Origin: Enterococcus sp. DIV0660C
Lineage (GTDB): Bacteria; Bacillota; Bacilli; Lactobacillales; Enterococcaceae
Direction: 5' to 3'
Assembly (NCBI RefSeq): GCF_017316125.1
Contig: NZ_JAFLWA010000035.1
Location: 1 to 39,139, forward strand
DNA length: 39,139 nt
Under the pieces are notes generated by a model. It made no database searches, was not told the origin of the DNA, and saw only the letters and a program-made list of their open reading frames with translations. Numbering within the stretch: position 1 is the stretch's first letter; every line of letters begins with the position of its first letter. Below, piece after piece: positions 1-39,139 of the stretch. The position numbers and the translations under genes were made by a program.

Positions 1-19
1 CATTACTGGCTTACTTTTT

Positions 20-673
20 TTATAAAGTCTTGCTATATTCAAGACCAGTTAGATAAATGGTTACATTATTGAGAAATTCTTGTTTATTATTGGCCGTACG
101 ATGGGCATGAATATCTTCAATCAAACCAGTTAACTGATGTTCTTGGACATAAGTACGCATATATAAAATAGATTCTTTTAATAGCTCATTACCATTCATT
201 ACTTCATGCCGTAGTTTTTGTTCTTGTTGGTAGTCCATTAATTGACCAATTAACAAATTATGCAAAGCTGTGATTGCTTGGTGGCTTTGTTGTAATGAAA
301 AATTTTGATTGATGAGCAATTGAATCATTGTTTCTAAATGCTCTAGTCGACTAGGAAATGCTGGAACAGTATGAATTTCGATTTCAGCAGCACAAGGAAA
401 TTGAGAGTACAAGTCATAATAGTTTTCCATAAATTGTAAAAGCTGTTGCTTCCATGGCATGTTGGTATTGGGAACGACTAGCATATCTTCAATTGTTTCA
501 GCCATTTTTTGTAAGAGTTGTTGTTTATTTTTAAAATACCAATAAAGTGCAGGTGCTTGAACGTCCATTTTTTTTGCTAGAATACGCATAGAAAGAGCGG
601 ATAGTTCTTTTTTTTCTGCTAAAATTTCAAAGGCATTTTGGATAATAATTTTTTGTGAAAGCTTAGGTTCCAT
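20..673 (-). CDS. TetR-family transcriptional regulator
   Basis: This is a 217-residue TetR-type repressor. The N-terminal helix-turn-helix lies at about residues 24-50 and ends in the family signature ALYWYFKNKQQLL. The rest is a helical ligand and dimerisation domain without recognisable catalytic residues. It is transcribed away from the ABC exporter pair that starts at 788, with 114 bp between the two start codons. That is the usual layout for a repressor of its neighbouring efflux genes and of itself. Its own promoter overlaps an ACAGT/ACTGT inverted repeat (see 733-761). The ATG at 673 follows an AGAGGT-type ribosome binding site. The family is certain; control of the exporter is inferred from position, and the ligand is unknown. 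Confidence 0.87.
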   Translation of the reverse strand: MEPKLSQKIIIQNAFEILAEKKELSALSMRILAKKMDVQAPALYWYFKNKQQLLQKMAETIEDMLVVPNTNMPWKQQLLQFMENYYDLYSQFPCAAEIEIHTVPAFPSRLEHLETMIQLLINQNFSLQQSHQAITALHNLLIGQLMDYQQEQKLRHEVMNGNELLKESILYMRTYVQEHQLTGLIEDIHAHRTANNKQEFLNNVTIYLTGLEYSKTL

Positions 674-732
674 TTAATCGACCTCTTGTATTGCATTATT
701 TTTTTAAACATGGTAAATTGTTATGCGGTCTT

Positions 733-761
733 ATTTTACAGTGTTAAAGAGAGACTGTCAA
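733..761 (-). promoter_or_regulatory. Promoter of the tetR-type gene with overlapping inverted repeat
   Basis: Read on the minus strand, a perfect -35 TTGACA (761-756) is followed by a 17-bp spacer and a -10 TAAAAT (738-733). The arms ACAGT (738-742) and ACTGT (754-758) form an inverted repeat that covers the spacer and touches both promoter boxes. A repressor bound there would block this promoter and sit upstream of the exporter start at 788. Promoter boxes are seen directly; operator function is inferred. Confidence 0.6.
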
Positions 762-787
762 TTTAACTAAAGGGGTGTAGATAACAC

Positions 788-2500
788 ATGAATCTAATTT
801 TAAGACATGCGAAGAAGTATAAGATGGCTGTCTTTATTTCATTGGTTTCCGTAGGAATTATGGTCGCAGCTACGTTATGGCAACCAAAACTATTACAACA
901 AGTACTTGAAGCTATTATTACAGAAGATAACGATGAAATGAAAACAATTGGTGTCTATCTGATTGGTTTAGCTGTATTAGGACTGCTTGCAGGTGTGACG
1001 AATACGATTTTCTCTGCCAGAGTAGCGCAAGGTGTAAGTGCGGATATTCGAGAAGAGGCGTTTCGAAAAATCCAAACGTTCTCGTTTGGGAATATTGAAC
1101 AGTTTTCTGCAGGAAACTTAGTTGTTCGTTTGACAAATGATATCACGCAAATTCAAAATTTAGTGATGATTTCTTTACAATCACTTTTTAGAATTCCATT
1201 TTTATTTATTGGTGCATTTATTTTGGCGATGATGACAATGCCTCAATTGTGGTGGATCATTGTTGCATTGATTGTTGCAGTTGTTATCATTACTGGACTT
1301 TCTTTTACAAGAATGGGGAAACACTTTATGATCATCCAACAATTGATTGATAAAGTGAACAGTATTGCGAAAGAAAATCTCATGGGCATTCGTGTAGTCA
1401 AATCTTTTGTACAGGAAAAGAACCAGCTAAAAACATTTACCAAAGTGAGCGATGAATTAACTGAACATAACATTATTGTTGGAACTTTATTTTCAGTCAT
1501 GATTCCTTCCTTCATGTTAGCAGCTAATTTAGCAGTGGTTGGTGCGATTTTCTTTGTGAGTGATTTGGCGAAAGATGACCCTACTTTAATTGGTGGGATC
1601 GCTTCTTTTATGAACTATTTGATGCAAATCATGATGGCAATTATTATTGGCGGTATGATGATGATGATGACTTCAAGGGCTGCTGTTTCACTTAAACGAA
1701 TCAAAGAAATCTTGGATACAGAACCAGATTTAACTTATCTGGATGTACCTGAACAAGAATTAACAGGCTCTGTAACGTTTGACCATGTTTCTTTCCGTTA
1801 TCCTGGTGATGATGAAGATACCTTAAAAGATATCAGCTTTATGATTGAACCCGGAGAAATGGTTGGGATTGTAGGTGCAACGGGAGCAGGTAAGTCAACG
1901 TTAGCACAACTGATTCCAAGACTATTTGATCCAACAGAAGGAACAGTTGAAGTGGGTGGCGTTGACTTGAAAACGGTGAATGAGAAAAGTTTACGTAAAA
2001 CAGTTTCCTTTGTTTTACAAAAAGCCATTCTCTTTTCGGGAACAATTGCACAAAATTTGCGCCAAGGAAAAGAAGATGCAACAGAAAAAGATATGGAACG
2101 TGCATCTAAAATTGCGCAAGCACAAGAATTTATCAGTAAATTGGTAGAAAGCTATGAAGCACCAGTTGAGGAAAGAAGTAGTAATTTTTCTGGGGGACAA
2201 AAGCAACGTTTATCTATTGCGCGTGGCGTAATTGGTAATCCTAAAATTTTGATTTTGGATGATAGTACTAGCGCCTTGGATGCTCGTTCAGAAAAATTAG
2301 TTCGTGAAGCATTGAATCACGAATTGAAAGAAACGACGACAATCGTTATTGCACAAAAAATTGCGTCTGTAGTCAAAGCGAATCGTATTCTAGTATTAGA
2401 TGAAGGCCGCTTAGTGGGAGAAGGTACACATGAAGAATTAGTTGCAACTAATCAAGTGTATCAAGAAATTTTTGAAACACAAAAAGGAATGGAGGAGTAA
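788..2500 (+). CDS. efrA: Heterodimeric ABC multidrug exporter, degenerate-site subunit (EfrA-like)
   Basis: This 570-residue half-transporter has six predicted membrane helices in the first 300 residues and a C-terminal nucleotide-binding domain. Walker A is GATGAGKST at 363-371 and the signature FSGGQ is at about 468. The Walker B segment reads LILDD at about 487-492, with Asp where the catalytic Glu is expected. The H-loop His is replaced by Gln (IAQK, about 522). These two losses mark the subunit that supplies the non-hydrolysing site in heterodimeric exporters such as LmrCD, BmrCD and EfrAB. It is preceded by AAAGGGGTG and followed 3 bp later by its partner. It probably exports hydrophobic drugs; the efrA name is from resemblance and gene pairing, not from a search. 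Confidence 0.85.
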
Positions 2501-2503
2501 TCA

Positions 2504-4273
2504 ATGACTGATTTAATTAAAGCAAGTAAATTTTTCTATCATTATTTGAAACGTTATAAATTCTCCTTTTTCTTTATCTTTGTGACAGTGATTATTGCTA
2601 CTTACTTACAAGTGAAGGCTCCACAATTTGTTGGGGAAGCTTTTCAGGAACTAGCAAATTATGTGACAGGATTAATGCAAGGCGTTGATGACAAGAGTAA
2701 ATTCCTTGATATTATTTGGAAATTGTTGATTTTCTATGTTTTAGCTAGTGCTGCAAACTTTATTTATAGTATTTTGTTTACGCAAGTAGTTGGAAAATCA
2801 ACAAACAGAATGCGTATTGGATTATTTAATAAACTTGAAAAATTGACGATTCGCTTCTTTGATTCGCATCAAGATGGTGAAATCTTAAGCCGCTTTACAA
2901 GTGATTTGGATAATATCCAAAATAGTTTGAACCAAGCATTGCTTCAAGTTATTACGAATGCGGTGTTGATGGTTGGTATTTTAATTATGATGTTTCGTCA
3001 AAATGTGGAATTGGCCTGGGCAACGATTGCTTCCACGCCAGTTGCCATTTTGATTGCTGTATTTATTATTCAAAAAGCACGAAAATATGTCGATTTACAG
3101 CAAGATGAAGTTGGTAAGTTGAATGGTTATATGGATGAAAAAATCAGTGGACAACGTGTGATCATTACCAATGGTTTACAAGAAGAAACGATTGATGGTT
3201 TTCTGGAACATAACCAAACAGTGCGTAAAGCAACCTATAAAGGTCAAGTGTATTCAGGTTTACTATTTCCAATGATGCAAGGAATGTCGTTGGTCAACAC
3301 GGCAATCGTGATTTTCTTTGGTGGATGGTTAGCCTTGAATGGTGATTTAGAACGTTCTGTCGCATTAGGATTAGTAGTAACTTTTGTTCAATATTCACAA
3401 CAATATTATCAACCATTGATGCAAATTTCTTCTGGTTACAGCATGATCCAATTAGCAATTACAGGTGCGAGAAGACTAAATGAAATGTTTGATGAACCAG
3501 AAGAAGTTAAGCCAGTTGATGGGAAAGCATTTGACGGTGTGGAACGAGAATTAGCCTTGAAACATGTTGATTTTGGCTATAAACCAGATAATTTGGTTTT
3601 GAAAGATGTTTCGATTAAGGTGAACAAAGGCGAAATGGTCGCTCTAGTTGGTCCAACTGGTTCTGGTAAGACAACGATCATGAATTTATTGAATCGTTTT
3701 TACGACGTCAATAACGGTGCGGTTATGATTGATGGGACAGACATTCGTGAATTTGATTTAGATATGTTACGTAAACATGTAGGGATTGTGTTGCAGGAAT
3801 CTGTATTATTTTCTGGAACGATTCGCGAGAATATTACGTTTGGTAAACCAGAAGCAACAGATGAAGAAGTCGTCAATGCGGCGAAACAAGCCAACATTCA
3901 TGACTTTATCATGTCACTAGAAAAAGGCTACGAAACGGAAGTTTCAGAAGAAAATAATTTGTTTAGTACGGGACAAAAACAATTGATTAGCATTGCACGG
4001 ACGATTATTACGGAACCAAGTTTGTTGATTTTGGATGAAGCAACAAGTAACGTGGATACGGTCACAGAAGCAAGAATCCAAAAGGCGATGGATGAAGCAA
4101 TCAAAGGTCGTACAAGTTTTGTGATCGCACATCGTCTCAAAACAATTTTGAATGCCGATCGCATTGTTGTTTTACGTGATGGGGTAGTAATTGAAGAAGG
4201 AAACCATCATGAGTTACTAGCGGAAGATGGCTTCTATGCAGAACTTTATCATAATCAATTTGTATTTGAATAA
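2504..4273 (+). CDS. efrB: Heterodimeric ABC multidrug exporter, catalytic subunit (EfrB-like)
   Basis: This is the 589-residue partner of the preceding gene, starting 3 bp after it with GGAGGAG as ribosome binding site inside the upstream coding end. A six-helix membrane domain is followed by a nucleotide-binding domain with Walker [10 protein letters not shown] (about 383-391), a canonical Walker [10 protein letters not shown] with the catalytic Glu (about 506-514) and the H-loop His (VIAHR, about 541). Its signature motif is altered to FSTGQ (normally SGGQ). The altered signature pairs in the dimer with the degenerate Walker B and H-loop of EfrA. One composite site should therefore be active and one inactive, as known for this class. 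It ends before a bidirectional terminator. Confidence 0.86.
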
Positions 4274-4321
4274 AAGTTGGTGAAAGACCGATTAATTTCG
4301 TCAACGAGAGTTTCTGCAAAA

Positions 4322-4358
4322 AGAGAGTCCAGCTATTTTTAGCTGAACTCTCTTTTTT
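4322..4358. terminator. Bidirectional terminator between efrB-like and mnmM-like genes
   Basis: A 13-bp stem with one mismatch (4322-4334 with 4341-4353) surrounds a 6-base loop. A T-run follows on the plus strand (4354 onward) and five T follow on the minus strand (from 4322 down to 4318). The minus-strand stop codon at 4341-4339 falls in the loop region, so the hairpin closes both convergent transcripts. Confidence 0.85.
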
Positions 4359-4923
4359 TCTTCTTTTTCTCAATACAATAAAGGATTGGTGGCTGATTTT
4401 TTTGATTGATGAATTGATAAGTTAAAACATTGTATTGTTCCTGTGGCAATTGTTGGCAAAATTCTTGAACCATATCAAGTTCGTGTTCTCCACCCGCATG
4501 TCCGTAGTAAACAACTAAAATCAATCGACCTTTCGGAACTAGCCGCGCTAAAATTTCTTCCATTGCTTTCTTGGTTGTTTGTGGCAAAGTAATAATTTTT
4601 TTGTCACTTTGTGGAAGATAACCCAAATTGAAAATTCCTGCTTTGATTGGTTGACTAATTGGAATGACTTCACCAAGCGTTTCATGTCCTTGTAAAAATA
4701 AAGTAGTACGTTCTACCAGGTTCGCGGCTTTTAATTTTTCTTGGGTGGAATCCATTGCTTTTTGTTGGATATCGAAGCTATAGACATGCCCTGTTTTACC
4801 AATCAGCTCAGCCATGAAAATAGTATCGTAACCATTTCCCATTGTGGCGTCCACTACTTGATCGCCGGGTTGTAAGACTTCTTTTAATAAAGTGTGGCTA
4901 AAATGAAGTGCTGTTTGTAGCAT
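4339..4923 (-). CDS. mnmM: SAM-dependent methyltransferase, YtqB/MnmM family (tRNA U34 modification)
   Basis: This 194-residue class I methyltransferase has the SAM-binding loop DATMGNGYDT at about residues 24-33 and a motif IV-like FNLGYLP at about 97-103. Both are typical of the YtqB family. B. subtilis YtqB has been reported to methylate 5-aminomethyl-2-thiouridine at tRNA position 34 and was renamed MnmM. The ATG abuts the stop codon of the upstream radical SAM gene (TAG immediately followed by ATG), so translation is probably coupled, with a GGAG ribosome binding site inside the upstream gene. The pair is also adjacent in Bacillus, close to leuS as here. The fold is certain; the exact tRNA substrate is taken from the family. 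Confidence 0.82.
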   Translation of the reverse strand: MLQTALHFSHTLLKEVLQPGDQVVDATMGNGYDTIFMAELIGKTGHVYSFDIQQKAMDSTQEKLKAANLVERTTLFLQGHETLGEVIPISQPIKAGIFNLGYLPQSDKKIITLPQTTKKAMEEILARLVPKGRLILVVYYGHAGGEHELDMVQEFCQQLPQEQYNVLTYQFINQKNQPPILYCIEKKKKKREFS

Positions 4924-5880
4924 CTATACGAGCTCCTTTGTTCGAACGTTGAATTTTCCTTGGTAGCTATCACGACGAATTAATTCTTCATCAATTGCAT
5001 TCAAAACTTCCCATTTTTTCAAGCTCCACATTGGTCCAATTAGAGAATCCCAAGGTGCATCACCAGTTAAACGATGAATAATGATTTCTTGAGGAATCAT
5101 TTCCAATTGATCACAGATCACATGAACATAGTCTTGCTGACTCATTAGTTGAAGGCGACCCTCGTGATAATCACGAAGCATACGTGTTTTGCGCATCAAG
5201 TGCATGAGATGCAGTTTGATTCCTTGAATATCGGAATCTAGGATTGTTCGGCGAACATTTTCTCGCATCATTTCTAAAGACTCTCCAGGTAAGCCATTGA
5301 TTAGGTGTGTACATACGCGAATGTCGTGTTTACGTAGTTTACTTACGCCATCTAAATAAGTTTGATAGTCGTGTGCGCGATTGATTGAAATCGAAGTTTC
5401 TTCAAAAGTTGTTTGTAGACCGAGCTCAACCCAAAGATAGAGACGGGTATTTAATTCAGCTAGATAGTCTACCACTTCATCTGGCAAACAATCTGGACGT
5501 GTACCAATTGAAAGTCCAACAACGCCAGGAAGATTGATGACTTGTTCAAAGCGTTCTCGAATCACTTCAACAGGAGCATGTGTATTAGTGAAATTTTGAA
5601 AATAAACAATATATTGCTGTACATGTGGCCATTTTTGGTGCATCATGTCAATCTCTTTATGAAATTGGATAGGTAGTGGATCTTCAGGTGCGACAATCAT
5701 GTCTCCCGACCCAGAAACACTACAAAAAGTACAACCACCATGAGCTACTGTACCGTCACGGTTAGGACAATCAAAACCGCCATCGATAGGCACTTTGAAA
5801 ATTTTCCCACCAAATTCATTACGCAAAGCATAATTCCATGAATGGTAACGTTTATTTCCTTCTGCATAAGGAAATTCCAT
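4924..5880 (-). CDS. ytqA: Radical SAM protein, TIGR01212/YtqA family
   Basis: This 318-residue radical SAM enzyme has an atypical cluster motif near the N terminus, C-X11-C-X2-C (from DCPNRDG to CTFCS, about residues 38-53), instead of the common C-X3-C-X2-C. Such spacing is characteristic of the TIGR01212 family, related to Elp3-type radical SAM domains. Other family marks are LSIGTRPDCLPDEVVDYL and WVELGLQT. It forms an operon with the MnmM-like gene (abutting) and a PAP2 gene upstream (26 bp). The pairing with MnmM suggests a role in converting carboxymethylaminomethyl-uridine in tRNA, as proposed for B. subtilis YtqA. I treat that as inference. Confidence 0.85.
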   Translation of the reverse strand: MEFPYAEGNKRYHSWNYALRNEFGGKIFKVPIDGGFDCPNRDGTVAHGGCTFCSVSGSGDMIVAPEDPLPIQFHKEIDMMHQKWPHVQQYIVYFQNFTNTHAPVEVIRERFEQVINLPGVVGLSIGTRPDCLPDEVVDYLAELNTRLYLWVELGLQTTFEETSISINRAHDYQTYLDGVSKLRKHDIRVCTHLINGLPGESLEMMRENVRRTILDSDIQGIKLHLMHLMRKTRMLRDYHEGRLQLMSQQDYVHVICDQLEMIPQEIIIHRLTGDAPWDSLIGPMWSLKKWEVLNAIDEELIRRDSYQGKFNVRTKELV

Positions 5881-5906
5881 TTAAATTCCTTCTTTCTTTT
5901 TCTTCG

Positions 5907-6539
5907 TTAGGTAATCGATTCCTTATTTTTTAAATAAATCGGATAAGTGTAACATAACCAAGTTAATCCTAATAAGTAACCACCTAAAACATCACTTGGG
6001 AAGTGTACCCCCAAATAAATTCGACTAATACCAACACTTAAAATAATCAATCCTAAGATAAATTGCAACAAAATTCGTACCGTTTTATTGTTTATCAAAT
6101 GAGGTAACAAAAAAATCAATGTACCGTATAAAATCATGCTTCCTGTCGAATGTCCACTAGGAAAGCTGTAACTTGACTCACTAACTAAGTGGGGTAATGT
6201 AGGGCGATCACGCATAAAAAATAATTTGAGCAATGGATTGGTGATTCCGGCAATCAAAATGAAATTAGTTGCTAACCAAATTAGTTCGATATGTTTCTTT
6301 TTGATCCATAAGAAACATATCAAGCAAACAAAAATAGAAATGACGGTTAATGGATTTCCTAATTTTGTCACCATCATTTGGTAAGCGTTCCAATGTGGTA
6401 AAGGTGCTCGAATAATTGAAGTAAAAAATTGATCGAAGCTATGAAGCTGCGATAAATGAAATTTTACAAAATAACTAAGAGTTAAGAAAAGTACAAGAAA
6501 AATACTCCCTGTAACTCGAAATGATTTGTTTTGGTTCAT
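5907..6539 (-). CDS. PAP2-family membrane phosphatase
   Basis: This 210-residue integral membrane protein has about six hydrophobic segments and the three PAP2 signature motifs in order: KLFFMRDRP (K-X6-RP), PSGHS, and SRIYLGVHFPSD (SR-X5-H-X3-D). The catalytic residues of the vanadium-haloperoxidase-type acid phosphatase fold are all present. Family members dephosphorylate phosphatidylglycerol phosphate or undecaprenyl pyrophosphate, and the sequence alone does not tell which. The active site would face the outside. It is the first gene of a minus-strand operon with ytqA and mnmM, behind a GGAGGAAC ribosome binding site and an extended -10 promoter inside a perfect palindrome. Confidence 0.86.
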   Translation of the reverse strand: MNQNKSFRVTGSIFLVLFLTLSYFVKFHLSQLHSFDQFFTSIIRAPLPHWNAYQMMVTKLGNPLTVISIFVCLICFLWIKKKHIELIWLATNFILIAGITNPLLKLFFMRDRPTLPHLVSESSYSFPSGHSTGSMILYGTLIFLLPHLINNKTVRILLQFILGLIILSVGISRIYLGVHFPSDVLGGYLLGLTWLCYTYPIYLKNKESIT

Positions 6540-6554
6540 AAAGTTCCTCCTTCG

Positions 6555-6575
6555 TATAATGAAATCATTATAGCA
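6555..6575 (-). promoter_or_regulatory. Extended -10 promoter of the PAP2 operon inside a perfect palindrome
   Basis: On the minus strand an extended -10 TGCTATAAT (6575-6567) stands 28 bases before the ATG at 6539, with no good -35. The -10 is one arm of a perfect 18-bp palindrome, TATAATGA-AA-TCATTATA (6555-6572), which would cover the transcription start. This is a likely operator or a chance AT-rich palindrome. The promoter is well supported, the operator is a guess. Confidence 0.5.
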
Positions 6576-6777
6576 TTTTTTTAATTGCTAGATTTTTTAC
6601 TCAAAAAAATCAAATGAAAAAACGATGAATTTTAGATGATAATATCCGACGTAATGTTGACGAAAAAGTTTGGTAATATTTCTGAAATAAAAATGGACGT
6701 TCCTAAAAAATATTGATTTCCCGCAAGGTATAGCTATCAAGGGTTTTGTAAAACTAGTTGATTGGGTGTTACGTAAA

Positions 6778-6794
6778 ATTACATATAGATTACA
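6778..6794 (-). promoter_or_regulatory. WalR (YycF/VicR) box upstream of the LysM glucosaminidase gene
   Basis: The plus strand reads ATTACA-N5-ATTACA, which on the minus strand is TGTAAT-N5-TGTAAT. This matches the published WalR consensus TGTWAH-N5-TGTWAH at every position. It lies about 60-77 bp upstream of the probable transcription start of the peptidoglycan hydrolase at 6883, a gene class that WalRK controls in Bacillus and Staphylococcus. The match is seen directly; regulation is inferred. Confidence 0.6.
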
Positions 6795-6842
6795 AAGGAT
6801 AACAAAGGGTTTAAAGAACTTTTAATGTAGTTTAAGAAAAGT

Positions 6843-6848
6843 TATACT
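6843..6848 (+). promoter_or_regulatory. Putative -10 of the LysM glucosaminidase gene
   Basis: TATACT (5 of 6) lies 35 bp before the ATG at 6883. The expected -35 position (about 6820-6825, TTTTAA) is poor, which fits a promoter that needs an activator such as WalR bound at 6778-6794. The rest of the 343-bp gap 6540-6882 is AT-rich and shows nothing else I can name. Confidence 0.45.
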
Positions 6849-6882
6849 TATAGTAACTGAAAATGGATGCGGAGGATAGAAA

Positions 6883-8904
6883 ATGGAGAAGGCAACGATT
6901 GGAAGAAAAGAGCGGAGACGCCAAGAAGAAAAGAAACGTTTTCGAAATGCAAAACGTGGAGTAGCAGCAGTTGGTACTGCAATGGTTGGTTGTTCTGTTG
7001 CGGCACCGTTGATCCAACCAGTTCCTGTAGCAGCAAATGAGCTACCTGCTCAGGTTGGTGCGAGAATCAATACTTCAGCATTTATCGCAGAAATATCGAC
7101 TTATGCGCAACCCATTGCTCAAGCAAATGACTTATATGCTTCGGTTATGATCGCACAAGCAGTTGTTGAGAGTGGCTGGGGAAGTAGTGCGTTGTCACAG
7201 GCACCTTATCACAATTTATTTGGAATCAAAGGCAGTTACCAAGGTCAAACTGTTTATATGAATACATTAGAATATTTAAACAACAAATGGGTGACAAAAA
7301 AAGAACCTTTCCGTCATTACCCATCTTTTGCAGAATCATTTAGTGATAATGCATATGTGTTGCGCAATACTTCTTTTGGCAATGGCTATTATTATGCTGG
7401 TACTTGGAAAAGTAATACTAAGTCCTATACGGAAGCAACTTCAGCATTAACTGGTCGTTACGCGACAGATCCAACTTATTCAACAAAATTAAACAATATT
7501 ATTGTAACTTATGGCTTAACTAGATACGATACGCCTGCAACTGGTAACGCTGGTGGGGGAGCTACAACTGGTTCAGGCGGTAGCGTGAATACAGGAGCAG
7601 GCTCGAATAGTTCTGTGACGAACCCAACTGATAATGGTTCTACGACTGTAACATCAACATATACTGTTAAATCAGGGGATTCTGTCTGGGGTATTGCGAA
7701 TGCCCATGGAATTACGATGGCCCAATTGATTGATTGGAACAACATCAAAAATAATTTTGTCTACCCAGGTCAACGTTTGACGATCAAAGGGGAACAATCA
7801 ACTGGCTCATCAACCAATAATTCTGGAAGCAATACAAATTCTTCGGGTAATAGTAATCCAACAAATACACAACCAAGCAATGGTTCAAAATATACCGTTA
7901 AATCGGGTGATTCTGTTTGGGGCATCGCAAATGCCCATGGAATTACAATGAATCAATTGATCCAATGGAACAATATCAAAAATAATTTTGTCTATCCAGG
8001 TCAACAATTAGTTGTTTCCAATGGCGCAACGACAACAGGTTCATCAAACTCAAATACAAATCAGTCAACTAATACAGGGAATGCAGGTGCAGCGACAACT
8101 GGTTCTTATACGGTCAAAGCTGGTGATTCTGTTTGGGGCGTGGCAAATGCCCATGGAATCACGATGGCACAACTTGTTCAATGGAATAAAATCTCGAATA
8201 ACTTCATTTATCCAGGTCAAAAACTAATCGTGAAGAACGGGACATCAAGTAGTGCTACAACCAATAACAATAATAATACTACTGCGAACAACAGTAATTC
8301 AGCTAACTCTTCAGCAGGAGCAACTACTTCTTCTACCTACACGGTGAAAGCAGGCGAATCTGTTTGGGGTGTGGCAAATAAAAATAATATTACAATGGCT
8401 CAATTGATTGAATGGAATAATATCCAAAATAACTTCATCTACCCGGGCCAAAAATTGATTATTAAGGGTGGCTCTACTGCATCAACTAATTCGGCAGCAG
8501 CTACGACTGGAAATAATACAGCGAATAATGCAACGCCTTCAAATAATACAAAGCCAACGACAAGCACAAGTACCAGTGGAGATACACTTTACACGGTGAA
8601 GGCAGGCGAATCCGTTTGGGGTGTAGCAAATAAAAATAATATCACGATGGAACAATTCATTGAGTGGAATAATATAAAAAACAATTTCATTTATCCAGGT
8701 CAGAAAGTCATTGTGAAAAAAGGGTCAGCACAAACAACAGCACCTGCTACTAACTCTGGGGCTAAAAAGTATACAGTAAAAGCTGGTGAATCTGTTTGGA
8801 GCGTTGCCAATGATCACAATCTTTCAATGGCGCAATTTATTGAGTGGAATAATATTAAAGACAATTTCATTTATCCAGGTCAAAGTGTGGTAGTTGCAAA
8901 ATAA
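6883..8904 (+). CDS. Secreted GH73 N-acetylglucosaminidase with six LysM repeats (muramidase-2/AtlA type autolysin)
   Basis: This 673-residue cell-wall hydrolase has a very basic N terminus (about residues 1-28), then a hydrophobic stretch and a probable signal cleavage near residue 51 (VAANE). A GH73 glucosaminidase domain runs from about 65 to 215, with the catalytic Glu in VESGWG (E96). Six LysM repeats begin at Y260, Y337, Y409, Y486, Y570 and Y630, each about 44 residues and separated by Ser/Thr/Asn-rich linkers. Repeats 4 and 5 are nearly identical, suggesting recent duplication. The architecture equals E. hirae muramidase-2 and the C-terminal half of E. faecalis AtlA. It should cleave glycan strands during daughter-cell separation. 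GGAGG precedes the ATG. No terminator is visible before the leuS promoter. Confidence 0.93.
7660..8904 (+). repeat. Six tandem LysM-coding repeats
   Basis: Units start at 7660, 7891, 8107, 8338, 8590 and 8770. Each codes for YTVK(S/A)G(D/E)SVWG-type LysM modules ending in YPGQ. Linkers of varying length (about 50-120 bp) separate them. Units 1 and 2 are most alike ([11 protein letters not shown]), as are units 4 and 5 ([11 protein letters not shown]), which points to pairwise duplication. Strain-to-strain variation in repeat number is plausible. Confidence 0.9.
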
Positions 8905-8929
8905 ATCTGAACATTTTGTCAAATACTAT

Positions 8930-8958
8930 TTGAACTTGCTGGAGATATTTGTTACTAT
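8930..8958 (+). promoter_or_regulatory. Promoter of the leuS T-box transcript
   Basis: TTGAAC (8930-8935), a 17-bp spacer and TACTAT (8953-8958) put the transcription start near 8965, only about 60 bp after the stop codon of the preceding autolysin gene. This gives a leader of about 325 nt before the leuS start codon. Confidence 0.65.
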
Positions 8959-8964
8959 GAATCT

Positions 8965-9216
8965 ACTTAAATAAACAACACTTGAAAAGGAATTAGTAAA
9001 AAGTTGGAAGTTTTAGAGAGCACATGGTTGGTGAGAATGTGTACGGACGCTTTTGAACTCGCCTTTGAGTTGCCTTTGCTGAACATAAAAGTAAGCAGTG
9101 GCGGTGACGACCGTTACAACGTTTGAGGCCTATTTCCAATGGAAAAGGTAAATATTAGGTGGTACCACGTAGATTACGTCCTATAAAAAGAGCAATCTTT
9201 TTATAGGATTTTTTTG
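8965..9216 (+). promoter_or_regulatory. Leucine T-box riboswitch controlling leuS
   Basis: The leader starts its Stem I around 9015 (AGAGAGC) with the GGTTGGTGAGAA element. The specifier context GAA-CTC-GCCTTTGAG puts a CUC leucine codon at 9058-9060. The T-box core TAGGTGGTACCACG is at 9156-9169; its UGGU bulge would pair with the ACCA end of uncharged tRNA-Leu (discriminator A). The competing terminator is a 13-bp perfect stem (9179-9191 with 9196-9208, loop GCAA) followed by seven T. Uncharged tRNA-Leu should favour the antiterminator and switch leuS on during leucine starvation. Specifier codon and gene identity agree. Confidence 0.94.
9179..9216 (+). terminator. T-box conditional terminator
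   Basis: Perfect 13-bp stem with a GCAA tetraloop and T-run. Its 5' arm directly follows the T-box core, so it is mutually exclusive with the antiterminator. Confidence 0.9.
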
Positions 9217-9289
9217 TTTTTTTATCGGTAGAACGAAAAAAATGACGAAAGTAACTTGCTTTCAACAAAAAAATGCAGGGGGACAAAAA

Positions 9290-11704
9290 ATGAGTTATAA
9301 CCATAAAGAGATAGAAAAAAAATGGCAAAAATATTGGGCGGAAAATCACACTTTTAATACCCAAGATGATCCACAAAAACCAAAATTTTACGCACTAGAT
9401 ATGTTTCCATATCCATCTGGTCAAGGATTACATGTGGGCCATCCAGAAGGATACACAGCAACAGATATTCTTTCACGTGTAAAACGTAGTCAAGGTTTTA
9501 ATGTGTTACATCCAATGGGGTGGGATGCATTTGGACTTCCAGCAGAGCAATATGCGTTAGATACTGGGAATGATCCTGCAGAGTTCACGAAGAAAAATAT
9601 TGAAACATTTCGTCGTCAAATCAATTCTTTAGGCTTTAGTTATGACTGGAATCGAGAAGTGAACACCACAGATCCAGAGTATTACAAATGGACACAATGG
9701 ATCTTTACGAAATTATATGAAAAAGGTTTAGCTTACGAAGCAGAAGTTGCTGTGAACTGGGTTCCAGAACTAGGAACAGTGATTTCAAACGAAGAAGTTA
9801 TTGATGGAAAGAGCGAACGTGGTGGCTTTGATGTCGTACGTAAACCGATGCGTCAATGGATGTTGAAAATCACGGCATATGCCGATCGTTTACTAGACGA
9901 TTTGGAAACAGTTGATTGGCCAGAAAGTATTAAAGAAATGCAAAGAAACTGGATTGGTCGTTCAGTTGGGGCGAATGTAGAGTTCAAAGTAGCTGGAACA
10001 GATAAATCTTATACAGTTTTCACTACTCGTCCGGATACATTATTTGGAACAACTTATTCTGTTCTAGCGCCAGAATTAGATTTGGTTCGTGAAATCACGA
10101 CGCCAGAACAAAAAGCAGCAGTTGAAGCGTATATTGAAGAAACGGCGAAAAAATCTGATTTGAAGAGAACAGATCTTGCCAAAGAAAAAACAGGAGTATT
10201 TACCGGCGCGTATGCAATCAATCCAGTGAACGGCAAAGAAATTCCAATTTGGATTGCCGACTATGTACTTGCTTCTTATGGGACAGGTGCGATTATGGCT
10301 GTTCCTGCGCATGATGAACGTGACTATGAATTTGCCAAAACGTTCGATTTACCAATCCAGCCAGTTATTGAGGGTGGCGATCTTTCAAAAGCAGCACATA
10401 CGGAAGATGGATCACATATCAATTCTGAGTTTCTAGATGGTTTGAATACAGAAGAAGCCATTGCTAAAATGAATAGCTGGCTTGAAGAAAATGGATTTGG
10501 TAAAAAAGAAGTTAGCTACCGTTTACGTGACTGGTTGTTCTCACGTCAACGCTATTGGGGAGAACCAATTCCAATCATTCATTGGGAAGACGGCACGGTA
10601 ACTGCCTTACCAGAAGAAGAATTACCATTACGTTTGCCAATCACAGATAACATTAAACCAAGTGGTACTGGGGAATCGCCATTGGCAAATATCACGGATT
10701 GGGTCAATGTTGTTGACCCAGAAACAGGCAAAAAAGGTCGTCGTGAAACAAATACGATGCCACAATGGGCCGGTAGCTCTTGGTATTACCTACGTTACAT
10801 TGATCCACATAATAAAAAAGAATTAGCAAACTATGAAAAACTGGAACGTTGGATGCCAGTGGATATCTATGTGGGTGGTGCTGAACATGCAGTGCTACAT
10901 CTATTATATGTTCGTTTCTGGCATAAATTCTTGTATGATATTGGCGTTGTTCCAACAAAAGAACCATTCCAAAAATTATATAACCAAGGAATGATTTTAG
11001 GCGAAAACAATGAGAAAATGTCAAAATCACGTGGAAATGTTGTGAATCCAGATGACGTAGTCGAAACTTATGGTGCGGACACATTACGTATGTACGAAAT
11101 GTTCATGGGTCCTTTAGATGCTTCCATTGCATGGAGTGAAAATGGCTTAGAAGGTAGCCGTAAATTCTTGGATCGTGTATGGCGTTTGATCGTAGACGAT
11201 AATAATAAAATGCGTGATCGCATCACAACCATCAATGACGGCAAGCTTGCAAAAGTTTACAACCAGACAGTAAAAAAAGTAACAGAAGATTATGCAAGTA
11301 TGCACTTCAACACAGCTATTTCCCAACTAATGGTCTTTGTTAACGAAGCTTATAAAGCTGATGCATTGCCTTATGAATATGTTGAAGGATTTGTTCAATT
11401 GTTAGCTCCTGTTGCACCACACTTGGGCGAGGAACTTTGGTCAATTTTAGGAAACGAAGATGGCATTTCTTATGTTCCTTGGCCAACGTATGATGAAGCT
11501 GCGTTAGTTGAAGATGAAATCGAAGTTGTTTTCCAAGTCAATGGGAAGGTTCGTTCTAAAGCAAATGTTGCGCGTGACTTAGGGAAAGATGAACTTGAAA
11601 AAGTAGCTTTAGCAGATGAAGTAATCCAAGAACAAATCGCTGGGAAAACAGTTCGTAAAGTAATCGCTGTCCCAAATAAATTAGTTAATATTGTTGCAAA
11701 CTAA
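9290..11704 (+). CDS. leuS: Leucyl-tRNA synthetase
   Basis: This is a class I aminoacyl-tRNA synthetase that charges tRNA-Leu in the cytoplasm. The start at 9290 ([12 protein letters not shown]) is chosen because AGGGGGAC stands at ideal distance. An ATG 16 codons upstream at 9242 has no ribosome binding site and lies right after the T-box terminator. The resulting length, 804 residues, is normal for the family. The HIGH motif is HVGH at 48-51 and KMSKS is at 576-580. The CP1 editing domain lies between about 220 and 420, with the Thr-rich editing segment [12 protein letters not shown]. The gene is controlled by the leucine T-box and ends about 80 bp before a strong terminator. Confidence 0.98.
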
Positions 11705-11782
11705 GTGTATTATCAAAAGTACTAAGAATAAAGTCTGGGACAACAGTTAAAATCTAGTTATTCCAAACATAATTTAAATTTA

Positions 11783-11836
11783 AAAACCGTCTAAAATGAA
11801 CGTTTCAAAAACGAATTTTAGACGGTTTTTTTATAT
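11783..11836 (+). terminator. leuS terminator (nested hairpin)
   Basis: A 15-bp stem AAAACCGTCTAAAAT (11783-11797) pairs with 11815-11829. An inner stem CGTTT/AAACG (11801-11805 with 11809-11813) fills the loop, and a T-run follows. A GTCTGGGACA word about 50 bp upstream (11732-11741) belongs to a type of intergenic repeat I recall from enterococci and other Firmicutes. Confidence 0.85.
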
Positions 11837-12128
11837 TTTTTTTGTTAACTTCATTTTTGTTTATGAACGAAACTAATAGATTGACTAAAAAAATCAGCGT
11901 GGATTCATCCGCTCAAGTTGGTAAAGACAAAAAACGATCAATCCCCTGTTTAATTGTTTAATCGCTATATTTAAATTGCGTATTCGAAAAGATACATCAC
12001 TGATGCTAAGAAGAATAATTATCTAAAATAGGTGTTATAGTTATTTTTTATAACGCATGAAAAAATTGTTTCTTTCTTTCAAGCAGTGTTAAGATTTAAG
12101 AAGAATAAAATATAAAGGGATGAAAGAT
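11837..12128 (+). other. Gap between leuS terminator and SGNH gene
   Basis: No gene is visible here. A hairpin of eight pairs including one G-U (12032-12039 with 12049-12056) lies about 75 bp before the next start codon and has no T-tail. A weak promoter candidate is TTGTTT (12066-12071), 18 bp, TAAGAT (12090-12095). The remaining AT-rich sequence shows nothing I can name. Confidence 0.4.
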
Positions 12129-12710
12129 ATGAAAAAAATCATCATCTTTGGTGATAGTATTGCTGCAGGACTTTTTCAAGGAGAGGTTGCACAAATCCTA
12201 GACCGCTATCTTTTACGGACACTGGAACTTTCAGGACATTCAGATTTTGTAATCAGTAATTTAGGTCAAAGAGGCGATTCGACAGAAAGTGGATTAAAAC
12301 GTCTAGTAACGATGGATACTCAAACATTGCAATCTGACTATACAGTGATAATTCTTGGCATTAATGATGCAATTAATATTCGAACCAATCAATTGGAGTA
12401 TCAAAGAAATCTTGAAAAAATCATCAACTATTTTTCTGACAGTAAGGTTATCTTAGTAGGACCTAGCTATGTAGATGAAGCAATCAAACAACAAACGGAT
12501 CCTAAGATATTAGGTGAGTATGTTCAACTATCAAAAGAAATAGCTGAAAGAATGTCGGTCGAATTTATCGATTGTTACCATCAAGAAACTTCTTTTGAGG
12601 AACCAAATTTATTTATACAAGAAGATGGTCTGCATCCTTCTAAATTAGGTTATCATTTCTTAAGCTCGTTGATTGCTCAAATCATAATGAGTCAAGAGAC
12701 GCAGGTATAA
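12129..12710 (+). CDS. SGNH/GDSL-family hydrolase (putative esterase or lipase)
   Basis: This 193-residue single-domain hydrolase carries all four SGNH blocks: FGDSIAAG with the nucleophile Ser near residue 9, the Gly in SNLGQRGDS, GIND with the oxyanion Asn, and DGLHPS with the catalytic Asp and His near the C terminus. It has no signal peptide, so it acts in the cytoplasm. The start at 12129 is preferred over the ATG at 12120 because AAAGGGA ends 8 bases before 12129 and would touch 12120. Substrates of this family range from acyl esters to acetylated sugars and cannot be told from sequence. It stands alone between its own weak promoter and a large hairpin at 12802. Confidence 0.86.
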   Translation: MKKIIIFGDSIAAGLFQGEVAQILDRYLLRTLELSGHSDFVISNLGQRGDSTESGLKRLVTMDTQTLQSDYTVIILGINDAINIRTNQLEYQRNLEKIINYFSDSKVILVGPSYVDEAIKQQTDPKILGEYVQLSKEIAERMSVEFIDCYHQETSFEEPNLFIQEDGLHPSKLGYHFLSSLIAQIIMSQETQV

Positions 12711-12801
12711 TCTCCGTATTCGTTAATCTGGTGCATCATTGTACAAACGGATTGAGATAAGGTTTGTCCGTTTTACAAGTGCGCAAAATAGTTTCAATAA
12801 T

Positions 12802-12863
12802 AAAACCTCCTTTCATAGACTAAAAGTGGTTAGTTCCCATGTTTTAGATCGAAAGGTGGTTTT
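12802..12863. terminator. Large interrupted hairpin, possible terminator of the SGNH gene
   Basis: AAAACCTCCTTTC (12802-12814) pairs with GAAAGGTGGTTTT (12851-12863) at 12 of 13 positions. An inner stem CTAAAA/TTTTAG (12820-12825 with 12842-12847) lies inside. A short T-run follows on the plus strand, and a T-rich stretch follows on the minus strand. It is about 90 bp from the SGNH stop. It could be a terminator or a structured small RNA. Confidence 0.42.
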
Positions 12864-12945
12864 TCATGTAGTCAAGCAAATAAATAGTGAGCATTTATAG
12901 GATAACTACATGCTCTTTCAATGGAGAAAAAAAGGAGTAGATGGT

Positions 12946-13172
12946 ATGAAATTCACAGAGAATGTTGAAGCTTATTTACAAAAGAAATGAGTGGGAAAAA
13001 GTGAAAAATTCGCAACAGGAATCAAGAACCAAATAGAAGAAAGAAGCAAACAGGATGAGAAGAATAGCTGACTTCTGGATAGGGTGGGCTGAATAAAGCA
13101 AATAAAATCGATTTAAAAGATTTTTTAGCCGCTGAACAACGAAATGTCGAAGAGCGAAACAAAACAATCTAA
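12946..13172 (+). pseudogene. Probable remnant of a small protein gene (frameshifted)
   Basis: A strong ribosome binding site (AAAAGGAG) precedes an ATG at 12946 that reads MKFTENVEAYLQKK and stops at TGA (12988-12990). In the same frame after the stop, a protein-like stretch EKFATGIKNQIEERSKQ follows up to another stop near 13070. In a different frame, 13092-13172 reads NKANKIDLKDFLAAEQRNV and continues with EERNKTI to a TAA. Both pieces are charged, helix-forming and unlike random translation. Together they suggest a gene of roughly 75 codons broken by one stop or more and a frameshift. I do not recognise the family. The first 14 codons might also be a genuine tiny peptide. Confidence 0.5.
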
Positions 13173-13189
13173 AAATAAATCGCCTTACA

Positions 13190-13219
13190 TAAAAATAGAC
13201 TGCGATTTTCTTCGCAGTC
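13190..13219 (-). terminator. murE terminator
   Basis: On the minus strand a perfect 8-bp stem GACTGCGA/TCGCAGTC (13219-13212 with 13205-13198) with a 6-base loop is followed by TATTTTTAT. It lies about 50 bp after the murE stop codon. Confidence 0.78.
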
Positions 13220-13272
13220 CATTTGCATTATTTGGGATTAACAAATTAATGTGTACAGGCATAAGCAAAAAA

Positions 13273-14784
13273 TTAAAGGTGTTTATCCTCGATGAGTCGC
13301 TTCACGATAGCATAATCGCCTTCATAAGGGACATCTTCACCATTGATTTTTTGATAAGGATCAACGCCTTTTCCGGCAATGACTACGGAATCTTCGGCTG
13401 TACTTGCAGCCAAAGCCTGTTCAATCGCAGTTGGCCGATCCATTTCATAATGAATAAGTAACTCTTCGTTCGTGATTGCCTCAGCAATTTCATCGGCAAT
13501 CTTTTGAGGATCTTCAAAAGCTGGATCGTCGGCAGTTAAGAAAACAACATCTGCTGTTTCTGATAAGACATTTCCAAAATCATGGCGTCGAGAAATAGCT
13601 TTGTTTCCAGGACTGCCCAAGACAACAATAACACGTCCTTTAGGATGTTCACTTTTAGCAAATTTCAATAAGGTTTTTAAACTTAAATAATTATGTGCAT
13701 AGTCGACATAGACATGCGCGCCGTTGTGCTGAATCAGCTGATCCATTCGTCCAGGAACACGGGCTGTTTTTAATCCAGTTTGTGCATCTTCGATTGAAGC
13801 ACCAGTCAAAGCAGCTGCAATGATTGCACTAGCCGCATTTTCTTGATTGAAACCGCCAGCAAGTAAAATATTATAATCTGCTTCAATTGGTAATTGACCT
13901 TGATTACTTGTCAAAGTAAATGGATGACCAGAGCCAGCTAGGCTTGTGACTTGATAAGTTGTTTCAGGCGAACGCCCATATACGATTGCAGGTATGTGGT
14001 AAAGGTCAGCAGTTTCTGTCAGTAGCTCGAAATAATCACTTTCATGATTCAAGACAACTGTTTTAGAGTTTAAAATCAATTGGCGTTTACAGTAAAAGTA
14101 ATCATCAAATGTTGGATGTTCGATTGGACTAATGTGGTCGGGTGAAATGTTTAAGAAAATGCCGACATCTAATATTAGTCCATAGACACGCTGTGTTTTA
14201 TAAGCCTGAGAAGAAACTTCCATCACTAAATGAGTCATCCCATTCGCGACTGCTTCAGCCATCATACGATATAAATCCAAAGATTCTGGTGTAGTTAAAT
14301 GAGATTTGAAATAAGTTTGTCCATCTAACGTTGTATTCATTGTCGAAAGTAAGGCAGTTTTATTATTTGTCGTATGTTCTAAAATTGCCTTGGTGAAATA
14401 AGCTGCTGTTGTTTTTCCTTTAGTCCCAGTATAACCAATAACTTGTAGCTTTTGTTGTGGGTAATCATAGAAGGCCATCGCTAAGATTGCCATCGCTTTA
14501 CGAATGTCTGTAACGATAATGCCCACAGCAGATACTTCGTAAGGTTGTTCAGCGACATAATAAGCGAGTCCTTGCGAAACAGCAGATTGTAAATACGCTT
14601 CTTTAAAGTTCAGACCTTTACAAAAAAACAAAGTTGATTCATCTACTTGGCGAGAATCATAACTAATATTTTCAAATGAAAAATTAGTTGGCGCAGTTAA
14701 ATGCCAGCCTTGATCGGAAACAAATTCTTTTAATAAATTTTCTTTTAGTAATAACTCACGGATATCTTCTAAGGAGAAGCTCAT
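13273..14784 (-). CDS. murE: UDP-N-acetylmuramoyl-tripeptide synthetase (MurE, probably L-lysine-adding)
   Basis: This 503-residue Mur ligase adds the third amino acid to UDP-MurNAc-L-Ala-D-Glu in the cytoplasm. The ATP loop GYTGTKGKTT ends at residue 126. The central domain carries STMNTT, HLTTPES and MEVSSQAYKTQRV, typical of MurE. The specificity segment in the C-terminal domain reads DDPAFEDP, without the DNPR of meso-diaminopimelate enzymes, which fits the L-lysine found in enterococcal peptidoglycan. A promoter with extended -10 stands upstream at 14820-14828 and a terminator downstream. It is divergent from the lipid II flippase gene, so two steps of wall synthesis sit back to back. 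Confidence 0.94.
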   Translation of the reverse strand: MSFSLEDIRELLLKENLLKEFVSDQGWHLTAPTNFSFENISYDSRQVDESTLFFCKGLNFKEAYLQSAVSQGLAYYVAEQPYEVSAVGIIVTDIRKAMAILAMAFYDYPQQKLQVIGYTGTKGKTTAAYFTKAILEHTTNNKTALLSTMNTTLDGQTYFKSHLTTPESLDLYRMMAEAVANGMTHLVMEVSSQAYKTQRVYGLILDVGIFLNISPDHISPIEHPTFDDYFYCKRQLILNSKTVVLNHESDYFELLTETADLYHIPAIVYGRSPETTYQVTSLAGSGHPFTLTSNQGQLPIEADYNILLAGGFNQENAASAIIAAALTGASIEDAQTGLKTARVPGRMDQLIQHNGAHVYVDYAHNYLSLKTLLKFAKSEHPKGRVIVVLGSPGNKAISRRHDFGNVLSETADVVFLTADDPAFEDPQKIADEIAEAITNEELLIHYEMDRPTAIEQALAASTAEDSVVIAGKGVDPYQKINGEDVPYEGDYAIVKRLIEDKHL

Positions 14785-14819
14785 TGATTGATCCCTCGCT
14801 TCGTTGAAATTTCTAACTA

Positions 14820-14828
14820 ATTATAGCA
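14820..14828 (-). promoter_or_regulatory. Extended -10 promoter of murE
   Basis: On the minus strand TGCTATAAT occupies 14828-14820, about 36 bp before the murE ATG at 14784. No convincing -35 is seen. The remaining part of the murE to murJ gap (14829-15008) shows no gene or clear structure. Confidence 0.5.
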
Positions 14829-15008
14829 TAGCATGAAATGTTTTTCTTTAATGCAGGGTTCTTTTTAGGAAAAACGTTTAGGATCAAACTACCTAAGAAA
14901 ATTAGCCATGTTTTGGTGGGTGAAACAGAAAGGACTCGAAAATCTGCTTTAAAAAGAAACCGAATCCAAAAAAAGCACATCTTCACAGAAAAACCATAGA
15001 AAAGAGAT

Positions 15009-15037
15009 TGCCAGTTTCTTGTTTAACAATTAAAATA
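15009..15037 (+). promoter_or_regulatory. Promoter of the murJ-like gene
   Basis: TTGCCA (15009-15014), 17 bp, TAAAAT (15032-15037). The start point near 15044 leaves too little leader for the TTG at 15049, which supports the ATG at 15073 as the true start codon. Confidence 0.6.
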
Positions 15038-15072
15038 ATAGTAATGTTTTGAAGAAAGTTGGAAAAATTGAG

Positions 15073-16719
15073 ATGAATAATCAAAGAGGACCGACAGAAA
15101 AAGTTTTAACAGCCCAAGAAAAAATGGCTCGAGGCTCTGCTTGGATGACAACAAGTAATATCCTTTCGCGTTTATTGGGGGCAATTTATATTATTCCATG
15201 GTATGCCTGGATGGGTGAAAACGCCAAAGCAGCAAATGGTTTGTTTAACATGGGCTATAATATTTATGCATTGTTTTTATTGATTTCAACAGCTGGGATT
15301 CCAGCAGCGATTGCCAAACAAACAGCTCGTTATAATTCATTGAATGAATATGGTACTTCTCGCCGACTTTTCTTCCGTGCGTTACAAATGATGGGGATTT
15401 TAGGTATTATTTTTGCAGCATTCATGTATCTTGCTTCACCGTGGCTTGCCCATGCTTCTGGCGGCGGAGATGAATTGATTCCAACGATGCGTTCATTAAG
15501 TATTGCTGTATTAGTATTTCCATGTATGAGTGTGATTCGTGGGTATTTCCAAGGAAATCAAGACATGATGCCTTATGCACTTTCACAAATTGTTGAACAA
15601 GTTGCACGAATTTTTTACATGTTATTGATGACATTTATCATCATGAAGATGACTACAGGTGATTACGTAGCTGCAGTCACTCAGTCAACGTTTGCGGCAT
15701 TTGTCGGAATGTTAGTTAGTATTGTCGTTCTACTTTATTATTTACGCAAACAACAACCTCTGATGACTCAGCAGGTTGAACACAGCAATAACCAAGTGAA
15801 TGTAGCAACTAGAAAACTATTATTGGATACTATGAAAGAAGCTATTCCATTTATCATTGTTGGATCTGGAGTAACGATTTTTAAATTGGTTGACCAGTTT
15901 ACGTTTATTCGAATCATGTCTGCAACGACAGAATATTCAAAGGCTCAGTTACTTGATCTATTTTCTATTTTCAGTGCAAATCCAGATAAATTAACGATGG
16001 TAGTCATTGCTCTAGCGACATCGATTGCGGCAACAGGTTTACCATTGATTACAGAAGCAGTCACATTGAAAGACCGTCCTGGATTGGCTAAGTTAACTAG
16101 TGGGAATCTACAGCTTTTTTCTTTTGTCATGTTTCCTGCTACAGCGGGTGTGATGTTGTTAGCGTATCCTTTGAACACACTATTTTACACACCAGATGTA
16201 TTAGGTAGTAAAGTATTGGTTCAAGCAAGTTTTGTAGGATTATTTTTAGGTTTGTATATGTTGATCTCTAATATGTTACAAGGAATGTTTGAAAATCGCG
16301 CAGCTATTCGGTATTTGCTGATCGGCTTTATCGTGAAATTAATTTTACAGTATCCCGCAATTAGAATATTTCAAGTTTACGGACCATTACTTGCAACAAT
16401 GATCGGGTTTGCTTTTTCTTGTATTTTGATTCTCCGAAAAATGCACCAAGTTGTACGTTTTCGAGTTGGTTTTGTTTGGCGAAGAACATTGCTGATTTTT
16501 ATCATGACGTTATTGATGTTGTTAGTAGCAGGATTAGCAAAGCAGTTTTTAAGTTTATTTCTAAGCCAAGATAGTAAATTTGAATCATTGATTTTAGTCG
16601 TCTGTGTGGCTGGTGTTGGTGCAGCAGTTTATGGCTATTTAGCATTAAAAATTCGCTTAGCGGAGAAATTATTGGGCAGTAGTATGGTCCGATTACGTTA
16701 TCGCTTACGAATCAAATAA
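15073..16719 (+). CDS. murJ: Lipid II flippase, MurJ/YtgP family (MOP exporter superfamily)
   Basis: This 548-residue membrane protein has about 14 predicted helices and the polysaccharide-transport fold. N-terminal GSAWMTTSNILSRLLGAIY and the later FPCMSVIRGYFQGNQDM are marks of the SpoVB/YtgP branch, which in B. subtilis was shown to act as MurJ, moving lipid II across the membrane. The start at 15073 is preferred over the upstream TTG (15049), which lacks a ribosome binding site. The neighbours agree: murE is divergent and rsuA follows, as ytgP and a pseudouridine synthase gene are neighbours in Bacillus. Transporters for other undecaprenyl-linked sugars share this family, so the lipid II substrate is inferred. 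Confidence 0.84.
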   Translation: MNNQRGPTEKVLTAQEKMARGSAWMTTSNILSRLLGAIYIIPWYAWMGENAKAANGLFNMGYNIYALFLLISTAGIPAAIAKQTARYNSLNEYGTSRRLFFRALQMMGILGIIFAAFMYLASPWLAHASGGGDELIPTMRSLSIAVLVFPCMSVIRGYFQGNQDMMPYALSQIVEQVARIFYMLLMTFIIMKMTTGDYVAAVTQSTFAAFVGMLVSIVVLLYYLRKQQPLMTQQVEHSNNQVNVATRKLLLDTMKEAIPFIIVGSGVTIFKLVDQFTFIRIMSATTEYSKAQLLDLFSIFSANPDKLTMVVIALATSIAATGLPLITEAVTLKDRPGLAKLTSGNLQLFSFVMFPATAGVMLLAYPLNTLFYTPDVLGSKVLVQASFVGLFLGLYMLISNMLQGMFENRAAIRYLLIGFIVKLILQYPAIRIFQVYGPLLATMIGFAFSCILILRKMHQVVRFRVGFVWRRTLLIFIMTLLMLLVAGLAKQFLSLFLSQDSKFESLILVVCVAGVGAAVYGYLALKIRLAEKLLGSSMVRLRYRLRIK

Positions 16720-16730
16720 AAAGAAAGAAG

Positions 16731-16795
16731 AGGAAGTTGCGACAAACGTCAATAGACTGTTGTTGCAAGTTCCTTTCTTTATAGAAAGTAGGGAA
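16731..16795 (+). terminator. Attenuator-like hairpins between murJ and rsuA
   Basis: Hairpin A pairs AGGAA-TTGC-ACAA (16731-16745) with TTGT-GCAA-TTCCT (16760-16774), with one mismatch and one G-U, followed by a T-rich stretch; it resembles a terminator. Hairpin B (CTTTCT 16773-16778 with AGAAAG 16783-16788, plus TTC with GAA) reaches the GGG ribosome binding site of rsuA at 16791-16793. A and B overlap and cannot form together. Confidence 0.5.
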
Positions 16796-16799
16796 ACGC

Positions 16800-17519
16800 G
16801 TGCGGTTAGATAAATTTTTAGCAGATGTAGGGCTAGGTAGCCGAAAGGAAGTCAAAGGGCTAATCAAAAAAGGCCAAGTGACCGTTAATGGTAAAGTAAT
16901 CAAAAGTGATAAGTTTCAGGTAAAAGAACTCACGGATGAAATTGCTTATTTAGATGAAAAACTTACTTATCAAAAAAATTTTTATTATCTTTTAAATAAA
17001 CCTGCAGGTGTAGTTTCTGCAACACAAGATAACTATGATGAAACTGTTTTGGATTTGTTGAATGATTTTGATTATCGTGAAGATCTGTTTCCAGTAGGCA
17101 GGTTGGATAAGGACACAGAAGGCTTACTGCTCATAACCAATGATGGTGCTTTAGCACATCGATTATTGTCACCAAAGAAACATGTTGAAAAAGAATATTT
17201 TGCAAAAGTAACTGGGGTGATGACAGCAGAAGACGTTCAATCTTTTTCAAAAGGATTAGTCATCAGCCAAGGAGAAGAAACATTACCTGCTGTTTTAATG
17301 ATCGATGCAGTGAATGAAGTAGAAGAGACGTCAGAAATTCGTTTGATTCTTCATGAGGGAAAATTTCATCAGGTAAAACGAATGGTGAAAGCAGTTGGAA
17401 AAGAAGTCACCTATCTAAAAAGAATCCGAATGGGAAATGTTGTGTTGCCTGCAGACTTAGCACTAGGTGAATATCGAGAATTGACGGTAGAAGAATTAGC
17501 AAAAATCCAAGAAAAGTGA
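16800..17519 (+). CDS. rsuA: 16S rRNA pseudouridine(516) synthase RsuA family
   Basis: This 239-residue pseudouridine synthase has an N-terminal S4 RNA-binding domain (RLDKFLADVGLGSRKEVKGL to about residue 60) and a catalytic domain with GRLDKDTEGLLLITNDG, where D103 is the catalytic Asp. The C-terminal EGKFHQVKRM is also typical. It isomerises a uridine in 16S rRNA. The start codon is GTG at 16800, supported by AGGGA seven bases upstream and by the usual M-RLDK start of the family. Hairpins just upstream may limit both read-through and ribosome access. A very long terminator hairpin follows. Confidence 0.92.
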   Translation: MRLDKFLADVGLGSRKEVKGLIKKGQVTVNGKVIKSDKFQVKELTDEIAYLDEKLTYQKNFYYLLNKPAGVVSATQDNYDETVLDLLNDFDYREDLFPVGRLDKDTEGLLLITNDGALAHRLLSPKKHVEKEYFAKVTGVMTAEDVQSFSKGLVISQGEETLPAVLMIDAVNEVEETSEIRLILHEGKFHQVKRMVKAVGKEVTYLKRIRMGNVVLPADLALGEYRELTVEELAKIQEK

Positions 17520-17525
17520 ATACTT

Positions 17526-17580
17526 AAAAAAATAGTTGATTTAACTGCGTAGTTACGTAGTCAAATCAACTATTTTTTAG
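17526..17580 (+). terminator. Very long terminator hairpin after rsuA
   Basis: The stem AAAATAGTTGATTT (17529-17542) with 17563-17576 continues through ACTGCGTA/TACGTAGT (17544-17551 with 17554-17561; one G-U) to a loop of two bases. Only one internal mismatch is seen over more than 20 pairs, with T-runs on the 3' side. The following 17581-17677 has nothing I can name. Confidence 0.85.
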
Positions 17581-17677
17581 CACAAACAAAGGAAGGTGAA
17601 ATTTACTGTATTTCTCCTTTTTTTATTGGACAAATTCAGAATTAGCCAACAACCTATTAAAAATAGTTCAATGTCAG

Positions 17678-17715
17678 CTATAGTTTGTTTCATTATACCT
17701 ATAATTTGTTTATTC
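17678..17715 (+). promoter_or_regulatory. 21-bp-spaced direct repeat, candidate AraC-type regulator site
   Basis: CTATAGTTTGTTT (17678-17690) recurs as CTATAATTTGTTT (17699-17711), one difference in 13, at an offset of exactly 21 bp. Two direct repeats two helical turns apart are the usual binding pattern of AraC-type dimers. The second copy covers the -35 region of the importer promoter, whose own -35 is poor. The YesN-like response regulator at 23572 is the obvious candidate. Repeats are seen; binding is inferred. Confidence 0.55.
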
Positions 17716-17726
17716 AATCTTGTTTT

Positions 17727-17741
17727 TGAAAGCGCTATAAT
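17727..17741 (+). promoter_or_regulatory. Importer operon -10 with overlapping cre (CcpA) site
   Basis: The -10 TATAAT is at 17736-17741. TGAAAGCGCTATAA (17727-17740) matches the cre consensus TGWNANCGNTNWCA at all but one position and covers most of the -10. CcpA bound here would block the promoter when preferred sugars are present. Confidence 0.62.
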
Positions 17742-17773
17742 AACGGTGCGAACAAGTTGAAAGGAGTTTTTTG

Positions 17774-18721
17774 ATGAAAAAAAGAAAGGGGTTAAAACAT
17801 TTTTTTTCAATGGCTTGGCGTTTTAAAGCCTTGATTTTAATGGCTGTTCCTGGGATGTTGTGGATGATCTTCTTCTTCTATATTCCAGTGTTAGCAAACG
17901 TGGTTGCCTTTAAAAATTTCCATATCTCTGCAGATGGATTTTTGGCAAGTTTGAGAGAGAGCCCGTGGGTTGGTTGGGAGAACTTCAAATTTTTATTTTC
18001 TTCAGATCAGGCATTTTTAATTACTAAGAATACGATTTTGTACAATGTAGGCTTCATTACACTAAACTTACTGATTTCGGTTGTTTTTGCCATTATCATG
18101 AGTGAATTAAGGAATAAAAAGTTAGTAAAAGTGTATCAAACAATGTCATTACTACCTTATTTCTTATCTTGGGTTATCATTAGTTACTTCGTTTATGCCT
18201 TTTTGAGCCCAGACAAAGGGATTTTCAACCAATGGCTTTTAGGTCATGGAAGAGAAGCAATCAATTGGTACAATGAACCGAAATATTGGCCATTTATTCT
18301 ATTGTTCATTGGGACGTGGAAAGGGATCGGCTATAATAGTATCATTTACTTTGCTTCAGTCATGGGAATCGATCCAACTTACTATGAAGCAGCTATGGTT
18401 GATGGCGCAAGCAAATGGCAACAAATCAAACATGTGACGATTCCTCAATTAGTACCCTTGATGTCGATTTTAACGATTTTAGCTGTCGGAAATATATTCC
18501 GAGCTGATTTTGGATTATTCTATAATATTCCACGAAATTCAGGCGCACTGTATGATGTGACTCAAGTTTTAGATACGTATATCTTTAATGGACTGACTTC
18601 TACAGGTGACTTTGGAATGACTGCAGCAGCTGGATTGTATCAGTCAGTTGTAGGATTTGTTTTGTTAATGACTACGAATGCGATCGCACGTCGTTTCGAC
18701 AGCGAATCAGCATTGTTTTAG
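17774..18721 (+). CDS. ABC sugar importer permease, LplB family
   Basis: This 315-residue inner-membrane permease has about six helices and the EAA loop YYEAAMVDGASKWQQIKHVTIPQL near residues 205-228, which docks to the ATPase. The start at 17774 is chosen because AAGGAG lies seven bases upstream; the TTG one codon before it is less likely. LplB-type permeases import complex oligosaccharides; relatives include the pneumococcal N-glycan importer NgtP1. It is the first gene of an operon with a second permease (12 bp after) and a solute-binding lipoprotein. No ATP-binding subunit is encoded with them. The substrate is inferred from the mannosidase genes downstream. Confidence 0.88.
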   Translation: MKKRKGLKHFFSMAWRFKALILMAVPGMLWMIFFFYIPVLANVVAFKNFHISADGFLASLRESPWVGWENFKFLFSSDQAFLITKNTILYNVGFITLNLLISVVFAIIMSELRNKKLVKVYQTMSLLPYFLSWVIISYFVYAFLSPDKGIFNQWLLGHGREAINWYNEPKYWPFILLFIGTWKGIGYNSIIYFASVMGIDPTYYEAAMVDGASKWQQIKHVTIPQLVPLMSILTILAVGNIFRADFGLFYNIPRNSGALYDVTQVLDTYIFNGLTSTGDFGMTAAAGLYQSVVGFVLLMTTNAIARRFDSESALF

Positions 18722-18733
18722 GAGGAGGATTCG

Positions 18734-19654
18734 ATGAAAAAGAAAAAAGTAGAGCAGGTTCAAGTGCGAGCTTTCAGCAAACCAATGAATCTCTTTTCTA
18801 ACTTATTGATCGCGATTTTTGCCTTCTCCTGTATCTTGCCGTTTCTATTTGTTATCGCGATTTCTTTGACAGATGAAACAGCGTTAGCAACTAATGGTTA
18901 TAGTTTCTGGCCAGAAAAATTCAGTACATTTGGTTATACGTATCTATTTGGGCAAATGCAAGAGAAAATTTTCCAAGCATTATTTGTAACAGTTTTAGTG
19001 ACGGTTTTAGGAACCTTGATCAATAGCACAGCCACTTCGCTGTATGCCTATGCAATCTCCCGCTCTAATTTCCCATTCCGTCGTTTCTTTACCGTTTTTT
19101 GTTTAATCACGATGTTGTTTTCACCAGGGATGGTGGCAAACTATTTGGTGATGACCAATTTACTTCAATTAAAAGATACGATTTGGGCACTGATTTTGCC
19201 AATGGCAGTTAGCCCATTTAATATTATCGTGATGCGAACTTTCTTTAAACGTTCAGTTTCAGATTCGATTATTGAATCTGCTCGAATCGATGGAGCAAGT
19301 GAGTTGCGGATTTTTATTCAAATCGTGTTACCCTTAGCAGTTCCTGGAATTGCGACAATTAGTTTATTTGCTGCTTTAGGTTACTGGAATGATTGGTTTA
19401 ACGCATTACTTTACATTCAAAACGATAACTTAGTCCCATTACAATACTTGTTGATGAAGATTCAAAGCAATATTCAATATCTAACACAAAATGCGGGTGC
19501 TGGAAGCCAGCTTGCCGGAGGTTTAGCAGCTGTACCAGGAGAATCAGCACGAATGGCGATTGTTGTTATCTCAACATTGCCAATTGCGATTAGCTACCCA
19601 TTTTTCCAAAAGCATTTTGTCAAAGGATTAACGATTGGTGGAGTCAAGGAATAA
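18734..19654 (+). CDS. ABC sugar importer permease, YtcP/LplC family
   Basis: This is the 306-residue partner permease. Its EAA loop reads IIESARIDGASELRIFIQIVLPLA at about residues 178-201, and six helices are predicted. It follows the LplB-type gene by 12 bp with a GGAGGAGG ribosome binding site. Proteins of this branch pair with LplB-type permeases and with solute-binding proteins of the LplA type, as seen in the next gene. The pair would form the membrane channel and would need a shared multi-sugar ATPase (MsmX/MsmK type) from elsewhere in the genome. Confidence 0.88.
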   Translation: MKKKKVEQVQVRAFSKPMNLFSNLLIAIFAFSCILPFLFVIAISLTDETALATNGYSFWPEKFSTFGYTYLFGQMQEKIFQALFVTVLVTVLGTLINSTATSLYAYAISRSNFPFRRFFTVFCLITMLFSPGMVANYLVMTNLLQLKDTIWALILPMAVSPFNIIVMRTFFKRSVSDSIIESARIDGASELRIFIQIVLPLAVPGIATISLFAALGYWNDWFNALLYIQNDNLVPLQYLLMKIQSNIQYLTQNAGAGSQLAGGLAAVPGESARMAIVVISTLPIAISYPFFQKHFVKGLTIGGVKE

Positions 19655-19686
19655 ATAATAAATTATTTTATTTAGGAGGAAGTAAG

Positions 19687-21144
19687 ATGAAGTTATGGAA
19701 GAAACTAGCCTTTACAGGAGTTTCAGCGTTGATGGTTGGTACATTAGCTGCTTGTGGGGGAGGATCAAGTGCAAGTAGTAATTCAGAAGGATCTGACAGC
19801 AAAACGTTGCAAATGTATCAAATTGGTGATAAACCAGACAATTATGATGCCTTGATGGAAGTTGCGAATAAACGAATCGAAGACAAAATTGGTGTGAAAG
19901 TCAATATCAACTATATTGGCTTTGGGGATTACGAGAAAAAAATGAACGTAATCATTTCTTCTGGTGAAAATTATGATATCGCTTATGCAAACAACTATGT
20001 TTCTAACGCTCAAAAAGGTGCTTTTGCCGACCTAACGGAGTTAGCGCCTAAATATGCTAAAGATGCTTATGATGCGTTAGATGAAGCTTATATCAAGGGA
20101 AACTTAGTCAATGATAAATTATATGCCTTTCCAGTAAATGGAAATGTTTTTGCTCAACAAGTGTTAACTTTTAATAAACCACTGTTAGATAAATACAACC
20201 TTTCAATCGATGGTATCGAATCTTATGCAGATGCCGAAAAAGTGTTACAAGAATTCCACAAAAAAGAACCAAATACGGCTGCTTTTGCCATTGGTCAAGG
20301 TTTCAAAGTTCAAGGCGACTTTGATTATCCTTTAGGAAATACCTTACCGTTTGCGATTGACTTAAATGGAGACAAAGCAAAGATCATCAATCAATATGAC
20401 AACAAAACTTATGTTGATTTACTTCGTACGATGCATAGTTGGTACCAACAAGGATTGATTCCAAGTGATGCGGCAACAAGTAGCAAAGATTATCCTTTAG
20501 AAGGAAATACTTGGTTACTACGTGGCGAAACACAAGGACCTTTCGATTATGGCGACACAATTTTAAGTAATGCAGCCAACCAAGAATTAGTTTCTAAATC
20601 AATCACTGTTCCTTTAAAATCAACAGGACAAGCACAAATGGCAAACTTCGTTGTTTCAAATACTTCAAAAAACAAAGAAAAAGCTGTTGAATTTTTAGGC
20701 TTGCTTAACAGCGATGCTGAATTATTGAACGGATTAGTTTGGGGGATTGAAGGCGAGGCTTGGGAAAAAGTAGATGGAACCAACGACAAGATCAAATTGT
20801 TAGATGGCTATCAACCAAAAACTCACATGTCTGCTTGGAACACAGGGAATAATGCAATCTTATATACACAAGAATCGATTACTGATGAAATGATCGCTAA
20901 ACGCGACAAATCAATTGAAGAAGCTGAAACTTCACCAATCTTAGGCTTCAGCTTTAATACAGATAGTGTTAAAACAGAAATCAGTAATATCTCAAACGTT
21001 ATGAATCAGTATATGGATGGATTAAACACCGGAACGGTTGATCCAGATGAAACATTGCCTAAATTGCTCGAGGCATTAGATAAAGCTGGTTACGAAAAAG
21101 TGTTAACTGAGATGCAAAAACAATACGATGAATTTCGAAAATAA
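19687..21144 (+). CDS. Extracellular sugar-binding lipoprotein, LplA family
   Basis: This 485-residue lipoprotein begins with MKLWKKLAFTG, a hydrophobic stretch and the lipobox LAAC with the lipidated Cys at 23, followed by a Gly/Ser linker. The mature part resembles family 1 extracellular solute-binding proteins of the LplA type, which bind oligosaccharides. It would sit on the outer face of the membrane and hand substrate to the two permeases upstream. GGAGGAAG precedes the ATG at 19687. A GC-rich hairpin right after the stop may separate its high expression from the regulatory genes that follow. By locus context the ligand is probably a mannose-rich glycan; that is inference. Confidence 0.88.
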   Translation: MKLWKKLAFTGVSALMVGTLAACGGGSSASSNSEGSDSKTLQMYQIGDKPDNYDALMEVANKRIEDKIGVKVNINYIGFGDYEKKMNVIISSGENYDIAYANNYVSNAQKGAFADLTELAPKYAKDAYDALDEAYIKGNLVNDKLYAFPVNGNVFAQQVLTFNKPLLDKYNLSIDGIESYADAEKVLQEFHKKEPNTAAFAIGQGFKVQGDFDYPLGNTLPFAIDLNGDKAKIINQYDNKTYVDLLRTMHSWYQQGLIPSDAATSSKDYPLEGNTWLLRGETQGPFDYGDTILSNAANQELVSKSITVPLKSTGQAQMANFVVSNTSKNKEKAVEFLGLLNSDAELLNGLVWGIEGEAWEKVDGTNDKIKLLDGYQPKTHMSAWNTGNNAILYTQESITDEMIAKRDKSIEEAETSPILGFSFNTDSVKTEISNISNVMNQYMDGLNTGTVDPDETLPKLLEALDKAGYEKVLTEMQKQYDEFRK

Positions 21145-21153
21145 ATAAGTCTG

Positions 21154-21187
21154 ACAGCGAGCGGTTCCATCTGCTCGCTGTTCTTTA
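21154..21187 (+). terminator. Hairpin after the sugar-binding lipoprotein gene (partial terminator)
   Basis: ACAGCGAGC (21154-21162) pairs with GCTCGCTGT (21173-21181), a perfect 9-bp GC-rich stem followed by TTCTTTATAT. The tail is weak, so some transcripts may read on into yesL. A TATAAT at 21188-21193 could also start a separate transcript, though without a clear -35. Confidence 0.65.
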
Positions 21188-21229
21188 TATAATAAGAGAG
21201 AAAAGATTATGTTTTGAAAAGGAGATATT

Positions 21230-21844
21230 ATGTTAGGAAAAGCTTTGGAGACATTGTTCATTCGCGTGTGGGTAGTAGTTAAACTAACACTTTTTTTCTG
21301 GTTGTTTAGTTTAGCCGGAGGAATTATTTTAGGGATTGGACCAGCGTTGAAAACAATCAATGAATTATTTTATCATTATGAGTTTGCGTACAAAGACATC
21401 ACAATCAAGCAAGGCTGGTACTGTTTCAAGAAATATTTTAAGCGAGGAAATTATTTGTTTTTCTTCTTTTTCGCAGCACTAGCTATTCTAAGTTATAATC
21501 TTTACCTTTCTGTTCAAATACAGGGACTCTTATTTTTGGGAATTGATTTTATTTTGTTATTTGGGTTACTTTATTTGTTTGCAACGTATCAATGGAGTTT
21601 GATTTTAGATAGTGAATATGAAATGACATTCGGCAATGTGATCAAGTTAAGTTTTATTTCAAGTTTATCGAGTTTCTCTACATTGTTGAAGATGATTATT
21701 GGCAGTGGTGTTATTCTTATGTTGACATGGCATTTCAAAGGCTTATTGTTATTTGGGTTACTGGGTTTATTGACCGTGTGGAATGTGTTGGCAACGAAAA
21801 AATGGCGCGAAGAATTAGCGATCCGAATGGAAAACTATGAATAA
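21230..21844 (+). CDS. yesL: YesL-family membrane protein (DUF624)
   Basis: This 204-residue protein has about five hydrophobic helices and the N-terminal family mark LFFWLFSLAGGIILGIGPALKT-like segment (about residues 20-43), typical of DUF624/YesL. Its function is unknown. In Bacillus and many Firmicutes it stands directly before a YesM/YesN two-component pair next to sugar importers, exactly as here, so an auxiliary role in sensing or transport is likely. AAAGGAG precedes the ATG. Its last eight bases overlap the start of the histidine kinase gene. Confidence 0.82.
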   Translation: MLGKALETLFIRVWVVVKLTLFFWLFSLAGGIILGIGPALKTINELFYHYEFAYKDITIKQGWYCFKKYFKRGNYLFFFFFAALAILSYNLYLSVQIQGLLFLGIDFILLFGLLYLFATYQWSLILDSEYEMTFGNVIKLSFISSLSSFSTLLKMIIGSGVILMLTWHFKGLLLFGLLGLLTVWNVLATKKWREELAIRMENYE

Positions 21845-23579
21845 TCCATTCAAAGTTTTATTTTCAAAAGGAACGTTGCTCAACCGTTTGTTACGTAAGT
21901 ACGCAGTAGTAATGACTGTACTCACAATTGGTGCAACAATTATTTTTAGTATCCATACTTGGAGTCAAAATAAAAATCAAGCAGAAAATGTTACCAATGA
22001 AGCACTGCAAACGACAAATCGAATGTTAAATGACAAAACAACATTAAGCAAAATTATCAAAGATCAACTTCTTGGAAGTCCAGAAAAAATTGAAAATGCG
22101 ACAACTTATCTGACTCAACCAATTGATCAGTATTTAATGTATGCATACACGCAACAAAGCAAAACGAATGAACTTTTATCTTTTCCCAATGAGATGTTGG
22201 ATCTTTACGTCAACTATGAAGAGATAAGTTCTCTTTACATTGTTTTTAGTCAATTGCCAGAGTATTTTGAATCTACCAGAGATCATAAGGCTGGTATTGT
22301 CAAAACAGGAACACCAACACTAAAAAATGCTTTTTATATCAAAATGCCGATTACCCAAGGTGGCACGGAATTGGGAAGTATCTTTGTTGGGTTTCAAAAG
22401 AAAGAACTAGAGTCTAGTTTGGAAAGTCTGAATGCTTTTAATGGCTTGTCTTTATATATGATTTCTGGCTCTGCTAATCGCCTGTACACTTTTCATAGCG
22501 CAGGGCTTACGCAAGAAAGTCGAAAAAAACAAGAAGCGCTGATCACACAAGAATTGGATAAGAATTCTGGATTACCTTTGTCGAAATTGGAAGAACATAA
22601 TTTTGTTTCCTATCAGGAATTATCCGGTGAGTATCGTATACTAGCAACGTTAGACCAACAAAATGTGTATCGAGAGACGGCAAGAAGTCTGGCGCCATTA
22701 ATTATTGGTGTGATTCTTTTAGTTAGTATTTTATTAGTCTTCTTATACAAAACATTTAAGCGTTATTCTCAGCAAATCGACGTAGTAATGCGTGCGATGA
22801 ACGAAGCGGCAAATGGTAATCTAGACACACGAATCGCCCAAGAACAAACAGAGTACGAGTTGAAAGATTTAGCACAAGGTATCAATACAATGTTGGATAG
22901 TATCAACCAATATGTTGAAGATATCTATAAATTAGAAATCAAACAAAAAGATGCACATATGCGCGCACTACAAGCACAAATCAACCCTCATTTTCTTTAT
23001 AACACCTTGGAATATATTCGAATGTATGCGTTGAGCGAGGGAAGTGAAGAACTTGCGGAAGTGGTCTATGCTTTTTCTGCATTATTAAGAAATAACACGA
23101 ATCAAGAAACAAAAATCAGTCTTAAAGAAGAGCTGAATTTTTGTGAAAAGTATGTATTTCTCTACCAAATGCGTTATCCTAATCGTGTAGCCTATCATTT
23201 TACGATTGAGGAATCTCTAGAACAAATTGAAGTACCAAAATTTGTGATCCAACCATTAGTTGAAAACTATTTTAAACATGGTATTGATTTTACTCGTTAT
23301 GACAATGCGTTGAGTGTAAAAGTTTTTCAACAAGGATCATTGGTACAAATTCAAGTGAAAGATAACGGTAAAGGAGTTACTCCAGAGCAATTAGTAGCAA
23401 TTGAAAATCGATTGGTACACCCAAGGGTTGAGTTGCACGAGTCAATTGGTTTGCAAAATGTAAATGAACGTTTACGTGCTAATTTCGGGAGTACTTACCG
23501 GATGAGGTTATTTGCAAATGAAGAAGGTGGCTTGACGATCAAAATTACATTTAAGAAGAAGGAGTCTGAAAATGTATAA
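21837..23579 (+). CDS. yesM: Sensor histidine kinase, YesM type
   Basis: This 580-residue membrane kinase has a first helix at about residues 20-42, an extracellular sensor of about 240 residues, a second helix near 284-304 and a HAMP-like linker. A His_kinase domain follows with QAQINPHFLYNTLEYIR (phospho-acceptor H385). The ATPase domain has PLVENYFKHG as N-box and VKDNGKG as G1 box. It overlaps yesL by 8 bp and the response regulator gene by 8 bp, so the three are probably translationally coupled. It likely senses a sugar outside the cell, perhaps through the neighbouring binding protein. No separate promoter is evident. Confidence 0.92.
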   Translation: MNNPFKVLFSKGTLLNRLLRKYAVVMTVLTIGATIIFSIHTWSQNKNQAENVTNEALQTTNRMLNDKTTLSKIIKDQLLGSPEKIENATTYLTQPIDQYLMYAYTQQSKTNELLSFPNEMLDLYVNYEEISSLYIVFSQLPEYFESTRDHKAGIVKTGTPTLKNAFYIKMPITQGGTELGSIFVGFQKKELESSLESLNAFNGLSLYMISGSANRLYTFHSAGLTQESRKKQEALITQELDKNSGLPLSKLEEHNFVSYQELSGEYRILATLDQQNVYRETARSLAPLIIGVILLVSILLVFLYKTFKRYSQQIDVVMRAMNEAANGNLDTRIAQEQTEYELKDLAQGINTMLDSINQYVEDIYKLEIKQKDAHMRALQAQINPHFLYNTLEYIRMYALSEGSEELAEVVYAFSALLRNNTNQETKISLKEELNFCEKYVFLYQMRYPNRVAYHFTIEESLEQIEVPKFVIQPLVENYFKHGIDFTRYDNALSVKVFQQGSLVQIQVKDNGKGVTPEQLVAIENRLVHPRVELHESIGLQNVNERLRANFGSTYRMRLFANEEGGLTIKITFKKKESENV

Positions 23580-25014
23580 AGTGTTGCTGGTTGATGATGA
23601 ATACATGATTTTGAATGGATTGAAAAAAATTGTTGATTGGTCCAGTTTTGGCTTTGAAATCGTAGCAACAGCAGAAAACGCGATGGAAGGGTTATTAGTT
23701 TTAGAAAAAACAGGTATTGATTTAGTTATTACAGATGTAACCATGCCAGAAATGAATGGTTTAGAGTTTATTGAAGCAGCTCAAAAGGAACAATACGCTT
23801 TTGAATTCATGATTCTTTCTGGCTATCAAGAATTTGAATACCTCAAAGGTGGTATGCAACTTGGGGCAGTTAATTATTTGATGAAGCCTGTAAATAAAAT
23901 AGAGTTGATTGAAAGCTTAAAAAAGGTCAAGGAACGTTTGGATCAGCAAAATGAACAAAAAAATCAGCAAGAAATTTATCAAGAACTTTTATTTAGTCAA
24001 TGGCTGAATGAAGAACTAGATGAAACCAGCGAAGAAGAATTTTTGAGCGGATTACCTCAAGGGACACAACAAATTTTATTGATTCAGCTAGAAAGAATCT
24101 ATGAATCTGCTATTATTCCATGGTTAAAGGAGCATCAAGTAACTACTTATTATCAGCGAAGTTTTGGGGATATGACTTGCTTTACCATCTTGCTTAGTCC
24201 TCAAAAAGGCAGCGATTTTTGTCACTATTTTCAAATGAAGTATCCAAAGCAAGATTGGTTGATTAGCGTGGGCGATGAAATAAAAGAAGTGGATGATATT
24301 CCTGAAAGCTTTCGTCGAGCAAAAGACCAGTTACAGCTTCAACAATTTTACGGTGAAACTAGACATGAAATCATTCGGTCGATTCCTGCAGAGAATCAAG
24401 ATCAGTTAATTGATTTTTCAACGTTTAGTCGTGCACTTCAAAGTAATCAGCTGGATTTAGTTCAACAAATGATTCGTGAGTTTTTTGAACAATTCCAGTC
24501 AGCAGTCATGACTCCTGAGGACATTCGACATTTTACTTTTTTATTATTTATGGATATTCAACGAGAGCTGATTACACTAGAAGATGATGAATACTTAAAA
24601 GGCATTCAACAAATTAATCAGGCAAAAAATGTAAATGATCTTCAAGAATTATTGCTCTCTTTAATTCGTAAGCAACAAAAGCAAAAAAACTACAGTGAAA
24701 ATATCAAACAAGTGCTACAAATACTGCACGAAAATTACCGAGAACCATTAACGTTAAAAGAAGTGTCTGAAAGTTTACACCTAAACGTGATGTATCTTGG
24801 ACAACTGTTTAAAAAAGAAACGAAAAAAAGCTTTTCTACTTATTTGAATCATTTGCGAATGGAGCAAGCAAAATGGTTGCTTTTGCATAGTGAACAAAAT
24901 ATCAATGAAATTTCAAACGAGATTGGTTACAATAACACCACTTACTTCTCTAAGTTATTTAAGAAAATCGTGGGACAATCACCAAAGGAGTATCGAGAAA
25001 AACCTCTTACTTAA
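23572..25014 (+). CDS. yesN: Response regulator with AraC-type DNA-binding domain, YesN type
   Basis: This 480-residue regulator has a receiver domain at 1-120 with DD at 8-9, phospho-acceptor D55 in VITDVTMPEMNG and the conserved Lys in MKPVN near 104. A helical linker follows, then a C-terminal AraC/XylS double helix-turn-helix (about 380-478) with SLHLNVMYLGQLFKKE and the signature NEISNEIGYNNTTYFSKLFK. It pairs with the YesM-type kinase. AraC-type regulators bind direct repeats about 21 bp apart, and such a repeat lies before the importer operon at 17678. The natural model is activation of the importer on sensing the glycan. Confidence 0.93.
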   Translation: MYKVLLVDDEYMILNGLKKIVDWSSFGFEIVATAENAMEGLLVLEKTGIDLVITDVTMPEMNGLEFIEAAQKEQYAFEFMILSGYQEFEYLKGGMQLGAVNYLMKPVNKIELIESLKKVKERLDQQNEQKNQQEIYQELLFSQWLNEELDETSEEEFLSGLPQGTQQILLIQLERIYESAIIPWLKEHQVTTYYQRSFGDMTCFTILLSPQKGSDFCHYFQMKYPKQDWLISVGDEIKEVDDIPESFRRAKDQLQLQQFYGETRHEIIRSIPAENQDQLIDFSTFSRALQSNQLDLVQQMIREFFEQFQSAVMTPEDIRHFTFLLFMDIQRELITLEDDEYLKGIQQINQAKNVNDLQELLLSLIRKQQKQKNYSENIKQVLQILHENYREPLTLKEVSESLHLNVMYLGQLFKKETKKSFSTYLNHLRMEQAKWLLLHSEQNINEISNEIGYNNTTYFSKLFKKIVGQSPKEYREKPLT

Positions 25015-25120
25015 ACTAGTTTCAAGGAAAAGGTAGCGGGAACGGCGGTTAGATGCAGATGCTTTTTTGCATAGATTGGAATTTCTGATTGTGGAATGTT
25101 AGTGACCAAGAAAAAAATCA

Positions 25121-25166
25121 AAAAGACTGAACCACAACGTGTTTACGCTTGGGTTCAGTCTTTTTT
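25121..25166. terminator. Bidirectional terminator between yesN-like and GH92 genes
   Basis: Perfect 13-bp stem AAAAGACTGAACC (25121-25133) with 25152-25164, with T-runs on both strands (TTTTTT on plus, TTTTT then TTTTTTT on minus). It closes two convergent transcripts. The rest of the 200-bp gap shows nothing else. Confidence 0.88.
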
Positions 25167-25216
25167 ATGAAAAAAATCAAATTTTATTTTTGCACGTAGT
25201 TAATTGCGAAGGGTCA

Positions 25217-27358
25217 CTAGGTTAAAGAAAATGGTAAAGCGTCTGCCGTGTATTTTTTTGGGTGAGGAACAGTACCTAAATGATAACGGATCGTTCCTCC
25301 TGTGAGTAAGTCTTCGTGTGTAAAGAATAACTTAGAATAGTTTTGTTCATTACGATCAACTTGATGAACAAACTGTTGTTGTGGCCGATTTGGCGAACTT
25401 TCAATCGTAAGTGTCTGACCGCTTGAGAGTTTTAGTTGAACTTGATCGAATAATGGCAGACCGATAACATATTCTCCTGAACCAGGTGTGACTGGATAAA
25501 AGCCTAAGCTACTAAAGATATACCAACCCGACATGCTACCATTGTCTTCATCGCCGGGATACCCTGTTGATGAGTCATTAAATGTTTGCGTAAGTAATTG
25601 TTTAATTAATGGCTGTGCCATCTCTGGTTTACCAAGATAACTGAATAAATAAGGATAATGGAAGCTAGGCTGATTTGAGATAGCTAGTTGTCCAAATTCA
25701 ATAGCAGCCATTTCACTCATTTCATGGATTTCAAACCCGTATCCACCAACTTCAAAGGAGGGGGATTGATTACAAAGTTCGATTAATTTTTCTTGAAAAA
25801 CGGCTTCTCCGCCATGTTCGCGAATCAATCCATTAAAATCTTGGTAGACGGCAAAGCTGCTTTGCCATGCACTACCTTCTGCATAATCTTGGCCCCAGCG
25901 AGTCGCTAGGAAGTTTTCTCTGAATTCTTGATTAGTATCTTTTGCACGCATGAATCCGACAGCAGGATCAAAAATATTGCGATAGTTTAAGGACTGTCTT
26001 TGATAAAAAGCACTAGTTTCTTCATCACCTAGTGTAGCGGCTACTTGACTGATACAAAAGTCACTATAAGCATAATCTAACGTATGATTGACTGATTCAT
26101 GGTAGGTACTAGGAACATAGCCGTATGTTAAATAATCAAGTGTTCCTTGACGTCCGTAATTAGGCAGTTTGCTTTGAACAGTAGCACTTTTTTTCATTGC
26201 CGTTAAAAATTCAGGCATCAAGTCAGTACGAATTCCTTTGACTGCAGCATCAGCAATTACTGCATCAATCAGTGTTCCGGGCATTAGGCCACGTTCATCA
26301 GGTGATAGCCATTTTGGCAAAAAGCCAGTTTCTCGATAACTTGTAAGAAATCCCTCAAGCATTTCCTCATATTTTTCAGTGGCTATCAACGAATAAAGTG
26401 GATAAACTGTTTTATACGTATCCCAAAATCCATTATTTGTATAGAGAATACCAGGGCGAACAGTTTTGCTAAATGTATCATAGTGGATTTTTTCACCATC
26501 ATCAGTTACTTCATAGAATGTTTGAGGAAAGAGAAATATACGATACAAGTTGTGATAAAAAGTACTTACTTGTTGTTTATCATGATGATTGATTTTGATT
26601 TTATCGAAATATTCTTGCCAAATTTGACGATTTTTTTCTAGATATGCATCAGGTGACTGCGCAGACTCTCTCGATAAATTTACTTGTGCTTGTTCTTCAC
26701 TAATAAAAGAAGTACCAAAGCGAATCGTTTGCTGTTTGATTGAACCAAACGGTAGCAAAATAGAAGAATCACTTTCTGAAATCACTAACTCAGTGTCAGC
26801 TAATGGTTTTTCAAAGGAAAGGATAAAATAAAAGCGAAAATCAGGATCTTCACACCCAGAAAAGTTGATAAAAGAACCCGTAATAGTATGCGAATCTACA
26901 ATGTTTATCTGATATCGTTCAGGGAAAGTTAAAAGTAAACCGCTATCATTTTTCTGGTAGTCAATTGTAAGTATCCCGCCATACATACTAGGAATCAACG
27001 TGGATGAAATAGCATATCGTAGTTGATTGATAGATAAATGTGTAGGACAAAATGTACTTTCTTCTGGTCGATAAGAACTCTGTGCGTGAAAAAGACTGTT
27101 TTCAGGGAGAGTACCACTAACAGGTGTCATTAGGAAATGACTGAAATCACCCATCCAAGGACTTGGTTGATGAGTTAAACGATAACCTTGAAAGACACGG
27201 TCTTCTGGGTGGAACCACCAACTTCCCTTTTGATCGGTTGTCTGTGGGGCAAAATAATTCATTCCAAACGGAACGCCTGTGTAAGGCAGGCAATTCCCGT
27301 TTGAATAGTTGGACTGGTTAGCAGTCCCGTGACGAGTATCAATTTGTTGAATGTTCAT
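25217..27358 (-). CDS. GH92 alpha-mannosidase (probably alpha-1,2-specific)
   Basis: This 713-residue glycosidase has the GH92 fold: an N-terminal beta-sandwich starting with DTRHGTANQSNYSNGNCLPY and a C-terminal (alpha/alpha)6 barrel. The barrel carries NNGFWDTYKTVYPLYSL, GTLIDAVIADAAVKG and GYPGDEDNGSMSGWYIFSSL, the last matching the segment with the catalytic Asp pair in known GH92 enzymes. GH92 enzymes are calcium-dependent, inverting exo-alpha-mannosidases, often alpha-1,2-specific. No signal peptide is present, so it acts inside the cell. The gene overlaps the end of the upstream GntR regulator by 20 bp and uses AAAGGAG within it. It would remove outer mannoses of imported high-mannose glycans. 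Confidence 0.9.
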   Translation of the reverse strand: MNIQQIDTRHGTANQSNYSNGNCLPYTGVPFGMNYFAPQTTDQKGSWWFHPEDRVFQGYRLTHQPSPWMGDFSHFLMTPVSGTLPENSLFHAQSSYRPEESTFCPTHLSINQLRYAISSTLIPSMYGGILTIDYQKNDSGLLLTFPERYQINIVDSHTITGSFINFSGCEDPDFRFYFILSFEKPLADTELVISESDSSILLPFGSIKQQTIRFGTSFISEEQAQVNLSRESAQSPDAYLEKNRQIWQEYFDKIKINHHDKQQVSTFYHNLYRIFLFPQTFYEVTDDGEKIHYDTFSKTVRPGILYTNNGFWDTYKTVYPLYSLIATEKYEEMLEGFLTSYRETGFLPKWLSPDERGLMPGTLIDAVIADAAVKGIRTDLMPEFLTAMKKSATVQSKLPNYGRQGTLDYLTYGYVPSTYHESVNHTLDYAYSDFCISQVAATLGDEETSAFYQRQSLNYRNIFDPAVGFMRAKDTNQEFRENFLATRWGQDYAEGSAWQSSFAVYQDFNGLIREHGGEAVFQEKLIELCNQSPSFEVGGYGFEIHEMSEMAAIEFGQLAISNQPSFHYPYLFSYLGKPEMAQPLIKQLLTQTFNDSSTGYPGDEDNGSMSGWYIFSSLGFYPVTPGSGEYVIGLPLFDQVQLKLSSGQTLTIESSPNRPQQQFVHQVDRNEQNYSKLFFTHEDLLTGGTIRYHLGTVPHPKKYTADALPFSLT

Positions 27359-28406
27359 TGTTAAGCTCCTTTGTTGAGTGTCTTGTTATTAATGTAACTG
27401 GGTATTTGGTATCGATTGGTGTTTCTTTGGTTTCAAGCCAGTGAATCAACTTTTCTCCAGCTGATTTTCCAAGTTCTTTAAAATTTTGGGCGATAGTTGT
27501 CAAAGGTGGATCAACTAAAGAGGCAGCTTGAATATCATCGAAACCAATAATCGAAAAGTCGGCAGGCACTGAAAATCCAGCTTGTTTCAGTTGGTTCATT
27601 GTTTGAATGGCAACAAGATCATTTTCGCAGACAAACGCCGTAAGCTGGTGTTCTTGGATATAGTTTAATAACTCTTTATTCGTGGCTTTTTGGTCATCAA
27701 GTGCAGTATGGAAAGCTAAATTAGCTTTATCAAGAGCTTCAAGATAGCCTAAGTAGCGTTGACGCACAGATTGTGGATGAGTTGGCTCACCAAATAGGAA
27801 ACCAATTTTCTGATGTCCATCAGCAATCAATTGATTTGTGGCTAGCGCGCCACCTGCAAAGTTGTCAGAAAGAACGGTTGGAAATGGCAGTTCATAAATT
27901 TTCTTATCCAAGATAACGACAGGAAATTCTTTCAGCGAAAGTTCAAATAGTAAATCCAAGTGCTGCTCAGTATCAATAGCGTAGTAAATCAATCCATCGA
28001 ATTCATCCATCACTTCTTGCGCCGTCTTTGTTTGGAGAAAATCAAGGGAAGTCATTAATACTTCAAATTGATTTTCTTGCATGATTGGGTTCAATCCTTC
28101 AGTGAAATCACCAACAGACAAATCAGTTAAGAACGGAAATAAAAATAGAATTCGCTTTGTTTTTTGGATAGAGACAATCGATGCCTCTGGCTTGTCTGCT
28201 TTGACAAAGCTACCTTTTCCACGAATTCGATAAATCAAACCAAGTTGTTCCAATTCTGTTAATGCTCGTTTGGAAGTGATTCGACTTACTTGATATTTTT
28301 GAGAAAGTTCTTTTTCAGTAGGGACTTGGCTATCAATTGCTAATGTTCCATCAAGGATTGCATTGTGTAGATCAATAAATATTTTCTTATATAATGGTTG
28401 CTCCAT
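27339..28406 (-). CDS. GntR-type repressor with LacI-like sugar-sensing domain (AraR type)
   Basis: This 355-residue hybrid regulator has an N-terminal GntR winged helix (about residues 4-72; PTEKELSQKYQVSRITSKRAL) and a C-terminal periplasmic-binding-like domain of the LacI/GalR type (about 80-345; GFLFGEPTHPQSVRQRYLGY, IIGFDD). AraR of B. subtilis has the same design. The start at 28406 is chosen because AAGAGGTG lies five bases upstream. An in-frame ATG further upstream (28469) would place the gene's own promoter inside the coding region. It overlaps the GH92 gene by 20 bp, giving a two-gene operon. Palindromes at both divergent promoters suggest that it represses itself and the GH125-GH38-ROK operon until a glycan breakdown sugar binds. 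Confidence 0.88.
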   Translation of the reverse strand: MEQPLYKKIFIDLHNAILDGTLAIDSQVPTEKELSQKYQVSRITSKRALTELEQLGLIYRIRGKGSFVKADKPEASIVSIQKTKRILFLFPFLTDLSVGDFTEGLNPIMQENQFEVLMTSLDFLQTKTAQEVMDEFDGLIYYAIDTEQHLDLLFELSLKEFPVVILDKKIYELPFPTVLSDNFAGGALATNQLIADGHQKIGFLFGEPTHPQSVRQRYLGYLEALDKANLAFHTALDDQKATNKELLNYIQEHQLTAFVCENDLVAIQTMNQLKQAGFSVPADFSIIGFDDIQAASLVDPPLTTIAQNFKELGKSAGEKLIHWLETKETPIDTKYPVTLITRHSTKELNNEHSTN

Positions 28407-28420
28407 AATAACACCTCTTA

Positions 28421-28432
28421 ATGATATATCAT
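28421..28432. promoter_or_regulatory. Operator candidate A (perfect palindrome) at the gntR start point
   Basis: ATGATATATCAT is a perfect 12-bp palindrome. On the minus strand it begins just where transcription should start downstream of an extended -10 TGCTATCAT (28447-28439). A bound repressor would block the gntR-GH92 operon. The core GATATATC recurs at 28526-28533. Confidence 0.55.
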
Positions 28433-28438
28433 GTATAA

Positions 28439-28447
28439 ATGATAGCA
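28439..28447 (-). promoter_or_regulatory. Extended -10 promoter of the gntR-GH92 operon
   Basis: On the minus strand TGCTATCAT (28447-28439) is an extended -10 with 5 of 6 in the hexamer, about 33 bp before the ATG at 28406. The -35 is unclear. Confidence 0.5.
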
Positions 28448-28481
28448 TAAATAATATAAAAGTAAACAATAAAAAATACTA

Positions 28482-28518
28482 TGAAAGCGTAGACAAAAAT
28501 TATTTCAAGAAGTATAAT
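28482..28518 (+). promoter_or_regulatory. Promoter of the GH125-GH38-ROK operon with overlapping cre site
   Basis: TAGACA (28490-28495), a 17-bp spacer and TATAAT (28513-28518) form a near-consensus promoter. TGAAAGCGTAGACA (28482-28495) matches the cre consensus at all but one position and overlaps the -35, so CcpA should compete with RNA polymerase. Confidence 0.75.
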
Positions 28519-28525
28519 CTACTAA

Positions 28526-28533
28526 GATATATC
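28526..28533. promoter_or_regulatory. Operator candidate B at the GH125 start point
   Basis: GATATATC, the core of operator A, begins 7 bp after the -10 at 28513-28518, so it covers the first transcribed bases. The flanks differ (AA on both sides versus AT). A related GATATACC occurs at 28569, inside the coding start. Confidence 0.5.
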
Positions 28534-28557
28534 AAACAGAAAAGAGGATATTGAGAT

Positions 28558-29847
28558 ATGCCATATAAAGATATACCAAAATCAGTTGAAAAATTCATGG
28601 GGAAAATTGAACAAAAATGTGGAAGTGAGCATGAAGATTGGGCAAAAAATTTTTCTACTGCCTTTGCTAATACATTGCTAACCACAGTAAAACGGCATTC
28701 TGATGGAACAACTTTCTTGTTAACCGGTGATATACCAGCTATGTGGTTAAGAGACTCCACTGCACAAGTACGTCCTTACTTAGTGATTGCTAAAGAAGAC
28801 AAAGACTTAGCAGCAATGATTAGTGGATTGGTAAAAAAACAATTCTTTTATATCAATATTGATCCGTATGCAAATGCGTTCAATGAAGAAGCGAACGGGG
28901 CAGGACATCAGAGTGACCATACCGAAATGAATGATTGGATCTGGGAAAGGAAATATGAAATTGACTCATTATGTTACCCTGTTCAACTTGCTTATCTTTT
29001 ATATAAAAATACGGGACAAACAGATCAATTTGACGACTCATTTGTTTCAGGAATCCAAAAAATTCTAGGTGTTTTTCAAACAGAACAAGATCATACTAAA
29101 TCACCTTACCAATTCGAACGTGATACTACTCGTCTGGAAGACACGCTTGTAAATGATGGGAAAGGTGCAAAAGTAGTCCCTACAGGAATGACTTGGTCAG
29201 GTTTTCGCCCAAGTGATGACGCTTGCCGATATGGGTATCTAGTCCCATCGAACATGTTTGCAGTAGTTGTTTTAGGATATATTGAAGAAATTTTTCAAAC
29301 AGTGTTATCAAATAATCAAATCGTAGCAAAAGCTACTGCGTTACGAGAAGAGATCCAACAAGGGATTGAAGCATACGGTAAAACTAAAAATCAAGCACAA
29401 GAAACTATTTTCGCATACGAAGTAGATGGTCAAGGAAACTCCTCATTAATGGATGACAGCAATGTGCCGAACCTAATGTCTGCACCTTATCTAGGCTACT
29501 GTTCTTCTGAAGATGAAACGTATTTACAAACAAGAAAAACCTTGCTGAGCTCAGAAAATCCTTACTTTTATGAAGGAAAGTACGCGAAAGGAATTGGCTC
29601 TTCTCATACACCTGAAAATTATGTTTGGCCAATTGCTTTAGCAATGGAAGGCATGACTACTAACGATCGAAAAGAAAAAGAACGAATTTTAGATTTGTTA
29701 GTAGCAACAGATGCTGGAACAAACTTGATGCACGAAGGTTTTGATGTGGATAATCCGAACAATTACACAAGAGAATGGTTTTCTTGGGCAAATATGATGT
29801 TTTGTGAATTAGTAATGGATTATTTTGATATTCGAGTAGAAAAATAG
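28558..29847 (+). CDS. GH125 exo-alpha-1,6-mannosidase
   Basis: This 429-residue enzyme has the (alpha/alpha)6 barrel sequence of GH125 (formerly DUF1237): GDIPAMWLRDSTAQVRPYL near the N terminus, WSGFRPSDDACRYGYLVPSN with D220, and MHEGFDVDNPNNYTREWFSW with E393. From memory, D220 and E393 are the same numbers given for acid and base in the Clostridium perfringens enzyme. GH125 inverts the linkage, needs no metal and takes alpha-1,6-mannose from trimmed N-glycan cores. It has no signal peptide. AGAGGATATTGAG precedes the ATG. It is the first gene of an operon with GH38 (10 bp gap) and a ROK kinase, divergent from gntR-GH92. Confidence 0.93.
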   Translation: MPYKDIPKSVEKFMGKIEQKCGSEHEDWAKNFSTAFANTLLTTVKRHSDGTTFLLTGDIPAMWLRDSTAQVRPYLVIAKEDKDLAAMISGLVKKQFFYINIDPYANAFNEEANGAGHQSDHTEMNDWIWERKYEIDSLCYPVQLAYLLYKNTGQTDQFDDSFVSGIQKILGVFQTEQDHTKSPYQFERDTTRLEDTLVNDGKGAKVVPTGMTWSGFRPSDDACRYGYLVPSNMFAVVVLGYIEEIFQTVLSNNQIVAKATALREEIQQGIEAYGKTKNQAQETIFAYEVDGQGNSSLMDDSNVPNLMSAPYLGYCSSEDETYLQTRKTLLSSENPYFYEGKYAKGIGSSHTPENYVWPIALAMEGMTTNDRKEKERILDLLVATDAGTNLMHEGFDVDNPNNYTREWFSWANMMFCELVMDYFDIRVEK

Positions 29848-29857
29848 GAGTGATTAA

Positions 29858-32542
29858 ATGAAAAAGAAAGTATATATTATTTCCCACAGTCACTGGGATC
29901 GAGAATGGTACATGGCCTATGAACAACACCACATGCGTTTAGTTGAATTGATGGATGATTTGTTAGAACTTTTTGAGAATGACCCTGCATTCGATAGCTT
30001 TCACTTAGATGGACAGACAATTATTTTAGATGACTACTTACAAGTAAGACCGGAGAAAAGAGCATTAGTTCAACAAGCAATTGATGTGGGCAAGCTACGT
30101 ATTGGACCATTTTATATTTTGCAAGATGACTTTTTGATTAGCTCAGAATCCAACGTGCGTAATATGTTGATTGGGATGGAAGAAACACAAAAATGGGGTG
30201 TACCAGTAATGCTTGGCTACTTCCCAGACACATTTGGAAATATGGGTCAAACGCCTCAAATGATGAAACAAGTTGGAATTGAAGCAGCAGCATTCGGTCG
30301 AGGGGTAAAACCGATTGGCTTTGATAATCAAGTGCTTGAAGCAGAAAATTATTCTTCCCAATATTCTGAAATGAAATGGAAAGGTCCTGATAGCTCTGAA
30401 ATTTTCGGCTTATTATTCGCAAATTGGTATAGCAATGGAAATGAAATACCAGTTGAAGAACAAGAAGCTAAAATATTTTGGGACCAAAAATTGGCTGATG
30501 CAGAACAATATGCTTCAACCGAACATTTATTGATGATGAATGGTGTTGATCATCAGCCTGTTCAAAAAGATATATCAAAGGCAATTGCGTTAGCCAATCG
30601 TTTGTATCCAGATTATGAATTCATTCATTCTAATTTTACAGACTACTTAGCAGCGGTAACAAATGATTTGCCTGAAGATCTGGGAACAGTGGAAGGCGAA
30701 TTAACGAGTCAAGAAACAGACGGCTGGTATACTTTGGCAAATACTGCATCTGCACGCGTATATTTAAAACAATGGAATACAAAAGTTCAAAGACAATTAG
30801 AAAATATTGCTGAGCCATTAGCAACGATGGCATATGAATTTTCGGGAAGTTATCCTCATGATCAATTAGATTATGCTTGGAAAACATTAATGCAGAATCA
30901 TCCGCATGATAGTATTTGTGGTTGTTCAGTGGACTCTGTTCATCGAGAAATGATTACACGATTTGAAAAAGCAGATGAAGTTGGGAAATTTGTGGCAGAA
31001 GAAGCAATGAGACAATTGGCGCAAGTTATCGATACAAGTGAATTCCCAGAAGATACGTATCCTTTTGTTGTAGTCAATACAGCTGGAACAGCAAAAACGG
31101 GTGAAGCAGTTATTGAAATCGAACTGGAACGTAAAAAGTTTGCTGAAGGATTACCAGAAACGTTGTTTAAAGAGTTGGAAGATGCTCCTGCTAAGAGTTA
31201 TCATGTTGAAAACGCACAAGGAGAAGTCATTCCTGCAACTGTTTCTGAAGCAACTGTTCGTTTTGATTATGACTTACCAAAAGATCGATTCCGGATACCT
31301 TATATGGAAAAAGTAGTGACTGTAACTATTCCACTTGAAGAAATGGCTGCTTTTTCATGGGAGACATTTACGTTAGCTGAAGGAGAATCACCAACTATTA
31401 CTGGTTCAATGGTCAACGACCAAGGACGAGTAATCGAAAATGAATTTCTCAAAATCAAAATTGAAGAGAATGGTTCGTTAACAGTAATGGACAAAAAAAT
31501 GGCTCGTCAATTTGAAGATATTCTTGTTTTTGAAGATACGGGTGATGTCGGAAATGAGTATATCTATAAACAGCCAATTGATACAGTACCGATTCTTTCG
31601 AACCAACAAGAGGATTCTCAAGTAGAAATCTTGATTGATACACCGGAGATTGCTCAAATCCAACTCAATCAGACGATGATGATTCCCGTTTCTGCCGATG
31701 AGCTTTTGGAAAAAGAACAACAAATGGTAGTTGAATTTCGTTACCGTAAAGCAAAACGAGCGCACGAATTAAAACCATTATTAATAGAAACAAAAATTAC
31801 TTTAAGAAAAAATAGTCGAAAAATCGACTTTGAAACAACAATTGATAATCAAATGAAAGATCATCGATTACGTGCACTATTTCCAACGAAGTTACATGTG
31901 GAACACCATGAAGCAGATAGTATATTTGAAGTCGTTACACGACCAAATAAAGTTTCTGCAAGCTGGGAGAATCCAACGAATCCGCAACATCAACACGCTT
32001 TTGTGAATCTTCATGATAAAAATTATGGTGTCACAATTGGAAACTATGGTTTGAATGAATACGAAATTTTAGATGAAGGACAAATTGCATTGACGTTATT
32101 GCGTTGTGTTGGTGAGTTAGGGGACTGGGGATACTTTCCAACTCCTGAAGCACAGTGTTTAGGACAACAACACTTCCAATATAGTATGGAAATTCATGAA
32201 CCAAATGAAAAGTTTGAATCTTATCAACATGCGTATGCTGCGCAAGTTCCATTTACGACGCAACAGTTAACGAATCAACAAGGTGAATTAAGCAATAAAA
32301 ATAGTTATTTGGAAGTAAAAGCTAAAACGTTTGCAATTACTGCTTTGAAGCGAAGCAAGTTTAATGATAAAGTAGTACTGAGAGGATTCAATCTGTCAGA
32401 AAAAGAAGAAGAAATCGTTGTTCAAAAAACAGGAACAACTAGCAGATTGTTGAATCTTTTAGAAAAAGACAGTAAGCAAACGATTGAGCCGACATTGATG
32501 CCTTATGAAATTCGGACAATCGGATTCGAGGAGGAAAAGTAA
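29858..32542 (+). CDS. GH38 alpha-mannosidase
   Basis: This 894-residue retaining alpha-mannosidase has the N-terminal zinc motif SHSHWDREW, where H12 and D14 correspond to metal ligands of GH38. The nucleophile region YFPDTFGNMGQTPQMM carries the likely nucleophile D124. Another conserved stretch is MMNGVDHQPVQ, and NHPHDSICGCSVDSVHREM includes a further metal-ligand His. C-terminal beta domains follow from about 500. The size and order match the cytoplasmic streptococcal GH38 enzymes, which cleave alpha-1,3-mannose. No signal peptide is present. AGGAGTG precedes the ATG, and the stop codon abuts the ROK kinase start. It would complete trimming of the mannose branches together with GH92 and GH125. 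Confidence 0.93.
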   Translation: MKKKVYIISHSHWDREWYMAYEQHHMRLVELMDDLLELFENDPAFDSFHLDGQTIILDDYLQVRPEKRALVQQAIDVGKLRIGPFYILQDDFLISSESNVRNMLIGMEETQKWGVPVMLGYFPDTFGNMGQTPQMMKQVGIEAAAFGRGVKPIGFDNQVLEAENYSSQYSEMKWKGPDSSEIFGLLFANWYSNGNEIPVEEQEAKIFWDQKLADAEQYASTEHLLMMNGVDHQPVQKDISKAIALANRLYPDYEFIHSNFTDYLAAVTNDLPEDLGTVEGELTSQETDGWYTLANTASARVYLKQWNTKVQRQLENIAEPLATMAYEFSGSYPHDQLDYAWKTLMQNHPHDSICGCSVDSVHREMITRFEKADEVGKFVAEEAMRQLAQVIDTSEFPEDTYPFVVVNTAGTAKTGEAVIEIELERKKFAEGLPETLFKELEDAPAKSYHVENAQGEVIPATVSEATVRFDYDLPKDRFRIPYMEKVVTVTIPLEEMAAFSWETFTLAEGESPTITGSMVNDQGRVIENEFLKIKIEENGSLTVMDKKMARQFEDILVFEDTGDVGNEYIYKQPIDTVPILSNQQEDSQVEILIDTPEIAQIQLNQTMMIPVSADELLEKEQQMVVEFRYRKAKRAHELKPLLIETKITLRKNSRKIDFETTIDNQMKDHRLRALFPTKLHVEHHEADSIFEVVTRPNKVSASWENPTNPQHQHAFVNLHDKNYGVTIGNYGLNEYEILDEGQIALTLLRCVGELGDWGYFPTPEAQCLGQQHFQYSMEIHEPNEKFESYQHAYAAQVPFTTQQLTNQQGELSNKNSYLEVKAKTFAITALKRSKFNDKVVLRGFNLSEKEEEIVVQKTGTTSRLLNLLEKDSKQTIEPTLMPYEIRTIGFEEEK

Positions 32543-33406
32543 ATGTACGGCGGAATAGAAGCGGGTGGCACAAAGTTTGTTTGTGCGGTGGCCAATGATC
32601 AACATAAAATTATGGAGAAAGTAAGTATTCCTACAACGACTCCAATAGAAACGTTGCAACAAGTGTTTGCTTTTTTTGATAAGTTTGACTTATCTGCTAT
32701 GGGGATCGGCTCATTTGGCCCGATTGGCATTGACCAAACAAAAGATAATTATGGATACGTTTTAGCGACACCTAAAAAAGGTTGGGCTGATTTTGACTTT
32801 TTAGGGAGTGTTAAAGCACGTTATCAAATTCCAATTGCGTGGACAACAGATGTTAATGCTGCAGCCTATGGCGAATTAAAGAAAGGTGCAGCACAGGGAA
32901 AGGATAGCTGTATCTATCTAACTGTTGGTACTGGAATTGGTGCAGGTGTCGTCTTGAATCAAGACATTTTTTCAGGAATTGCTCATCCGGAAATGGGACA
33001 TATTTGGGTGAAACGTCATCCAGATGACACATATGCTGGTACTTGTCCTTACCATGGGGATTGTTTGGAAGGGTTGGCGGCAGGACCTTCATTAGAAGCA
33101 AGAACAGGAATCAAAGGTCAAGATTTACCAGTAGACCATCCTGTATGGGATATCCAAGCGTTTTATATTGCACAAGCTTTAATCAACTATACATTAACTT
33201 TAGCACCAGAAAAAATTATCCTTGGTGGCGGTGTAATGAATCAAGATCATTTACTACAAAAAATTCGTCAACAATTTGTCGAACTAATGGCAGGATACAT
33301 GGAAGTTCCGGAAGCTAGCGAATATATTGTTCGTTGGGGGTTACCGAATGAAAGTGGAATTATTGGTAGTTTGTTATTAGCAGAAAAAGAGTATCGACAA
33401 AAATAA
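32543..33406 (+). CDS. ROK-family sugar kinase (fructokinase/mannokinase type)
   Basis: This 287-residue ROK kinase has the phosphate-binding loop GGIEAGGTKFVCAV (residues 3-16), catalytic D103 in TTDVNAAAYGE, and the ROK zinc site formed by H and C in HPEMGHIWVKRHPDD plus CPYHGDC. The second loop GTGIGAGVV is present. The close relatives are ScrK/GmuE-type kinases, several of which phosphorylate mannose as well as fructose. Placed directly after two alpha-mannosidases (ATG abuts the GH38 stop codon, GAGGAAAAG as ribosome binding site), it most likely turns released mannose into mannose-6-phosphate. Substrate is inferred from context. A bidirectional terminator follows. Confidence 0.88.
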   Translation: MYGGIEAGGTKFVCAVANDQHKIMEKVSIPTTTPIETLQQVFAFFDKFDLSAMGIGSFGPIGIDQTKDNYGYVLATPKKGWADFDFLGSVKARYQIPIAWTTDVNAAAYGELKKGAAQGKDSCIYLTVGTGIGAGVVLNQDIFSGIAHPEMGHIWVKRHPDDTYAGTCPYHGDCLEGLAAGPSLEARTGIKGQDLPVDHPVWDIQAFYIAQALINYTLTLAPEKIILGGGVMNQDHLLQKIRQQFVELMAGYMEVPEASEYIVRWGLPNESGIIGSLLLAEKEYRQK

Positions 33407-33445
33407 ATTAAAAAAAAGAGAATGATACAAAAACATCCTCAAAAA

Positions 33446-33505
33446 AACTAAAAAAGGATTTCATGAACGTTCATAAGAAATGTTTCGTGAAATCCTTTTT
33501 TAGTT
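33446..33505. terminator. Bidirectional terminator between ROK kinase and rluA-type genes
   Basis: A perfect 18-bp stem (33446-33463 with 33488-33505) contains A6 and T6 tracts in its arms, so each strand ends its hairpin in a T-run. Partial inner pairing extends it. It separates two convergent genes. Confidence 0.82.
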
Positions 33506-33514
33506 GCACCAGAA

Positions 33515-34369
33515 CTACCATAATCCTGGGGCTGCTCTGACAAGGATTCTTTCTTGTGTGAATGGATGTGTCAAATGTAGTTCAATTGCATGAAGCATCA
33601 TTCGTTTCGCTGGTCGTGATTGATAAAGTGGATCACCTACAATTGGATGACCTAAACTTTCGAGATGGACCCGAATTTGATGTGTCCTTCCAGTTGATAA
33701 AACACAATAGATTTGTGTTTGTGTCGGTAGATTCTTCGCAATGGTTACGTGGGTGACAGCTGTTTTTCCATTGCGCTCATCTATGACTTGTTTTCGGCGG
33801 TTGTGTCGGTCGCGTCCCATTTTTTTAGTAATAGTGAGGTCTTTAGTTAACTTGCCCCAGACGACAGCTTGATAGCGACGATAAATTTTCTTTTGTTCCA
33901 CTAATTGGCTCAAAATAGGCAGAATAAAAGGATTCTTAGCAAACAAAATAGCGCCACTTGTTTCTTGATCTAAGCGATGCACGACATACGGTTTTTGTTT
34001 TTTGGGGGCTAAATAAGCAGCTAAATCATTTAACAAAGTGCCGGTTTCTTTGACGTCATTGGGATGAGTTTTCAAACCAGCTGGCTTATTTACAATCACT
34101 AGCTGTTCATCTTCATAGAGAACTTGGATTTTTTTGGCGTTTCCTAAGATGATTTCTTGATGACTGTAGTCGTCTTTTTCAAAATGCAAAGTAATTGTGT
34201 CGCCTCCGCGAATTTCTGAATGAAAAGGAGCAAGTTGAGCATTCACCCAAACGTTTTTTCGGGTACGCAAAAAATGACGAACTTTTCTTGGCACTAGCCA
34301 TTCTCTTTCTAATAATTCTTGAATAGTGATTACTGAGTGGTCAGCAGGTAAGGTAATTGTGATTTCCAT
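33515..34369 (-). CDS. RluA-family RNA pseudouridine synthase
   Basis: This 284-residue enzyme has an N-terminal S4-like region (VPRKVRHFLRTRKNVWVNAQ, about 27-46) and the RluA catalytic motif HRLDQETSGAILFAKN with D134. It also carries IVNKPAGLKTHP, STGRTHQIRVHLESLGHPIVGDPLY and a C-terminal MLHA. It isomerises uridines in rRNA or tRNA. The exact position cannot be read from sequence; Firmicutes carry several paralogs (YlyB, YhcT, YjbO). It is a single gene with a GGAG ribosome binding site, divergent from the penicillin-binding protein gene. The 190-bp gap between them holds candidate extended -10 sites (TGCTAAACT at 34458-34466, TGGTAAACT at 34523-34531) but no structure. Confidence 0.9.
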   Translation of the reverse strand: MEITITLPADHSVITIQELLEREWLVPRKVRHFLRTRKNVWVNAQLAPFHSEIRGGDTITLHFEKDDYSHQEIILGNAKKIQVLYEDEQLVIVNKPAGLKTHPNDVKETGTLLNDLAAYLAPKKQKPYVVHRLDQETSGAILFAKNPFILPILSQLVEQKKIYRRYQAVVWGKLTKDLTITKKMGRDRHNRRKQVIDERNGKTAVTHVTIAKNLPTQTQIYCVLSTGRTHQIRVHLESLGHPIVGDPLYQSRPAKRMMLHAIELHLTHPFTQERILVRAAPGLW

Positions 34370-34565
34370 AAAGGAGCTCCTTTCGTCGAAGTCAGCTTTA
34401 TTTTACCATTTTTAAAATATATTTAAGAAAAAGATTAAGTCAATCTGCTATTTATTATGCTAAACTACCGTCATTAACTACAAAACTTACATCTTAAGCA
34501 GGAAGAAAGGCGCAGTTAGTTGTGGTAAACTGACCGTGTGAATAAAAAGATAGGAGAACATGCAA

Positions 34566-36737
34566 ATGGATTTTCAACGCGTTTGGGAAAAAATAAAAGC
34601 TTCTTTGATTAGCTTTTGGCGCTGGATCAAGCCATATTTAAGCCGATTTCATAAATGGCGAAGGCGAATTTGGAAAAAATATCATATCAATAAAGTTATT
34701 CTTTTATTGGGACTGATTTTTATTTTGATAACGAGTGTTTATTTATTTATCTTGGCAAAACAAGCAAATGTGGAGACTTTAAAATCTGGATTAAGTCAAT
34801 CGACTGTTATTTACGATAAAGACAATGAAGAAGCAGGCACTCTTTACGCTCAAAAAGGAACCTACGTAGAATTAGATGCAATCTCTCCATATATTCAGGA
34901 TGCAGTTATTTCTACAGAAGATCGAAATTTTTATAACCATCACGGATTCGATGTGAAGGGAATTGCTCGAGCAGCGGTGCGTATGCTAACTTCAGGGAGT
35001 ACGGCTGGTGGCGGAGGTAGTACGATTACGCAACAATTGGCGAAAAATGCGTATTTAACACTAGATCAAACCTTTGATAGAAAAGCAAAAGAGTTATTTC
35101 TGGCGATAGAAATAGAAAAGAAATACAGTAAAGAAGAAATTTTAACTATGTATTTGAATAACGCTTATTTTGGTAATGGCGTTTGGGGCGTTCAAGATGC
35201 TGCAAGAAGATATTTTGGTGTTAACGCAAGTGATGTAACATTGTCAGAGGCGGCAACGATTGCAGGTATGCTGAAAGGACCAGGGATTTATAATCCAATT
35301 GATAATCCAGAAAATGCTAATAACCGAAAAAATACTGTGTTGAGTGTGATGAAAGAAAACGAAAAAATCACAGCTGATCAAGCTAATGCAGAGAGTCAAA
35401 CGAATATTGCGGATTATTTAAATGACACATATACGGATTCGGAATCAGGTTATCGCTATCCTTATTATTTTGATGCGGTAATTGATGAGGCTGTGGAAGC
35501 ATATGGATTGGACGAGTCAGATGTAATGAACAAGGGGTATAAGATTTACACTGCTTTAGATCAAAATTATCAAAAACAGCTAGAGGCAACTTATCAAAAT
35601 GGGCAACTATTTCCGGCAGATGCTTCCGACGGCGCAATGGTCCAGTCTGCTTCTGTTGCATTAAATCCGAAAAATGGGGGCGTGCAAGCCTTGGTAGGCC
35701 GACGTGGGGAACACGTCTTCCGAGGATTTAATTTTGCAACACAAATGAAGCGGTCACCAGGTTCAACAATCAAGCCGTTAAGTGTGTACTCTGCTGCGTT
35801 AGAGTCTGGCTACTTACCCTCTAGCACCTTACAAGATACGCCACAAAGTTATTATGATGCTCAAAATTATGATGGTACGTACCAAGGAGAAGTGCCAATG
35901 TATCAAGCAGTAGCTCAAAGTTTGAACTTACCTGCTGTCTGGTTACTTCATGAGATTGGTCTTCAAAAAGGTTATGATAAAGCAGAAGAATTCGGTTTGA
36001 GTTTATCGAAATCTGATAAATATTATGGTTTAGCATTAGGAGGCTTGGAAAAAGGCGTATCACCGTTGACGATGGCTGGAGCTTATAGTGCTTTTGCAAA
36101 TGATGGTCAGATGTATTCGCCGCACTTGATTACAAAAATCGTTGATTCTACAGGTGCAGTTATTGTAGATAATACGGACAAAAAACCTAAACAAGTGATT
36201 TCAAAAGAAACAGCAGAACAAATGACAAGTATGCTACTTGGCACATTTTCTAATGGAACTGCAGTTGCTGCCAATCCAGCCGGTTATACGGTTGCTGGTA
36301 AAACTGGTACTACAGAAACGAATTTTGATGCCACGAAAGCAAATGATCAGTGGATTGTTGGTTATACGCCAGACGTAGTTATTTCAACTTGGATGGGTTA
36401 CGAAGAGTCTAGCGAACTGCATTATTTAGAAGGAACGAGTGGGAATGTTGTGGGCCGAGTCTTCAAGTCTGCTGCAGAGGGAATTCTTCCATATACTTCA
36501 AATACAAGTTTTAGTGTTGCAGATGCGTATGCAACAGGTGGAGAGGTCGTTCCAGCAGATCAAGTGAATAATCCATCAGGAGCAGAGGATGATTCTGCAA
36601 AATGGAAAGAAAGCTTAGATCAATATGGTGAGAAAGCAAAAGAAGGATTGAAGAACTTTGGCGACTTTGTGAAAGATGGTGTACAAGGAATTGGTGATGC
36701 AGCCAAAGATTTGTGGCGGAAATATCAAAGTGAGTAG
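34566..36737 (+). CDS. pbp2A: Class A penicillin-binding protein, PBP2A/PbpZ type
   Basis: This bifunctional peptidoglycan synthase is 723 residues long from the ATG at 34566, which lies nine bases after GGAG. An ATG at 34560 is too close to it. A basic cytoplasmic tail rich in Trp and Arg precedes one membrane helix (about 42-66). The GT51 glycosyltransferase domain follows with catalytic Glu in ISTEDRNFYNHHG (E118), GGSTITQQLAKN and the AYFGNGVWGVQ segment. The transpeptidase has SPGSTIKP (catalytic S400), SLN near 455 and KTGTT near 579. The 723-residue length fits PbpZ/PBP2A better than the longer PonA and PbpF. The C-terminal tail is Lys/Asp/Gly-rich. It builds wall outside the membrane. 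Confidence 0.9.
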   Translation: MDFQRVWEKIKASLISFWRWIKPYLSRFHKWRRRIWKKYHINKVILLLGLIFILITSVYLFILAKQANVETLKSGLSQSTVIYDKDNEEAGTLYAQKGTYVELDAISPYIQDAVISTEDRNFYNHHGFDVKGIARAAVRMLTSGSTAGGGGSTITQQLAKNAYLTLDQTFDRKAKELFLAIEIEKKYSKEEILTMYLNNAYFGNGVWGVQDAARRYFGVNASDVTLSEAATIAGMLKGPGIYNPIDNPENANNRKNTVLSVMKENEKITADQANAESQTNIADYLNDTYTDSESGYRYPYYFDAVIDEAVEAYGLDESDVMNKGYKIYTALDQNYQKQLEATYQNGQLFPADASDGAMVQSASVALNPKNGGVQALVGRRGEHVFRGFNFATQMKRSPGSTIKPLSVYSAALESGYLPSSTLQDTPQSYYDAQNYDGTYQGEVPMYQAVAQSLNLPAVWLLHEIGLQKGYDKAEEFGLSLSKSDKYYGLALGGLEKGVSPLTMAGAYSAFANDGQMYSPHLITKIVDSTGAVIVDNTDKKPKQVISKETAEQMTSMLLGTFSNGTAVAANPAGYTVAGKTGTTETNFDATKANDQWIVGYTPDVVISTWMGYEESSELHYLEGTSGNVVGRVFKSAAEGILPYTSNTSFSVADAYATGGEVVPADQVNNPSGAEDDSAKWKESLDQYGEKAKEGLKNFGDFVKDGVQGIGDAAKDLWRKYQSE

Positions 36738-36741
36738 TTCT

Positions 36742-36769
36742 TTGAAAACGGATAGCTGCATGTTACAAT
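36742..36769 (+). promoter_or_regulatory. Promoter of the YheA-family gene
   Basis: TTGAAA (36742-36747), 16 bp, TACAAT (36764-36769), placed directly after the penicillin-binding protein stop codon. The start codon at 36803 follows with AAGAGGC as ribosome binding site. Confidence 0.6.
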
Positions 36770-36802
36770 AAACTCAACTACTGAAAGAAAAGAGGCAATA
36801 TT

Positions 36803-37144
36803 ATGTCAAATATCTATGATAGTGCGAATCAAATCGAACGCGAAATTCGTGAACTTCCTGAATTTAAAGCTTTACAAGAAGCATACGGTAAAGTAAAAGA
36901 GAATAAAGAGGCACATGAACTATTCAAAAACTTCCAAGCAATGCAAATTGAATTACAAGAAAAACAAATGCGTGGTGAAGAATTCTCTGATGAGGATGCA
37001 ATGAAAGCACAAGAAATGGCTATGAAAATTCAATCCGAGTCAGTTATCAATGATTTAATGGAAAAAGAACAAGGTTTTAGTACAATCATCAATGATTTGA
37101 ATCGAATCATTATGACGCCAGTACGTGACTTATATAGCGAATAA
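36803..37144 (+). CDS. YheA/YmcA/YlbF-family protein (UPF0342)
   Basis: This 113-residue protein is almost entirely helical, rich in Glu, Gln and Lys, and fits the DUF964 family: [20 protein letters not shown] at the N terminus and [13 protein letters not shown] near the C terminus. The related B. subtilis proteins YlbF and YmcA form part of the Y-complex that guides RNase Y. The YheA branch, which this resembles more, has no settled role. It has its own promoter and a strong terminator, so it is probably a separate transcript, although read-through from the penicillin-binding protein gene is possible. Confidence 0.85.
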
Positions 37145-37157
37145 ACACAGTAAATAA

Positions 37158-37195
37158 AAAAGAGCAGGGCTAATTGCAGCCTTGCTCTTTTTTTT
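37158..37195 (+). terminator. Terminator after the YheA-family gene
   Basis: AGAGCAGGGCT (37161-37171) pairs with AGCCTTGCTCT (37178-37188) with a single G-U pair, loop AATTGC, and is followed by seven T. The A-run before it extends the pairing. Confidence 0.9.
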
Positions 37196-37287
37196 GTAAT
37201 CAAATGATTCTTTCTCTTAGTTTTTATCAACCAAGATAATGCAAGAAAATAACAACATTGTGAATATAAAAATAAAAAAATGGGGGT

Positions 37288-37309
37288 TATAATTTTGAAA
37301 ACGTTTACC
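37288..37309 (+). promoter_or_regulatory. Putative -10 and downstream cre site of the sugar symporter gene
   Basis: TATAAT (37288-37293) is followed by TGAAAACGTTTACC (37296-37309), which matches the cre consensus at all but the last position. The cre lies over the transcription start, a position where CcpA blocks transcription. No clear -35 is seen. Confidence 0.62.
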
Positions 37310-37332
37310 AAAAGGGAAAAGGAGTGATCAAA

Positions 37333-38748
37333 ATGCTTTTTCAACAAGCAGTTTCAGAGGAGAAAATCAGTAAGACAACAAACGTATTTGGCTTAAAGGA
37401 CAAAATGGGCTACATGTTTGGTGATTTAGGAAATTGTTTTATTTTGGGATTGGTTAATAGCTTTTTGATGATTTATTACACAAATGTCCTTGGAGTTTCT
37501 GGAGTAATAGTAGGTACGCTTTTTCTAGTTTCGAGAATTTTAGATGCATTTGCGGATGTTTTTGTTGGACGTCTGTGTGATGTTTCAAAGCTAACAAAGG
37601 TTGGGCGATTCATCCCATGGATTCGCCGAATGAAGTATCCATTTTGTACCATAACGATTCTAATGTTTTTGCCTATTATTCAGCATTTACCAATGACCGC
37701 CAGAACGATTTATATTTTTGTTTCATACATTGTCTATGGTATTTTTCTTTCAACAATTAATATCCCTTACGGAGCAATGGCGGCAGCAATCAGCTCGAAT
37801 CCAGATGATCGGTCCTCATTGTCGACTTTCAGAAGTATTGGATCAGCGATCGGAGGATCAACGACAGGTTTCTTTATTCCAATATTAATGTATACGCAAA
37901 ATAAAAGTGGTCAACAAGTTGTCTCAAGCGAGCGATTTTTCTGGATTGCTATTGGTTGTGCATCGATAGCGTTCATAGCGTATACATTAACGTGTAAACT
38001 ATCTACAGAACGAGTAAGAGTAGAAAAAAAAGAAGAGATTCAAGCAACTAAATTGGTCAAAGGATTAGTTTCAAATCGTGCGCTAGTAGTGCTAGTTATC
38101 GTGGACATTTTTATTGTGATCAACCAGATTTTAGCAGGGACAAATATGACCTATCTCTTTAATGATTACTTCCATAATAAAGAAGCAATGTCGATTGCCT
38201 TGTTATTTACGTATGGAACAGTTATTGTGTTGGCTCCTTTTGCAACAGCGTTGACAAGGTGGTTTGGTAAGAAAGAGGCGAGTGTCGTCGCTCTGATATT
38301 CTCCTCTGTCATGTATTTATTAATGTATTTTCTACATATTACTAATGCATGGGTTTATTTGTTCCTTCTATTTATTGCGACATTGGGATCGGGCTTATTC
38401 AATTTGATGGTTTGGGCCTTTATTACAGATGTAATTGATTATCATCAATATACAACAGGATTACGAGAAGACGGAACAGTTTACGGTGTTAATTCTTTTG
38501 CTAGAAAACTGGGACAAGCATGTGCAGGAGCGATTGGTGGGTTTATGTTAACAATGATTGGTTATCAGTCATCTTCAGTAGGTGGGACAATTCAATCAGT
38601 TTTAGTGCAAGAGCGTATTTATACGGTTGCTAATTTATTGCCAGCAGTTTGTTTGTTAGTATCTGCGGTGATTTTATTCTTTGGTTATCCACTTAATAAG
38701 AAAGAAACGATTAAAATGGGTGAAGAATTAAAACAAATCAATCGTTAA
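37333..38748 (+). CDS. GPH-family sugar:cation symporter (MFS_2)
   Basis: This 471-residue membrane transporter has about 12 helices. Family marks of the glycoside-pentoside-hexuronide group are GYMFGDLGNCFILGLVNSF at the N terminus, SRILDAFADVFVGRLCD with GRFIPWI in the first cytoplasmic loop, and ITDVIDYHQYTTGLREDGTVYG after helix 10. The IIA-like regulatory tail seen in some lactose permeases is absent. The start at 37333 follows AAAGGAG by eight bases; a GTG at 37324 overlaps that site. A cre site over its start point predicts repression by CcpA. The sugar is unknown. It is not next to any catabolic enzyme here, and a terminator and rRNA promoters follow. Confidence 0.88.
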   Translation: MLFQQAVSEEKISKTTNVFGLKDKMGYMFGDLGNCFILGLVNSFLMIYYTNVLGVSGVIVGTLFLVSRILDAFADVFVGRLCDVSKLTKVGRFIPWIRRMKYPFCTITILMFLPIIQHLPMTARTIYIFVSYIVYGIFLSTINIPYGAMAAAISSNPDDRSSLSTFRSIGSAIGGSTTGFFIPILMYTQNKSGQQVVSSERFFWIAIGCASIAFIAYTLTCKLSTERVRVEKKEEIQATKLVKGLVSNRALVVLVIVDIFIVINQILAGTNMTYLFNDYFHNKEAMSIALLFTYGTVIVLAPFATALTRWFGKKEASVVALIFSSVMYLLMYFLHITNAWVYLFLLFIATLGSGLFNLMVWAFITDVIDYHQYTTGLREDGTVYGVNSFARKLGQACAGAIGGFMLTMIGYQSSSVGGTIQSVLVQERIYTVANLLPAVCLLVSAVILFFGYPLNKKETIKMGEELKQINR

Positions 38749-38775
38749 GTTATGAAGAGATAGAAATTAAAATTA

Positions 38776-38818
38776 GGTCAAGCAAAATGTAAAATTTTGC
38801 TTGACCATTCTTTTTTTT
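38776..38818 (+). terminator. Terminator after the sugar symporter gene
   Basis: Perfect 13-bp stem GGTCAAGCAAAAT (38776-38788) with 38794-38806, loop of five, followed by ATTC and eight T. It shields the rRNA promoters from read-through. Confidence 0.9.
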
Positions 38819-38882
38819 AATGATAATGTAAATGAGTTGTTAAAAAGCAACTGAAAGTTAAAAAAATAATTTCAAAAAGTTA

Positions 38883-38911
38883 TTGACGTGTGAGTTATCA
38901 CATGATAAGAT
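38883..38911 (+). promoter_or_regulatory. rRNA operon promoter P1
   Basis: TTGACG (38883-38888), 17 bp, TAAGAT (38906-38911). The expected start base, seven after the -10, is G at 38918. Confidence 0.65.
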
Positions 38912-38979
38912 AACTAAGTCGTTTAAAAAGAACCTCTTAAGAAGCTTGATTTCATCAAGAAAAACTTCAAAAAAAGTTC

Positions 38980-39008
38980 TTGACAAATAACAAACAATAC
39001 GATATGAT
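38980..39008 (+). promoter_or_regulatory. rRNA operon promoter P2
   Basis: TTGACA (38980-38985), 17 bp, TATGAT (39003-39008). The start base is expected at G39015, the first base of GTTGCT. The AT-rich stretch upstream may act as an UP element. Confidence 0.82.
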
Positions 39009-39065
39009 AAATGAGTTGCTGAAAGATTTCTTAAACGGAATCAAAAAAACTTTTTCAAAAAAGAG

Positions 39066-39094
39066 TTGACATTCAAACGTCGCTCTGATATGAT
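39066..39094 (+). promoter_or_regulatory. rRNA operon promoter P3
   Basis: TTGACA (39066-39071), 17 bp, TATGAT (39089-39094). The start is expected at G39101, again the first base of GTTGCT, so P2 and P3 share -35, spacing, -10 and initial bases. Confidence 0.85.
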
Positions 39095-39100
39095 ATAAAA

Positions 39101-39139
39101 GTTGCTACGGCAATTCAAGTAGACCTTTGAAAACTGAAC
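39101..39139 (+). other. rRNA leader (16S rRNA gene lies beyond the window)
   Basis: The last bases, GACCTTTGAAAACTGAAC, are the type of leader seen just before 16S rRNA genes in Enterococcus and related bacteria. Together with three tandem strong promoters they show that an rRNA operon begins here. No rRNA gene sequence is inside the window. Confidence 0.75.

Follow-up and report, generated by a model that had tools for sequence, protein, structure and literature searches.

The importer, sensor, and mannosidase block of Enterococcus sp. DIV0660C

The stretch of DNA analyzed here (the window) comprises 39,139 nt of Enterococcus sp. DIV0660C (NZ_JAFLWA010000035.1, assembly GCF_017316125.1). 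Between positions 17678 and 33406 it carries genes for an ABC importer, a YesL/YesM/YesN sensing module, a GntR-LacI hybrid regulator, three alpha-mannosidases, and a ROK kinase, all with strong family matches and placed as the initial annotation had them:

17774..18721, + strand: ABC permease 1, NgtP1-like (family match, synteny)
18734..19654, + strand: ABC permease 2, NgtP2-like (family match, synteny)
19687..21144, + strand: lipoprotein solute-binding protein (SBP), NgtS homologue, DUF3502 (alignment; residue roles from PMC5215778)
21153..21182, + strand: stable hairpin in the SBP/yesL gap, terminator- or attenuator-like (folding energy; region 21145-21195, -21.5 kcal/mol, z -6.1)
21230..21844, + strand: YesL-like membrane protein, DUF624 (family match)
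21837..23579, + strand: YesM-type sensor histidine kinase, H-box QINPHFLYNTL (family match, motif)
23572..25014, + strand: YesN-type response regulator, RR07-like, receiver 4-116, AraC HTH 399-476 (family match)
25217..27358, - strand: GH92 alpha-mannosidase, no signal peptide seen (466 bits to the family; 7fe1/6dwo, 1187 bits)
27339..28406, - strand: GntR-LacI hybrid regulator, GntR HTH plus Peripla_BP_3 (family match; tool ORF extends to 28469)
28558..29847, + strand: GH125 alpha-mannosidase, alpha-1,6 by family (523 bits)
29858..32542, + strand: GH38 alpha-mannosidase (family match; 3lvt, 1263 bits)
32543..33406, + strand: ROK sugar kinase (220 bits; nearest solved structure, the putative fructokinase 1xc3)

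For permease 1 and the GntR-LacI regulator, the tool's TTG starts resemble extensions; as read from the sequence, ATG 17774 and ATG 28406 (the latter preceded by a ribosome-binding site) are the probable starts. What we take to be the catalytic motifs are retained in GH125 (FRPSDD/MHEGF) and GH38 (HSHWD/FPDTFG). The claim that all three mannosidases lack signal peptides agrees with a crude measure of N-terminal hydropathy, the maximum over 12 residues in the first 40 amino acids being 0.47 for GH92, -0.01 for GH125, and 1.16 for GH38, i.e., not strongly hydrophobic, compared to 1.99 for the SBP and 2.86 for a GH85 lipoprotein encoded elsewhere in the genome.

The SBP aligns over residues 32 to 485 with the pneumococcal NgtS (SP_0092) structures 5swa/5swb at 537 bits. 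With NgtS numbering fixed from the construct limits (25-491), NgtS Trp386 is conserved as Trp384 and is invariant in 11/11 aligned SBPs, while Trp81 is replaced by Phe in the window protein, the majority consensus of the 11 being Trp. In NgtS, which binds Man5GlcNAc, Trp386 stacks on Man-GlcNAc and Trp81 contacts the terminal alpha-1,6-Man (PMC5215778). The homology makes the SBP a putative N-glycan binder and lends good support to the proposed import and intracellular degradation of alpha-mannosidic N-glycans; specificity for high-mannose forms is plausible.

Comparison of gene content, suggested as a check in the initial annotation, found the same blocks recurring across Enterococcaceae, which argues against a chance arrangement. 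The order permease 2-SBP-YesL-kinase-regulator was kept in 39/40 fetched loci; GH125 was present in 29 of these 40 stretches, and GH85 lay within five.

Endoglycosidases and relationship to known systems

Searches of the DIV0660C genome with PF00704, PF03644, and PF23916 gave no match on the contig of the window (C29), so that, as first described, neither GH18 nor GH85 was found in the window. Two candidate releasing enzymes are nevertheless encoded in the same genome, a GH85 lipoprotein (contig C64; 303 bits, lipobox VSGC) and a secreted EndoE-like GH18 (contig C23). The GH85 protein has WFINQE at position 217, which we take to be its catalytic motif; Asn-x-Glu is the catalytic motif of GH85. 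Other bacteria therefore need not be invoked for the release of the glycans. Two other PF00704 proteins were rejected as releasing enzymes, one (C20) being closest to chitinases and one (C14) having fn3 and CBM5/12 domains; a third match (C9) fell below the family cut-off. GH85 was present in 38/63 SBP-bearing genomes (absent from 25) versus 1/42 others. Unlike in pneumococcus, the GH85 enzyme scores higher against the structures 2vtf/3fha (470 bits), presumably Arthrobacter Endo-A, than against EndoD (277 bits), and by this measure could be Endo-A-like; Endo-A acts on Man5-9. A single MalK/MsmK-type ATPase gene lies on another contig (C38). GH29 and GH20C were absent among the 11 block proteins and the nine other window proteins scanned, and the genome yielded no GH130 phosphorylase that could act on the Man-beta-GlcNAc remnant.

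The block belongs to the kind of N-glycan uptake system known from pneumococcus and other Firmicutes. It shares with pneumococcal NgtS-P1-P2 an NgtS-type SBP and two permeases without an ATPase of their own, and with the carbohydrate-processing locus (CPL) the GH92, GH125, GH38, and ROK genes, the endoglycosidase lying elsewhere in the genome. It differs in that importer and mannosidases form one block, a GntR-LacI regulator is present, and GH29 and GH20 are missing from the block. The sensing module has the architecture of streptococcal TCS07, i.e., a kinase-regulator operon with a YesL-type neighbor and a regulator made up of a receiver, a long linker, and an AraC HTH; several streptococci have it beside importer and CPL. 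The novelty first claimed for the fused layout does not hold, since co-location of these functions is in print, the transporter accompanying the mannosidase locus in 8/10 loci (Robb 2017) and locus, transporter, and TCS07 being co-localized in six Streptococcus species (Andreassen 2020). What is new is regulatory, namely, a promoter signature shared by the importer and an unlinked GH85 gene.

Promoter elements within and beyond the block

The following elements were recognized upstream of the importer and between the gntR and GH125 genes:

17679..17710, + strand: direct repeat TATAGTTTGTT-N10-TATAATTTGTT, 21-bp period, candidate response-regulator box (sequence, conservation)
17727..17741, + strand: importer promoter, cre-like TGAAAGCGCTATAA (17727-17740) overlapping the -10 TATAAT (17736-17741) (sequence, fixed 18-nt offset)
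28421..28432, no strand assigned: palindrome ATGATATATCAT, candidate GntR-LacI operator, gntR-GH92 side (sequence; palindrome recurrent)
28482..28495, + strand: cre-like TGAAAGCGTAGACA over the -35 TAGACA of the GH125 promoter (identical in 19/30 intergenic regions)
28513..28534, + strand: -10 TATAAT (28513-28518) and second operator-like AGATATATCA (28525-28534), GH125-GH38-ROK operon (sequence; recurrence)

The half-site consensus of the repeat is TWWANTTTGTT, and a CcpA (cre) core that overlaps the -10 follows the repeat at a distance of exactly 18 nt. Only two exact copies of the box occur in the genome, one at the importer operon (17679-17741) and one at the unlinked GH85 gene. Among the Enterococcaceae examined, all 38 importer promoters and 29 of the 30 GH85 promoters had the box with its 21-bp period, and the cre core lay exactly 18 nt after it in 36 of the 38 and 24 of the 30, respectively; controls gave 2/39, 0/29, 0/29, and 2/404, none of them with cre. 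The half-site was derived from these same sequences, and counts from close kin are hence not independent; with a stricter half-site, 20/30 GH85 promoters passed.

A scan of 105 genomes returned 61 box matches versus seven with the reversed pattern as a control. By coordinates, the 61 comprised 42 at the importer (one of them on a separate contig, confirmed), 11 at GH85, two at a GH18 endoglycosidase, one at a ROK/GH20 cluster, and five elsewhere. The box stood before the importer or an endoglycosidase in 43/63 SBP genomes, versus any match in 1/42 other genomes. In two genomes without GH85 it stood before a GH18 endoglycosidase; EndoS-type GH18 genes carried it in 2/25 cases.

The internal mannosidase promoters follow another pattern. 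The box was absent before GH125 or gntR in Enterococcaceae (0/29 each), and many of these promoters carry a GntR/LacI-type operator-like palindrome together with cre, which contrasts with the induction of these genes by RR07 overexpression in pneumococcus. TGATATATCA is a candidate operator sequence for the GntR-LacI protein.

RNA-seq places pneumococcal ngtP1P2S, endoD, and CPL under RR07; no RR07 motif was found in 2020, EMSA in 2022 did not detect binding of RR07 to the strH and gh125 promoters, and in 2024 CTWWWWWWAG was put forward as a candidate, published as a single element (PMC11034029). A fuller RR07-type motif was not found in the open-access literature searched. Further literature used here comprises PMC7075642, PMC8262876, PMC12502629, PMC9603416, PMC8894350, PMC3946673, and PMC13098192. 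In the present promoters, such an element forms half of a direct repeat with a 21-bp period, and its spacing to cre and the -10 is fixed. CTWWWWWWAG fits the second half-site of 24/27 streptococcal importer boxes, while enterococcal half-sites differ from it in ending TTTGTT. The box is the best candidate for the site at which the YesN-type regulator binds and may be a docking site common to the importer and the distant endoglycosidase gene.

A two-arm model and its alternatives

It is fairly probable (about 0.7), in our view, that the locus serves N-glycan foraging in the manner of the NgtS/CPL/TCS07 systems and has a two-arm wiring, for which we infer the following order of steps. In the outer arm, a glycan-related signal would be sensed by the YesL/YesM/YesN module, whose response regulator, acting on the repeat, would switch on the importer operon and the distant surface GH85; under glucose, CcpA would repress both via the cre on the -10. 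In the inner arm, an imported sugar or a breakdown product would lift repression by GntR-LacI and so allow gntR-GH92 and GH125-GH38-ROK to be expressed. Trimming of the glycan by the three cytoplasmic mannosidases would follow, the kinase phosphorylating a released sugar.

That the repeat is bound by a regulator other than the adjacent YesN-type one seems unlikely. In its favor, one genome (G049) keeps a box-like repeat (L050, 19/20) before its GH85 gene with no SBP match found there. On the other hand, the genome counts given above show that the repeat, with its spacing of two helical turns, goes together with the importer-sensor block, and its half-site agrees with the RR07 candidate in print. 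For GntR-LacI there is a distinct palindrome that recurs at other promoters, and cre forms a separate element.

The substrate might also be another. By gene order and annotation, we take EF2223-21/EF2219-18 of E. faecalis to be the same importer and sensor, an orthology that is assumed because V583 was absent from the best 80 of 173 matches. In V583, a cre is predicted for EF2223-21, which is reported to be upregulated in a ccpA mutant, and EF2223-21/EF2219-18 are listed as NagY targets together with EF0114 and EF2863. When EF2223-21 was deleted in an rpoN mutant, growth on 10 mM glucose fell further, and the authors of that work propose a non-PTS glucose importer. A system serving mainly as a backup for glucose or another simple sugar, with the mannosidases separate, is nonetheless quite improbable for the present block: the EF2223-21 single mutant is described as growing like the wild type on glucose, the equation of the two importers comes from gene order and annotation, the SBP is closest to NgtS and keeps the core-stacking Trp, and the importer is linked to mannosidases and shares its promoter box with endoglycosidases. 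Less probable still is fungal alpha-mannan, or other manno-oligosaccharides, in place of host N-glycan. In Bacteroides, alpha-mannan is likewise degraded with the help of GH92, GH38, and GH125, but that route uses the endo-acting GH76 and GH99 (PMC10154615), neither of which turned up in the scan of 20 window proteins, and endo-beta-GlcNAcases bearing the importer's box fit N-glycans.

Returning to the two-arm N-glycan system, we lean, with reserve, toward a broader reading in which the repeat with cre/-10 at 18 nt would be a general TCS07/YesN-type operator, from Enterococcus to Listeria and Erysipelothrix and drifted in Streptococcus. The Enterococcaceae regulon would be split, the sensor controlling the surface-acting importer and GH85 (GH18 in some genomes), and a repressor that responds to sugar controlling the cytoplasmic mannosidases. 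An Endo-A-like GH85 could allow glycans that retain alpha-1,2-mannose to be imported whole, which would provide the cytoplasmic GH92 with a substrate. If the box is the regulator's binding site, it would identify, genome by genome, the endoglycosidase gene that supplies the importer, and would show how a single promoter integrates repression by glucose with the sensing of glycans. The element is long, rigid, and nearly unique per genome and predicts unlinked targets, which makes it directly accessible to reporter and binding assays.

Drifted forms of the box occur in streptococci, Listeria, and Erysipelothrix. At known streptococcal RR07 targets it is weak or absent, passing at 3/9 EndoD and 0/21 GH125 promoters; before strH (13 GH20 loci, five with the start in view) there was no clear pair at 21, with a weak one in a single locus (L259). 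A degenerate pair at 21 bp, below the cut-off, is visible by eye in the GH125 promoters of S. mitis and S. australis.

The mannosidic block and its distribution

The block at positions 17771 to 33406 of the window adds a new member to a known system; its regulation is a variant, and its candidate operator can be tested. Its biology was expected; its usefulness lies in the candidate operator. Gene calls and family matches bore out the gene content reported in the initial annotation, i.e., importer, YesL-HK-RR sensor genes, gntR, GH92, GH125, GH38, and ROK. The block sits on contig C29 of a 2.6-Mb genome. By alignment, its binding protein (SBP), a lipoprotein, is a homologue of pneumococcal NgtS in which Trp81 of NgtS is not conserved; among the best 80 of 173 matches, the nearest named relatives were Enterococcus thailandicus DSM 21767 and Enterococcus sp. 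MSG2901 (99%). The nearest solved structures were 7fe1/6dwo for GH92, 3qpf for GH125, 3lvt for GH38, and 1xc3, a putative fructokinase, for ROK. On sequence reading, the enzymes of the block retain their motifs, and a crude hydropathy test showed no secretion signal in the mannosidases, in line with the initial annotation. No GH130 route for the leftover Man-beta-GlcNAc was found in the genome. One MalK/MsmK-type ATPase was found, on contig C38; MsmK has been put forward as the ATPase of the pneumococcal importer.

Across 105 Enterococcaceae genomes, the binding protein was matched in 63 (E up to 1e-80), GH125 in 77, and GH85 in 39. All GH85 genomes except G049 had the binding protein (38/39), while 25 of the 63 binding-protein genomes were without GH85. 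The gene-content comparison proposed in the initial annotation was made in 40 loci and supported a recurrent importer-sensor unit, the order P2-SBP-YesL-HK-RR being found in 39, with the permease gene P1 ahead of it in 37 (in L097 and L105 the contig or the stretch stops short of P1). The one locus that differed, L110 (a 37% relative), had only permeases and SBP. GH125 lay within 29/40 stretches, usually alongside GH92, gntR, and GH38; in the remaining 11 it was more distant, on a different contig, absent, or past the end of a short stretch. GH85 lay within five (L087, L089, L099, L104, and L106). The named loci, 79 in all, showed the importer also in Vagococcus, Granulicatella, Brochothrix, Listeria, Pullulanibacillus, Erysipelothrix, and Streptococcus, for the most part alongside the sensor genes. 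In the Listeria loci the SBP gene is located after that of the regulator, and many stretches of the S. mitis/oralis type had importer and mannosidases with the sensor genes not in view.

There are three NgtS-like SBPs in genome G069 (C1 and C2; L085, L151, and L152); they share 81, 56, and 52% identity with that of the window and perhaps serve different glycans. An NgtS-like gene at G072:C2:234809-236268 was matched as two overlapping pieces with a stop and is apparently broken. In L090 (G095), P2, the response regulator, and GH92 were each matched in two or three pieces, reflecting frameshifts or sequence errors.

Endoglycosidases outside the window

The initial annotation had assigned glycan release to an enzyme encoded elsewhere or to other bacteria. 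Other bacteria need not be invoked, as the genome has both a GH85 lipoprotein and an EndoE-like GH18. The GH85 gene was the only one in a family search of the genome, its lipoprotein nature being read from the lipobox. The protein scored 470 bits to 2vtf/3fha versus 277 bits to EndoD, similar to the scores of a GH85 encoded in a different genus within the family (476 versus 266 bits). When 47 GH85 parts (30 from Enterococcaceae and 17/20 others, three partial or second copies being excluded) were placed in a midpoint-rooted tree, all 30 Enterococcaceae sequences were separate from streptococcal EndoD. The GH18, with a hydrophobic N terminus and closest to EndoE 7puj (483 bits), belongs to a second mannoside cluster on contig C23 (L293:5735-13139) together with a GntR-UTRA regulator, a PTS EIIC, GH38, and GH125. 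By coordinates, GH125 likewise adjoins an EndoS-type GH18 in G022, G033, and G099.

A direct repeat at importer and endoglycosidase promoters

A direct repeat with a 21-bp period (here, the box; window positions 17679 to 17710) was noticed by reading the sequence ahead of P1 and ahead of GH85, and was then searched for. The pattern TWWANTTTGTN11TWWANTTTGTT had two exact matches in the genome, the P1 and GH85 promoters; allowing one mismatch added one match versus two for the reversed control. In the 105 genomes there were 61 exact matches, in 46 genomes, versus 7 for the reversed control. Comparison of coordinates with SBP and GH85 positions placed 41 ahead of the importer on the SBP's contig, a 42nd importer match ahead of a P1 homologue on a separate contig, 11 ahead of GH85, two ahead of EndoS-type GH18 genes (both in genomes without GH85), one ahead of a ROK/AraC/GH20 cluster, and five elsewhere, about the control expectation. 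The cre core (candidate CcpA site) was absent from these five and from the GH20-cluster match. Matches occurred in 45/63 binding-protein genomes, ahead of the importer or an endoglycosidase in 43 of them, and in 1/42 genomes without the binding protein; G049 has a boxed GH85 although the binding protein was not matched there. Most EndoS-type GH18 genes were without the box (present in 2/25). In G037 (L147:5636-10596), an exact box without cre lies ~260 bp before the ROK, AraC-type, and GH20 genes.

Scored tolerantly (16 of 20 required), the box was present at period 21 in 38/38 importer promoters (that of the window and those of 37 loci; L097, L105, and L110 were left out of the 40) and in 29/30 GH85 promoters (those of 40 GH85 places that had loci). 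The cre core begins exactly 18 nt past the box in 36/38 and 24/30, respectively, and 6 to 7 nt from it in three further GH85 promoters. Controls gave 2/39 upstream of YesL, 0/29 for GH125, 0/29 for GntR, and 2/404 coding chunks, none with cre. A second count used a stricter half-site and tallied its direct repeats at each period from 13 to 30, with 0 to 1.7% of shuffled sequences passing:

Direct repeats of the stricter half-site by promoter group
Enterococcaceae importers: 38/38 at 21; any other period, at most 12
Enterococcaceae GH85: 20/30 at 21; other periods, at most 4
Streptococcal importers: 26/27 at 21; 14 at 19, 10 at 24
Other Firmicutes, including Vagococcus: 11/14 at 21; other periods, at most 1
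Streptococcal EndoD: 3/9 at 21; 3 at 13
Streptococcal GH125: 0/21 at 21

P1 was in view in 77 of the 79 named loci, and in these the highest-scoring half-site pair lay at 21 (scores of 14 to 20 of 20; spacings of 15 to 27, ties resolved towards 21), many of these loci being close kin or from genomes already counted. Because of shared ancestry, and because the half-site was derived from the same data, the counts indicate conservation rather than independent events; the stronger point is the recurrence of the box ahead of unlinked GH85 and GH18 genes.

Inner operons and published RR07 regulation

The box was not found in the region between gntR and GH125 (0/29 promoters for each gene). The palindrome TGATATATCA occurs there in at least one exact copy in 16/30 regions (two copies in 11/30, none in 14/30), an undercount since several regions, including the window's, were shortened by an over-long gntR start. 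The window copies, read from the sequence, are:

28421-28432, exact palindrome copy (candidate operator)
28525-28534, one-base variant of the palindrome

A cre site, TGAAAGCGTAGACA, is identical in 19/30 of these regions. The sequence pattern suggests that the cytoplasmic enzymes are under control separate from the box-bearing promoters, whereas in pneumococcus RR07 overexpression induces them: published RNA-seq places NgtP1/P2/S, EndoD, GH92, GH125, GH38, and ROK under RR07. A 2020 study reports no RR07 motif found, and a 2022 paper reports no RR07 binding to the strH and gh125 promoters in EMSA. A 2024 paper (PMC11034029) proposed CTWWWWWWAG from upstream regions of endoD. In 24/27 streptococcal importer boxes we found CTATAATTAG, in agreement with CTWWWWWWAG; upstream of endoD, S. 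cristatus and S. intermedius carry two elements of the CTWWWWWWAG type 21 bp apart. The box therefore builds on the published candidate instead of superseding it.

Counting against the N-glycan reading and its box are the loss of Trp81, the missing GH130 route, the binding-protein genomes without GH85, the boxed GH85 of G049, and the mostly boxless EndoS-type GH18 genes. A published interpretation also does so: in E. faecalis, EF2223-21 was taken to import glucose. The corresponding single mutant had normal growth on glucose. NagY targets include ef0114, ef2863, ef2223-21, and ef2219-18; control is therefore layered. Published physiology lends support: PMC3946673 cites evidence that E. faecalis grows with RNase B as its sole carbon source, and itself reports higher density with lactoferrin or glycans released from it.

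Two other elements were noted in the window. A strong hairpin (21153-21182; −21.5 kcal/mol, z −6.1) between the binding-protein gene and yesL may lower sensor-gene transcription relative to the importer, and an ordinary T-box leader (8974-9186; 121 bits) lies upstream of a leucyl-tRNA synthetase gene.
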